Source: Siphonodentalium dalli | Lineage: Eukaryota; Mollusca; Scaphopoda; Gadilida; Siphonodentaliidae | Direction: 5' to 3' | DNA: 64,000 nt | Assembly (NCBI GenBank): GCA_032622095.1 | Contig: CP136068.1 | Location: forward strand, 156,203,151-156,267,150 | Notes under the pieces: generated by a model | The model's input: the letters and a program-made list of their open reading frames with translations, nothing else | Told to the model about the DNA's origin: nothing | Databases searched by the model: none | In this document: positions 1-64,000 of the stretch, in pieces | Layout of the letters: each line of letters opens with the position of its first letter | Position numbering within the stretch: the stretch's first letter is position 1 | Position numbers and translations under genes: made by a program

Positions 1-495
1 GGGAATAAGGATATGGGTATAGCTATAAAATTCTCGGCCGCATGCCATGCTATCAAAAACCTTATACATGTACCTGTAACTTTAAAACTAGTAAATTTAT
101 TAGATATAAATTAATTTACGAAGTACAGAACACCAGTAATTTGGATCCCGAGTTAAACATGCTCGTTAATGTTAAAAGATTCTCTGTGGAAGACCCAGCA
201 GATATTACGGATGCATAAGGTATCGGAATATACGCTCAATTGTAAATATTTACTACTCGATTCGGGACGCATCTATCGGCGATAAGCTAACAAAAACGTT
301 TTTATAATATATAAGAATGACGCTTAGGATGTGTGCTGTGAATTTTTATTTGTAAAAAATACTACTTTGAACAAGATTATTCTCCCTTTGTTTGATCACC
401 ATACCGGAGTGTTTCACATCACTTTAATGGACTAAAATTGCGACGAGGAGAGGGGGAATAAGGATATGGGTATAGCTATAAAATTCTCGGCCGCA
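1..495. repeat. 42-bp direct repeat bracketing 411 bp of unassigned DNA
   Basis: The first 42 bases recur exactly at 454-495 (motif ending TTCTCGGCCGCA). The DNA between shows no gene. Bases 235-303 have a reverse-complement relative at about 55989-56060. The direct repeats could be the edges of a tandem duplication or terminal repeats of an element cut by the window start; the left flank is not visible, so this cannot be resolved. Confidence 0.6.
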
Positions 496-519
496 GGTCA
501 ACTCTGATTTTTGGGGATT

Positions 520-1548
520 CGACTGGTCGACTCTAGAATCTCAGTTGTTTCAATACTAATATCAATGACCCATTATTCAGTCTACATTCATCAAATTGGA
601 CAATCTAAATAACCTTGTATTATATAAGATAGGATACTATTGAAGAATAAAATATAAAAAATGAAACTTTACCTTCCACCCCATTTTTTCGAAAAAGTTG
701 TATGTCAATCTAGCAATTTATTTTCATTGGCCATAAAAATCAAAAGGAAGTGGTGAAAATGGAGAAAATTCAACAATGAAGGTTTCAAGGACACTGTAGC
801 TCAACTTAGAAAGGGATTAATTTGGCACATGCTACCTATTGCAGTTAACCCTTTACCCAACAGAACGGCCCTGTGCCAATGCATTCTCTTATATATGCGA
901 GTCGACCATAGGTCGCCTCGCATATATAAGAGAATGCATTGGCTTAACACACATTAAAGAAAAAATGGTAAAAAGTGTTAAAAAAAAGTTTTTTTTAGGC
1001 CAATGCATTCTCTTATATATGCGAGGCGACCTATGGTCGACTCGCATATATAAGAGAATGCATTGGCACAGGGCATAACTGTAACCATCACAATGTGCTC
1101 AATGAGCCGGTTCCAATGATACCCATATTTCCATGGTTTTATTGAGACAGACCGAAGATAATTTAGGCTGTTAGGGCGTTTCTGGGCGTTCTGTTGGGTA
1201 AAGGGTTAATGGGAATTAAAAATGAGGAAAGTCAATAAGTTGTAGCATGATTGTATTGATGTCAATGTTTCAGGTTTCTTATAATTTATTAGTAAAATGA
1301 TAATTTCTCATGAGAATCTAGGTAATGTTAGAATCTAATTCTCGAAATGTTTTTAATATGCAAATTAGCGAGATGTCCTGAAAAACTTGTGAGAAAAAAT
1401 CTTGCACAAGATAATTATCATGAGAGAAATTTCTCAGGAAAAAATAACTTGCGAGAAAAGAATCTCACAAGAATTTTGAGATATTTGTTTTTATTTTTAA
1501 ATAAATATGCAGTAACTAGTGAGACAACTACATGTACAGACTACAGTA
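520..1548. repeat. Paralogous non-coding block P, copy 1
   Basis: Colinear with 13505-14256: shared landmarks include AATCTCAG, AATGGAGAAAATTC, GGACACTGTAGCTCAACTT and a TTTCAGGTTTCTTAT stretch. Copy 1 holds a PB1 MITE that copy 2 lacks, and both end in a family T element. Many substitutions and short indels separate them, so the duplication looks older than that of segment A. Confidence 0.75.
845..1209. mobile_element. PB1 piggyBac-like MITE with twin hairpins
   Basis: Flanked by TTAA on both sides. The terminal inverted repeats begin CCCTTTACCCAACAGAACG and end with the complement. Two 67-bp hairpins sit at 876-942 and 1000-1066, inverted relative to each other, with an A/T-rich spacer. 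The paralogous block at 13862-13865 has a single TTAA here and no element. There is no transposase frame, so it must have been moved in trans. The piggyBac assignment rests on the TTAA target and the CCCTTT terminus. Confidence 0.85.
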
Positions 1549-1637
1549 CAGTAATGACCTTAATAATCGACTCCTTAATCACAGCAGAATTATGGGGAAT
1601 TTTTCAGGATTTAGTCGCAAATATGGCTTGTTGCTCT
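1549..1637. mobile_element. Family T foldback MITE, left half
   Basis: Starts CAGTAATG after TA and follows the family T left arm to GGCTTGTTGC, then stops. The right arm is missing, so this is a truncated copy. The paralogous position at 14257-14474 holds a complete element. Confidence 0.8.
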
Positions 1638-1670
1638 CAGTAGTAGGGCAATGTCGCAGCCACTATATGA

Positions 1671-1960
1671 AACAAGAGCACACAGTCGGGCGTGGGCATA
1701 ATACGCCCTTTCTGGAGTAGAGTGGGGCAAGGTTTAGTTCATTTGTTTGAAACTTGATTCAGTTCAATCGATTCAATCTAAAGTTATCATCTTGAAACCC
1801 CATATCAGGTAAAATCAAAGTCGAAAAAAGGGCATAACTCAGTCAATAAATATCATGCAGAGAAAACCCATATTCGAACTTGGTCTGTATTTTGGGTGGT
1901 AAACTAACATACCAAATTTAGTTCAGTTCACTCAATTCAATCTAAAGTTATCATCTGGAA
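1671..1960. repeat. Mollusc-type dispersed repeat M, partial
   Basis: Shares AACAAGAGC, GGGCGTGG, ATACGCCCTTT and the GGGCATAACTCAGTC / CCCATATTCGAACTTGG phrases with 19266-19806 and 54195-54715. The head forms a small hairpin (GGGCGTGG...ACGCCC). The internal sub-repeat is shorter here than in the other copies. Confidence 0.65.
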
Positions 1961-1971
1961 ACCGCAAATGC

Positions 1972-2296
1972 ATATATAAGAGAAAGCATTGGCCTAACAA
2001 TATTTACCTTGATCTTGTAAGCCAGTTCATTCTCTTATATATGCAAGGCTCCCTATCTCGATCCTTTTTCAATTTGCTTGAATTCCGCTCATTCAGTCAA
2101 CTAAACAACCGGAAGTGAAACACAGATTGATATTTGGAGCAAAGACGAATTGAGCAATCTGACAATCATCTAGCGACTTGGAAAATATAAAGGTAAATAC
2201 ATTAACAACCTATGGGAAACTCGCGTATATAAGAGAATGCACTGGCAAAGGGTATTTAATGCTGCACCAGCGTGGATCCCGGCATGAAAGGGTTAA
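1972..2296. mobile_element. PB3 piggyBac-like MITE, left-truncated
   Basis: The right end reads GGCATGAAAGGGTTAA, the PB3 terminus. Internal half-hairpins (TCTTATATATGCAAGG, CGTATATAAGAGAATGC) match the shared cassette but have diverged, and the loops are replaced by a longer insert. The left CCCTTT end is not found. Confidence 0.6.
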
Positions 2297-2370
2297 TATC
2301 ACCCGAACTACTCCACTGAAGCATGACTCTTGAATTACATGTACGAAGAGAAACCATTATTATTTGCTTA

Positions 2371-2583
2371 CAGTACTGCCCTAAGTAATCGACTCCTTAA
2401 CCACTGCAGAATTATGGGTAATTTTTAAGGATTTAGTCGGAAATATGGCTTGTTGCCATTCAGCGGAAAGCTCTCCCAGACAGCTTTCCGATGAATGGCA
2501 AGAAGCCATACTTCCGACTAAATCCTGAAAAATTACCGATAATTCTGCTGTGGTTAAGGAGTTGATTACTTTGAGCATTACTG
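2371..2583. mobile_element. Family T foldback MITE, full length
   Basis: Near-perfect palindrome of about 213 bp running from CAGTACTGCCCTAAG to its inverted copy. The centre is AGCTCTCCCAGACAGCTTTCC. The arms carry the diagnostic CCACAGCAGAATTATGGGTAA, so the RNA or single strand would fold end to end. Its TIRs and TA target suggest Tc1/mariner mobilisation. Confidence 0.85.
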
Positions 2584-2997
2584 CACCTATAAAATAGCCG
2601 AATATTACAAAAATGTTGATCATCGTATGTATATCTTCGAAGTCACAGTGAAATACGATTTTGTTATTTCACTGTAGCTTCATTATTTCACTGTAGCTTT
2701 TCAGAAACTTGAGTCAACAAGTTGTTTTTTACCGAGAATTATTTGTTCAACTGTTTGTACTATTAAAAGTGGAAATGCCACATAATTTAGCAACTGTGAG
2801 CACTAATAAGGCACATATAATAAAAAGAATACATACGGTTTTGTGTTGGTATACACAGCCTGGTATATAATTGTAACATCTCATTTGTGACTGGAAAGAA
2901 ATAGAATTTTCATTCATGGCAAAATTTGATATTTCTTTCCAGACACTCATGAGATATTTCGGTATTCAAACAAAAACTGTAGGCATTCTCTATGTAC

Positions 2998-3274
2998 ATT
3001 AATGCTCTAAGTAATCGACTTCTTAACCACAGCAGAATTATGGGTAACTTTTCAGGATATAGTCAGAAATATGGCTTGTTGTGGTAAAGATTGATTGATT
3101 GGGGTTTATTGTCGCTTTAGCCACTAAGGCCATATCACGACATTGCCAGTTTTAGTGGTGGAGGAAATCCGCACACTTGCGACTAATCGAACAGTGATTT
3201 CAATGGCTGATAAACTCGTCAACCATGTGCGGCAAACCACTTGGTAAAGAAGTCAATTACCTAGAGCATTACTG
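2998..3274. mobile_element. Family T MITE split by a SINE
   Basis: The left arm runs 2998-3081 and the right arm resumes at 3242. Removing the insert and one 9-bp duplicate leaves a short, internally deleted T element. The SINE therefore landed after the T element had lost its centre. Confidence 0.75.
3091..3241 (-). mobile_element. SINE 3' part with 9-bp target duplication
   Basis: Flanked by TGGTAAAGA at 3082-3090 and 3242-3250. On the minus strand it ends AAACCCCAATCAATCAA, a tail I associate with molluscan tRNA-derived SINEs. It is closely related to 30375-30600. No tRNA-like head is visible, so this copy is 5'-truncated. Confidence 0.7.
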
Positions 3275-3379
3275 TATTTAGCACCCAGATCATGCCATGA
3301 AACTACACCCATGAAGATCATATTCCGCACGTTCCTAACATGGTAACTTTTTGATGTTCTGACGGGGGACTTTCTTACT

Positions 3380-3642
3380 TTAACCCTTTCATGACGGGAG
3401 CTGTGCTGGTGCAGCATTAAAGATCATGTGCCAGTGCATTCTCTCATATATGCGAGTCTCCAATCGGGAGCCTCGCATATACAAGAGATTGCACTGGCTT
3501 ACACGGATGAGGTAAATATTGTTAGGCCAATATATTCTTTTATATATCTGAAGTTCCCTATTGGAGACTCTCAAATATAAGAGAATGCATTGGCACAGGG
3601 TATTCACAAAATTTCATGAAGCTCCAGTCATGTAAGGGTTAA
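3380..3642. mobile_element. PB3 piggyBac-like MITE
   Basis: TTAA on both flanks. The ends read CCCTTTCATGACGGGAGC and GCTCCAGTCATGTAAGGG. Inside are three decayed half-hairpins of the shared cassette, with loops (CTCCAATCGGGAGCC) that differ from the CGACCATAGGTCG loop of PB1 and PB2. This is a distinct subfamily with the same stem. Confidence 0.75.
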
Positions 3643-3859
3643 ACAAATAACACAGAAAATATATTTCTTTGTTATTAAATATCTGTTCCTTAATAATATA
3701 TGGAAGTATTAAGGAACAGGTACTAATAAATATAATACCTGCATTGTTTTTTCACTGATATACAGTTTTGTGTCGGAACGTCAAACAGTTCCAATGTTTT
3801 GTACTGGTGGAAACGATTTCTATGGGTGTAGTCAGAGTAGAGATTCATAGCATAGGTGT

Positions 3860-4246
3860 TTAACCCTTTACCCAACAGAACGGCCCTGTGACAATGCATT
3901 CTCTTATATATGCGAGTCGACCATAGGTCGCCTCGCATATATAAGAGAATGCATTGGCTTAACACATATTAAAAATGATAAAATTGTCAAAGAATGTAGA
4001 AAAATATGATAAAAATTGTTAAAAAAAAATTTAGGCCAATGCATTCTCATATATATGCGAGGCGACCTATGGTCGACTCGGATATATAAGAGAATGCATT
4101 GGCACAGGGCATAACTGTAACCATCACAATGTGGTCAATGAACCGGTTCCAATGATATCCATATTTGTATGGTGTTAGTGAGACAGACCGAAGATATTTT
4201 AGGCTGTTGAAGCTTTATTTGGGCGTTTTGTTGGGTAAAGGGTTAA
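3860..4246. mobile_element. PB1 piggyBac-like MITE with twin hairpins
   Basis: TTAA at both edges, CCCTTTACCCAACAGAACG terminus on the left and GTTGGGTAAAGGG on the right. Two inverted 67-bp hairpins flank an A/T spacer. The right half contains the GAACCGGTTCCAATGAT block shared by all PB1 copies. No coding capacity. Confidence 0.85.
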
Positions 4247-4248
4247 AT

Positions 4249-4618
4249 AGTGTGTCTGTCATTTGCAGAATGAGATCCCCAGAGGGTGAATTTAGTGATG
4301 CTACCCCGCACAGCCAGCTAGCATAATCAAATTTACCCTCTGGGGACCTCATTCTGCTTTAAGGACTCCCAGAATTTGAGGCCTAAGCAGAATGAGGTTC
4401 CCAGAGGACAAATTTGGTGATGTTAGCCCACACGGCATGATAGCATCCCTTATTCACCCTCTGTGGACCTCATTCTGCAAATGTGAAGATTATCCTTTAC
4501 AATTACATAAAAATAAACAATTTATAGATGAGATCCCCAGAGGGTAAATTTGATGATGCTAGCCTGCCAAGCGGGGTAGCTTCACTAAATTCACCCTCTG
4601 GGGACCTCTTGACAGATA
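4249..4618. repeat. Cluster of three family G foldback repeats
   Basis: Three consecutive palindromic units (about 4266-4358, 4386-4479 and 4529-4610). Each has an arm like GAATGAGGTCCCCAGAGGG, a GTGATGCTAGCC core and the inverted arm CCCTCTGGGGACCTCATTC. The outer boundary TAGTGTGTCTGTC is shared with 40934, 45794 and 61758. No coding capacity; the superfamily is unknown. Confidence 0.7.
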
Positions 4619-4661
4619 CATTATATTCAGACTTGGTGTGTGAACACGGGGTTACATAAAG

Positions 4662-4871
4662 ATCAAATGTCAAACAGGCAATACTTTATATATTTACATG
4701 TAGCTCTGATCCAGAAAATATTGACAAGAGCGATCAAATATCAAACAGGCGATACTTTATATATAGTTTACATGTATCTCTGATTCAGAAAACATTGATG
4801 AATTTTGTTCAATGAGACGACACTGTCCTGTACAAAGCCGACAAACGGCACCCAACTATCCACGACTGCTC
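4662..4871 (-). pseudogene. 3'-end relic of a FEM-1-like paralogue
   Basis: Bases 4768-4871 align in the same orientation with the final codons of the FEM-1-like gene (9240-9345). Read on the minus strand in the matching frame they stay open for about 33 codons, with residues such as FVGFVQDS, KIHQCFL and a TAA stop at 4768-4770 (the gene has FVGLVPDR, KMHQCYL, TAA). Below the stop, a ~70-bp downstream segment (AAACAGGC, ATACTTTATATAT) is present twice in tandem (4662-4727 and 4733-4800) and resembles 9215-9275. Everything upstream of codon ~637 of the gene is absent and replaced by a minisatellite. This is a truncated duplicate, not a working gene. The frame may have survived because the copy is young, or it may once have been a last exon. 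Confidence 0.75.
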
Positions 4872-5022
4872 AGGGTCCAGCCTAGACGGCGACTTGGAAG
4901 ACAGGGACCAGCCTAGATGGTGACCTGGGAGACAGGACCAGCCTAGACGGCGACTTGGAAGACAGGGACCAGCCTAGATGGTGACCTGGGAGACAGGACC
5001 AGACTGGAGGGAGACTTGGGAG
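4872..5022. repeat. ~31-bp minisatellite, about 5 copies
   Basis: Units alternate between CCAGCCTAGACGGCGACTTG and CCAGCCTAGATGGTGACCTG types, giving a two-unit higher-order pattern. It abuts the broken end of the FEM-1 relic, so it marks the breakpoint of that duplication. Confidence 0.8.
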
Positions 5023-5223
5023 ACATCTCCTCCCTAAAATACCAGTATTCATTTGTCTCAACATGTATTTAAAATAACACCTCAAAAAAAGAAAGTCCCC
5101 CCTAATATATTCGGTAATATTTAATGAGATATTGGATGGATTTTGATGAAACTTTCCACAAATGATTTGTGGTACCAAAGACATCAAATGTGCTACTGTG
5201 TATGGCTTTAAATTCCTTGGTAT

Positions 5224-6033
5224 CAATTTTCGTGGTTCAGCCATTTATGACTTTTTCGTGGGTTTAGTAAATTCGTGGTTCCGCCGGTGCTAAATCTCAC
5301 CTACAAATCCCCAATAACAACAATCAACTCGAACTGATAGAAGTGTTATAGAAACCTCCACGAGCCGGCGTTAATTGCGCATCCGCACCGCAGGCGTAAT
5401 TAGCACGTCCCGTGTATAAGCTTTTGTTGCCGGCTATCGAGAATATTAACAACGGGATTGTATTACTTAACTTAAGCATACAAAAGCTAGATGAAAGTAC
5501 TCGCTTAATTCTCAACACAATCAGTGTGAGACTGGGGATTATTTACCGAAGCCAACATCTATTAGTCTGCACCATATGAAATACAACTCCAAATGGTCAA
5601 CTGCATAATACAAATATGTCTCTCAAAGCTGGTTACAAACTGGTAAGATTGATTTTCGTCCTCCTACAACTCCTGGATTACCTGATCCGAACCATAGTTC
5701 GGATCATGATACTGCTCTACTTATGCAAGTAGCTAACGATTATGTTGACAACAAACTCGGCTCCAATTCCTGTCAACAATCTCGAAAAAGAAAACATGGC
5801 GAGTATGTGATTAAACATTGTAATTAGACCGTAGCTACTCTTTCATTAATGTAGTCCCGTTTGATAGAGTTACCTCCCTAGGCTTTGATTTTACATTGGG
5901 ACAATAGAGTTACCTCCCACGTGACATTTCTTATTTCTCAAAATCGATCTAGTTTCGAAGATTAATTTTTCGTGGGGTTTTTAATTTCGTGGTTAGCAGA
6001 AACCACGAAAACCACGAAAATTGGACCCCCACG
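5224..6033. mobile_element. Possible DNA transposon with TTCGTGG termini
   Basis: The left edge has CAATTTTCGTGGTTCAG and GTAAATTCGTGGTTCCG. The right edge has the inverted AACCACGAAAACCACGAAA and ATTGGACCCCCACG. Such TTTTCGTGGTT ends recur in bivalve DNA in my experience. Target duplications are not clear because a PB1 element abuts on the right. Confidence 0.4.
5609..5827 (+). CDS. Unassigned coding-like frame, possible exon
   Basis: Open from the TAA at 5606-5608 to the TAG at 5825-5827 (72 codons). It has no ATG near the start, so it would be an internal exon or relic. The peptide includes KIDFRPPTTPGLPDPNHSS, an acidic LMQVANDYVDNK stretch and a basic SRKRKHGEY. This composition looks more protein-like than the neighbouring frames. 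A GTATGT donor-like site sits at 5802-5807. It lies inside the TTCGTGG-ended element and could belong to it. No family recognised. Confidence 0.25.
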   Translation, partial: YKYVSQSWLQTGKIDFRPPTTPGLPDPNHSSDHDTALLMQVANDYVDNKLGSNSCQQSRKRKHGEYVIKHCN

Positions 6034-6034
6034 A

Positions 6035-6430
6035 TTAACCCTTTACCCAACAAACCGGCCAAAACCGGCCAAATAAAGCTTCAACAGCCTAAAATATCTT
6101 CGGTCTGTCTAAATAGAACCATACAAATATGGATATCATTGGAACCGGCTCCTTGACCACATTGTGATAGTTAGTTATGCCCTGTGCCAATGCATTCTCT
6201 TATATATGCGAGTCGACCATAGGTCGCCTCGCATATATAAGAGAATGCATTGGCCTAAAAAAAATCTTTTTTCAACACTTTTTACCATTTTTTCTTACAT
6301 TCTTTAACAATTTTATAATATAATATGTTAAGCCAATGCATTCTCTTATATATGCGAGGCGACCTATGGTCGACTCGCATATATAAGAGAATGCATTGGC
6401 ACAGGGCCCTTCTGTTGGGTAAAGGGTTAA
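6035..6430. mobile_element. PB1 piggyBac-like MITE, reverse orientation
   Basis: TTAA flanks. The left terminus is CCCTTTACCCAACAAACCGG and the right is TTCTGTTGGGTAAAGGG. Twin hairpins are present and the CCGGTTCCAATGAT block lies on the left, so the element is inverted relative to 845-1209. The left end contains a short duplicated GGCCAAAACC step. Confidence 0.85.
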
Positions 6431-8193
6431 ATGTACTTTTACAGTAATTACTATGCTGTGAGGTGATATATGGCTGAGTGAGCACACATTTAATGACAGA
6501 GGGGCACTTTCGAAAGTTGCAAAAACGCAGGTAGAGTGACATTCAGTGTCACAGACATTCAGCTATGCCTTGGTCCCCACTTCTCGCACAGGCTTGGAAC
6601 ATCCTTATCTGTTGGTGCCTCAATGGCCTAAATGGTGGGAAACATGATTTACTGAAAAATGGCTTCAAAGAGACTGATTCCAATAACTCTGTGTTGCCCA
6701 CAACATGGAAATTCAAGGTGTCATACAAAAGGAATGTGGTTAGACTGAATGGTCTGGACATGTAGCAGGAACATTGTGTCCCGAAGATGACAGGCATGTT
6801 ATCGTGGACTCACATTGTCACTTTTAGACCACATTTACAGCCAGTAACAACTTGTGTGAACAATGGAACAATGGAGTGACTGTCCACTCTACGTCAGTCT
6901 TTTTGAAAAGCACCCCTCTTCCATTCAATTCATCCTCAGCCAGCCATAACATAACTCACAGGACGGCGCCTCACACAGGTTGTGTATCAGATACCACTAA
7001 ATTTACTTTTGCCTATAGTGTCGTCAAAATCCATTCAATATCTCATAAAATATTACCAAATATATTAGGGGGACTTTTTTTTTTGGGGTGGTTGCGCACA
7101 AAAATTCCATATATAGGGCGGGGGTGGGTGGGTCATTTGGACCCGGAAAAAATGCGTAAATGACCAAAAATGCTATTTTTTTCCTCCACTTAAAATCACT
7201 GTTTTTGTGCTCATGTAATCTGTTAATATAAACCATATGACACACTAGGCTATTTAAAACATACTAACCAGAACTAACTACCATTTAGGGGTGTATGTAT
7301 GCTGATGTATGTCAAAATTAATGTACCAGATTTCGACGGATGAAAGATATATTATATATATATAAACAAATTATATAACAAACATTAAAACACAAGAACA
7401 AACATTTATAATATGCATATCCAAGATAGCCTTTCAATTGGATGTCAAAGTGTATGCTATAGCTATATATATATACACATGTGTATCCCTTTAAGGGTTT
7501 GAACAAAATATAAAGCTGAGTTTATATTGATGAATTCTGTGATGAATTTTGCAATTACTTTTGACAAATTTGTTTACTGTTATAACATAATTATATCCTC
7601 AGACACGATCAGTCGACAATGCTTGCATATAAGCATAATTATGAAATGATTACCATCTTCTGTTCTTAATCCACATAATGGATATTATTTGTTATCAAGA
7701 TAAACTTGATGATACAAACAAAAATAACAATTCCACTATATTCCACTGGTTTAAAACTATAAAACAAAATAACTCATACAAAAAGTTCATACTATTTGGA
7801 TAACAATATGAAAGCTTAGCCTTTTGTAATATTAATTCAACCACAGTTATTATTCACAAGTCTAAGCAGTTACGTACTGTACAGATACATGTAGTAAGGT
7901 AGTATATCTGGAGTTCCAGTTATTTGACTGCCAATACATATGGTATTGTAATTATTAGTTGCTTGTTCATTATTGGTTGCTTTGATATTCAATTTAGGAT
8001 ATAGCAGGATAGAGCAATGTAACTATAAAAGTAGCTTTTGGTATTAAAGTCTCAACTTATTCCATATGCAACATAAAGCTAGAATATAAACATGACTAAT
8101 ATGAACTTTGTTCTTGAAACTAATTATAAATCATACTAACCTGGATCAAACTGCACAGGTATAATCTATGCAACTCTCTTCATGCGAACTTTC
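6431..8193. other. No supportable gene
   Basis: AT-rich single-copy-looking DNA. The open frames are short and antisense pairs overlap at 6549-6797, so none is called. Around 7065-7150 is a T-run followed by GGGGTGG / GGGCGGGGGTGGGTGGG, faintly similar to 8850-9002. Around 7350-7480 are TATATA microsatellites. Confidence 0.5.
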
Positions 8194-8350
8194 TCAGTCA
8201 CATATCTCAACTGGACAGTCTGATCCAGGATGCTTGTTCTTATAATGGGTTTCCATGTGATACGTCCAGTAAACCACATTGCACAGGGGGCACCCACATG
8301 TATAAGGACGGTTTGTACAAGGTGACCGTGGCTTGGATATCTCCGCTGGC
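8194..8350 (-). CDS. C2H2-like zinc-finger exon fragment
   Basis: The minus frame ends with RPYTCGCPLCNVVYWTYH then METHYKNKHPGSDCP, i.e. Cys-x2-Cys and His-x4-His spaced 11 residues apart, close to a classical C2H2 finger. The strand reads TTTAAAGCCAG just upstream (about 8351), a possible splice acceptor, and the frame stops at TGA 8194. The longer ORF start at 8448 is low-complexity and probably intronic. CAG/GTTAGT at about 8141 resembles a donor but falls after the stop. Most likely a terminal exon or relic of a zinc-finger gene; the partner exons are not found. Confidence 0.35.
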
Positions 8351-8448
8351 TTTAAACTAAACTTTATACTCTGATAATAAGTTAATAATACTACCAATTC
8401 TTCACTAATATTGGTATATGTCAATCTGCACACCAACATGACATACAT

Positions 8449-9239
8449 ACATGTATTTAGACTGTGAGCTGCTGTGAGTGTGACTTTCCTTGGGTCCCAT
8501 CATACCCATGTGCAGATATATATCACAGAAATAGGGGAGATGAAATTTGTTCTACCCCTACTACTACATTATTACTATTGGGCCTTGGCTCTAAAACATC
8601 TTATACTATTGTTATATAAAAGAATATGGAGTTATTGAGGATATCAGGACATGTATTACCTCATAATTATTATGTTTTATGGCATAATGCCCAATGTTTT
8701 TAAGTGCATGCATTCAGCATTTCCACATTTTATACTAATAGAATTATCTCCCTTTAGAGCAGTTTAGAGGTTTATTAAAATGCTGGGAATAGTACTAAAT
8801 AATAAGAAACGGAACAATTCTTTGCTAGGCTATGATTTGGTTTATATTTTATGTTTTTTGGAAGATTTTGGGGGTGGGTCCCAAAAATTGGGCGGAAAAA
8901 AAAGAAAAAAATTGCAGGTAGAGGGGTGGTGGGTCCCCCAGTGGGGCAAAAACATTTTTTTCGCCCTATATATGTAAAAAAATTCCGCGACCCCCCCCCC
9001 CCTGATTATAATGGTGTTCATACTAATCATAATGGTTTTATAATTGGGCTCATGTGTTGGATAATACTTATTCGATCATAGAAGGGTGATGTAAATTTAA
9101 CTTCAGCCATTGTTACTTCTCCCTGATAACAGTCCACTTTTCCCTAATAACTAAACAGGGAGATGTAACTTCTCCCAATTTGAAACCTCGAGGCTGGTCC
9201 CTGAGCAGCAGAGAGACCAAATATCAATACTTTATAAGT
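8449..9239. other. No gene; homopolymer-rich decayed repeat
   Basis: 8850-9002 contains runs GGGGGTGGGTCCC, GGAAAAAAAAG and a 13-C tract, with overlapping frames on both strands that are composition artefacts. Further downstream (8771) a TTTATT could serve as AATAAA for the minus-strand FEM-1 gene about 470 bp after its stop; this is only a possibility. Confidence 0.45.
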
Positions 9240-11252
9240 TTAAATGTAGCTACGATCCAGATAACATTGATGCATTTTGATGAATGAGACGACTCTGTCT
9301 GGCACCAAGCCGACAAACAGCACCCGACTATCTGCGACCGCTCGAGCAGATAAACATTGCAAGCTGAGTAACCCCAAATCTTCATCTATTTCATCTGGAA
9401 GCAAATCCACAAAAGTCTTGCCGTCTTTGTTTCTGATGTCACGATGAGGTTGTGTATCAAGAAGAGTGTCTATAACCAGTTTGTATTCCCAAAAAGGACT
9501 AACATAATCACTAATATTAGAATAATACCTAATACGATGAGCAGCATCATATGTTTCATATCCTTGGGAAGCAGCCGTCATGAGGCACGAATTACCATTG
9601 TAATCTCTATAATTAACATCAAATCCACATTCAAGAAGGAATGATGTTAGGCGGTTATTAGGAATGTATAACTCATTTAAGCTTTCCAGGATATGGCTAA
9701 GATGCATATAGCTGATTTTTTTATCCAAAGCAAAATGTAGAATACTCCGTCCATCGTTATCGACTGGATTCATTCTAGCAACCTCACTGTAGAACACTTT
9801 TAATTCTTCAGTTTCTTCACTCGATAAAGAGAACAGCTGGCTCTCATCAATTTCAAACGCACAGTCAATATGCAGAAAAACATTAATAAACAGGACGGCA
9901 AAGGAAAATATCTGATGGCGCTGTGACTTAAGATGTTCAAAAAGATTGTTACCAGGCATCGTTGCATTTACTAAAGTTCTCAGAAAACTCATCAGATACT
10001 GAAACGAGCCGTGAAGGTTATTGACCAATAATTTATCAAGGAGCCGGCTGGTCTTGTCTTCTAAAAATTGCACAGTTTTGCTTGCCAGATGTGGATAATT
10101 GTAAGACAGAGAGAGAGCATGATCAAGCAATTTCTCCTCATGTTGTGCCTCAGTCCTATTATGAACTTGATATCCGAGGGGCCTACCCAAGGTGCTAACA
10201 TACAATAGATTATCCTCACCGAGAACTCGTTCATAAATGAGAAGAGACTGTGCAAACAAAGGTTTCTGTTTGGATAGAACTTCCCCCAATTCTTCCATGG
10301 TTTGTGGTTCTCGCTCATAAGAGAACACTTCGTATTTTTTATCAGGCAGTATTTTGTGTGTTGGCTGATCCGGATTTCGAAATCTTATTTTCATTGCTCG
10401 TTCCCACAACTTTACAGTGAATTGGTTTGGTTCTACCGCGTCCCCCTCAATCTGTGATTGTGCACCTAGAAGTTCTAACGCATCGGCAATGTCTCCATCG
10501 GTTTGTTTTGTATGCAGTATGAGATACTCAACCATGATTTCATTCCCAATAAAGGCAGCGTACTTGAGAACATTATTCTGAAATCCATCTTGATGATACT
10601 CAGCTCCGTGTGACAATAGAATTTCAACACATTCTATTGTTTGTTCTTCTATATATTGTTTTTCTAGATCTATGGCGTAATGAAGTGCTGTAAAGCCTAT
10701 AGCATCCCGAACATTCACATCAGCACCGTTTTCTAATAAAAACTGTATTATTTTCTTATGTTTTGAAAATAACATCAGGCAGCTTATTTTCTTAACATCC
10801 CCAGAACATCGGCTCATAGCATTAACATCAGCACCTCTGTCTATGAGAACTTTCATAATAATCAGTGCAGTATCCAAAGTTGCAGGCCGACGAAGATCAT
10901 CATCAAACGAGTCACACACTGACATAAGAGGAGATATGAATTCACCACGTGAATCTGTAATTGCATTGACATCTACACCTCCGTCCATGATAATTTTCAT
11001 AATAACCAGGCGTGTTTGCAAAGACAGGTCTGGCGTTGATATTGGGTCACATGCTATTATGAAAGGAGACTTCATAGAAGTCATATTCCTTTTACCACAC
11101 TGACGTTTGTCCACATTAAGATCTACACCAGCATCTATCAAGAGTTTCACTTCATTCACATTGCCTTCTTTAATTGCCTGAAAAAGAAGGCGTTTTTTTT
11201 CTCTTGGATCTACAAATTTTCTGATAAAGCTGTCATTATGGTCTGCATCCAT
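9240..11252 (-). CDS. fem1: FEM-1 family ankyrin protein (CUL2 E3 ligase substrate receptor)
   Basis: A 670-residue intronless frame with ATG at 11250-11252 (context CAAAACATGG). An in-frame TAG ten codons upstream (11280-11282) supports this start. FEM-1 proteins bind Elongin B/C and CUL2 and present substrates carrying C-terminal degrons for ubiquitination in the cytosol or nucleus. Seen here: N-terminal ankyrin repeats at about 21-48, 60-97, 104-146, 155-182, 186-219 and 226-250; then the FEM-1 junction ALELLGA (258-264); a region like the FEM1 TPR segment with LLIYERVLGEDN (337-348) and HALSLS (378-383); C-terminal ankyrins GRSILHFALD (501-510), LLECGFDVN (539-547) and DIRNKDGKT (605-613); a VHL/BC-box-like LLSLQCLSARAV (628-639); and a tail VPDRVVSF like that of FEM1B. 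The length fits FEM1 (about 620-670). The N-terminal ankyrins are divergent and contain inserts, so the degron specificity is probably not that of FEM1A/B/C. Orthology within the family is unresolved. A second gene copy existed nearby (4662-4871). Confidence 0.88.
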   Translation of the reverse strand: MDADHNDSFIRKFVDPREKKRLLFQAIKEGNVNEVKLLIDAGVDLNVDKRQCGKRNMTSMKSPFIIACDPISTPDLSLQTRLVIMKIIMDGGVDVNAITDSRGEFISPLMSVCDSFDDDLRRPATLDTALIIMKVLIDRGADVNAMSRCSGDVKKISCLMLFSKHKKIIQFLLENGADVNVRDAIGFTALHYAIDLEKQYIEEQTIECVEILLSHGAEYHQDGFQNNVLKYAAFIGNEIMVEYLILHTKQTDGDIADALELLGAQSQIEGDAVEPNQFTVKLWERAMKIRFRNPDQPTHKILPDKKYEVFSYEREPQTMEELGEVLSKQKPLFAQSLLIYERVLGEDNLLYVSTLGRPLGYQVHNRTEAQHEEKLLDHALSLSYNYPHLASKTVQFLEDKTSRLLDKLLVNNLHGSFQYLMSFLRTLVNATMPGNNLFEHLKSQRHQIFSFAVLFINVFLHIDCAFEIDESQLFSLSSEETEELKVFYSEVARMNPVDNDGRSILHFALDKKISYMHLSHILESLNELYIPNNRLTSFLLECGFDVNYRDYNGNSCLMTAASQGYETYDAAHRIRYYSNISDYVSPFWEYKLVIDTLLDTQPHRDIRNKDGKTFVDLLPDEIDEDLGLLSLQCLSARAVADSRVLFVGLVPDRVVSFIKMHQCYLDRSYI

Positions 11253-12332
11253 GTTTTGAGTTGGAACAGCTCCAGTAATCTATAGCAACTCACTTGTATG
11301 ACACCAATGATCCAATCACAGGTACTTCCACACAGATCACAGATGCCTTGTATGAATGTAGCACCTCTTCGTCAGTTTAATGATACTGGAAAATAAAAAC
11401 AAAATGTAAGGCCAATATAAAAATAAAATGATTGGTTTGCATCTCCTCCCGACCATATTTTTGATGTAAACATTATTTTTTCCATATAATTAAAAAAAAA
11501 AACAATGCATTGTACAAAATATGAAGTGTGAATATTGGTTGTATGGAGGGGATCCAACATCAAGCATAACGCTTATGGGGGTCGTTTTCTATTTTTAGTC
11601 CCCTCCTCAAATTTGTTTATATTTGGATATCCTTTATGAAAACTTTTTTATCATGCCTAAGCCTTCAAATTACATTTCAAATAGTGTTGTAATGATTAGT
11701 CGACTAATCAATGTCTACAGCTCCCAATGTGAATTCTGTATTTTGCCAAACATTGTACATACTTCCCAGAGTTAATAAGAGTTAAATGACTATAATGTAG
11801 ATACATGGCAGTGCCGCATGTTTATATAGCACTTTCCGCAGATGTGACAGTTTTAAAAATGCAACATATTCAGTATGCTCAAAATGTAGCACATAAGTCG
11901 TGCACCGATCGTGAGATTACTGGGTCATGAGGTGTTCCAAGTTCTACGACGGTTAATTTGACATTCAGGACTCACAGTTTCAACTTTTTTTTATCAATAC
12001 CAGTGGTTGAAGAACGAAAAAAACAAAAACATTAAAATAATATGCTTAAATCTGAAAAAAAACCCTCAAAATGTAGACATTCTAACTATTTATTATATGA
12101 CTATCGTTTTTCATTCCCCAATACCACTATAGTAAAGTGATCATTTCCCGACCATCGGATCAGCTACAGTTTGATCTGATGTCATACCACCCTTCTCTAT
12201 CTCGCATACTGCGCATGACCGGAAAAAGCAGGACAGTTCTTTCTTTATTTTTGATACTAGCTAGCGAGCGTGTGCAATTGGTTTCATTTCATAATGAGAG
12301 AAATTGTGCTTTTCAAATAAAAAGCATGTCAT
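11253..12332. other. FEM-1 upstream flank, otherwise no gene
   Basis: On the minus strand TTTTTATTTTCCAG ends at 11386, a good polypyrimidine-AG acceptor, so 11253-11385 may be the 5' UTR part of the coding exon, with a non-coding first exon further up. This is inference from the motif only. The remaining ~950 bp show nothing I can name. Confidence 0.35.
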
Positions 12333-12342
12333 ATAATAAACC

Positions 12343-12508
12343 TGTTATCGCTGCAGTGAATTGATCTGGGCTTCGCATCACGTTTCGATGAAGAGGTCAG
12401 ATCGCTGGATCAAACTAGACGCCTGCGGCAGCTCGTTTGATCCAGCGATCTGACCTCTTCAACTCGACGTGATACTTCGCCCCAGGTCAATTCACTGCAG
12501 CGATAACA
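12343..12508. repeat. Long palindrome, probable foldback MITE
   Basis: Left arm TGTTATCGCTGCAGTGAATT ... GGTCAGATCGCTGGATCAAAC and right arm its inverse, with the centre around GACGCCTGCGGCAGCTCG. Arms are about 75 bp with few mismatches; a looser match extends to 12333-12517. It is the only copy in this window, so the target site is unknown. Confidence 0.7.
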
Positions 12509-12929
12509 TGTATTTATCACTAACACCTTTAATAAATGTAAAGCAGCCATTCCTGCTATGGTATTTGTATGCAAAGTTATCTTTATCTGTAACTTGGAAC
12601 AAAAGCCGATGTACCGGTAATACGAAATTTACCTGCAAATAAGTGTCGGGGAAAACTGAAATAAGATGTATTATCACTAATCATTTAAAATTTCACGCGA
12701 TTAGAAACTTTTTATTTTTGTTTTATTACACTCCTATGCGCGATTTCCATTGAAACGCTGTTAATTAAAAATGATAATGTCACTAGTGAATTATGACATT
12801 TCTCGTGACGTCATTGACGTTACGTCGCTTACTGATCTAGACTGAAATTTCTATGGTTAATCTTTCTCCACATCGGGAGTTTCATGCATTAATTATGTGT
12901 GTTTTATTCATATTTGGCAAACCAAATTG

Positions 12930-13129
12930 ATGCAGGAGTGTAATAAATAGAGTAATCAATTAGTTCCCAGAATTACGTTAAATAATTCACTCGAGGCGAG
13001 AGACGTATAGGTAAAAAAAACTCGTGCACTAAGGCGCACTCATTTATTACCAACGTCTCTCGCCCCCAGTGTATTATTTAATGTAATTCTCGGAACCAAT
13101 TGATTACTCTATTTATTACACTCCTGCAT
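12930..13129. repeat. Long palindrome, probable foldback MITE
   Basis: The arms begin ATGCAGGAGTGTAATAAATA and close with the inverse; the inner arms are GGCGAGAGACGT / ACGTCTCTCGCC around GCACTAAGGCGC. A single ATTACACTCCTATG at about 12727 resembles its end, hinting at a second, degraded copy just upstream. Confidence 0.7.
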
Positions 13130-13291
13130 CTACTTTCTTTCGGGCCAGACTTTAAAAATGGTGTCGCCTTAATAGCATGCGAAAAAAAATCTGTTTTACA
13201 ATTTATTTTATACCTGTTGTGTTGATCTCTCGCTTTCAACATTTGTGAACATAATCATTACATAAAGTTATTTTGTCAATTGAATCAATTA

Positions 13292-13480
13292 CAATAATGC
13301 TCTAAATAATCGACCCCTTAACAGCAGAATTATGGGTAACATTTCAGGATTTAGTCGGAAATATGGCTTGTTGCCGAGAGCTTTCCAATGAATGGCAACA
13401 AGCTTTATTTTCGATTAAATCCTGAAAAGTTTCCCATAATTCTGCTGTGGTTAAAGAGTCGATTAATTAGAGCATTACTG
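13292..13480. mobile_element. Family T foldback MITE
   Basis: Complete arms (CAATAATGCTCTAAATAATC to its inverse) with one side of the centre shortened (GCCGAGAGCTTTCC) and the usual left-arm CCAC lost from TTAACAGCAG. TA flank on the right. Confidence 0.8.
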
Positions 13481-13504
13481 TATTGTCCTTTGAACAGTGC
13501 TAGT

Positions 13505-14256
13505 AACGGGCGACTAGCCACTTCGACTTTTGGGATTTGACTTTTCGATTCCAGAATCTCAGATTCGTTACAGCACTAATATCAATGACCCCATTCTTCA
13601 GTCTATTTTGATCAAATATGACAATCTAAATCACCTTGTACAATTTAATATAGGATACTAGCTATCAAGGAATAAAATTTAAAAATAAAATTCGACCTCC
13701 CGCCATTTTTCTGAAAATGTTGTATGTAAATCTAGGAATTTATTTATATTGGCCAAACCAATCATAAGGAAGTGGTGAAAATGGAGAAAATTCCAACAAT
13801 GAAGGTGTCAAGGACACTGTAGCTCAACTTAGAAAGGGATTAATTTGTCATATACTATGTATTAAAGGGGGATAAGAATGAGGAATATCAACAAGTTGTA
13901 CCGTGATTGTATTAATGTCAATGTTTCAGGTTTCTTATGATTTATTTACTAAAATGATAGCTTTTGTGAAGCAAAGTATTTTCTCATGGGAACCTAACGT
14001 ATTTCTCATCATATTTTTAATATACAAATTAGCGAGATCTCAATAGAAAGATTCTGAAGAGATTATCTGAAAATCTTGTGAGAAAAAAAATCTCGAGAAA
14101 TAATTTTCGCATAAAATAATTGTCAAGAGAAAAATTTCTCGGGAGGAAAAAATCTTGTGAGAAAAATAACTTGCGCTAAAAGAATCTCGCGAGAATTATC
14201 TGAGATTTGTTTTAATTTAAAAAAAAATGTGCAGTACCTAATTAATGAGACAACTA
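13505..14256. repeat. Paralogous non-coding block P, copy 2
   Basis: Counterpart of 520-1548. It has a single TTAA at 13862-13865 where copy 1 carries the PB1 element. The A/T-rich part 14080-14220 is an imperfect run of TCTCGAGAAAT-like words (clustered TTGTGAGAAAA / CTCGCGAGAA), also in copy 1 near 1380-1480. Confidence 0.75.
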
Positions 14257-14474
14257 CAGTAATGTCCTAAATAATCGACCCCTAAACCACAGCAGAATTA
14301 AGGGTAACTTTTCAGGATTTAGTCAGAAATATGGCTTGTTGCCATTCATCGGAAAGCTCTCAGCGAAAACTTTCCGATGAATGGCAACAAGCCATATTTC
14401 CGACTAAATCCTGAAATGTTACTGTACCCATAACTCTGCTGTGGTTAGGGTGTCGATTATTTAGAGCATTACTG
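14257..14474. mobile_element. Family T foldback MITE
   Basis: Full-length palindrome between TA dinucleotides, centre AGCTCTCAGCGAAAACTTTCC. Orthologous in position to the truncated copy at 1549-1637, so this insertion predates the block P duplication. Confidence 0.85.
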
Positions 14475-14903
14475 TACATGCAACTTTGCAATCTTAAATA
14501 AAATTTTGAGCATTCAGAAAGAGTAGAAAATGGTTAAATTCCTCAGCAGAATTGATAAAAGTACAAGTTGAAAAAAGACATCAAATATAAGTTAATTATG
14601 TTTATTCTCATTGTGTCAGCGGTTAACTGGACACATGTACAGAAGGGCAATGTCACAAGCCACTATATAAAAAAAAACACAAATATGATAGGAGGATGAA
14701 AATCTGTAGTAATCTTAAAATAACTATTGTCCAGCCAAATAATATCTCTTTATTTAACTATTTCTGATTCTTTTTCTGATATGGTTGAACATTTAGTGAA
14801 TCTCTTTGTTTGCACATGTATATTAAATTATATAGTCATATCATGATCAATAAGGAAACACTTTGTATCTGCATGACTACATCGTCATAGTCACTAAGAC
14901 TTT
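14475..14903. other. No gene seen
   Basis: AT-rich DNA without a supportable frame. It includes GGGCAATGTCACAAGCCACTATAT (compare 1647-1670 in block P copy 1), so block P continues here for some tens of bases. Confidence 0.45.
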
Positions 14904-15300
14904 TTAACCCTTTACCCAAACAGAACGGCCCTGTGCCAATGCATTCTCTTATATATGCGAGTCGACCATAGGTCACCTCGCATATATAAGAGAATGCATT
15001 GGCTTAACACATTAAAAATTTAAAATTGTTAAAGAATGTAAGAAAAAATGGTAAAAAAAAGATTTTTTTAGGCCAATGCATTCTCTTATACAGTGTATAT
15101 GCGAGGCGACCTATGGTCAACTCGCATATATAAGAGAATGCATTGGCACAGGGCATAACTGTAACCATCACAATGTGGTCAATGAGCCGGTTCCAATGAT
15201 ATCCATATTTGTATGGTTTTATTGAGACAGACACAAGATAATTTAGGCTGTTGCAGCTTTATTTGGCCGTTTTTGGCCGGTTTGTTAGGTAAAGGGTTAA
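14904..15300. mobile_element. PB1 piggyBac-like MITE with twin hairpins
   Basis: TTAA at both ends. The second hairpin carries a 5-bp CAGTG insertion in its stem (about 15089-15095), and GTTAGGTAAAGGG replaces the usual GTTGGG at the right terminus. Otherwise it matches PB1. Confidence 0.85.
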
Positions 15301-16515
15301 TGTCATATTTTGAACAATCAGCCAATGTATTCTTCAGGAAGAGCACATCATGATTGCACCAATTTCAGAGGTCTGCTGCTCAGATGTGAAGAAATATTTA
15401 ACTGCCCCTGAATATTTAGTGATCTTTCTGCCCGTCTCCTGAAAAATAAATCATTAATTAGAATTAATATCAATGATTATCATCAGCATGCATGATACCA
15501 AAGTATTTTACATAACTTCATGGGAGTAAATAACTTCATGTCAGATAGTACATACATTTAGTCTAATCTAGAGTTAAATTTAGGCCAAACAATATAAGAT
15601 ATTTGATTCTCAGGCAATTTTTTGTGAAAATCAATGCGGGCGCGCAGGTTTCATTGTTATTTTGTTTTGCCCATAGTAAGCATGGGTTATTATACCATCA
15701 CAGGGCCAGAAAATGTAGGATATTAATTATTTTAATCTGATATAAAGAATGACAAATTATGACATTATACTACCCGTTCACCATATAGGGAATATGTAGA
15801 ACGATATATACATGTATATTGACATAATTTTAATATCGGCACAACAATTTTCAACAACATGCGGACTTGCATATCTGATTAATATAGAAATACAGAACGT
15901 AAATAAAGTCGAAACGAAAAGATAAAGTGACCTTCCAAACTTTCATAGAAAGTCTTGATTCACTTATTCTGCTAAATACTTAAGAGACTATATGTACCTC
16001 AATGGATGATAGACAATAAAACTTCAAATAACCATCATAAACATGGCTAATAAACATGTACACCACTTGTCAAAATGTGTTCGTCCCTTCGAACACAATA
16101 GTGTAGACAGGGGGGACCTCTATCTTGCAGGGTTACTTTCTTACTGTGCAAAGGTCTCCAAGGTTAGGTTGGCGGACAACATTTAATATCCAACTTCCTG
16201 CTTTTATCAAAATATTTCAACACATTTGACCAATAAACTTGGGTGACAATATACCTGATAGTTATCATTGCCTAAGGTCTATTGTTGATTACCCACACAT
16301 ACACAGTTGTATTTAGCTCCTATTCGATATTTGAAACAACTGATTTCCGTATGACAGTTTCCTATTTTCGTCTTACCGGTTTACAAATACAGCGAAATCC
16401 AAATTAAAAATAAAATCGTCCCACAAGCAGCCACAAGGACCATTTTTTTTATGCGGCGATGCATGAGAATCAAAACTCTTTTTTTGCGGCCTTAGTTGTG
16501 GCCTGCATCATATTT
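15301..16515. other. No gene seen
   Basis: About 1.2 kb of AT-rich DNA (local GC-rich spots at 15636-15650 and 16108-16125). No long frame, no recognised repeat. Confidence 0.45.
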
Positions 16516-16972
16516 GCGACCCGCCATATCAAATCCAGTCGTAAGTCGGGATTTGTTTACCCTGTGCCAATGCATTCTCTTATATATGCGAGTCGACCAT
16601 AGGTCGCCTCACATATATAAGAGAATGCATTGGCCTAACAATTTTTTATCATTTTTTTAAAAATAAATGTTTCTTAAAATTTTTAGGACATAAAATAAAA
16701 AACATCCATTACCCTGCAGGGAGCCCCACACATATATAGAAGCATATAGAAGAGTGTCGTCTGCACATGTTTGTCTGGGGCTCTGTATGGGTGAAATTAT
16801 AAAATTGTTAAAGAATACAAGAAAAAATTATTAAAATTGTAAAAAATTGTTAGGCCAATGCATTCTCTTATATATGCGAGGCGACCTATGGTCGACTCGC
16901 ATATATAAGAGAATGCATTGGCACAGGGTAAAAAAATCCCGACTTACGACTGGATTTGATATGGCGGGTCAC
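16516..16972. mobile_element. Twin-hairpin element with a fourth terminus
   Basis: The same two 67-bp hairpins (about 16564-16632 and 16855-16922) are framed not by CCCTTT ends but by CGACCCGCCATATCAAATCC / its inverse, followed inward by AGTCGTAAGTCGGGATTT. The flanks read ATTTG on both sides, a possible but weak target duplication. Between the hairpins lies an extra ~110 bp (16683-16795) with its own CAGGGAGCCCCACA / TGTCTGGGGCTCTG inverted ends. Confidence 0.7.
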
Positions 16973-17090
16973 ATTTGTATAGTAAAACCTTTCTAAACTG
17001 AACACCCTTTGGACGAGCCCATCTGTTGAGTTAAGAGAGGTTTTATTATAATATCCTGAATCATATTTGTATACCAATCTACTGATAGTA

Positions 17091-17253
17091 CAGTAATGCT
17101 CTAATTAATCGACTCCATAACCACAGCAGAATTATGGGTAATTTTTCAGGAGAACTTTCTGATGAATGGCAACAAGCCATATTTCCGATTAAATCCTGAA
17201 AAATTACCCATAATGCTGCGTAGTCATGGAGTCGATTAATTGGGGCATTACTG
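17091..17253. mobile_element. Family T MITE, internally deleted
   Basis: CAGTAATGCTCTAATTAATC to the inverse, flanked by TA, but 163 bp long: part of the left arm (GATTTAGTCGGAAATATGGC) is missing, leaving asymmetric arms. Confidence 0.8.
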
Positions 17254-17347
17254 TATATTCTTGCATCAGGTTATTTAAAAATAATTTAATCACAAGCTGT
17301 CAATCAACATAATACTATAAAACCATTAGTTGTCACACATTTAGCCA

Positions 17348-17889
17348 TTAACCCTTTCAGTGCCAAGTCCGATTTTTGTATCAACCCATATACCCTATGC
17401 CAATGCATTCTCTTATATATGCGAGGCGACCTATGGTCGACTCGCATATATAAGAGAATGCATTGGCATAGGGTATATGGGTTGATACAAAAATCGCATT
17501 GGCCTAACAAATTTTCATTTGTTATTATTTTTTACAATTTTTTACAATTTTAATAATTTTTTCTTATATTCTACTCTCTTTCAGTGACAGACTTATTTTG
17601 TAAGTTTAGTACCAGGGAATCTTACGTTTTTCATGGGCATAAAAATTATTACTATGAATACTTGGTGATAGTTTTGAGTTATAACATGCCCCTAAGGTTT
17701 TAACCAGTTTGTTTTTAAATTCGCCATAGCATGCTTAAGCATACCCAAAAAAAATTCAACCCCAAAAAAAAAATCTACAAAAAAAAATCATAATATTTTT
17801 TTATTTTTTTAGGGCCGATTTTACAGACCGTAAATTAGGGCCGATGAGATCGGGCCCTGCTCATCGGCCCCTAGCACTAAAAGGGTTAA
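17348..17889. mobile_element. PB2 piggyBac-like MITE
   Basis: TTAA flanks. Left terminus CCCTTTCAGTGCCAAGTCCG, right terminus CTAGCACTAAAAGGG. One hairpin (about 17399-17465) sits inside a larger inverted repeat of ATATGGGTTGATACAAAAATC. The right half holds a TTTTCATGGGCAT / AGCATGCTTAAGCAT stretch common to PB2. Confidence 0.8.
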
Positions 17890-18113
17890 AGTTATTTCTC
17901 AATAACCTGAAATTTCTTGACTACAGTACTTCTGCTATTGAATGACAGCACTCACAGTAGCATCGTACCATATGACAACGCTTATATACCGCCTGCCTAA
18001 AATGTACATGAAAACTATTTGATACTTTTTGCGATATAAACTGGGATTCCAATACTGCATAAAAAATCATTCAGTTAGTATTGCTCTGCCATTAAATTTA
18101 CTGCTAATTACCT
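17890..18113. repeat. Duplicated flank B, copy 1
   Basis: About 224 bp directly after the PB2 element are nearly identical to 20749-20968 (AAGTTATTTCTCAATAACC ... TTTACTGCTAAT). The PB2 element and its right flank were copied together, so this is a segmental copy of a locus rather than two transpositions. Confidence 0.8.
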
Positions 18114-18239
18114 AGAAAAATCAACAAGACTCAATCAAGCTAACATTTGCAAATAAATGTCGTTTCAGAAACTAAAAACATGTGTCACATTACATGCATA
18201 ATATTTATAGAACACCTGCGGTCACAGCTGATCAATCAG

Positions 18240-18926
18240 TTAGCCCTTTCAGTGCCAAGTCCAATTTTTGTATCAACCCATATTTCCTTGATCATTTTTC
18301 AAATTTATTGATTATAATAATGTGATACATTGATGGAAAGAGATCTGAGAGTTCTTTTCATCACCAGCCCTGTGAATTAAGGAAAATTTGCCTAAGAAAT
18401 ATTTTTGCCTAGGTGAAAGAAATCGGCCTAGGCAAAAATAGATTTTACCTAGGCAATTTTGCATCTCAAATCAATATGATTCAATAATAACCTGAAATGC
18501 TTAGTTATTTTGGAGAACATTTCCAGGCCACTACTCTGACATCATATATGACATATATATACATTCCACAAATCATCTCCAAAACTAGTGCCCTTTAATA
18601 TGGGTAGCTAGTTAATGGCCCAGTGCCATGGAAACAATTTTAGGACAATATATGTAAAGAGTGATTTAAGGAAGTCATTTTGGCTATAGAGGTTCTATTT
18701 CTGATAGACACAAATCAATTTTAGTATTAACCCAATGAACTTGTTTTACCTAGGCAATATAATTGCCTAGGCAAACTGATTTTGCCTCTGCTTTTACCTA
18801 GGCATTGCCTAGGATAATTCCCAGGGCTGCATCACTGTATCACATTATTATAATCAATAAATTTGAAATATGATCAAGGAAATATGGGGTCGATACAAAA
18901 ATCGGACTTGGCTCTGAAAGGGTTAA
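18240..18926. mobile_element. Long-armed PB2-type element
   Basis: Ends TTAGCCCTTTCAGTGCCAAG and CTCTGAAAGGGTTAA. The inverted arms extend ~85 bp (to AATAATGTGATACA), longer than in other PB2 copies, and the hairpin cassette is absent. A second element (18365-18829) is nested in its loop. Confidence 0.75.
18365..18829. mobile_element. Nested element, CAGCCCTG ends, 6-bp CATCAC duplication
   Basis: Terminal CAGCCCTGTGAATTA and TAATTCCCAGGGCTG, flanked by CATCAC at 18359-18364 and 18830-18835. Removing it restores a hairpin in the host PB2-type element, which supports the boundaries. The interior has repeated TTGCCTAGGCAA words. Fragments of the same family lie at 59840-60070 and 60428-60482. 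Confidence 0.65.
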
Positions 18927-19265
18927 TCAGAGTGTGTATACTGTGTGGTTGCATCTCTTAATTTGCAATAAATTATGCACAACATCTCTCACACTTTCAT
19001 TCATCAAAAATCTTAGTGCCTATTTTTATGAATGATCTTAAAGATTTCAAATGGTTTCACTATCAAACAAGTTTGGTACCGGTAACTCTGAAATTAATCT
19101 TATTTTCTCAAGAAATTTAAACACATACTTTAATATGGAAATATATCTCTCAAAGTTGATTATAAACTATATTTATTCCTTTGGTAAAATTCCTTTCCGA
19201 AACATGAAATTCAAGTTAATTAAAATGCCTTTTTTCTCTTATATTACTGGAAGTAGCAAATTTAA
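18927..19265. other. No gene seen
   Basis: A 76-codon frame at 19051-19281 is AT-rich and runs into the M repeat, so it is not called. Nothing else recognised. Confidence 0.45.
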
Positions 19266-19806
19266 ACAAGAGCATCGCTAGGGCGTGGCAAAATACGCCC
19301 TTTAGCCATTTCGAATTGTACTATCGCAAAATAAGATAATACTTTGAGCTTACATTTGAAGAAAATCTGATATACCCCTAATTTCAATGCCAAAATGTGG
19401 TCAAATTCTAAGTCGATAAATGGCCATAACTCATGTAAAAATAATTAGACAGAACCTATATTCAAACTTGGCCTGTAGTTTTAGCTGGGAAATACACATA
19501 CCAGCTTTGGTTCAGCTCAAATAATCAAAACTGAAGTTATCGGTCGGAAACCAAAAATGTTAACAGACGGTCAAATTCCAAGTCGAAAAAGGGCCGTAAC
19601 TCATGTAAAAATAATTGGACGGAACCCATATTCGAACTTGGCCTGTATCTTTAGCTGGGAAATACACATACCAACTTTGGTTGAGATCAAATAATCCAAA
19701 CTGTAGTTATCGATCGGAAACCAAAAATGTTAACGGACGGACGGAGACAGACGGACAGACAGACTGATAACATAATACGACCTTTTTTCAAAAAGGGCGT
19801 ATAATT
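19266..19806. repeat. Mollusc-type dispersed repeat M, full copy
   Basis: Head hairpin AGGGCGTGGCAAAATACGCCC, then two tandem ~165-bp modules (AAGTCGAAAAAGGGCCGTAA ... CGGTCGGAAACCAAAAATG) and a GACGGACAGACAGAC tail ending AAAAAGGGCGTATA. Nearly identical to 54195-54715. Confidence 0.75.
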
Positions 19807-19984
19807 ATACATACTGGTTTCTCTGGTGTTTTTGTTTGTTTTCTGTTTTCTGTTTTTTTATTAATAAATTAGAAATTTAGTACTTGATAAATAAAATTTT
19901 AGCTGTTGTCAGTTAGGTATTTTAACTATGATTAAACTTATTTCAATTTGCATAAAATTGTTATGTTACCCTGTTCTATGTATG

Positions 19985-20100
19985 TGTTTATTTATATATG
20001 TATTTGTTTTACAGTCGGTCAAATGCTCTTCAGAGCTTGTGTTTGTAATATGTTTAAATACCTCGGACTTTTAAATAAAATTTATCTTATCTTATCTTAC
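19985..20100 (+). mobile_element. Possible non-LTR retrotransposon 3' tail
   Basis: TTCAGAGCTTGTGTTTGTAA ... CTTTTAAATAAAATTTATC followed by (TTATC)n at 20082-20099. Short-repeat tails after an AATAAA-like word are typical of LINE ends. No reverse-transcriptase frame remains. Confidence 0.35.
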
Positions 20101-20300
20101 TGCGCACTATCCAATCACAAGCAACAAATTCTTGACACCACCTGATCACTGATAATTGGATGTTTGATTGACAGGGTTCATATCAATTTCCACTTTGGTG
20201 TGTGTCTTTTCCACAGCAATAATCTCAAAGTATTAAGATTCTTTTATACTTATACCTTCTATACATTGCAGTTGTGGTTGTTCTCTTGTGAAATAACGGA

Positions 20301-20748
20301 TTAACCCTTTGATTAACCCTTTGTATCAACCCATATACCCTGTGCCAATGCATTCTCTTATATAGGTCGCCTCGCATATATAAGAGAATGCATTGGCCTA
20401 ACAATTTTTCATCATTTATTATTTTTTACAATTTTTACAGACTTATTTTGTAGGTTTAGTGCCAGGGAATCTTACGTTTTTCATGGGCATCAAAATTATT
20501 ACTATGAATACTTGGTGATAGTTTTGAGTTATAACATGCCCCTAAGGTTTTATCCAGTTTGTTTTTAAATTCGCTATAGCATGCTTAAGCATGACCAAAA
20601 AAAATTCAACCAAAAAAAAAAAAAAATCTAAAAAAAAAAATAAATAATAATTTGTTTTTAATTTTTTTTAGGGCCGATTTTACAGACCGTAAATTAGGGC
20701 CTATGAGATCGGCCCCTGCTCATCGGCCCCTGGCACTAAAAGGGTTAA
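20301..20748. mobile_element. PB2 piggyBac-like MITE with duplicated left tip
   Basis: TTAACCCTTTG occurs twice in a row (20301 and 20313), replacing the CAGTGCCAAG part of the left terminus. The single hairpin lost the CGAGTCGACC side of its loop (20342-20395). Right end TGGCACTAAAAGGGTTAA. Confidence 0.75.
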
Positions 20749-20968
20749 AGTTATTTCTCAATAACCTGAATTTCTTGACTACGGTACTTCTGCTATTGAA
20801 TGACAGCACTCATAGTAGCATCGTACCATAAGACAACACTTATATACCGCCTGCCTAAAATGTACATGAAAACTATCTGATACTTTTTGCGATATAAACG
20901 GGGATTCCAATACTGCATAAAAAATCATTCAGTTAGTATTGCTCTGCCATTAAATTTACTGCTAATTT
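20749..20968. repeat. Duplicated flank B, copy 2
   Basis: Counterpart of 17890-18113. After the shared part, a PB2 right-end fragment replaces the downstream sequence of copy 1. Confidence 0.8.
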
Positions 20969-21044
20969 TTTTTTTTTTTAGGGCCGATTTTACCGACCGT
21001 AAATTAGGGCCGATGAGATCGGCCCCTTGGACTGATAGGGTTAA
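20967..21044. mobile_element. PB2 right-end fragment
   Basis: TTTTTTAGGGCCGATTTTAC ... GACTGATAGGGTTAA: only the right ~78 bp of a PB2 element. Confidence 0.7.
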
Positions 21045-21045
21045 A

Positions 21046-21158
21046 TCATAAGAAATAACTCTTGTTTCGATTAAGTTATGAGTTATAACCGAAAAGTTTA
21101 AAGATAAATTTAAGATTATAACTGCATAACTTTAATCGAAACAAGAGTTATTTCTTAA
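21046..21158. repeat. Inverted repeat around TTTCGATTAA
   Basis: AAGAAATAACTCTTGTTTCG and CGAAACAAGAGTTATTTCTT enclose ~70 bp, itself partly palindromic. The right arm is also present at 33255-33295 at the start of segment A2; the left arm is not, so the segment A duplication broke inside this structure. Confidence 0.65.
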
Positions 21159-21235
21159 ATATGAGAATTAAAGATAACATAATCTCAGTAGGTTTTGACC
21201 AGGTCTAGGGGGTTCGGTTACTACCGGTACATGTA

Positions 21236-21448
21236 CAGTAATGCCCTAATTAATCAATTCCATAAGCACAGCAGAATTATGGGTAACTTTTCAGGATTTA
21301 GTCGGAAATATCGCTTGTTGCCATTCATCGGAAAGCTCGCCCCGAGAGCTTTCCGATGAATGGCATCAAGCCATATTTCCAACAAAATCCTGAGAAGTTA
21401 CCCATAATTCTGCTGTGGTTAATGGGTCGATTATTTAGAGAATTACTG
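21236..21448. mobile_element. Family T foldback MITE, shared with A2
   Basis: Full palindrome between TA sites. Both A copies carry the variants ATATCGCTTG and GCTCGCCCCGAGA, so it was inserted before segment A was duplicated. Confidence 0.85.
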
Positions 21449-21640
21449 TATAACACTGCCGTCAACAGTCAACCGAAATAAGTTCAAACAGATTTATTCA
21501 ACCTATTTAAATGTTAAGAGTATTATTGGCACCCACTCCACTTTCAGCAGAGATTTCTCATCACCATGCATGTGACCTATGATTTATAGAAATTGCTCCA
21601 ATTTTGATAGCATCACTGATACTAATTGAATATAGACATT

Positions 21641-22030
21641 TTAACCCTTTACCCAACAAACCGGCCAAATAAAGCTTCAACAGCCTAAAATATCTTCGGT
21701 CTGTCTCAATAGAACCATACAAATATGGATATCATTGGAACCGGCTCCTTGACCACATTGTGATAGTTACAGTTATGCCCTGTGCCAATGCATTCTCTTA
21801 TATATGCGAGTCGACCATAGGTCGCCTCGCATATATAAGAGAATGCATTGGCCTAAAAAAAAACTTTTTTTAACACTTTTTACAATTTTTTCTTACATTC
21901 TTTAACAATTTTATAATTTTTAATGTGTTAAGCCAATGCATTCTCTTATATATGCGAGGCGACCTATGGTCGACTCGCATATACAAGAGAATGCATTGGC
22001 ACAGGGCCGTTCTGTTGGGTAAAGGGTTAA
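21641..22030. mobile_element. PB1 MITE with empty paralogous site
   Basis: TTAA-CCCTTTACCC ... GGGTAAAGGG-TTAA with twin hairpins (21785-21851 and 21933-21999). The A2 copy reads GACATTTTAAAGCAACTG (33765-33782) with a single TTAA, exactly the pre-insertion sequence. This copy arrived after the A duplication or was cleanly excised from A2. Confidence 0.92.
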
Positions 22031-22657
22031 AGCAACTGCAACTGAAAGTGAATGAATTATGTTATAAATTTTACTGATATTAGTCAATAAAAATAATGTC
22101 AAACTATAATTTATCGAAAAGTTTCCATGTTTTACCACTATTCGTTGTATTTGGAAATGTGAGTCTCAGCCATGGCTTTCTGTAAATTTAATTTGCAGCA
22201 ATCAGTGTATTAATGATGTTGAAACATGCTCCACTGTTTAACATTAATGACAGCAATTGGCCTAAGATTATTGAATTCTTGGAAATGTCCATCAAATCAG
22301 AACTCATCTGCATTGCAGTTGAGGATTCCTGTAGCTAAAATTATAAAATATACCTGAAACTCAAGTTCAATACTGTCGGCGCACATGCCACGTTTTTTCC
22401 GTCACCTGTCGGCCACATAGTCTTTCTCGCCAATACTTTTGATACGGAAAGTTAGGCTTGTATTTGCCGTTATATCCTGACAGCTGATATTTTTGCATAT
22501 ATTGTTTCCCTCGTATCAAAGAATGACTCTTTTGAGTGAGTTTGTTTTGGACAATTTCCTTTTTATATTGATTGATTTATGTTATATTTAGACGCTTCCA
22601 TTATTTAAAAATATTTTAGATACCAAACATTTCTTTTTATATTGATTGATGCTCCCA
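22031..22657. other. No gene seen (inside A1)
   Basis: AT-rich DNA matched by A2 almost base for base; no frame or named repeat. Confidence 0.45.
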
Positions 22658-22660
22658 TTA

Positions 22661-23881
22661 GGCCATTAAAAATTAAAGTCTGGGTTCACGTGCAATTATG
22701 TCTAAATTTTTTGATGAGGGAGGGAGGCTTTTTATATTTATTATTTATTTTAAATTCTTCAAAACATACCTCAAAATCGAAAAATCTTTTTTCATGATTC
22801 CAGGTAATACAACTTGTCTCTGTGTAATCACATGTATAGCTCAATACTTGGGAATATTCTGACACCTCTGTTGCCCCAATTCCCAAAGCATGGATCTAAA
22901 TGGCTATTGCGGAAAGGCATAGCATGAGTTTTGTCTGGTTCTATTCATGATAGGGTGAGGGATATGGTTTATAAAGTCCGAACCGCTCAATGTCACCCAC
23001 CAAATATCAGAACTGTACAATGAACCACACATGTAGAGAAACACACACCACTCAAATTACAAAAACTTCTGACAATTGAATTAGGAATTCTGAGAAAACT
23101 GATTCAAATGTAGCAGTACCATAAATTGCTCTGCATGTATTTAATTACTGCAATGCCCATGAATATCCACCATCCGAACAATTCTCAGTGACACTGAAGT
23201 TATTTTTCTAGTGTTCCACAAGAATCCTATATACCGGTTTATATCATTATACTTTTGTACTGATGGCTGCTGATGTGGGTACATGTCTGTGCATGTGGTG
23301 TCAAAGTGACAGTTCTGATAAATTGGTTGAATTTATTGGGAATAACATCAAGAAGAAGAAAGTATTTGTGAATAACTTCATTTTTATTTTTTAATTAACA
23401 AAAAGATAACTGGTATCCCACAATTGCTATCAAAACATGTCTTTCAAATCGTTCTGAATTTTCGGGATTTCGCCAAAATAAGATTTATTGCATTTTATTG
23501 TCTCATAAAGTTCACCAACAGATGTTCCTTCGGTTAATCCTCCATATACACTCCACTGCAGGATAACTGTGATCCCTGAGGTAATGCACACAGAAAACTA
23601 ACTCATTTTCCCATTTTAATTAGTCCAAAATTGCGGAAAAATAGACAAACGATAATCTCAACCATGTGCTTTGTCAACGGAAGTAAATATAACCAGTGCT
23701 CTTAGAAATATGACCGGTCCCCGGTGCTCTTAAAAATGTGACCGGTGATGCAAAAATAAGTCCCTATGACTAGTGTATGGAGGGGAAAACAAATTTGAGA
23801 TTGCGATAAATAGTTTTGATGCGGCTGACTTTTAGTGATGCGGGCGGGGCCTGTGAACCCAGACTTCAATTTTTAATGGCC
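22661..23881. mobile_element. PIF/Harbinger-like element, TTA target
   Basis: Terminal inverted repeats GGCCATTAAAAATTAAAG... and ...CTTCAATTTTTAATGGCC (about 29 bp, including GTCTGGGTTCAC), flanked by TTA at 22658-22660 and 23882-23884. A 3-bp TTA duplication and GGCC ends suit PIF/Harbinger. No transposase frame remains. In A2 its left ~380 bp are deleted, joining at a short CACAC-type microhomology. Confidence 0.7.
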
Positions 23882-23943
23882 TTATTTAAAAATATTTTCG
23901 ATACCGAACCAGGGTCCATTTTACGGACCGCACATTTGGCCTA

Positions 23944-24126
23944 CAGTAATGCCCTAATTAATCGACTCCTTTAACCACAGCAGAATTATGGGTAACTTTT
24001 CAGGATTTAGTCGGAAATATGGCTTGTTGCCGATGAATGGCAACAAGCCATATTTCTGACTAAATCCTGAAAAGTTACCCATAATTCTGCTGTGGTTAAA
24101 GGAGTCGATTAATTAGGGCATTACTG
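23944..24126. mobile_element. Family T MITE with empty paralogous site
   Basis: CAGTAATGCCCTAATTAATC to its inverse, flanked by TA at 23942-23943 and 24127-24128, with a shortened centre (TTGCCGATGAATGGCAA). A2 reads TTTGGCCTAGCTCAACC at 35304-35320 with one TA: the unoccupied site. Confidence 0.92.
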
Positions 24127-24132
24127 TAGCTC

Positions 24133-24420
24133 AACCGCTGATATTACCCACCTTCGTTGGCTGAAGCTGGTTGGAGATTGCACCATATTGCAAGGGCTGC
24201 AAAAGAAGGATATGGGGTCCTAAATATAACAATTCAAAACCATAAGTTGCAGACCTATGTTCACTGTCCAGATGTAAGAGATCCTGAAAGAAAGAGAGGA
24301 GTAATGTCGAAGAAATACAAAGTTCAACACACTGACTTTCCCAGCGAAATGGGAGTGGGCTGGTTGAAAAATCAGTGCATGGACTGGAGCAAATTACTTT
24401 TGAAATTATAACCTCACATC
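24133..24420 (+). repeat. R-family repeat with an open frame
   Basis: An 84-codon frame at 24157-24411 (ends ...FPSEMGVGWLKNQCM...) recurs at 35354-35605. The same DNA also appears, with stops, at 51225-51365, 55550-55685 and 56715-56850. The part coding PSEMGVGWLKNQCM is tandemly repeated at 58905-59060. Being a dispersed repeat with frame breaks elsewhere, it is better treated as repeat than as gene. Confidence 0.6.
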
Positions 24421-25118
24421 GACATGATTAGATAGCATTTTTCTAAAATCATATAAAATTCATACCAAATTGCATAGCTATTATCCAAATTTGGTAGCAA
24501 ATTATATTATTATTATATATACATTTGAATCGCATTCCACAATAAATTTGTTTCAATGCGCGTACATCGAGTGGTTAAAAAATCAAAATATTTAAAAGAC
24601 ACATATGAGCAACAAAAATAAAATGAGATAGCTGATAACAGACAAGTTCAAATTCTCATAAGATAAAAAATATGACTTTAGATAAAATTAACCTGATGAA
24701 TAAGATCGATACCGTTCTAAAGAAACTCAGATAAAAAGTATTGGTGTAGTTGTAAACTGAAACATATTTAAAAAAGGTGAGTTTTCAATGCCTTCTTAAA
24801 GTCACCAGTTGCGATGCGATACCAGTTAGTTTTCTGATGTTTATTGCATGATGTCGACGTCTATTTATGGAATGTGAATGCATCTCAACATACTATTTCG
24901 TCAAATTTGATGCTTTTATGAATTTTAATAATTAAAGCATCACGCTGTTTGTGATCTATATAAATAATTTATATAAAATAATAAGAGAATTTAATTATCA
25001 CAAAATCATTCATGAATTTCGTGTTTTGAATTTGGAAAATGCCAAAATCGTGTCAGCTCACTTACGTATAAATAGCTAGGCCTATGCTTTAGTTTCCTAC
25101 CGTATATATAGGCCTATA
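24412..25118. other. No gene seen
   Basis: AT-rich tail of segment A1, ending at about 25093 where similarity to A2 stops. Confidence 0.45.
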
Positions 25119-26060
25119 TCTCCTATATATTTTGAGACTTCCGTATGTATATATATATATATATACAAGGTGACCCGACTTCGTCCTGGCTTTGACCTTG
25201 AATTGACAATTTTGAAGGTCAAGGTCAGGTGGGGTCAAACACCAACACCCCAAAAATGGTGGAAATCGGCCCAGCGGATACCGGGAAATCGGCCCAGCGG
25301 ATACCGAGATACCCTATGCATCAAATTTCGTCCGTACAAATCCGCCAGTTTAACCCGATCAAATCCGCCAGTTTAACCCGATTTGATTTCCACTCAAGTA
25401 TATAAACGCGCCTCATATACACACGCTCATTAATTATCAAGTTTCAACGTAAAGATAAATTACCATCGCCAAGATGTCTGAAACAGTCAAAATGCATCGA
25501 CCGGTTAAGCGTTAACGTGATCTAACGTTATGACCTCTAACGACGTCATAGAAGTTACGCATTGTTTTTATCCCGATGGAAGATAGTACCACTTCTTCTT
25601 GATAATTGAGGCAGATAACTAAAACGGATACATACGCATTATATATCGTTGGAAAGAGGAAACACGAAAGATTCTCACAGTGTCATTATTATGACTGGCA
25701 TTTTATTATTCGCGCTGTTTCGAATCAATTTGTAAGCACCGAACTCAAATGAAAGTCCCGTAACACAGCGTAAAAACAGATTTGACCTCGGCACGTGAAA
25801 AGTTGACCTCGGATCTGAAAATCAATAGGCCTATGTCACCCCCCGGCCGAAAATACCCCCACATAACCAAGTTTCATCGAAATCAGGTCGGCCGTTTTCG
25901 AGTTCATCGCGAACACACAGACACACAGACACACAGATCTTCCAAAATATATAATAGATATCCTTTATAGACTCGAAAACGGCTTGACCGATTGAGCCCA
26001 AACTTCCTATCTAAGGGTAACGAGAGGCCGATCGTGTTTAACCCATCCCTTAGCGATAGT
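25119..26060 (+). mobile_element. Helitron-like element, interrupted
   Basis: The 5' end TCTCCTATATATTTTGAGAC matches 37903 and 32336. After a TA microsatellite it is broken by a minus-strand relative, and resumes at about 25960 with CCTTTATAGACTCGAA and CCGATTGAGCCCAAACTTCC, words shared with 38393 and 52131. No hairpin plus CTAG 3' end is found before the minisatellite at 26194. Confidence 0.55.
25165..25958 (-). mobile_element. Nested minus-strand Helitron-like element
   Basis: On the minus strand it starts TCTATTATATATTTTGGAAG (25958) and ends CGAAGTCGGGTCACCTTG (25165), like the small element at 52792-53017 but longer. The canonical CTTCTAG end is changed to CTTGTA beside the TA repeat. 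A GGAAATCGGCCCAGCGGATA unit is doubled at about 25258-25305. Confidence 0.6.
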
Positions 26061-26193
26061 AATTTGTTATGATCGGAATCATAATCTTTTAATGTTGAAT
26101 TATAGAGTATACTGTTATGATCTCAAGTACTATATGACAAATGTACATAATAACCAGTAATAACACAAATTATTGGAATGTATGAGTCAAAAT

Positions 26194-27191
26194 AGCAGGT
26201 ATTCATTAACGACTCGCAGAGAAGCAAGTATTCATTAACGACTCACAGAGAACAGGTATTCATTAACGACTCGCAGAGAAGCAGGTATTCATTAACGACT
26301 CACAGAGAAGCAGGTATTCATTAACGACTCACAGAGAAGCAGGTATTCATTAACGACTCACAGAGAAGCAGGTATTCATTAACGACTCACAGAGAAGCAG
26401 GTATTCATTAACGACTCACAGAGAAGCAGGTAGTCATTAACGACTCACAGAGAAGCAGGTATTCATTAACGACTCACAGAGAAGCAGGTAGTCATTAACG
26501 ACTCACAGAGAAGCAGGTAGTCATTAACGACTCACAGAGAAGCAGGTATTCATTAACGACTCACAGAGAAGCAGGTATTCATTAACGACTCACAGAGAAG
26601 CAGGTATTCATTAACGACTCACAGAGAAGCAGGTATTCATTAACGACTCACAGAGAAGCAGGTATTCATTAACGACTCGCAGAGAAGCAGATATTCATTA
26701 ACGACTCACAGAGAACAGGTATTCATTAACGACTCACAGAGAAGCAGGTATTCATTAACGACTCACAGATAAGCAGGTATTCATTAACGACTCACAGAGA
26801 AGCAGGTATTCATTAACGACTCACAGAGAAGCAGGTATTCATTAACGACTCACAGAGAAGCAGGTATTCATTAACGACTCACAGAGAAGCAGGTATTCAT
26901 TAACGACTCACAGAGAAGCAGGTATTCATTAACGACTCACAGAGAAGCAGGTATTCATTAACGACTCACAGAGAAGCAGGTATTCATTAACGACTCACAG
27001 AGAAGCAGGTATTCATTAACGACTCACAGAGAAGCAGGTATTCATTAACGACTCACAGAGAAGCAGATATTCATTAACGACTCACAGAGAACAGGTATTC
27101 ATTAACGACTCACAGAGAAGCAGGTATTCATTAACGACTCACAGAGAAGCAGGTATTCATTAACGACTCACAGAGAAGCAGGTATTCATTA
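26194..27191. repeat. 29-bp minisatellite, about 34 copies
   Basis: Unit AGGTATTCATTAACGACTCA + CAGAGAAGC. Variants are GTAGTCATT, GACTCGCAG, and 28-bp units missing a G (GAGAACAGG). A pair of linked variants (CAGATATTC followed by GAGAACAGG) occurs twice, 376 bp apart, pointing to a ~13-unit higher-order repeat. No spacer diversity. Confidence 0.95.
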
Positions 27192-27227
27192 ATTGTAAGT
27201 TACTTGGGTTATTATCTTATTTATTTT

Positions 27228-27635
27228 TCTTAGTTGAAAAAGGGCCATAATCCCGCCATATCTCTGGTATAACAAATTGGATCTAACCCATATTCAAACT
27301 CGTTCTGCATTTTGAGTTGAGAAACTCACATACCAAATTTGGTTCCTATCAGATGAAAAATGGTTGATTTATCGAAGCATGTGTGAATTATATGTCAAAG
27401 GGCCATAAAATAAATTTGAGTTACTGCAGCATGCGTGAATTCTAAGTCATAAAAGGGCTATAACTCAGTTAAAAATAGTCTGTTCAAACCCATATTCGAA
27501 CTTGATCTGTCTTTTGTGCTGAGAAATTCATATACAAAATTTGCTTCCGATCGGATAGAAAATATTTCAGTTATCGCACCATGCGTCAAGTGTCTACGGA
27601 CAAACAGACAGACGGACGGACGAACGACGAGTGGT
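27228..27635. repeat. Mollusc-type dispersed repeat M, divergent
   Basis: GTTGAAAAAGGGCCATAATC, CCATATTCGAACTTGATCTG and a tail ACAAACAGACAGACGGACGG. It abuts the minisatellite. Confidence 0.65.
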
Positions 27636-27699
27636 CAATCTGGACGTCGACACTATGTGTACCATACTATGGTATGGGTACACATAAAAAGCCAAGGGA

Positions 27700-27925
27700 A
27701 GTGTCATCGCACCGCTTCTGAGAACGTCCTTCACCCTTTGCCCTGGCACCGTCCTTGGAATTCATGGGTTAAATGGGTTAATGATTAAAGAACGTTCATA
27801 TCTGCTGTGTCCCATTAAAGAGCGTTTATGTACACGAGTAGTATAAATACGGCTCAATTGATCGAGACGAAATTTCGTACTTAGGGCTTCCATGGGACGG
27901 TATATATATGACATTACCTGCATTT
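27700..27925. mobile_element. Helitron-derived fragment
   Basis: GGTTAATGATTAAAGAACGT, CATTAAAGAGCGTTTATG and TTAGGGCTTCCATGGGACG match the interior of the Helitron-like elements at 38115-38320 and 51775-51850. No termini. Confidence 0.5.
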
Positions 27926-28496
27926 TTACAATGTAATTCACTACGGTAGTGAATTCATCATTTGTTCAGAGCCGAATAACTGCTACAACAATTACCACGT
28001 CCCATTATCTACATTACCACAGCATTGATGATTGTCGTGGCTAATTTCAAGGGCTGAATGGTCTATTATTCATTTGAAGCGGTGACTGCTGGGTTCACGC
28101 TGGCTGGAAAATTCTTTTGGCCAATTTTATAGTTATTTTCATTTTTTGGCCATTTTTATAGAAACAAAAACAAAAAATATAAAGAAAACATACACAGATT
28201 TCAAGCTGGACAAAAGTGATAATGGAAATATGCACAGGGCGGAATCACAAAAACTAAATTGGTCTAAAAAAAAGTAATTATTATTATTATTAATTATTAT
28301 TAAACTATTAACTAAATATTTCCTAAAGGAACTACTCATCAATGAGTATTTAGAATATATATGGTTAATGATCCTCCAGTGCATTTTGAAAGAAATGTTG
28401 GTAAACAATTTACTGTAACAGCAGCCCATGTTCATGTTTTCCATAACAAGCAATAACCCTAAAATACAGACATTGATTATGGTCAGAATCGGGGAG
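27926..28496. other. No gene seen
   Basis: A short palindrome GAATTCACTACGGTAGTGAATTC lies at about 27931-27953 (TGTAATTCACTACGG...). A 104-codon minus frame at 28139-28453 is AT-rich and has no recognisable motif. Confidence 0.45.
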
Positions 28497-28722
28497 CTGA
28501 ATATGGGAGCTGCGCTGGTGGAACATTAAAGATCATGTGACACTGCATTCTCTTATATACAAGAGACTCCGATAGGGAAACTCGCATATATAAGAGAATG
28601 CAGTGGCTAACACGGTCAAGGTACATATTGTTAGACCAGTGTATTCTGTTATGCGAGTCTCTCAACATATATAAGAGAATACATGGGCACGGGGTTTTCA
28701 CAAAATTTCATGGAAGAGTTAA
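28497..28722. mobile_element. PB3 piggyBac-like MITE, decayed
   Basis: Right end TCATGGAAGAGTTAA. The interior has two short hairpins with PB3-type loops (GACTCCGATAGGGAAACTCG). The left CCCTTT tip has degenerated (GAATATGGGAGCTGCGCTGG remains). Confidence 0.6.
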
Positions 28723-29979
28723 CTTATTTGCAGCAGCATTGGCAGCACTGTTAGAAGACAATCTTTTGGTCTGAAATGAGTGTTACTGATTTATTCTGGG
28801 CTTTTCCAGTCACATAGATAGTCAACTGTTCCGATCGATACATGATATCGATACATGGCCAGTCCTTCGAATTTGGAAAACGTAGGTGCGCGATATATCG
28901 CTCGGAGCTTTTGGGATTTGCGCGCGCCTTTTTTGAGGGAGCACAATTCAAATTAACATCGATGAAATGATTACTGAATAAAGACAAACACAAGTATAAT
29001 GATACACACGTATAATTCCAAGTGTGGCAACAGAAACAGAAATAAAAACATGTTTATATTATACAATAGTCCACATGATAACATCAACAATCCCGGTGAA
29101 TCTGATCACGGTAATTAGTCGACTTCCGCCTCTGAGAGCGCATGCTCATCAGACTCGATTAAAGCTTCAAACTCGGAAGTGGAATCCGAATCGCTACCGG
29201 AATCAGATTGCCAGGGAGCAAACTACTTTTAAAATTTTGATTAGTATATAGCTAGTCAATTATTGTAATTGAATAGCATCCATTCCGAATTGAATAGCTA
29301 TTTTTATGGGCCTAATATATCGGTGAATTAAAAGTAATAATGTCACACCTGTGAATTACATCCCAGTGAGCACACGCGACAGCTTGTCGGGGACTAATTT
29401 GTCACATATTATCTTTAGAATTAGCGCTTTTAAGATTGCACACTTTTGCCCTTTTAGGCAGTGTCACCATCACTATCCGACATGAATGATGATACAGTAT
29501 AAACCCTAATCTAATATTCTAATGAATCGGCGAATCCCGCATGCCGAAACATCAAACGAGGCCGCCAATGAATTGACACGCTTTTTGCGGGAACTCGCAC
29601 GTGCAGCAGTTGTGATGAGGTGTCGCCCCAATCATTGAGTGCGAAAGACGCCGCTTTGATCTTTGTTACCAGGTTCGTAATCAACGTCATCCCTGCTGAG
29701 AAAGATACATGGTGAATAGTCTTGTCGGCGTTTAACCATTGGTGTGTTGTTTGTTAAAATCTCGTTCACTGGTTGCAATTTCCGAGGCGCGCATTTGAAA
29801 TTTTCGGCGTACGCATTTAATAACTCGCTGGTTTTTAGATCCGCGCGCGCCAAGGCGTGCAAGCGCAATTGCGCGCCTCAAAATCGAAGGACTGCATGGC
29901 CATTAAATTTCAATAAGAATTAGTTCATGCTAAGGCCATAAAATTAATATCTGTGTACTCAGGCAATTGGATCTCAATT
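28723..29979. other. No firm gene; local CpG-richer stretch
   Basis: 28860-28935 and 29560-29885 are richer in CG (GCGCGCGCC, CGCGCGCGCC) than the surroundings. A 78-codon minus frame at 29632-29868 (TSELLNAYAENFKCAPRKLQ) is unassigned. Nothing else can be named. Confidence 0.4.
29120..29236 (+). CDS. Acidic Ser-rich frame, possible 3' exon relic
   Basis: After a TAG the frame reads STSASESACSSDSIKASNSE then VESESLPESDCQG and stops at TAA (about 29234-29236). It resembles in composition the frame at 57674-57880, and is followed by R-like words (GGGAGCAAACTACTTTTAAA, compare 24386). It has no start codon. A relic of an unidentified protein tail is possible, chance also. Confidence 0.2.
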
Positions 29980-30360
29980 TAAAAATGGGAGGGAGAATTT
30001 TTTCTCAAAATCTGGTAAACATACTCCGGAAACAAATAAAATTGAAAGTGTCAATGACACTGTAGCTCTCAACTTGGGGAGGTGTTAATAATTTTATGCT
30101 GAGCAGTCAATAGAATGATCAAGAAGGAAAGTCAAAAGTTTCAGTAAAGGGATTGTATTGCGTATTATAGCATATATGAAATTATTTTATTTTCAAACAT
30201 TTCTCCAATAAATGCGAGTTTCAGGGTGTGCCGATTCAAATGATGCAAGATGGTTGCTGGCAGCCATGTTTTTTAATGAATTTCGGAGAAATTGGACAGC
30301 TCCCATCTTTTAAGCAATGAAAACTCATACTGAATCCGTGCCTCCATAAATCTCTTGGTG
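29980..30360. repeat. Dispersed repeat H
   Basis: Shares AAAGTGTCAATGACACTGTAG, TGCTGAGCAGTCAATAGAAT, CTCCAATAAATG and GGGTGTGCCG with 61930-62450. The ACACTGTAGCTCAACTT part is also in block P. No coding capacity. Confidence 0.6.
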
Positions 30361-30374
30361 AAAGGGCTTTCATT

Positions 30375-30600
30375 TTAATTGATTGATTGGGGTTTAATGT
30401 CGCTTTCAGCAACTGAGGCCATATCACGACATTGCCAGTTTTATTGGTGGAGGAAATCCGCACACTTACGGCTAATCTAACAGTGATTTCAATGGATGAT
30501 AAACTCGTCGACCATGTGCAGCAAACCACCGGCCATTGCGATTAAATATTTTTATATGTGGATTTGAACCCTTATCACCAGCGCTAGAGTAGGCTAGAAA
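30375..30600 (-). mobile_element. tRNA-derived SINE candidate
   Basis: On the minus strand it contains GGGTTCAAATCC, matching a tRNA/SINE B box, at 30560-30571. It ends AAACCCCAATCAATCAA (about 30380). The body equals the SINE at 3091-3241. A clear A box is not found, so the head is truncated or diverged. Confidence 0.6.
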
Positions 30601-30814
30601 TTTGGATTGCATTGGAAAATGAATTTACTCAATGTTTCAAATTTTCCTACTCTTTATGACTATATCAGAAACTGCCTATACAGCAGAGTGCTCTACCTAT
30701 CATTAGCTTATGTCAGCTTCCGGTGGGTAAGACATGGTACCTCTAATTGTGGACTCTTCTGCTATAGGGCATCCCCCCTTTACTCACATAATGTGGGTCA
30801 CACAAGGCAACACC

Positions 30815-31194
30815 TAATAGGTACACAATCCGATTATATGGGACCCATATCATCAGATTCCAATAACAAAATTTCTTGAAATGCCACTTCCAGCCATTAT
30901 CAGAATTGATTAATTGCCAACAAATAATGCTAACCACTGTCAACTATAGTATAACATTTCCCAAAATGTATAATATATCAACATTTTGTTTATCGCAATT
31001 TGGTATCGAGAGTACGTTGGTCGGCATTTGCAAAATATTTGCCAGGCAGCCAACTGCCAAATATTCGATGTGGTAAAAAAAAACTCTGCAGGGCTTTGAG
31101 GGGTGGGTTCCTTGACTCAAATCTAATATTTTTTACCACCCGAAGCTGAAGAAATAATAATTTATGGGCATTAAATTGGATTGTATATCTTTAA
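30815..31194. mobile_element. Family E element, divergent type
   Basis: TAATAGGTACACAATCCGAT ... AAATTGGATTGTATATCTTTAA. It aligns loosely with 40100-40558 (CATATCATCA, AATAATGCTAACCACT, ACATTTCCCAAAA). Same type at 42048-42435 and, left-truncated, at 36270-36556. Confidence 0.6.
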
Positions 31195-31953
31195 ATTACT
31201 TAATTACTCAATGAAATGAAGAGATTACTCACCGATTTTTGCAAGAATCAGGTGATGGAAGTAGTTGATAAACAATGGATGTGTAGATTCGGAGTCCTCT
31301 CGGTCATCAATCGTTTTTTTGTTTCTGTCACGAGAGTCTATTGTCTTTCTGTGGTCTTTGTCATTTGCATCGGTTCTTGTCTGTGATCTTTGACCTGTGT
31401 ACTTTAAGAAATTTTAAGAGCTTATTTGCTTTTCTGTCATCTGTGGTGCATCTGTGTTATTTGAGCAATTTATAAGTGTTTGTTTACTCTTCTGTCTGTG
31501 ATCTTCATCTGTCGCTGTTACTTTCTGTGTCTTGTCCTCAATATAGATCTAACAGACAGTGAATTTAAGCTACCTGGAGAAGAGGAGCTGTATGTGACCT
31601 AATTGATGCACATGTACCATGTCCACCTGTAATTGAAAGTGAAGATATGATGTAGAGAGATAATGGTGAAGCGGAGTGCCAGGTTGGATTATCTGTGGCG
31701 GTGACTCGCCATACACATATTAGGATCCAAATTGTTTTTATGAAATCTTAGTCAAACATACCCTTGGTTTTTATAAGAACATCAAGTTGAATGCTTTAAT
31801 TTGTACAAATTACATCACAACATTTAACAGAAAACGTCACTTAGGTCAGTTCTTAGGTGGCCACTTTCCACCTGCATCGTACAACATATGAGGTGATGTG
31901 GCCAGATGGTGTATGGAAACACATAGCCTGGCATTAGTGTTACTGGACAGATT

Positions 31954-32093
31954 AACTCACCAGCAGGTCCAAGCATTCAGGAACTCACCAGCAGATCCAA
32001 GCATTCAGGAACTCACCAGCAGATCCAAGCATTCAGGAACTCACCAGCAGATCCAAGCATTCAGGAACTCACCAGCAGATCCAAGCATTCAGG
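31954..32093. repeat. 28-bp minisatellite, 5 copies (C1)
   Basis: Unit AACTCACCAGCAGATCCAAG + CATTCAGG, first unit with AGGTCC. As 28 is not a multiple of three, the frame rotates every unit (NSPADPSIQ / ELTSRSKHSG / THQQIQAFR), so the apparent ORF over it is not evidence of a protein. Confidence 0.95.
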
Positions 32094-32335
32094 GGTCAGG
32101 AAGTGAGTTATCTGTGTTAGAGGAGCTGTATGCTGTGGCTTACATGCTATATTACACATTAACTCCGCCCATCTGAGTCGGGAGGGTCACCAGGCAAACG
32201 TGAGCTGTAAAGTGAATGAGAACTGTAGGGGTTGTAACCCACCACGTATCACATAATAACACCAGGTATCATATAATAACACCACGCATCATATAACACC
32301 AGGTATTATTTGACAGGCTATTTTTTCTCCTATAT

Positions 32336-32385
32336 ATTTTGAGACTTCCGTATATGTGTATATATATATGTGTGCAAGTTGTTCG
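32336..32385 (+). mobile_element. Helitron 5' end fragment
   Basis: TCTCCTATATATTTTGAGAC at the same position in segment C as the complete Helitron in C2 (37903). The sequence diverges after GTGTGCAAG, with no matching 3' end nearby. Confidence 0.6.
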
Positions 32386-33240
32386 TGTGCATGTATTTAC
32401 GTGTATTGGTGTAAACAGTAAATAATCACGATGACAACTGTTCTAAGTTGAGTCCCAATTTTCCTTTACCATGACTAAATAAAGAGCGTTCACTGTAAAA
32501 TAAATCACAGATGAAGACTGATATATTAATAAGTATATTGTACCACGATGTATAAATAAATTATCGTATATTATTTCGGTTTTACGGTCAGTTATCTATA
32601 TAAACATGTGCTCGTGTTTCTCTTTTTTTCGTTACCGGAATAGTCAAATTATATTATATATTCATATAAAGATTGCATATATGTGAAGACTTGCACAGTT
32701 AATACTAATAGACAATTATCATATCGTAAACATTCCAGTGTCCAGATCCTACGTAAAATGCGGCATGGCTTTATAATAACAACACATCGCGATACATATA
32801 ATAATAACATGCTAAAGACATTTAATTGTGAGAACACGATGTATTTTGCATTCGCAGTGTTCTCCCATTATGCGACAAACGTCAAAAGCCGCGATGGAAT
32901 TCATGATCGCTTTGCGCGTGCAAACTTATGGTATCGTTGAATATCTATGCCTTGTCAATGAGTTACCACGTGGTCGATCATGTAACTATGTTTACACGTG
33001 ACAATCATGTGATGTGGCCGATGATCACGTGACTCGTCTACAACACAAAATCTTCGGCTAACTTCGGAATTTTTTTTAATTGTTATAAAAATAACGATTA
33101 GCGGCCGAATATTAGATTACATGCGCATAATGGACATTTTATGTATATATTATCGGTATATTGAAAGAAAATATTAAATTTTTTTCAGGATCATATTCCT
33201 TTAAAGGTGCTACGCGCATTATACAATTTATCTTCAAACG
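32386..33240. other. No gene seen
   Basis: Spacer between C1 and A2. It includes ATCACGTGAC / CACGTGACAATCATGTGATG words at 32960-33030 and an 85-codon frame at 32683-32940 without recognisable motifs. Confidence 0.45.
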
Positions 33241-36200
33241 TTTAGATTATAACTGCATAACCTTAATCGAAACAAGAGTTATTTCTTAAATATGAGAATT
33301 AAAGATAACATAATCTCAGTAGGTTTTGACCAGGTCTAGGGGGTTCGGTTACTACCAGTACATGTACAGTAATGCCATAATTAATCAATTCCATAACCAC
33401 AGCAGAATTATGGTTAACTTTTCAGGATTTAGTCGGAAATATCGCTTGTTGCCATTCATCGGAAAGCTCGCCCCGAGAACTTTCCGATGAATGGCAACAA
33501 GCCATATTTCCAACAAAATCCTGAAAAGTTACCTATAATTCTGCTGTGGTTAATGGGTCGATTATTTAGAGCATTACTGTATAACACTGCCGTCAACAGT
33601 CAACCTAAATAAGTTCAAACAGATTTATTCAACCTATTTAAATGTTAAGAGTATTATTGGCACCCACTCCACTTTCAGCAGAGATTTCTCATCACCATGC
33701 ATGTGACCTATGATTTATAGAAATTGCTCCAATTTTGATAGGATCACTGATACTAATTGAATATAGACATTTTAAAGCAACTGCAACTGAAAGTGAATGA
33801 ATTATGTTATAAATTTTACTGATATTAGTCAATAAAATAATGTCAAACTATAATTTATCGAAAAGTTTCCATGTTTTACCACTATTTTTTGTATTTGGAA
33901 ATGTGAGTCTCAGCCATGGCTTTCTGTAAATTTAATTTGCAGCAATCAGTGTATTAATGATGTTGAAACATGCTCCACTGTTTAACATTAATGACAGCAA
34001 TTGGCCTAAGATTATTGAATTCTTGGAAATGTCCATCAAATCAGAACTCATCTGCATTGCAGTTGAGGATTCCTGTAGCAAAAATTATAAAATATTAAAA
34101 TATACCTGAAACTCAAGTTCAATACTGTCGGCGCACATGCCACGTTTTTTCCGTCACCTGTCGGCCACATAGTCTTTCTCGCCAATACTTTTGATACGGA
34201 AAGTTAGGCTGGTATTTGCTGTTATATCCTGACAGCTGATATTTTTGCATATATTGTTTCCCTCGTATCAGAGAATGACTCTTTTGAGTGAGTTTGTTTT
34301 GGACAATTTCTTTTTATATTGATCGATTTATTTTATATTTAGACGCTCCCATTATTTAAAAATATTTTAGATACCAAACATTTCTTTTTATATTGATTGA
34401 TGCTCCCACACACCACTCAAATTACAAAAACTTCTGACAATTGAATTAGGAATTCTGAGAAAGCTGCTTCAAATGTAGCAGTGCCATAAATTGCTCTGCA
34501 TGTATTTATTTACAGCAATGCCCATGAATATCCACCATCCGGAACAATTCTCAGTGACACTGAAGTTATTTTTCTAGTGTTCCACAAGAATCCTATATAC
34601 CGGTTTATATCATTATACTTTTGTACTGATGGCTGCTGATGTGGGTACATGTCTGTGCATGTGGTGTCAAAGTGACAGTTCTGATAAATTGGTTGAATTC
34701 ATTGGGAATAACATCAAGAAGAAGAAAGTATTTGTGAATAACTTCATTTTTATTTTTTAATTAACAAAAAAGATAACTGGTATCCGACAATTGCTATCAA
34801 AACATGTCTTACAAATCGTTTGGAATTTTCGGGATTTCGCCAAAATCAGATTTTATTGCATTTTATTGTCTCATAAAGTTCACCAACAGATGTTCCTTCG
34901 GTTAATCCTCCATATAAACTCCACTGCAGGATAACTGTGATCCCTGACATAATGCACACAGAAAACTAACTCATTTTCCCATTTTAATTAGTCCAAAATT
35001 GCGGAAAAATAGACAACTGATAATCTCAACCATGTGCTTTGTCAACGGAAGTAAATATAACCAGTGCTCTTAGAAATATGACCGGTCCCCGGTGCTCTTA
35101 AAAATGTGACCGGTGATGCAAAAATAAGTCCCTATGACTAGCGTATGGAGGGGAAAAAAAAGTTGAGATTGCGATAAATAGTTTTGATGCGGCTGACTTT
35201 TAGTGATGCGGGCGGGGCCTGTGAACCCAGACTTCAATTTTTAATGGCCTTATTTAAAAATATTTTCGATACCAAACCAGGGTCCATTTTACGGACCGCA
35301 CATTTGGCCTAGCTCAACCACTGATATTACCCACCTTCGTTGGCTGAAGCTGGTTGGATATTGCAAGGGCTGCAAAAGAACAATATGGGGTCCTAAATAT
35401 AACAATTCAAAACCATAAGATGCAGACCTATGTTCACTGTCCAGATGCGAGAGATCCTGAAAGAAAGAAAGGAGTAATGTCGAAGAAATACAAAGTTCAA
35501 CACACTGACTTTCCCAGCGAAATGGGAGTGGGCTGGTTGAAAAATCAGTGCATGGACAGGGAGCAAATTACTTTTGAAATTATAACCTCACATCGACATG
35601 ATTAGATAGCATTTTTCTAAAATCATATAAAATTCATACCAAATTGCATAGCTATTATCCAAATTTGGTAGCAAATTATATTATTATTATATATACATTT
35701 GAAACGCATTCCACAATAAATTTGTTTCAATGCGCGTACATCGAGTGGTTAAAAAATCAAAATATTTAAAAGACACATATGAGCAACAAAGATAAAATGA
35801 GATAGCTGATAACAGACAAGTTCAAATTCTCATAAGATAAAAAATATGACTTTAGATAAAATTAACCTGATGAATAAGATCGATACCGTTCTAAAGAAAC
35901 TCAGATAAAAAGTATTGGTGTAGTTGTAAACTGAAACATATTTTAAAAAGGTGAGTTTTCAATGCCTTCTTAAAGTCACCAGTTGCGATGCGATACCAGT
36001 TAGTTTTCTGATGTTTATTGCATGATGTCGACGTCTATTTATGGAATGTGAATGCATCTCAACATACTATTTCGTCAAATTTGATGCTTTTATGAATTTT
36101 AATAATTAAAGCATCACGCTGTTTGTGATCTATATAAATAATTTATATAAAATAATAAGAGAATTTAATTATCACAAAATCATTCATGAATTTCGTGTTT

Positions 36201-36264
36201 TTAATTTGGAAAATGCCAAACCGTGTCAGCTCACTTACGTATAAATAGCTAGGCCTATGCTTTA
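33241..36264. repeat. Segmental duplication A, copy A2
   Basis: Counterpart of 21108-25093, lacking the PB1 and T8 insertions and the left part of the Harbinger-like element. It ends exactly where segment C2 starts (AATAGCTAGGCCTATGCTTTA then TATATGC), so A2 and C2 were joined by rearrangement. Confidence 0.9.
33367..33579. mobile_element. Family T foldback MITE (in A2)
   Basis: Same insertion as 21236-21448, with minor substitutions. TA on both sides. Confidence 0.85.
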
Positions 36265-37380
36265 TATATGCAAAAAATAATGCTAACCACTGTCAACTAT
36301 AGTATAACATTTCCCAAAATGTATAATATATCAACATTTTGTTTATCGCAATTTGGTATCGAGAGTACATTGGTCGGCAACTGCCAAATATTCTATGTTG
36401 TAAAAAAAAAAGCTCAGATTTGAAATCTAGAAATCTGATAACTCTGCAGGGCTTTGAGGGGTGGGTTCCTTGACTCAAATCTAATATTTTTTACCACCCA
36501 AAGCTGAAGAAATAATAATTTATGGGCATTAAATTGGATTTTATATCATTAAATTACTTTATTACTCAATGAAACAAAGAGATTACTCACTGATTTTTGC
36601 AAGAATCAGGTGATGGAAGTAGTTGATAAACAATGGATGTGTAGATTCGGAGTCCTCTCGGTCATCAATCGTTTTTGTTTTCTGTCACGAGAGTCTATTG
36701 TCTTTCTGTGTTCTTTGTCATTTGCATCGGTTCTTGTCTGTGATCTTTGACATGTGTTCTTTAAGAAATTTTAAGAGCTTATTTGCTTTTCTGTCATCTG
36801 TGGTTCATCTGTGTTATTTTAGCAATTTATAAGTGTTTGTTTACCCTTCTGTCTGTGATCTTCATCTGTCGCTGTTAGTTTCTGTGTCTTGTCCTCAATA
36901 TAGATCTAACAGACAGTGAATTTAAGCTACCTGGAGAAGAGGAGCTGTATGTGACCTAATTGATGCACATGTACCATGTCCACCTGTAATTGAAAGTGAA
37001 GATATGAAAGTTGTGAAATGATGTAGAGAGATAATGGTGGAGTGGAGTGGAGTGGAGTGCCAGTTTCCATACATAGCAGTGTGGAGTGCCAGGTTCCATA
37101 CATAGCAGTATGGATTATCTGTGGCGGTGACTCGCCATACACACATTAGGATCCAAATTGTTTTTATGAAATCTTAGTCAAACATACCCTTGGTTTTTAT
37201 AAGAACATCAAGTTGAATGCTTTAATTTGTACAAATTACATCACAACATTTAACAGAATACGTCACTTAGGTGGCCATGCACTTTCCACCTGCATCGTAG
37301 ACCATATGAGGTGATATGGGTGATGTGGCCAGATGGTGTATGGAAACACATAGCCTGGCATTAGTGTTACTGGACAGATT

Positions 37381-37688
37381 AACTCACCAGCAGGTCCAAG
37401 CATTCAGGAACTCACCAGCAGATCCAAGCATTCAGGAACTCACCAGCAGATCCAAGCATTCAGGAACTCACCAGCAGATCCAAGCATTCAGGAACTCACC
37501 AGCAGATCCAAGCATTCAGGAACTCACCAGGAGATCCAAGCATTCAGGAACTCACCAGCAGATCCAAGCATTCAGGAACTCACCAGCAGATCCAAGCATT
37601 CAGGAACTCACCAGCAGATTCAAGCATTCAGGAACTCACCAGCAGATCCAAGCATTCAGGAACTCACCAGCAGATCCAAGCATTCAGG
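37381..37688. repeat. 28-bp minisatellite, 11 copies (C2)
   Basis: Exactly 11 units of 28 bp against 5 in C1 and C3; one unit has CAGGAGATCC and one CAGATTC. A clear paralogous copy-number difference. Confidence 0.95.
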
Positions 37689-37902
37689 GGTCAGGAAGTG
37701 AGTTATCTGTTAGAGGAGCTGTATGTGGCTTACATGCTATATTACACATCTGAGTCAGGAGGGTCACCAGGCAAACGTGAGCTGTAAAGTGAATGAGAAC
37801 TGTAGGGGTTGTAACCCACCACGTATCACATAATAACACTAGGTATCATATAATAACACCACGCATCATATAACACCAGGTATTATTTGACAGGCTATTT
37901 TT

Positions 37903-38622
37903 TCTCCTATATATTTTGAGACTTCCGTATATGTGTATATATATATATGTGTGCATGTGGGTACTTCATAGAATCTAAAACGGCTGCGCGGATCGAGGTC
38001 AAATTTCGTATATAAGGGTAAAAACCCATGGGGATCGTCCACGTCGCATTTTGGACAAGCTCTGAGCACTCATTCTCCACTCCCAATCATCAAAATCACC
38101 GCAAACGGCACGGCGGTGGTTAATCGCGTTGATAGTTAAAGAGCGTACGTTCCTATCAGCAGTGTAGTCGATAAAGAGCGTATATGCGTAATGTGATTCT
38201 TACGTCTGTACACGGGCGTCAGCGTCGGTGAGCGTGTTGTGTGATTCTTACGTACTTGGTATCCAGACATGAGCGTGTTGTGTGATTCTGACATACTTAG
38301 GGCTTCCTAGGAACTGGGATCGGGTCAGTTTTTCCGTCCTAGGTGATCTTCACCTTGAAACAGGTACCCACAAATGATATATATATGTGTGTGTCCTTTA
38401 TAGACTCGAACCGATTGAGCTCAAACTTCGAACCTACGGGAAGTGTCATGGGCGGGTTAAATTGTGACCCCGACCTGACCTTGACATTCAAAATGATCAA
38501 TTCAAGGTCAAATCGGGTAAAACAGGCGGATTTCGACGAATTGAAAAATAAATTCATTTTAAAAAAGCTTTTTCGAACAAAGCCATGGGACGAATGCCGC
38601 CAGTGGCGGGCTAACCTGCTAG
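37903..38622 (+). mobile_element. Non-autonomous Helitron with empty paralogous site
   Basis: Starts TCTCCTATATATTTTGAGAC. It ends with a GC-rich hairpin (CCGCCAGTGGCGG, 5-bp stem) and GCTAACCTGCTAG followed by T, matching the Helitron rules (5' TC, hairpin, CTRR 3' end). C3 lacks it: CAGGCTATTTTTTATTATAT at 43566-43585 joins the two flanks directly, with no duplication apart from one T of length difference. The interior carries TAAAGAGCGT and CGAACCGATTGAGC words. No Rep/helicase frame. Confidence 0.82.
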
Positions 38623-39149
38623 TTATTATATAAACCCTCTCCACATATCATTTTCCAAAGGAATATGTTCCAGTTTTTAGGCAATTTTCATTCCGGCTAC
38701 CCATCATATCTGTACATATTTATATAACAAAATGGTAGTAGAAAATTTTAGTGTCGATAGCAATAACATTTGTCAATAATTTTCATGGTTATGGTACGAT
38801 TTTCGAACTCATATTTCTGAAAAAAACGCTTGAAATTTTGAAGAAAAAAAAACAATAAATTTCATTCTATGACAACCATGATTATAATATGCGACCAAGC
38901 TCAGCATAGGTTATTCCACTAATTTCTTCTGAAAACGGCGGGCTTGCTGTAACAGCATTTTATAAATTTGTCGTCGCATTCAGAATTAAGTCAAAAGTCG
39001 CCTTTAAAAACACAAAAAACGATGCCAATCCACAATAGAAGGTGTGTCCCACGGGTCAATGAATACGAAAATAGCAAGAAATGTCACGGACTTGGGAGGG
39101 CAGGTGAAATGATATTTTCGAAAAACTTGTACAGGCCTAATAAGTCTGC

Positions 39150-39638
39150 TTAAAGATGCATAATCCGATATAACGCTCCCAAATTACTATTTATTTGGCT
39201 TCGGGGGTCAAAAATATTTGATTCGAGTCGAGGAACCCACCACCCATCATAGCTAAGACTGATCAGCTATCGATTTAAAAAAAAAATTATTTCTCGAAAT
39301 GTTTAATTATTTGTGGCCCAGAAAAGATCCATCAAATTGAGTCTCTGACTAAATTGCGGATGAAGATGGAGGACTAAAATCAAGTGATAATATGGCCATA
39401 TTTTGTGATTCTCGAGTGATTATATGGCCATATTTCGTTAAACAACATGTTAATAAATAACATCTTTTGGGAAATTTTATACCATAGTTGACAGAGGTTA
39501 GTATTATTTTGTTGTAATTAATTGATCCCGATAACAAAAGCTAATTGATCCTGATAACAAAAGCGTATTTTGAAGAAATGTTGTAATAAAATGATGATAT
39601 GGGGGACCGGACTGTCTGATCGGATTGAGTACCTTTAA
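39150..39638 (-). mobile_element. Family E element, left of inverted pair (D1)
   Basis: Ends TTAAAGATGCATAATCCGAT and ATCGGATTGAGTACCTTTAA, about 489 bp. In reverse orientation to 40100-40558, leaving ~460 bp of spacer, so the pair forms a large inverted repeat. A doubled TAATTGATCCTGATAACAAAAGC lies inside (split here: TAATTGATCC, TGATAACAAAAGC). Confidence 0.7.
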
Positions 39639-40099
39639 CACTTTCACGATATTTTCTTTGTCCAAAAATTTAAGCATGTCATAATAAGCTTGAAAAGAAC
39701 CATATAAAGATCCACTGTCCAATTTAGTTACAATAGCAGCGACAAATCATCAAAGCCACTTTAGAGATCAAAAATAGTTTATTGTTAATACATGCTCACA
39801 ATACCAAGTACCAAGTATCAGAATTGCCTAAAAGTCATATACTAACATTTTTCATGGCAGTTTGAACGCCGAGCAAGTGTCATAGTTTGAATGGCAAGCA
39901 AGTGTCATAGTTTGAATGGCGAGCGAGTGTTGTTGACAAATGCAATATATGGTGAAGCATGGTTCAAACTGGAATTGCCCAGAATCACTATAAATGTTTA
40001 CAAACAAACATCTATTTTTAAGTGCACACAACATGCTGTTATCATTTGTCAGTTAAAATCGGGACTAATTTTCAAGTTTGATCTGAGTTGAGGGATTGT

Positions 40100-40558
40100 T
40101 TAAAGGTACTCAATCCGATCAGATGGTCCCCCATATCATCAAGATACTACAACAACAACATTTCTTCAAAATACACTTTAGTTTATATCAGAATCGATTT
40201 ATTGCAATAAAATAATGCTAACCACTATCAACTATTTTATAAAATTTCCCAAAACGTGTTATTATAAATATTTTATTCAATGAAATAAGGCCGTATTATC
40301 ACTTGAGTATTCACGAAATTTGGCCGTATTACCACTTGTTATCAGTGTATCCATCTTCATCCGAAATTTTGACTGAGACCTTTCATTTGACGACATGTTT
40401 CTGAGCCACAAACAATTGAAATAACAAACTTCAAAAATCGATATCTGATCTGATCACTCTGATCTTTGACGGGTAGGTTCCTCGATTCAAATATTTTTTA
40501 CAACGAAGCCAAAGAAATTAGTAATTTAGGGGTGTTTAATCGGATTGAGTACCTTTAA
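40100..40558 (+). mobile_element. Family E element, right of inverted pair (D1)
   Basis: TTAAAGGTACTCAATCCGAT to ATCGGATTGAGTACCTTTAA with TTAA at both edges. The ends are near-perfect inverted repeats. TTAA flanks suggest a TTAA-targeting transposase, but the inner AGGTACTC tip is not the CCCTTT tip of the PB families. Confidence 0.7.
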
Positions 40559-40933
40559 TGTGTCATTACGATCGATACACAAACATTCATCTTGGGTGAT
40601 TATTAAATTCTGATAGATTCATATGTAAAACATGATATTCAGAAATATGTATATACCCCCATTCCCAAAGCCAACTATCATTGTCTTTAATTAAAAAAAT
40701 AATTTCGGACCTCAGAAGCGACTGCGAACTGCAACTACATGGTCTCTCAAACCCTTGTGATGGCGTCCGCCCATGTTCATATATATATTCCCAGACAGAA
40801 TTTGTTGATTGCGAAATTAACAGACTTCAAAACAAAAATCTAATAGTACCAAGGTGTCTTCAACTCAAAATATTTTTTTTTATTCTCTGTGTCAAAGAAC
40901 TAATAATTGATGGAAGCCTGGAAAGAGTCAATA

Positions 40934-41349
40934 TAGTGTGTCTGAAATTTGCAGAAAGAGGTCCCCAGAGGGTGAATTTAATGACGCTATTGCACGCAGC
41001 GGGCTATTTCACAAAATGCACCCCTGGGGACCTCATTCTGCTTAGGTCTCAACTGCTATGGGGGACCTAGGATCAGAATGATGTTCCCCGAGTTGAAGTT
41101 GGTGATGTTCACCCGATCATTCGATTATAAATGAATTTTATCTTCTACAAATTAGGGGATATAAGAAACTGAACAGAAGGGAAAAAGTAAATAAAAACAA
41201 TGTTAATTTGAGACTATAGATACTTCCCAGAAGATGAAGCATAATGCCTAAGAAGAATGAGGTTCCTAGAGGGTGAATTTGGTGATGCTAGCCTGCTGTG
41301 CAGGATAGCGTAACTAAATTTACCCTCTGGGGACCTCCGACACACTATA
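40934..41349. repeat. Family G foldback element (D1)
   Basis: Bounded by TATAGTGTGTC and GACACACTATA. Contains AGGTCCCCAGAGGGTGAATT twice with inverted partners CCCTCTGGGGACCTC. Copy in D2 at 45794-46206. Confidence 0.7.
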
Positions 41350-41990
41350 GTTGGGGAGCCCGCATATGTTCCATTTACACTTTTGCGTACAAAAGGTTTG
41401 ACCCCCTAAAGTTGGTACCAATAATGGAACATTCTGAAAAAACGATTTCTTAAGTTGCGCATTCCTGGGGTTTAGGGGCCGCTGAACCCCAAAAAGTGCC
41501 AAAAATCACTTCTATTTACACTTCAGCGTACATCGATGAATTTTGGTTTGATGATACTCCTAAATGTACTGATAAAGAAAACACAACTTAAGAAAGGGAT
41601 TTTCCTGGGGTTTTCAGATAAGAAAGGGGGTCCCATGCTGAACCCCAAAACGTGATTTTTCACTTTTTTTTACACTTTCGCGTACATCCATAATTTTTGG
41701 TCTCAAAGTACTTTGAGATATACTAATTATAAAAACACAACTTAAGAAGCAACTTTTCTTGGGGTTTTAAATTAAGAATGGGGTCATCGGGTCACCCCCC
41801 AAAACGTAAAAAAATCACTTTTATTTACATGATTGCATTCGTCCAACGTGTGTGTATGTGCGTACACCCCTGGAACGTTGCACTATTACAACCAATACAT
41901 CCCTAAATCGATACGAACAACTTTAGAAATATACATTCATGTCGTTTTCTGATAAGAACGAGACTTATTACCCCCCCCCCCCCCCCCAAC
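41350..41990. repeat. Degenerate ~150-bp tandem repeat ending in poly-C
   Basis: Recurring order: TTTACACTTTTGCGTAC, TTGG, AACACAACTTAAGAA, TTCCTGGGGTTTT, AACCCCAAAA, with period about 142-152 bp and three to four units (phases at ~41373, 41515, 41667, 41821). A 17-C run sits at 41971-41987. Unique to this place; it separates D1 from C3. Confidence 0.7.
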
Positions 41991-42047
41991 CCGATCCATT
42001 TTCTAGAACTATAAGTGAGCCAGTTTTATGAAAATTATCGCGGAAAT

Positions 42048-45000
42048 GGGACCCATATCATCAGATTCCAATAACAAAATTTCTTGAAATGCCACTTCCA
42101 GCCATTATCAGAATTGATTAATTGCCAACAAATAATGCTAACCACTGTCAACTATAGTATAACATTTCCCAAAATGTATAATATATCAACATTTTGTTTA
42201 TCGCAATTTGGTATCGAGAGTACGTTGGTCGGCATTTGCAAAATATTTGCCAGGCAGCCAACTGCCAAATATTCTATGTGGTAAAAAAAAAAAAGCTCAG
42301 ATTTGAAATCTAGAAATCTGATACCTCTGCAGGGCTTTGAGGGGTGGGTTCCTTGACTCAAATCTAATATTTTTTACCACCCGAAGCTGAAGAAATAATA
42401 ATTTATGGGCATTAAATTGGATTGTATATCTTTAAATTACTTAATTACTCAATGAAATGAAGAGATTACTCACCGATTTTTGCAAGAATCAGGTGATGGA
42501 AGTAGTTGATAAACAATGGATGTGTAGATTCGGAATCCTCTTGGTCATCAATCGTTTTTTTGTTTCTGTCACGAGAGTCTATTGTCTTTCTGTGTTCTTT
42601 GTCATTTGCATCGGTTCTTGTCTGTGATCTTTGACCTGTGTTCTTTAAGAAATTTTAAGAGCTTATTTGCTTTTCTGTCATCTGTGGTTCATCTGTGTTA
42701 TTTTAGCAATTTATAAGTGTTTGTTTACTCTTCTGGCTGTGATCTTCATCTGTCGCTGCTAGTTTCTGTGTCTTGTCCTCAATATAGATCTAACAGACAG
42801 TGAATTTAAGCTACCTGGAGAAGAGGAGCTGTATGTGACCTAATTGATGCACATGTACCATGTCCACCTGTAATTGAAAGTGAAGATATGAAAGTTGTGA
42901 AATGATGTAGAGAGATAATGGTGAAGTGAGTGCCAGGTTCCATACATAGCAGTATGGATTATCTGTGGCAGTGTCTCGTCATACACACATTAGGATCCAA
43001 ATTGTTTTTATGAAATCTTAGTCAAACATACCCTTGGTTTTTATAAGAACATCAAGTTGAATGCTTTAATTTGTACAAATTACATCACAACATTTAACAG
43101 AAAACGTCACTTAGGTGGCCACTTTCCACCTGCATCGTACAACATATGAGGTGATATGGGTGATGTGGCCAGATGGTGTATGGAAACACATAGCCTGGCA
43201 TTAGTGTTACTGGACAGATTAACTCACCAGCAGGTCCAAGCATTCAGGAACTCACCAGCAGATCCAAGCATTCAGGAACTCACCAGCAGATCCAAGCATT
43301 CAGGAACTCACCAGCAGATCCAAGCATTCAGGAACTCACCAGCAGATCCAAGCATTCAGGGGTCAGGAAGTGAGTTATCTGTGTAGAGGAGCTGTATGTG
43401 GCTTACATGCTATATTACACATCTGAGTCGGGAGGGTCACCAGGCAAACGTGAGCTGTAAAGTGAATGAGAACTGTAGGGGTTGTAACCCACTGCGTATC
43501 ACATAATAACACCATGCATCATATAATAACACCAAGCATCATATAACACCAGGTATTATTTGACAGGCTATTTTTTATTATATAAATAACCCTCTCCACA
43601 TATCATTTTCCAAAGGAATATGTTCCAGTTTTTAGGCAATTTTCATTCCGGGCTACCCATCATATCTCTACATATTTATATAGCAAAATGGTCGTAGAAA
43701 ATTTTAGTGTCGATAGCAATAACATTTGTCAATAATTTTCATGGTTATGGTACGATTTTAGAACTCATATTTCTGAAGAAAAAAACACTTGAAATTTTGA
43801 AGAAAAAAAAAAAATTCATTCTATGACAACCATGATCATAATATGCGACCAAACTCAGCATAGGTTATTCCACTAATTTCTTCTGAAAACGGTGGGCTTG
43901 CTGTAACAGCATTTTATAAATTTGTCGTCGCATTCAGAATTATGTCAAAAGTCGCCTTCAAAAACACAAAAACCGATGCCAATCCACAATAGAAGGTGTG
44001 TCCCACGGGTCAATGAATACGAAAATAGCAAGAAATCTCACGGACTTGGGAGGGCAGGTCAAATTATATTTTCGAAATCCGAAATAACGGTCCCAAATTA
44101 CTATTTCTTTGGCTTCGGGGATAAAAAATATTTGATTCGAGTCGAGGAACCCACCACCCATCATAGCTCAGACTGATCAGCTATCGATTTAAAAAAAAAA
44201 ATATTTCTCGAAATGGGTAATTATTTGCAGCCCAGAAAAGATCCATCAAATTGACGGTCTCTGACAAAATTGCGGATGAAGATGGAGGACTAAAATCAAG
44301 TGTTAATATGGTCATATTTTGTGATATTCGAGTGATAATATGGCCATATTTCGTTAAACAACATGATAATAAATAACACCTTTTGGGAAATTTTATACCA
44401 TAGTTGACAGAGGTTAGTATTATTTTGTTGTTATTAATTGATCCTGATAACAAAAGCTAATTGATCCTGATAACAAAAGCGTATTTTGAAGAAATGTTGT
44501 TGTTGTAATAACTTGATGATATGGGGACCGGACCGTCTGATCGGATTGAGTACCTTTAACACTTTCACGATATTTTCTTTGTCCAAAAATTTAAGCATAT
44601 GTATTAAGCTTGAAAAGAACCATATAAAGATCCACTGTCCAATTTAGTTACAATAGCAGCGACAAATCATCAAAGCCACTTTAGAGATCAAAATTAACAT
44701 TTTTCATGGCAGTTTGAACGCCGAGCAAGTGTCATAGTTTGAATGGCGAGCAAGTGTCATAGTTTGAATGGCGAGCGAGTGTGGTTGACAAATGCCATAT
44801 ATGGTGAAGCATGGTTCAAACTGGAATTGCCCAGAATGTGTCATCACTAATGTTTCAAACAAACATCTATTTTTAAGTGCACACGACATGCTGTTATCAT
44901 TTGTCAGTTAAAATCGGGACTAATTTTCAAGTTTGATCTGAGTTGAGGGATTGTTTAAAGGTACTCAATCCGATCAGATGGTCCCCCATATCATCAAGAT

Positions 45001-46206
45001 ACTACAACAACATTTCTTCAAAATACAATTTAGTTTATTATCAGAATCGATTTATTGCAATAAAATAATGCTAACCACTATCAACTATTTTATAAAATTT
45101 CCCAAAACGTGTTATTATCAATATTTTATTCAATGAAATATGGCCATTATCACTTGAGTATTCACGAAATTTGGCCGTATTACCACTTGTTTATAATATC
45201 AGTGTATCCATCTTCATCCGAAATTTTGACCGAGACCTTTCATTTGACGACATTTTTCTGGGCCACAAACAATTGAAATAACAAACTTCAAAAATCGATA
45301 TCTGATCTGATCACTCTGATCTTTGACGGGTAGGTTCCTCGATTCAAATATTTTTTACAACGAAGCCAAAGAAATTAGTAATTTAGGGGTGTTTAATCGG
45401 ATTGAGTACCTTTAATGTGCCATTACGATCGATACACAAACATTCATCTTGGGTGATTATTAAATTCTGATAGATTCATATGTAAAACATGATATTCAGA
45501 AATATGTATATACCCCCATTCCCAAAGCCAACTATCATTGTCTTTAAATAAAAAAATAATTTCGGACCTCAGAAGCGACTGCGAACTGCAACTACATGGT
45601 CTCTCAAACCCTTGTGATGGCGTCCGCCCATGTTCATATATATATTCCCAGACAGAATTTGTTGATTGCGAAATTAACAGACTTCAAAACAAAAATCTAA
45701 TAGTACCAAGGTGTCTTCTTCAACTCAAAATATATTTTTTTATTCTCTGTGTCAAAGAACTAATAATTGATGGAAGCCTGGAAAGAGTCAATATAGTGTG
45801 TCTGAAATTTGCAGAAAGAGGTCCCCAGAGGGTGAATTTAATGACGCTATTGCACGCAGCGGGCTATTTCACAAAATGCACCCCTGGGGACCTCATTCTG
45901 CTTAGGTCTCAACTGCTATGGGGGACCTAGGATCAGAATGATGTTCCCGAGTTGAAGTTGGTGATGTTCACCCGATCATTCGATTATAAATGAATTTTAT
46001 CTTCTACAAATTAGGGGATATAAGAAACTGAACAGAAGGGAAAAAGTAAATAAAAACAATGTTAATTTGAGACTATAGATACTTCCCAGAAGATGAAGCC
46101 TAATGCCTAAGAAGAATGAGGTTCCTAGAGGGTGAATTTGGTGATGCTAGTCTGCTGTGCAGGATAGCGTAACTAACTTCACCCTCTGGGGACCTGACAC
46201 ACTATA
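42048..46206. repeat. Segmental duplication C3+D2
   Basis: Counterpart of C2+D1 without the Helitron. Holds family E elements at 42048-42435, 44078-44559 (left tip lost) and 44955-45415, and family G at 45794-46206. The 130-codon frame 45538-45930 differs from its twin by one in-frame CTT. Confidence 0.9.
43221..43360. repeat. 28-bp minisatellite, 5 copies (C3)
   Basis: Five units identical in type to C1, first unit with the AGGTCC variant. Confidence 0.95.
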
Positions 46207-47226
46207 TCCAGGCTTGAATTGAGGGGTGTCGATTCAGGCAGAGCATCTTTAATAATTTAGGATACCTTGTGGATGTATACGTGGTATCCAACTTGCTCGT
46301 TACCATATTTCAGCGAGAGTGACTGCCTCCGTGCTTGATGGATAAACAGCAACAATTTCCTGTAACAATCTTTTCTTCTTGTATAAAATTTGACAGTGTT
46401 GTCCCCCTTCACTTCTCTTTATAAGGATTTCCAGATCCAATTTTATTTTCATCCTGTATAATGAGCACTCGTCATGTGACCTGCATTAATATATTAAAAT
46501 GTACATGAGGGGGATTTGAGCATCTATTGGGCGAGGCTCTGCCAAGTCCAATTGACGCCAAATCCTGCGAACTGACAAACCATTTAAGCGACAGCATTTA
46601 ATAGTTATATATTTTATTTATCCATCGTGCACAACTTGCCTTTTGTGGGGAAATTCTGACATCATTTTTTTTCGTTTGTTACTTCGATGACCACATTACA
46701 TTATGAGGTCAAGCAAACTAATTAGTATTCATGACGTGGCAAACCGAAGTGGAGCTAAATTAGAGCAAAATAGTTTGTTGGCTTTTTTTTACAGTTATTC
46801 TAAGCCGACCTTGTTCTGAGGATTTATAGATGTTTTAGAGCTAAAACGTATACCCTTTTACTAATTTTGTATCAATAACAGTGAATTATGGACATTGAAA
46901 ACGTTCTCAAATCACAATGACGTCATTTAGGCCGGTTGACGTCCCTAGTTACCAGTGCAATTTGCATATATAATTATGTCTTAAACAGGGCCCGACTTAA
47001 AATAAAAAAATAAAAAATATCTGTGGGCCCTGCGTGGTTGATATCTGTGGGCCCTGCGTGGTTGATATCTGTGGGCCCTGCGTGGTTGAGGATATTCTCA
47101 ACTAACACAACCAACAATACTTGGAACATTTTAACATGGGCCCTGTTCTTCATTCCAGCGCACCATCACGGCTGACTCAGCAACTATAAACTACAACATA
47201 ACAATCAACAGACACCTGGGGCACCT
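46207..47226. other. No gene; 24-bp tandem triplet at 47018-47090
   Basis: ATATCTGTGGGCCCTGCGTG + GTTG occurs three times. The rest is AT-rich with no supportable frame. Confidence 0.55.
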
Positions 47227-47234
47227 CCTCTCAC

Positions 47235-48127
47235 CAGACCTGTTTACTTTTAAAATTGGAAATCTGGAGATTTGTCCTCAGAAAGAGGGAGATTTAGTGA
47301 AAAATCTGGAGATTTTTTTCGATAAGAGTATCAATGAAAAAAACTTCATATTTTTCATTTAAATGTCATATAGACTGTTTGTTGCATTTGGTTTGCATCT
47401 GCCACAATTAACGGCCTTGACACCGATTACCTCTAATTTCTAAAATCATTGGGAATCAAATTACGATTTTCCGATTATGGATCATATTTTATTTCGAATA
47501 AGGCAATTTAACGATTAAAACTATATTTGCGCACTATAAAATGGTGCTCTCGGATAATTTTGTCGCCAAATATATTCAGTAACATCAGGTAACATCGGTA
47601 AATTTAAAGAGAGAGCGTATTGACATAATTGTTTGAGGTCTGTTCGATTCGTGTTCTGTTATTGCGTATATAAAACACGGAATACCACAAAGACGGAAAC
47701 GGAACTAAAACAAACAAACAGTTTAAATCGGCAATATAATAATTTGAGTCGGAGATTTTAAAGCAGTCGGTCGGGACTAGCAGAAAACAACACTTTATTA
47801 AGTGTGGCCAAAAAAGGAAGCTTCTTGTTTGATATATTATAATCCTTGTCTGGACATTGAAGACCGCATTTATTTACTTACTCCACGCTGTTAAACAAAA
47901 GAGAGTCAATGTTGTGTCAACATTTTGTCACTGTTTGACTCGCAGACGATATATTCCTAATTGATTTGTAACACTATATCGTGCATGGCTTAATGCTTAG
48001 TACAGCCGTCGGCTAATTTGGGGTTAATCTTTTGAAATCGGGAGATTTGGTTTCCCGATCAGAAGCACATGAGAAATGACACAAAACCGAGAGACTCCCG
48101 CCGAAATCGGGAAAGTAAACAGGTCTG
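47235..48127. mobile_element. hAT-like element, 893 bp, 8-bp duplication
   Basis: Ends CAGACCTGTTTACTTT and AAAGTAAACAGGTCTG, flanked by a perfect CCTCTCAC at 47227-47234 and 48128-48135. Sub-terminal AAATCTGGAGATTTG / AAATCGGGAGATTTGG words recur on both sides. 8-bp duplications point to hAT. No transposase frame is seen. Confidence 0.75.
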
Positions 48128-48357
48128 CCTCTCACCCCATATTAAAGCTTGCGGGTTCTAACCCATACACTTTGCCATGTTCGGACATGATGATTTTCTA
48201 TGTTACGATATCCTCAAAACAACAAATAATGGGGTGAAGGAGAAGATCACTCGATCATTTCGGCAATCCCAGGCGCTTCGCACCCAAAAACTCTCCTGTT
48301 TTTCAATTCTGAATTTTCTTGACAGTTAGCTCGTTCCGTCACAACTATTCAGAGGTA

Positions 48358-48570
48358 CAGTAATGCCCTAAGTAATCGACTCTTTAACTACAGCAGAATT
48401 ATGGGTAACTTTTCAGGATTTAGTCGGAAATATGGCTTGTTGCCATTCATCGGAAAGCTCTCCCCGAGAGCTTTCCGATGAATGGCAACAAGCCATATTT
48501 CATACTAAATCCTGAAAAGTTACCCATAATTCTGCTGTAGTTAAAGAGTCGATTACTTAGGGCATTACTG
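48358..48570. mobile_element. Family T foldback MITE
   Basis: Full length between TA sites, centre GCTCTCCCCGAGAGC. One of the most symmetric copies. Confidence 0.88.
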
Positions 48571-48907
48571 TAATACCCCAATACCAGCTAACTGTTATGT
48601 GTTTGTTAACTGTAAACAATAAATTTATTTTACATGATGAATCAACCACTGTTTGGTCAATGCATCCTATTTATCATGGGTATAGCTTCAACAGACAGTG
48701 AATTTAAGCTATCTGAAGAAGAGGTCAGCTGTATTTTGCTCACATTCTAAATTTATACTCACCTTAGTTGGTTTAGGCATAGGGTCCTGCGAATATTCGA
48801 TATTCGATTTGAGATTCAATTCGAAAGTCAAATTCGATTTGAATACGAAACTTGAAATTTCGAATATACACTTATGGAAAAGTAGGTGGTTTACGGGCAG
48901 GTACACA

Positions 48908-49437
48908 CAGGGAAGGATCCAGGGCTCTTTTGATACCTGTTACAGGTTTGGGCGCCCAAACTCTGGTGGCCTAAATGTCCCCAAATTGCAAGTGGATAGT
49001 TTTATTAAAGCTGAATTTTCTATATTTTTGAAGGAAATCTTCTATTATAATTCAACATGCAATGCAAATCATCAATATACAGTTGATATAGAGCCTTTAT
49101 TTGCTTAATCAAGTGTCCAGTGAGAAATATTTTAACCCTTTCATGACTGGGGCTTCTTGAAATTTTGCAAAAATCCTGTGCCGATGCATTCTCTTATATA
49201 AATGAGAGTCTCCCATCTAAGGAGCCTCGCATATATAAGATAATACATTGGCCTTTATCTTGACCTTGTAAGCCAGTGCATTTTCTTATGCGGGATCTTT
49301 AATGCTGCACCTAAAGGGAGTGGGGCGACCCCCTCCCGTACCTACCCCCATCTCGGGCCTACGGCCCTCGGGATATGCCTTTGGCATATCATGGTCCCAA
49401 AACACGTGTCCCCAAAAAATCCCTGGATCCATCCCTG
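48908..49437. mobile_element. Nested hAT-like element, 530 bp
   Basis: Ends CAGGGAAGGATCCAGGG and CCCTGGATCCATCCCTG with perfect GGTACACA at 48900-48907 and 49438-49445. It lies inside the larger hAT and itself contains a PB3 fragment. GGGCCTACGGCCC and GATATGCCTTTGGCATATC short palindromes sit near the right end. Confidence 0.82.
49132..49308. mobile_element. PB3 fragment inside nested hAT
   Basis: TTAACCCTTTCATGACTGGG and a hairpin with PB3-type loop (GAGTCTCCCATCTAAGGAGCC). The right terminus is lost after TTTAATGCTGCACC. Confidence 0.65.
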
Positions 49438-49606
49438 GGTACACATGTCGATCTTAGCTGTTTTGTGCCATTTAATTACAGAAAATGATGTATATATGCA
49501 CCTTATAATTATCATTGTACATCGCGATTATATATATTAAATATAAGTATAGACAGCAATTAGCCACTATAGGACAACTAAATACGTCTAATTTCTATCT
49601 TTGAAC

Positions 49607-49735
49607 ATGGTAGCCAAAAGCTTGGAGATCGCAGATGGACCGACGACGCGTCTGAATTATAATAGCTATGAGAATGATCAACCGCTAGCGTTATCCGCAA
49701 TCTATCCGTCTCAGATTCCGCGTTATGTAATATAG
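49607..49735 (+). CDS. Short coding-like frame in hAT element
   Basis: ATG to TAG, 42 residues: MVAKSLEIADGPTTRLNYNS then YENDQPLALSAIYPSQ. Composition looks protein-like. Its position just before the BED-finger frame suggests a piece of the same transposase gene. Too short to assign. Confidence 0.25.
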   Translation: MVAKSLEIADGPTTRLNYNSYENDQPLALSAIYPSQIPRYVI

Positions 49736-49754
49736 CTCAGAATTTAAACAACAC

Positions 49755-50078
49755 GTGTTCCCGGCATCGAAAAATGCATTTTGGCAGAGTTTCCTTTTTA
49801 AGTTTACTTTCAATTTCGGAGCATTCTTTGACACTTTGACAAAACGTCATCCGTTATTCATATTTATTTTAAACATGATAAAGCTGCAGGCTTACACATG
49901 TGATGAATGCAACATGGTGTATAAATCGCAAGCATATGGCACAACGATGTTGTTGCATCTTCAAGTTTATAACAACGGACGATTCCGAATGTTGATTTGC
50001 AATTTTGCATGCACGTGCAATCTGTACAAATTTTGCGTGATTTTAGTTCCAATAATCCGTTTAGTGGTTATATTTTAA
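49755..50078 (+). pseudogene. hAT transposase BED zinc-finger relic
   Basis: A 107-codon frame containing CDECNMVYKSQAYGTT followed by MLLHLQVYN. It matches the BED-finger layout (Cys-x2-Cys, Tyr-Lys-Ser, Gly-Thr-Thr, Leu-x2-His-Leu), but the last zinc-binding His is replaced. BED fingers are the DNA-binding part of many hAT transposases and this one lies within hAT termini with an 8-bp duplication. No catalytic DDE/hAT-C part remains within 1.56 kb, so it is inactive. The N-terminal 45 residues may be read-through of non-coding DNA. Confidence 0.5.
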
Positions 50079-50344
50079 TCGTCGTGACAGTCGCATGGAC
50101 GTTTTAATCATTTATCAATTGAAGTTAATAGTATTGCAAATGACGGTTCATCACCACATGAGTTATGATGGAACTTCGTGCATGTAGTTCATGGAACGTT
50201 TCACAAATCGTCTAATCGTTGACAAAACATGCCCAATTGAGAATGCAACATACATATATGATTCGATATTCGATTCAATTTCCTGAATTCGATTCGATAT
50301 TCGATTCGATCAAAAGCTCCAATTTGCAGGACCCTATTTAGGCA

Positions 50345-50600
50345 GCAATTTTTTATCATTTTTTTACTTATATTCTTTTATAAATTTTTATCATTATTTC
50401 TTACTGTACATTCTTTAAAAAAAAATCTGGATTTTTTATAATTTTTTTTAACAATTATAGAAAAAGAAACAAAATTTGTTAGGCCAATGGATTCTCCTGT
50501 ATATGCAAGGCGACCTATGGTCAACTCTCATATATAAGATAATGCATTAGCACAGAGTTTTTGGCAAAAATTCAGGAGGCTCCACTCATGGAAGGGTTAA
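50345..50600. mobile_element. PB3 right-end fragment
   Basis: A/T spacer, then a decayed 67-bp hairpin (about 50484-50551) and the end GGCTCCACTCATGGAAGGGTTAA (tip CATGGAAGGGTTAA). The hAT element (48780-50336) directly abuts on the left. Confidence 0.65.
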
Positions 50601-50662
50601 AAGTTAGGTTTCACCCCTACTATTCAGGGTTAATATCCTGATACTAGCTGACTTATGTTTTG

Positions 50663-51089
50663 TGAACTCTTTCAGTGCCAGGGGCCAATCTCATCGGCCC
50701 TAATTAATGGTCTGTAGAGTGCGAGGAGCCGATAAAATGTAATTATTATTTTTTGGGTTTAATTTTTTTTTTGTGTGTATGCTTAAGCATGCTATAGTGA
50801 ATTTAAAAACAAACTGGATAAAACCTTAGGGGCATGTTATAACTCAAAACTATCACCAAGTATTGATAGTAATAATTTTGATGCCCATGAAAAACGTAAG
50901 ATTCCCTAGCACTAAACCTACAAAATAAGTCTGGCACTGAAAGAGTTAAAGAATATAAAGAAAAAATTATTAAAATTGTAAAAATTGTAAAAAATAATAA
51001 TGATGAAATTTGTTTAGGCCAATGCAAGAATGCGTTGGCACAGGGTATATGGGTTGATACAAAATCGGACATGGCACTGAAAGGGTTAA
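50663..51089. mobile_element. PB2 piggyBac-like MITE
   Basis: Left tip decayed (TGAACTCTTTCAGTGCCAGG), right ATGGCACTGAAAGGGTTAA. The hairpin has collapsed to CCAATGCAAGAATGCGTTGG (51018-51037): most of the stem was deleted, leaving the base. Confidence 0.7.
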
Positions 51090-51584
51090 CAATAAATGTA
51101 TTTTACACTATGAATCAACCACTGTTTGGCCTATGCATCCTATTTATCATGGGTATAGGTTCAACAGACCGTGAATTTAAGCTATCTGGATATGACCTGT
51201 ATGTGGCTAAAATGCTATAGTATTACTCACCGTGGTTGGTTGAAGCAGGTTGGCGATTGCATCACATGGCAAGGGCTGCAAACGAACAGATATGGGGTCC
51301 TAATTTATGAATTTGAAACCATAAGCTGCAGACATAAGTTCACCATCCAGATGTAAGAGATCCTGAAAGCTCCAATATAATGGTCTAAGGAATGTTTGGT
51401 TTCCATACACAATAATAAGTGCAATTGGTATAAATTCCTGATGAAGTCTAATGCAGGTGACCATATTGATGCACATGTTCCCAAGTCCACCTGTAATTGA
51501 AAGTGATGAAATGATGCAGAGAGAAAATGGTGAGTGAAGGCTGGTAAACTGATTTTAAAGCATCAAATTCTTCAATTTTAATTA

Positions 51585-52791
51585 TCTATACTATATATTT
51601 TGAGACTTCGTATATATGTGTGTGTGTGTACTTCATAGAATCCAAAACGCGTGTACAGATTGAGCTCAAACTTCCTATGTAAGTGTCAAATCCCACCGAC
51701 ACGACCGTGGTCGCAGTTTAGAAAAGCTCAGAGCACCCGTTCTCCAATCTCAAATCACAGCAAAGGCACGGCGTGGGTTAATCAAGTGATTATTTAATGA
51801 GCGTTTGTTTTTGACGCATCTCTATAAAGAGCGTCTGTTTGCCATTCAACGTTATTTGCATCTGCAGAGAGATATACGGAACATACATTAAATTTAAAAA
51901 ACATTTGTTTCTGACCAACCCTGCGAGTACGGATGGCGCGCTTTGTTTTTACAGTATATAATTATATACCGAAATCATCCCAGATAATCACGAATATAGC
52001 ATCAGATTTCTCCCCAGATATATCGTTATAAAGCTACTGGAATCTGCCAATCTATGGGAAATTCCAGGGAATGCCGATTGAGCTCATGCAAACTTGCTAC
52101 CCACGGGAAGTGTCATATATATGAGTGTGTCCTTTATAGACTCGAACCGATTGAGCTCAAACTTGCTAAATAAGAAAATAGCCCCCAAGCCGTAAATATC
52201 AACAACAACGATATTGCTACCTACGGGGAGCAACGTTATTAGCATCTGCAGAATTATGCCGAGAGAAAGTGCTTTCCTATTTTTAGAACGCAACACATGT
52301 TTACGTCGCGTTGGTGATTGAGGTTCACAACGGGGTTAATTGACTGTCCGCTCTTTGCGACGATGAGGTTCACGGTGGGGACTATTGACCAACACTCACA
52401 ATTTCGTCTTTTGCATCAGATACCAACACCTCGACCGATCGGGACGAAACTTGGTACGTGAGTGTAGTTTGACCAGGTGGTCGTCGCTGTCGTATTGGCG
52501 AGCCCGTGCGACGCCCGTGCAGCGCATGCGCAGACGAGATATCGGAAACGGGTGGAGCTATCGACTTGAAATTTGGTATGTGAATGTATCTTGCGCCGGG
52601 TACAAATTTTATCGGGTCGCCGAGCCCGTGCGACGCCAGCTTCGCGCATGCGCAGACCAGATCTCGGAAACGGGTGGAGCTACCGGGTACAAATTTGTCT
52701 TATTGAAACGCGTGGAGCTAAAAATTAAAAAAATATATATAAAAAAATGTCATGTTTCGGACAAGCCGCCGGTGGCGGGCTAACCTGCTAG
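51585..52791 (+). mobile_element. Non-autonomous Helitron, 1.2 kb
   Basis: Starts TCTATACTATATATTTTGAG and ends with hairpin CCGCCGGTGGCGG plus GCTAACCTGCTAG, immediately followed by the next element. The R-unit flank CATCAAATTCTTCAA (51561-51575) resumes only after 53017; the R unit at 56219-56290 shows the uninterrupted version. Interior doublings (GCGCATGCGCAGACGAGAT, GGAGCTATCGACTTGAAA) at 52500-52700. Confidence 0.78.
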
Positions 52792-53017
52792 TCTATTATA
52801 TATTTTGGAAGATCTGTGTGTGTGTCTGTGTGTGTGTCTGTCTGTAATCGATGGACTCAAAAACGGCCGAGCCGATTTCGATGAAACTTGGTATGTGTGG
52901 GTAAATCGATTTCGATGAAACTTGGTATGTGTGGGTAAATCGTGACCCCACTTGACCTTGACCTTCAAAATGGACAATTCAAGATCAAAGCCCGGACGAA
53001 GTCGGGTCACCTTCTAG
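52792..53017 (+). mobile_element. Small Helitron head-to-tail with the previous one
   Basis: 226 bp: TCTATTATATATTTTGGAAG ... CCGGACGAAGTCGGGTCACC then TTCTAG followed by T. It contains a 26-bp doubling (TCGATTTCGATGAAACTTGG). Its first base follows directly on the CTAG of 51585-52791, so one Helitron landed exactly at the end of the other or they move as a tandem pair. Confidence 0.75.
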
Positions 53018-53104
53018 TATTATATATAATTGTATTAAATTGTTACATGTATATTTTAAAACATTTTAAATAGCCTAAGTTTCATTATTTTCAGTCATTC
53101 TGTA

Positions 53105-53275
53105 CAGTGATGCCCTAAGTAATCGACTCCATAACCACAGCAGAATTATGGGTAACTTTTCACGATTTAGTTGGAAATATGGCTTGTTGCCATTCATCGG
53201 AAAGCTCTCACCAAATCATGAAAAGTTACCAATAATTCTGCTGTGGTTATGGAGTCGATTACTTAGGGCATACTG
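53105..53275. mobile_element. Family T MITE, right arm shortened
   Basis: CAGTGATGCCCTAAGTAATC to its inverse, 171 bp; the right arm lacks the GGCAACAAGCCATATTTCC part. TA on both sides. Confidence 0.8.
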
Positions 53276-53438
53276 TACACACGTACCTCTTGATTGTGAT
53301 GAATTTCAGTCTTTGTGTACACGTACCTCTTTGATTGTGATAACTTTCAGTCCTTATGTACACACGTACCTCTTGATCTGTGATTATTTTCAGTCCTTAT
53401 GTACACACGTACCTCTTGATTGTGATATCCTGAAGTTA
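53276..53438. repeat. 42-bp minisatellite, 4 copies
   Basis: TGTACACACGTACCTCTTGA + TTGTGATGAATTTCAGTCTT, starting at the edge of the T element. Variants in spacing (CTTTGATTG). Confidence 0.85.
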
Positions 53439-53499
53439 TGATATTGCTCTGGAAAATTTGCAATAAAAGATGACCATCTGTTTTGCATTCTGAATTATG

Positions 53500-53765
53500 T
53501 TAACCCTTTTTATGACGTGAGCCACATGGCGCAACAATAAAGAACTTGTGCCAATGCATTTTCTTATATATGCAAGTCATATAGGTCGCCTCGCATTTAC
53601 AAGAAAATGCATTGGCCTAACCATGTTTTATAATTTTTTATAAATTTTTCTTACATTCATTAACAGCTGTCGACTTAATTGTTAATATTTGAAGAGCATT
53701 TTGCAGCACTGGGTACAGCTGACTCACATATATGAGATGATTTGTCACAGTCATGAAAGGATCAA
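53500..53765. mobile_element. PB3 piggyBac-like MITE
   Basis: TTAACCCTTTTTATGACGTG to GTCATGAAAGGATCAA; the right TTAA has mutated. One cassette hairpin (about 53552-53615) with loop TCATATAGGTCGCC. Confidence 0.65.
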
Positions 53766-54194
53766 TAGTACCCTAATACCATGTAACTGTTATCATGTTA
53801 TGTGTTTGTTAACTGTAAACAATGAACTAACCATTGTTTGGCTTATATATCCTCATATCATGGGTATAGATCCAATTTACTAAGTCAGTGAATTTAAGCT
53901 ATCTGAAGAAGAGGACAGCTGTATGTGGCTTAGGCCAACAAAAAAAAAGGTTTTGGTTCTCAAGCCCCGCCGCATTGAATAAAAAGGGCCGCATTCAGCC
54001 GCATTAGGCCTTTTTATTGCAATGACTGATGTTATGACAAAAAAAACTTACAAAAAAAAACAAATTTGAACAAAAATAAAAACATGTCCATAGTAGATAT
54101 GTGTTGAATATTAGTGTGCATTGAGCTCTAACATGTAATGTGTTAAAAAGTGACTTGCAGGCTTACAACATGAAGTAGATGACCACAATTAAGA

Positions 54195-54715
54195 CAAGAG
54201 CATCGCTAGGGCGTGGCAAAATACGCCCTTTAGCCATTTCGAATTGTACTATCGCAAAATAAGATAATACTTACATTTAAAGAAAATCTGATATACCCCT
54301 AATTTCAATGCCAAATTGTGGTCAAATTCTAAGTCGAAAAATGGCCATAACTCATGTAAAAATAATTAGACAGAACCTATATTCAAATTTGGCCTGTAGT
54401 TTTAACTTGGAAATACACATACCAGCTTTGGTTCAGCTCAAATAATCAAAACTGGAGTTATCGGTCGGAAACCAAAATGTTATGAAATTGGTCAAATTCT
54501 AAGTTGAAAAAGGGACGTAACTCATGTAAAAATAACTGGACGGAACCCATATTTGAACTTGGCCTGTATCTTTAGCTGGGAAATAAACATACCAACTTTG
54601 GTTCAGATCAAATAATCCAAACTGGAGTTATCGGTCGGAAACCAAAAATGTTAACAGACGGTCAAATTCTAAGTCGAAAAAGGGCCGTAACTCATGTTAA
54701 AATTGTAACTCCATA
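54195..54715. repeat. Mollusc-type dispersed repeat M, nested
   Basis: Near copy of 19266-19806, starting ACAAGAGCATCGCTAGGGCG. The tail with GACGGACAGACAG is missing; it breaks at GTTAAAATTG. Nested inside the Harbinger-like element. Confidence 0.75.
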
Positions 54716-54982
54716 CAAGCAGCGAAAGGTTTTGGGTGCCCGCTCGAAGGGCGGCACGAGGACAGTGGTGGGCTAATCCGAAGATCGCCCTTACGCCCTG
54801 TCTTGAATCTTCTTGTGTCTTTTATCTTCAACAGTCAGGCCGCGGATCGGGTGGAGAAGTCTTGAGGCCGGGATTGAGGTGTCTCGAATCTTGTCTTGAG
54901 AATCTTCACTTGGTCTTTGCCTTGTACTTTTGCCTTGATCTATGCCTTGATCTTTGCCTTTGCCTTGACATGGTTTCGGCAT

Positions 54983-55088
54983 CTTGGAAAATGCGGGACG
55001 ATCCAGCGATGATGCTGGATTGCGCATTTTCAGTTCTTGGAAAATGCGGGACGATCCAGCGATGATGCTGGATTGCGCATTTTCAGTT
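54983..55088. repeat. 53-bp tandem duplication, each unit a hairpin
   Basis: CTTGGAAAATGCGGGACGAT ... GATTGCGCATTTTCAGTT twice. Each unit folds as AAAATGCG...CGCATTTT with inner GATCCAGC / GCTGGATT. A related CGGGACGGTCCAGTGATTCC follows at 55148. Confidence 0.75.
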
Positions 55089-55960
55089 GGTTGTCCATGC
55101 CCGGGACCTTCCAATGGAGGCATTGGACTGCGGGCTGCTAAGAGAGTACGGGACGGTCCAGTGATTCCACTGGACTTCATACAATTGAAAGGCACAGGAT
55201 TAAATACAGGTTCACATATTAGAATGGGGAGGTATCAGTTTTTAGAAAACAATAACAATAGTGAATGTCAGGGGCATTGTATAATGTTAGGTAATCCCAG
55301 TCATAGACTGGTAGTACAATGTAATTTTTATTTAAGATTAAATGAGTTTATATGCATAGCAGTCCCCTCTACATTTCTGGTTATTACTAGACAGAGGAAG
55401 GTATCTTTGTCCATGCTTACTATGTGCAGAAAAAAATAAAAAATAAAAATAAAACCCTCCCTCCCTCATTGATTTGAAACAAAATTGCCCGAGAACCAAA
55501 ATTCTTTTTTTGTTTTGGCCTTACATGCTATATTATTACTCACCTTGGTTGGCTGAATCCATTTGGATATTACTAGTAGACCATAATGACAATGGCAGCG
55601 AAAGAACCAATATGGGGTTCTAAATATATGAATGCAAACCATAAGCTGCAGGTCTATTGTTCACAGTCTAGATGTAAGAGATCCTGAACGTTCCAATCTA
55701 ATGTTCTAAAGACTGTTCGGTAAATGGTTTAAATTCCTGATGAAGTCGGTGGCAGGTGACCATATTGATGCACATGTCCCCAAATCAACCTGTAATTGAA
55801 AGTGAAGATATAAAAGTTGTGAAATGATGCAGAGATGATGGTGAGTGAAGGATGGTAAACTGATTTTAGAGTGATATGAAACACTCCAGTATGGTTGATC
55901 AAATATACATGGAGAATAATCTTGTATATCCAAATTGACAACACACACCATCATTCTTAT

Positions 55961-56336
55961 ATATTAATTAATGCAGTGACTCTCGATGGCGAAATCGTTT
56001 TCGTTAGTTTATCGCCGATAGAAGCGTCCCGAATCGAGTGGTAAAAATTCACATTTGAGCACAGCTCAGACAATGTTTTCTATGGAGTGGTATGGTCGAT
56101 TTGCTTCAGATTTTCAGTGATGTTAGTAGAATGGTACATTCCTCCAGTTGGCATAGCGCCTAGATACTCACTTGTAAGTTTCATGCAACCGAACAAGTAC
56201 ATACTATGTCTTTAAAGCATCAAATTCTTCAAATATAACTATATTATATATCAAATTATTACATATATATATTTTAAAACATTATAAATAGCCCAGGTTT
56301 CATGATTTTAAGTCCTTATGTACACAGAACGTGAAT
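55961..56336. other. R-unit remainder with a 70-bp shared word
   Basis: CGTTAGTTTATCGCCGATAG and CGTCCCGAATCGAGTGGTAA (about 55999-56045) match the reverse complement of 244-300. The remainder is AT-rich and aligns with 53018-53100 after the Helitron pair. Confidence 0.5.
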
Positions 56337-56668
56337 TTAACCCTTTCAGTGCCAGGTCCGATTTTTGCATCAACCCATATGCCCTGTGCCAATGAATTCT
56401 TTTATATATGTGAGTCGACCATAGGTCGTTTCGCATATATAAGAGAATGCATTGGCCTAAACAATTTTTCATTATTTTTTACATTTTTTAAATTCGCTAT
56501 AGCATGCTTAAGCATACCCAAAAAAATTCAACCCAAAAAAAAAAAAACATCTGGAAAAAAAAAAAAACATTTAAAAAAAAAATTTTTAGGTCCGATTTTA
56601 TCAGCCCTGGCACTCTACAGACCGTAAATTAGGGCCGATGAGATCTGCCCTGGCACTTAAAGAGTCAA
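56337..56668. mobile_element. PB2 MITE inserted in an R unit
   Basis: GTGAAT-TTAA-CCCTTTCAGTGCC ... CACTTAAAGAG-TCAA-GCTAT. Uninterrupted R units read GTGAATTTAAGCTATCTG (51171-51188), so the TTAA of the R unit is the target. One hairpin (about 56388-56454) and one terminus mutated (TTAA to TCAA). Confidence 0.85.
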
Positions 56669-57033
56669 GCTATATGGAGAGGAGGAGCTTTATTTGGCTT
56701 ACATGCTATAGTATTACTCACCTTGATTGAAGCCGGTTGTAAATTGGACCATATGGCAAAGGCTGCAATATGGGGTCCCTAATATATGAATTCAAAACAA
56801 TAAGCTGCAGACATAAGTTCACCGTCTAAATGTAAAAGATCCTCAAAAGTTCCAATATATTGGTCAAAGGAATGTTCGTTTCCATATTGATGCACATGTC
56901 CCAAGTCCTCCTGTAATTTAAAGTGAAAGTTGTGAAATGATGAAGAGAGATGATGATGAAGTGGAGTGCCACAATTGAATAAATTGGAAACCAAATGGTG
57001 ATCATCAACAAAGTGGTACCGAAACTAATTAAC

Positions 57034-57453
57034 TTAACCCTTTCAGTGCCAGGGGCCGATCTCATCGGCCCTAATTTATGGTCTGTAAAACCGTCCCTAA
57101 AAAAAATAAAAATGCTTAAGCATGCTATAGCGAATTTAAAAACAAACTGGTTTAAACCTTAGGGGCATGTTATAACTCAAAACTATTACCAAGTATTCAT
57201 AGTAATAATTTTTATGCCCATGAACAACATAAGATTCCCTGGCAGTCACTATACCTACAAAATAAGTCTGTTAAAGAATATAATAAAAAATTACTAAAAT
57301 TGTAAAAAATAACAAATGATGAAAAATTGTTAGGCCAATGCATTCTCTTATATATGAGAGGCGACCTATGGTCGACTCGCATATATAAGAGAATGCATTG
57401 GCACAGGGTATATGGGTTGATACAAAAATCGGACCTGGCACTGAAAGGGTTAA
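57034..57453. mobile_element. PB2 piggyBac-like MITE, reverse orientation
   Basis: TTAA flanks, left CCCTTTCAGTGCCAGGGGCC, right CCTGGCACTGAAAGGG. The hairpin is near the right end (about 57333-57403). It interrupts the R unit before ATTGAAAGTGAAGATATG. Confidence 0.82.
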
Positions 57454-57514
57454 TTGAAAGTGAAGATATGAAGTTGTGAAATGATGAAGAGAGATGCTGC
57501 TGAAGTGTGTAGTA

Positions 57515-57666
57515 CAGTAATGCTCTAATTAATCGACTTCTTAACCACAGCAGAATTATGGGAGAGCTTTCTGATGAATGGCAACAAGCCATATTTCAGA
57601 CTAAATCCTGAAAAGTTACCCATAATTCTGCTTTGGTTAAGAGGTCGATTACTTAGGGCATTACTG
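57515..57666. mobile_element. Family T MITE, left arm shortened
   Basis: CAGTAATGCTCTAATTAATC to the inverse, 152 bp, TA flanks. The left arm jumps from ATTATGG to GAGAGCTTTC. Confidence 0.8.
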
Positions 57667-57673
57667 TACTTAG

Positions 57674-57880
57674 TATGTTGTTGGGCGTGGAAGTGAATCT
57701 GATGATAGAGAGAAGTCACATGGTAGTGACGTCAGTGAACATGGTAGTGTGGCTGATAATAAATGCGATTTATATTCAGAAAGTGAAAAGTTGAAAAGTG
57801 AGTACGAAGACGCAAGTAGTGATGTAATCGACAGCGAGTATGAAATGGGAAGTGAACATAAGTTCATGAAAGAGTCATAG
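57674..57880 (+). CDS. Acidic Ser-rich frame, possible terminal exon
   Basis: Open from TAG 57671-57673 to TAG 57878-57880, no early ATG. Peptide GSESDDREKSHGSDVSEHGS ... YSESEKLKSEYEDASSD ... SEYEMGSEH: strongly acidic, rich in Ser, Glu and Asp, typical of a disordered tail. Several positions use purine-rich codons, so composition alone could keep it open. A TTAG just upstream might serve as splice acceptor. No family recognised; compare 29120-29236. Confidence 0.25.
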   Translation, partial: YVVGRGSESDDREKSHGSDVSEHGSVADNKCDLYSESEKLKSEYEDASSDVIDSEYEMGSEHKFMKES

Positions 57881-58033
57881 GACTATAAACGTGCATGATA
57901 ATACCGTATTAACGTTGTGTGGCTTTTAGTTCTTTTCAGTTTGGCATCATTCCAAAGTTTGTTTTATTTCGAAGTTGAGTTGTCAGAATTCAAACCCAGA
58001 CACAAGCATTAACAGTTATTAAATAGTGAGATA

Positions 58034-58248
58034 CAGTAATGCCCTAAATAATCGACTCATTAACCACAGCAGAATTATGGGTAACTTTTCAGGTTTTAGT
58101 CGGAAATATGGCTTGTTACCATTCATTGGAAAGCTCTCCCCGAGAGCTTTCTGATGAATGGCAACAAGCCATATATTTCCGACTAAATCCTGAAATGTTA
58201 CCCATAATTCTGCTGTGGTTAAGGAGTCGATTACTTAGGGCATTACTG
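58034..58248. mobile_element. Family T foldback MITE, full length
   Basis: TA-flanked, centre AAGCTCTCCCCGAGAGCTTT; the right arm has an extra TA in CCATATATTTCC. Confidence 0.87.
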
Positions 58249-58497
58249 TAGCATGGTCATGAAATTTGAACATTTCCCAGAACACTTGAAAATTAAGACT
58301 GATGCTAAACTGAAAATAATAATCAACAATGGACCTTTAAATATTGACAATCTTCCATACTCAAACAGACTTATATATTGACGATCTTCCATACTCAAAC
58401 AGACTTTCCCAGCATGATATTAAGTATACCCACTGGTATAGACAACATATACTTTTAAGTTTAATTCCAGTCATGATTGTGAGAATATTATAACTTG

Positions 58498-58523
58498 CCC
58501 CCCCCCCCCCCCCCCCCCCCCCC
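58498..58523. repeat. 26-bp poly-C run
   Basis: Uninterrupted C tract just before the 63-bp minisatellite. Its length is likely uncertain in the assembly. Confidence 0.9.
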
Positions 58524-58545
58524 ACCGACTTGGACTACAACAGTT

Positions 58546-58860
58546 AGTGTGTCCCATAACACCGCACATTGTCGGAATGCCCCGAGTACATGCCGGTATA
58601 CATCACTGAGTGTGTCCCATAGCACAGCACATTGTCGGAATGCCCCGAGTGCATGCCGGTATACATCACTGAGTGTGTCCCATAGCACCGCAAATTGTCG
58701 GAATGCCCCAAGTGCATGCCGGTATACATCACTGAGTGTGTCTCATAGCACAGCACATTGTCGGAATGCCCCGAGTGCATGCCGGTATACATCACTGAGT
58801 GTGTCCCATAACACAGCACATTGTCGGAATGCCTCGAGTGCATGCCGGTATACATCACTG
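58546..58860. repeat. 63-bp minisatellite, 5 copies, open in two frames
   Basis: Unit AGTGTGTCCCATAACACCGC ... GTATACATCACTG, five near-perfect copies with no length variants. Because 63 is a multiple of 3, a 21-residue unit (VSHNTAHCRNAPS-like) repeats in frame on the plus strand and another on the minus. No start context or flanking exon supports translation. Confidence 0.92.
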
Positions 58861-58904
58861 AATTTGGCAGCAGTCATGATGAAGAGATACCAAGTTTAAC
58901 AGAA

Positions 58905-59060
58905 TTCCCAGCGAAATGAAAAATTAGTGCATGAAAGCAAAATGGAGTGGGTGGTTGAAAAATCAGGGCATGGAAGCGAAATGGAAGTAGGCTGGTTGAA
59001 AAATCAGTGCATGGAAGTGAAATGGGAGTAGGCTGGTTAATAAAACAGTGCATGGAAGCT
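58905..59060. repeat. ~41-bp tandem repeat, 3-4 copies
   Basis: AGCGAAATGGAAGTAGGCTG + GTTGAAAAATCAGTGCATGG. The unit is homologous to 24344-24382 and 35516-35557, where it is single copy, so this is a local amplification of one R-family segment. Confidence 0.8.
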
Positions 59061-59467
59061 CGGGCGGCGGAACGAAAGTGTGCAGTGAAATCTTATTTAA
59101 AATAAAAAACACTAAACGTCGTGCAATAGTTGTGCAGTTGCCGATTTAAAATGTTGCAGGTAAAATTAGAATTTGCTGTTAGTATATTATTGAAATGTAA
59201 TGTTTGATGTTTACCTTTAATTAAGTTAGCTCTGAATGATTAATGTTCATCATGTGGGATATGTTTCTGCAACACGCTCCTTTTAGCCCAGGATTCACTC
59301 TAGACAGGCGTCAAGTTGGCTCGGCTTGACCAATCGGCTCTTGTCGTGACATGCCCTGAGGATACTGTCATTTTGTTTCGGCGCCGGGTGGCAGCTTGTG
59401 TTGATTTGATAGCATTAGTGTTGACTTTTGTGAAATTTCTCTCTTGAAATTGTTTTCTTCTCAGAAG
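59061..59467. other. No gene seen
   Basis: Mixed-composition DNA with GGCGGCGGAACG at 59064 and GTTTCGGCGCCGGGTGG at 59374. No frame of note. Confidence 0.4.
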
Positions 59468-59815
59468 GTGTTGGCACAACGGGTTAATTGATGGGTTTGA
59501 AGGTGGTGGCTCGACGGGTTAATTGATCGGTTTGAAGGTGGTGGCTCGACGGTTTAATTGATGGGTTTGAAGGTGTTGGCACAACGGGTTAATTGATCGG
59601 TTTGAAGGTGGTGGCTCGACGAGTTAATTGATGGGTTTGAAGGTGGTGGCTCGACGGGTTAATTGATCGGTTTGAAGGTGGTGGCTCGACGGGTTAATTG
59701 ATCTGGTTGAAGGTGGTGGCTCGACGAGTTAATTGATGGGTTTGAAGGTGGTGGCTCGACGGGTTAATTGATGGGTTTGAAGGTGGTGGCTCGACGGTTT
59801 AAATGATGGGTCTGA
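59468..59815. repeat. 35-bp minisatellite, 10 copies
   Basis: GAAGGTGGTGGCTCGACGGG + TTAATTGATGGGTTT. Variants GGTGTTGGCACAACGGG (copies 1 and 4), ATCGG/ATGGG and GAGTTAATT are spread through the array. Confidence 0.93.
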
Positions 59816-59839
59816 AATGCAGCTGTGGTTCAAACTGCA

Positions 59840-60070
59840 GCACTGGGAGTTAGCCAAGGCAATATAGGCATTGCCTAGGTAAAAGCAGAGGTAAAATCAG
59901 TTTGCCTAAGCAATAATATTGCGTACATAAAATCAGCCTTCATAATTGGCTACTAGTATGGCAATCAGCATCGCCGAAGCAATTTGCTGAAGCAAACTGG
60001 GCCACGGCATACTGTTGCCGATTGCCGAAGCCAAATAATCTGAATAAGAGGGCTGTAAAATAGTTTCATT
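59840..60070. mobile_element. Fragment of CAGCCCTG-type element
   Basis: CAGCACTGGGAGTTAGCC, GCATTGCCTAGGTAAAAGC and AAATCAGTTTGCC match the inverse of the 18365-18829 element. The interior contains a GCCGAAGC(A) cluster. The end near GAGGGCTGTAAAATAG is decayed. Confidence 0.5.
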
Positions 60071-60083
60071 GGGTTTTAAAATA

Positions 60084-60287
60084 GAGTAATGCCCAAAGTA
60101 AATGACCACTTAACCACAGCAGAATTATGGGTAATTTTTCAGAATTTAGTCGGAAATATGGTTTGTTGCCATTCATCGGAAAGCTTTCCGATGAATGGCA
60201 ACAAGCCATATTTCCGACTAAATCTTGAAAGATTACCCATATTTCTGCTTGCTGTGGTTAAGTGGTCATTTACTTTGGGCATTATTG
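60084..60287. mobile_element. Family T foldback MITE, diverged ends
   Basis: AGTAATGCCCAAAGTAAATG to ATTTACTTTGGGCATTATTG. Both arms carry the same unusual AAAGTAAATGACCACTTAAC, so the arms evolved together (or were gene-converted). Centre GGAAAGCTTTCC. Confidence 0.8.
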
Positions 60288-60351
60288 TATCAATCAGAAA
60301 TACCTCTTTTGCCAAACTGACCTCCATTCCCTCTTTACAATTATTGTCCTA

Positions 60352-60418
60352 CAGTAATGCCCTAAATAATCGTCTCCTTAACCACATCAGAGTTATGGGT
60401 CATTTTTCAAGATTTAGT
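60352..60418. mobile_element. Family T left-arm fragment
   Basis: CAGTAATGCCCTAAATAATC to TTTCAAGATTTAGTAAAAC, then joined to a fragment of the CAGCCCTG-type element (60428-60482). Confidence 0.7.
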
Positions 60419-60513
60419 AAAACCCGGCTTTGCCTAGGCCAATTTGTTCTGACCAGGCATAGTCTCCTCAATTCCCAGAGCTGAAACTTTGACAGTGTAG
60501 TGAACAGGTAACT

Positions 60514-60733
60514 ACAGTAATGCTCTAACTAAGTAACAGACTTCTTAACCACAGCTGAATTATAGGTAACTTTTCAGGATTTAGTTGGAAATATATGGCT
60601 TGTTGCCATTCATCGGAAAGCTCACAAGGATAGTTTTCAAATGAATGGCAACAAGCCATATTTCCTACTAAATCCTGAAAAGTTACCCATAATTCTGATG
60701 TGGTTAAAGAGTCGATTATTTAGGGCATTACTG
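60514..60733. mobile_element. Family T foldback MITE, full length
   Basis: TA-flanked palindrome with centre GCTCACAAGGATAGTTTTC. Followed by CAACACATCCTGATGAATAAC, also found after the T fragment at 61209. Confidence 0.83.
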
Positions 60734-60816
60734 TACTCAACACATCCTGATGAATAACTATTATGCGAGTCGACCATAGGCCTGACATTGTTTTATAATT
60801 TTTATTCTAACATTCT

Positions 60817-61098
60817 TTAACCCTTTCAGTGCCAGGGGCCGATCGGATCAGACCTAATTTACGGTCTGTAAAATCGGCCCTAAAAAAATAAAAAAATTTT
60901 TTTTTTTTTTAGATTTTTAAAAAATTATTAAAATTGTAAAAAATTGTAAAAAATAATAACAAATGATGAAAAATTGTTAGGCCAATGCATTCTCATATAT
61001 GCGAGGCGACCTATGGTCGACTCATATATATAAGAGAATGCATTGGCACAGGGTATATGGGTTGATAACAAAATTGGACCTGGCACTCAAAGGGTTAA
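60817..61098. mobile_element. PB2 piggyBac-like MITE
   Basis: TTAACCCTTTCAGTGCCAGG to CTGGCACTCAAAGGGTTAA. One cassette hairpin (about 60982-61045), lacking a CT step (GCATTCTCATATATGCG). It separates two copies of the T-plus-flank unit. Confidence 0.8.
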
Positions 61099-61100
61099 CA

Positions 61101-61208
61101 GAGGGAGAGCTTTCCAATGAATGGCAACAAGCCATATTTCCTACTAGATCCTGAAAAGTTACCAATATTCTGCTATGGTTAAAGAGTCTATTACTTAGAG
61201 CATTACTG
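61101..61208. mobile_element. Family T right-arm fragment
   Basis: GAGGGAGAGCTTTCCAATGA to GAGCATTACTG, then CTAAACACATCCTGACGAAT, paralogous to the flank of the copy at 60514-60733. A local duplication, not a separate insertion. Confidence 0.7.
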
Positions 61209-61485
61209 TACTAAACACATCCTGACGAATAACTACTATCATGCCAAGAGGGGTATATAATCTGTGCCAGTTGGCAGTCCCAGTACACTGAATAATAATA
61301 CAACATAACATGACTAATTAATATCAAACAACACAAATACCATTGAAAAGAAGGAGTATCCCATTTGCCATGATTAGGAGAGCATGTGTCAGTCAATCAA
61401 TTATCGATACATATAAGAATATTTTAGTTTTCAAATCAGAAGATGAAATTATCACCCTTCATACAATATAATTAATCATATATGC
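61209..61485. other. No gene seen
   Basis: The flank of the duplicated T unit, then AT-rich DNA without a supportable frame. Confidence 0.4.
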
Positions 61486-61690
61486 ATAGTAAAGCCCTAA
61501 TTAATCAACTTCTTAACCACAGTGCTCAGAATTGTGGGTAACTTTTCAGGATTTAGTCGGAAGTATGGCTTGTTGCCATTCATCGGAAAGCTTTCTGATG
61601 AATGGAAATAAGCCATATTTCCGAATAAATCCTGAAAAGTTGCCCATAATTCTGCTGTGGTTAAGAAGTCGATTAATTAGGGCATTACTG
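61486..61690. mobile_element. Family T foldback MITE
   Basis: Left tip decayed (ATAGTAAAGCCCTAATTAAT), right GATTAATTAGGGCATTACTG then TA. Centre shortened to GGAAAGCTTTCTG; a GCTC insertion breaks the left arm (CACAGTGCTCAGAATTG). Confidence 0.8.
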
Positions 61691-61747
61691 TAATTGATAC
61701 GGGTCTTCGAGGTCTTGTCAGTGATGTGCAATCCATCAAGAAATCAA

Positions 61748-61897
61748 GCCTTGAAATAGGGTGTCTGTCATTTGCAGAATGACTTTTGTCATTTGCAGAA
61801 TGAATTTGGTGATGCTAGCCCGCTATGCGGGGCAGCATCACTAAATTCACCCTCTGGGAACCTCATTCTGCAAATGACAGACACCCTATTTCAAGGC
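61748..61897. repeat. Family G foldback element, compact copy
   Basis: Palindromic ends GCCTTGAAATAGGGTGTCTG / CAGACACCCTATTTCAAGGC, then CATTTGCAGAATGA arms and a core GTGATGCTAGCCCGCTATGC. The left arm has a 20-bp doubling (TTTGTCATTTGCAGAATGA). At 150 bp this is the cleanest copy and defines the family ends. Confidence 0.75.
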
Positions 61898-61929
61898 TGG
61901 CAAGAACCTAAGGAATGGTAGTTTGTTAC

Positions 61930-62770
61930 TGGAGGCTATCAAGAAAATTAAAGTGTCAATGACACAGTTGCTCAACTTGGGATTCAGGAGATTATTTTTT
62001 GCTGAGCAATGAATAGAATAATAAAGAAGAAATAAAGTAAACTAGAGGTCACCCCAAACATCTATATGACATTTGGTGATGATCGTATGAGGAGGTCTGT
62101 AGAGTGTGCCAAAGGATTTAGTCATTCAAAGCGTAAATTCCAAGATGGCCACTGGCGGAAATATTGGCCACTGGCGGCCATATTGTTCAACGAATTTAGG
62201 TCAAAATAGGTGGCCCCAATCTAGAGGTCACCCTGAAAATTTGGTGATCATCAGATGAGGAATGTGGTCTGTATGTTGTGCCATATGATTTAGTCATTCA
62301 AAGAGTAAAATCAAGGATGGCTGCCATGTTTTTCATTGAAAATTGTTCAAATTTGATAGCTCCAATCTAGAGTTGATTCTAAACATGCCTGTAAATTTTC
62401 AAATCAATTCTCCAATAAATGTGTGCTGTGGGGTGTGCCGGTGGATTCAAATTTGAAATTCAAGATGGCTACTGGCGGCCATGTTTTTTTGTAAAAATTT
62501 CAGTCTAAATAGGAGGCTCCCATCTAGAGGTCACCCCGAAGATCCATATGAAGTTTGATGACGATTGGATGAGAGATGTGGCCTGTAAGGGTGTGCCGAA
62601 GGATTTAGTCATACAAAGAGTAAATTCCAAGATGGCCACTGGCGGCCATGTTTGGCAACAAATTTCAGTCAAAATAGGAGGCTTCAATCTAGAGGTCACC
62701 CGAAGATCCATATGATGTTTGGTGACGATGAGATATGTGGCCTGTAAGGGTGTGCCAAAATCGGGAGATT
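61930..62770. repeat. Repeat H and degenerate ~160-bp tandem array
   Basis: CTAGAGGTCACCC recurs at about 62044, 62222, 62369 (mutated), 62525 and 62691. Each is followed by ATATGA..TTTGGTGA, TGTGCC.AAGGATTTAGTC and CAAGATGGCCACTGGCGGCC. Unit length is 145-178 bp. The leading part equals repeat H at 29980-30360. Frames across it are repetitive and not called. Confidence 0.75.
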
Positions 62771-63419
62771 TTTGTGCACGGGATTTCCATGGATGAAACT
62801 GATGCTCCGAGATCCCAATCTATGGTAATATATAATTAATTGGTCCCTCTGCGGAGTTCATATTCTGCGATTCATTTTGATTTTACAATTTTACAACAAC
62901 GCACGTGTTCATATTTTCCGCCAAAATCAATTATATTTGATAACACGTTGGCTAAAACTGTCACTATTAGTGCATTTATGGTTTCACCTCAAACTAATTG
63001 CAACACAACACAAAGTTTCTCAGTGGGAATAAGTGCTTTAACCAATCACAAACAACATACTAAAAATAAAAAAGAATCAAAAAAGGGAAAATTGATGAAT
63101 TTTGTGAAATAAATTTGTCAAAATTTGGTAAATACTCAATTTGTGGCTTTTCAAGAATGTTTATAAAAAACTTTATTTCACAAGGCCTTCCATTTATTTA
63201 TCCATATTGTAGAGTATACACAACCCTGATTACAAAACAGAAAACCTTTCCCAAATACGATGACTATTTTTGAGTTACCGACATGTGCCTCCAAAATTAG
63301 TATTTAAAATCCATTTTTTATGGTCATGTATTTTAAAAACTAAAGAAAAATAAGGGATTTCTTGTTGTTTAAGTCATTTCCTCGCTATGTTGTGTACATT
63401 ATGATTTCTTTGTGCATCT
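62771..63419. other. No gene seen
   Basis: AT-rich. A 90-codon frame at 62840-63112 is Thr/Ser/Lys-rich without motif and is not called. Confidence 0.4.
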
Positions 63420-63459
63420 ATGATTGACTCGAGAGGACAAAACAAGTGTCAATTGCCAC

Positions 63460-63720
63460 CATGGTGTATTTGCCGTTCAGCCACGGTGTCAGAGTTTGTG
63501 ACTGTAGTTGAGCATCATGACGGCAAGTACACCACAGCGGAACGGCAAGTACACCATGGCCAAACGGCAACTACACCGCGTCCGGACGGCATGTACATCA
63601 TGGTTAGATTTCTGGTTTGTATCATCTTTTTTCAGTTTAATGAACGTACATGTACACAGCGGCAACTAGATCATGGGCGAACGGCAAGTACACAGCAGCC
63701 CAACTGTAGTTAGCAGGTGG
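63460..63720. repeat. Imperfect 22-bp repeats, direct and inverted
   Basis: ACGGCAAGTACACCACAGCG and variants (AACGGCAAGTACACCATGG, AACGGCAACTACACCGCG) recur directly. The left edge CCATGGTGTATTTGCCGTTC is the inverse of the same unit and appears again inverted at 63723-63742. Confidence 0.65.
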
Positions 63721-63742
63721 AGCCATGGTGTAGTTGCATTTC

Positions 63743-64000
63743 AGCCGCGGTGGCAATGCTAACGGTTAACCGCATCGTGTTACGTCCTTTTTGTTGCAAC
63801 TCGATGGCAAAATGGTGAATCATTATTTCAGGGTTGTTCATATAACATGCTCATAAAGTTCTAAATAAACCTCCACTAAAGTACTAAAGTTTTAATTATG
63901 CAACAATAATCTACAAACTTGAATAAAACAAGCCTTTGTCTTCTATGACTAGAATATGGTGACAAGATCATAGCCTTTTGTGATTTCAACATTCAAATTT
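63743..64000. other. No gene seen
   Basis: Short AT-rich terminal stretch, nothing recognised. Confidence 0.4.

Follow-up and report, generated by a model that had tools for sequence, protein, structure and literature searches.

The cores of MITEs are usually regarded as belonging to one transposase superfamily. The closest described relatives of the elements considered here are the CMITEs of the coral Acropora, piggyBac MITE families that differ in their TIRs and have an internal region better conserved than these (PMC2872659). Each is about 100 bp long and has an internal region of 75 bp; every family described ends in TTAA, and none falls into another superfamily; CMITE-IN is a derived composite element among them. 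The main text of that paper makes no use of the words hairpin, palindrome, stem, or secondary structure. The bivalve pearl-type MITEs are also modular, and one (DTC84) has a conserved palindrome near a repeat junction, but their cores are satellite-like and tandem, and the available text of that account does not report TTAA tips (PMC5139131). In piggyBac and piggyBat, a short motif near the tip precedes a palindrome (19 bp in piggyBac; about 14 bp and imperfect in piggyBat), and the two are described as bound by the transposase core and two CRDs; in piggyBac the motif is tip-like and the CRDs bind the palindrome (PMC11707139). Sola2 transposons are reported to make 4-bp AT-rich target duplications: ATAT, AAAT, or ATTT (AWWT; PMC3627910).

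In the window (the whole 64,000-nt stretch of DNA analysed), a 69-bp hairpin with 27 + 5 pairs and a 3-nt loop occurs in 23 alignable and orientable copies, within small transposons (Table 1). Most of these, designated PB1, PB2, and PB3, resemble CMITEs, by published description of the latter, in being apparent TTAA piggyBac-type MITEs with CCCT-like tips and a core common to families with different TIRs (PMC2872659). The statement in the preliminary description that no described family has this arrangement was therefore too strong. The differences lie in abundance, with some 244,000 arm matches per orientation here against about 1,600 CMITE copies estimated for A. millepora (PMC2872659); in the palindrome, which at 69 bp and near-perfect is far longer than those of piggyBac and piggyBat; and in its presence, identical over 69 bp and at very high copy number, between termini with two target rules. 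A core common to several TIR families has precedent; its sharing across two superfamilies appears to be new, and we recognised no description of a MITE module common to piggyBac and another superfamily in the literature covered, which includes few subscription titles.

The hairpin and the elements carrying it

The 67-mer stem-loop originally proposed was borne out, with 26 + 5 pairs, a single T/C mismatch, and a 3-nt loop, and its 26-nt arms and their inverse are present where expected; including the closing G-C pair gives 69 bp and 32 pairs. As DNA, the 67-mer is predicted to fold at -33.2 kcal/mol, and none of 200 shuffled sequences was equally stable. Thirteen sequences were folded, of which the diverged PB3 hairpins at 3527 and 50484 were barely better than shuffles (4/200 and 8/200 as stable). 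Disrupted sites at 1967-2245, 28662-28688, and about 51020-51045 were left out of the 23-hairpin alignment. Genome-wide, the arm has 243,953 forward and 242,793 reverse matches with up to three mismatches, against one and none for a reversed control pattern; an exact-match search of viral and prokaryote contig collections found nothing.

All three kinds of TTAA/CCCTTT termini previously distinguished are present. The elements, including the one at 16516-16972, are short (about 190-690 bp), non-coding, and at high copy number, with terminal inverted repeats. PB1, PB2, and PB3 have TTAACCCTTT tips that, single changes in some copies aside, agree with the terminal motif CC[C/T]T; tips and TTAA target duplications together point to piggyBac-type MITEs. 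TTAA is found at both ends of 21 of 24 PB1 copies, and the other three (L039, L063, L065) have a base change in it at one or both ends. The hairpin is 30-51 bp from the tip at all measured ends except the long side of PB1, where it is far. Twin hairpins are indeed inverted to each other, since the element is a long inverted repeat whose arms hold one hairpin each.

The element at 16516-16972, as first noted, has ends unrelated to CCCTTT (44-bp terminal repeats, duplication ATTT), and its type, designated E4, is a separate family of its own. The E4 TIR has 27,077 matches genome-wide (control, 0). An exact 4-bp TSD flanks 22 of 29 full copies, the other seven being without one: ATAT in 14, ATTT in five, AAAT in two, and ATGT in one, for AWWT in 21 of 22. 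By this TSD, which is the one given for Sola2 (PMC3627910), E4 may be Sola2-type. Hairpin arms are present in all 22 E4 elements fetched by TIR, from 20 loci that include the near-duplicate pairs L076/L077 and L085/L086. A cassette common to elements with unrelated termini holds for two target-duplication classes, TTAA and AWWT. No autonomous E4 was found among fetched copies; two pairs of TIRs that face inward across 4 kb, considered as candidates, each proved to be two separate short E4s.

A census read by hand covered 40 loci with one exact arm each, all located in the initial 6.05 Mb of C1 and including apparent duplicates: 12 are E4, 15 PB1, seven PB2, three PB3, and three (L032, L035, L059) an E4 core with an end lacking a PB or E4 terminus.

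Table 1. Hairpin-bearing and related elements in the window.
Type	Positions	Strand	Hairpins and remarks
PB1 (TTAA...TTAA)	845..1209	+	875-943, 999-1067
PB1	3860..4246	+	3890-3958, 4035-4103
PB1	6035..6430	-	6186-6254, 6332-6400
PB1	14904..15300	+	14935-15003, about 15072-15147 (second with 7-nt insertion)
PB1	21641..22030	-	21784-21852, 21932-22000
PB2	17348..17889	+	17399-17467, template-switch scar
PB2	20301..20748	+	20344-20397, 15-nt loop deletion
PB2	50665..51089 (left limit approximate)	-	almost wholly deleted, remnant about 51020-51045
PB2	56337..56660 (right limit approximate)	+	56388-56456
PB2	57034..57453	-	57334-57402
PB2	60817..61098	-	60981-61047
PB2-type termini at both ends	18240..18926	+	no hairpin module; diverges from PB2 past CAACCCATAT
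PB3	1936..2296 (left limit approximate)	-	insert interrupts hairpin loop
PB3	3380..3642	+	3430-3498, 3526-3594 (inner stem changed, partly compensated)
PB3	28490..28724 (left limit approximate)	+	28539-28607, plus degenerate second hairpin
PB3	49132..49320 (right limit approximate)	+	49180-49252
PB3	50380..50600 (left limit approximate)	-	50483-50551
PB3	53500..53720 (right limit approximate)	+	53550-53616
E4	16516..16972	+	16566-16634, 16854-16922; 44-bp TIR, 4-bp TSD ATTT

Limits and orientation of the module

The consensus hairpin is identical at 69 of 69 positions in PB1A, PB1B, PB2, and TIR-chosen E4 copies and so gives no tree signal; a homology-border test was used in place of separate trees for hairpin, termini, and spacers. 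The outer 40 nt show no detectable homology among E4, PB1 (PB1A, PB1B), and PB2 (z at most 1.0). Of the nine between-type pairs, four have related inner 75 nt (E4R-PB1B, z 6.6; E4L-PB2, 3.8; PB1B-PB2, 3.5; E4R-PB2, 3.3) and five show no clear relation there (E4L-PB1B and PB1A-PB2, 1.6 each; E4L-PB1A, 0.9; E4R-PB1A, 0.3; PB1A-PB1B, -0.3). The shared unit is thus CCCTGTG, the hairpin, and an AT-rich inner spacer, with unrelated sequence beyond. Read relative to the terminus, the loop is in normal orientation in 89 of 90 hairpins, the exception being at 17348. Together with homology spanning CCCTGTG and the inner spacer, this leads us to reject the hairpin as a free cassette moving by itself, one of the possibilities raised initially.

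The tips and module common to all PB types would also be expected if a single piggyBac MITE had diverged into PB1-PB3, its subterminal sequence changing fast; E4 alone would then call for a special event. This plain descent is a real possibility, if not a likely one: PB1A, PB1B, and PB2 show no detectable homology over their outer 40 nt while their hairpins are identical, and mixing also occurs in reverse, with PB2 termini found without the module at 18240-18926.

The sharp outer limit at CCCTGTG might instead mean that the module once was, or still is, a mobile element inserting into hosts, with E4 and PB as nested composites of the kind proposed for CMITE-IN in coral (PMC2872659). L035 and L059, where an E4 core with T-runs is set straight into anonymous DNA and no E4 TIR lies on either side, fit this reading. 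It is nonetheless improbable, as insertion at the same spot beside each terminus would need to recur, visual inspection of PB1, L035, and L059 showed no target duplication flanking the module, and a terminus-less core end is found in only three of the 40 hairpin-chosen loci, within the sequence fetched.

Mutations in source elements and inserted copies

The stem had been described as far better conserved than the spacers, which holds for PB1 variants shared between copies and fails for mutations private to single copies. In 24 PB1 copies, after exclusion of homopolymer runs and of a perfect arm from each selected copy, singletons reach equal frequencies inside and outside the hairpin (23/2660 vs. 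42/5053, p = 0.9), while changes of all kinds are much rarer inside (29/2660 vs. 183/5053, p = 6e-12). Shared variants, counted with perfect arms and homopolymer runs kept, occur at 3/138 hairpin and 24/185 outer sites (shared-vs.-singleton table, p = 0.011). Private mutations being as elsewhere and shared variants nearly absent, the constraint is on source elements, not inserted copies, though gene conversion between source copies could mimic it. Better conservation of the hairpin in every copy, suggested by singletons in the five window copies (p 0.02 to 0.04), was rejected with 24.

E4 gives no constraint signal of its own, so that selection is shown for PB1 only: in 17 TIR-chosen copies, hairpin and TIR are equally changed (35/2199 vs. 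25/1449, p = 0.79). Even among singletons, the hairpin of E4 varies less than its inner spacer (p = 0.0017), which may reflect AT-rich indel misalignment or a real effect, and would weaken neutrality after insertion.

Selection preserving the fold, also proposed in the preliminary description, is supported insofar as something keeps the hairpin constant in PB1 source copies, but not for inserted copies: there are no compensated changes against 47 one-sided ones in 26 E4 copies, and the PB1A, PB1B, and PB2 groups likewise have none against 24. Many E4 hairpins are double-labelled in this grouping, and the PB3 groups are rough. Compensated pairs are present in PB3, with none in E4 and young PB copies. 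Among 17 distinct window hairpins, cells with two-sided changes number 11 against 3.6 when shuffled (0/500); this signal, which stems mainly from PB3, is weak because the pairs involved number only five against 3.0 (62/500).

One hairpin, at 17399-17467 in the PB2 element at 17348, has a palindrome to whose outer side an inverted copy of the left flank adds 31 nt, so that both flanks are alike, and its loop is inverted when read from its own terminus. This copy is a template-switch scar: arm homogenisation and spacer inversion are the described outcomes of template switching between inverted repeats (PMC8604942, PMC8794818), although in this single case, unlike those described there, the palindrome grows 31 nt into a transposon terminus. 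Switching or conversion between arms and copies might homogenise hairpins generally, making their conservation a functionless mutational by-product, as the scar and the compensated PB3 pairs could suggest. We give this little probability: the one-sided changes above stand uncorrected, the PB1 hairpin singleton rate equals that of neighbouring DNA, and only one of 99 paired hairpins is an extended palindrome.

Ordinary pre-miRNAs differ from hairpins with a 3-nt loop and a near-perfect stem. For this reason, and since PB1 copies accumulate changes as fast as the DNA beside them and Rfam yielded no family at gathering threshold (weaker matches are mostly to miRNA-precursor models, far below their cut-offs), it is very improbable that host or element retains the hairpin for a function as RNA, as a pre-miRNA-like or small-RNA source, despite its very stable predicted RNA fold (-54.3 kcal/mol) and the reported existence of MITE-derived miRNA genes (PMC1784062).

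A possible history of the module

The account we prefer, and hold to be somewhat probable as a whole, is that a complex of non-autonomous piggyBac-type MITEs has this hairpin as its subterminal palindrome, inherited in fixed orientation within a module of CCCTGTG, 69-bp palindrome, and AT-rich inner spacer. New terminal sequences would have been joined to the module more than once, immediately outside CCCTGTG. One such join, probably a single capture from a piggyBac MITE donor, would have placed it in a MITE with AWWT target duplications (Sola2-type), and amplification of that founder would account for some 13,500 copies, taking half the number of TIR matches (27,077). In piggyBac source elements, selection for transposition may keep the module, most likely because the CCCT motif and palindrome form an internal transposase-binding unit, by analogy with piggyBac; each inserted copy would then decay without constraint, template switching between arms occasionally rewriting the hairpin and its flank. 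Several observations count against this account: the five between-type pairs with no clear inner homology, the hairpin far from the tip on the long side of PB1, the missing constraint signal in E4 and its variable inner spacer, and the terminus-less core ends of L032, L035, and L059, which simple descent leaves unexplained.

A hairpin common to several families, one apparently of another class, suggests that elements can exchange ends around a conserved core. A bolder version, which we consider doubtful, is that of a portable end-module, in which breaks driven by the hairpin, or template switches there, would attach new termini to a pre-adapted core, carried first by a piggyBac and then by a Sola2-type transposase. 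If true, a non-autonomous element could in this way pass from one transposase superfamily to another, and its core would now rank with the most abundant sequences in the genome.

Thousands of copies make it possible to measure how ends are exchanged, what role subterminal palindromes play, and how palindromes affect mutation. The split between private and shared mutations separates source selection from later decay, and could be applied to other MITEs, including the CMITEs, whose conserved core is left unexplained in the account as available (PMC2872659). The hairpins are unevenly distributed: a sampled 200 kb contains six, where an even spread of the genome count would give about 22.

Carriers of the hairpin

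The 26-mer arms of the preliminary description were recovered by pattern search all along the window, which lies at G000:C8:156203151-156267150 in the genome searched (2.23 Gb, 9 contigs). Twenty-three window hairpins could be oriented and aligned, and at three more sites the hairpin is disrupted. In the 69-bp consensus a T/C mismatch separates 27 pairs from 5, and the loop is ATA. ARAGORN found no tRNA in the window, and no Rfam family reached threshold in a scan of it.

Three of the carriers, PB1, PB2, and PB3, are piggyBac-type MITE families at TTAA, the target duplicated by piggyBac elements (PMC2872659). PB1, with five window copies running from TTAA to TTAA, has a short subterminal side and a long one, with CCCTGTG and then a hairpin after each; PB2 has a single hairpin, at one end only; and the hairpins of PB3 are more diverged. 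The fourth family, E4, has an exact 4-bp target duplication in 22 of 29 full-length copies (ATAT in 14, ATTT in five, AAAT in two, ATGT in one) and no exact one in the other seven. Duplications of the AWWT type have been reported for Sola2 elements (PMC3627910). E4 is a transposon family of a different kind from the PB elements.

A genome-wide search with its TIR pattern gave 13,447 forward and 13,630 reverse matches, and a control pattern gave none. A fixed-place sample of the genome (20 stretches of 10 kb) held six hairpins, located in three of the stretches, and yielded a second E4 copy (in locus L020). Forty loci fetched for holding an exact arm were classed by hand reading as PB1 (15), E4 (12), PB2 (7), PB3 (3), and E4 core with an end lacking any PB or E4 terminus (3). 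No clear target duplication was seen around the E4 cores of L035, L059, and L032.

Elements and repeats with their coordinates (window positions unless a locus or contig is named)
Feature	Location	Remarks
E4 element	16516-16972	44-bp TIRs GTGACCCGCC..., then CCCTGTG + hairpin, both sides
PB2-ended element	18240-18926	PB2 termini at both ends
PB2 copy	17348	loop inverted; 31 nt of left flank repeated inverted on right, then normal sequence again
Hairpin	17399-17467	in the PB2 copy at 17348; loop orientation reversed
Hairpins with insertions	15073-15147; L045 391-465	same TA in both
E4 cores	L035 395-749; L059 403-745	T-runs; 35-bp outer TIR missing on both sides; anonymous DNA
E4 core	L032 470-715	truncated on both sides; anonymous DNA
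E4 insertion	L078 ~45-125	at ATAT within apparent PB3 hairpin arm
Tandem arrays	G000:C1:727804-909655	L069-L073
Ankyrin-repeat ORF	9240-11279 (-)	679 aa
Minisatellite	26194-27192	29-bp, ~35 units, 97% matches
Three-copy block	31084-43624	copies ~5.4-5.9 kb apart; with 28-bp minisatellites (5, 11, 5 units)
Palindromic repeat family	2369-61690	GGAAATATGGCTTGTTGCCATTCATCGGAAAG..., at least 15 places

Several loci have features of their own. Units fetched from the tandem arrays contain PB1 or PB2 copies, with exact hairpin arms regularly spaced at ~14.5 kb, then alternately at ~6.2 and ~5.0 kb. The E4 copies in L076 and L077 have similar internal deletions, and their flanks mirror each other; they are apparently one locus duplicated in inverted form. 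To judge from the E4 insertion in L078, the hairpin itself looks like a source of AWWT-like targets.

Extent of the shared unit

Consensus hairpins of PB1A and PB1B (the two PB1 hairpin groups; 23 and 18 hairpins), PB2 (7), and TIR-chosen E4 copies are identical at 69 of 69 positions. Outside them, the outer 40 nt of the E4, PB1, and PB2 consensuses align no better than shuffles (z no higher than 1.0). Of nine between-type pairs, four are related over the inner 75 nt (E4R-PB1B, z 6.6; E4L-PB2, 3.8; PB1B-PB2, 3.5; E4R-PB2, 3.3, E4L and E4R being the two sides of E4) and five show no clear relation there (E4L-PB1B and PB1A-PB2, both 1.6; E4L-PB1A, 0.9; E4R-PB1A, 0.3; PB1A-PB1B, -0.3). A 15-nt loop is kept in 90 of 99 paired hairpins, the loop length being changed in nine. 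With respect to the terminus, 89 of those 90 loops have the normal orientation, all but the one at 17399-17467. The unit in common is therefore CCCTGTG, the hairpin, and the inner spacer.

When 20 loci were chosen by E4 TIR, ignoring hairpin content (two locus pairs are near duplicates), all 22 E4 elements in them had hairpin arms; the module is thus regular in E4. The simplest history would be a single capture by E4, then amplification. The reverse mixing also occurs: the element with PB2 ends (Table) lacks the module.

Differing termini around a conserved core recall the Acropora CMITEs (PMC2872659). Those are piggyBac MITE families whose TIRs differ while the core between them, of unknown origin, is better conserved. 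Beyond these, the S. dalli case adds a long palindrome, crossing between target-duplication classes, a high copy number, and a way of telling selection on sources from later decay.

Constraint on sources and decay of copies

Among 24 PB1 copies, single-copy changes occur at similar rates in the hairpin (23/2660) and in the remaining sequence (42/5053; p=0.9), whereas all changes together are far scarcer in the hairpin (29/2660 vs. 183/5053; p=6e-12). Variants in two or more copies occupy 3 of 138 hairpin sites, all of them within the inner stem; for outer sites the count is 24 of 185, including two flanking bases. The table of shared against private variants gives p=0.011. PB1 source copies are therefore almost invariant in the hairpin, and inserted copies decay freely.

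For 10 E4 copies, neither comparison of hairpin with elsewhere showed a difference (p=0.3, p=0.68). In 17 TIR-chosen copies the hairpin (35/2199) and TIR (25/1449) change equally (p=0.79), and changes are commoner in the inner spacer (89/2566; p=5e-5), also among singletons alone (p=0.0017). Compensated double changes were absent from 26 E4 copies (47 one-sided) and from hairpins labelled PB1A, PB1B, and PB2 (24 one-sided). In the PB3-labelled hairpins 16 cells are compensated, at three pairs, and 47 are one-sided; the compensated ones may be a few events inherited in common.

Rearrangement and possible function

The palindrome is unstable, as seen from the scar in the 17348 copy of PB2, the altered loop lengths, and a PB2 copy whose hairpin is almost entirely lost. 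Spacers are known to be inverted, and arms homogenised, when template switching occurs between inverted repeats (PMC8604942; PMC8794818). Such instability could offer a route for joining new termini beside the palindrome.

In piggyBac, two CRDs bind a palindrome adjoining a tip-like motif (PMC11707139). Here the palindrome directly follows CCCTGT, beginning 30-51 bp from the tip at six ends measured (much farther on the PB1 long side), an arrangement resembling that motif-palindrome unit. By analogy, CCCTGT and palindrome might be bound by transposase as a unit; nothing in the E4 data indicates that the E4 transposase depends on the module.

In two hairpins, short insertions lie at the same TA (TATACACTGTATA on one strand, TATACACGTATA); they resemble Tc1/mariner excision footprints. 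The window's other abundant palindromic repeat family is apparently no kin of the hairpin; a minisatellite and a three-copy block lie there as well. Among the named relatives listed for the ankyrin-repeat ORF, the best are coral (Porites) proteins, at ~28% identity.
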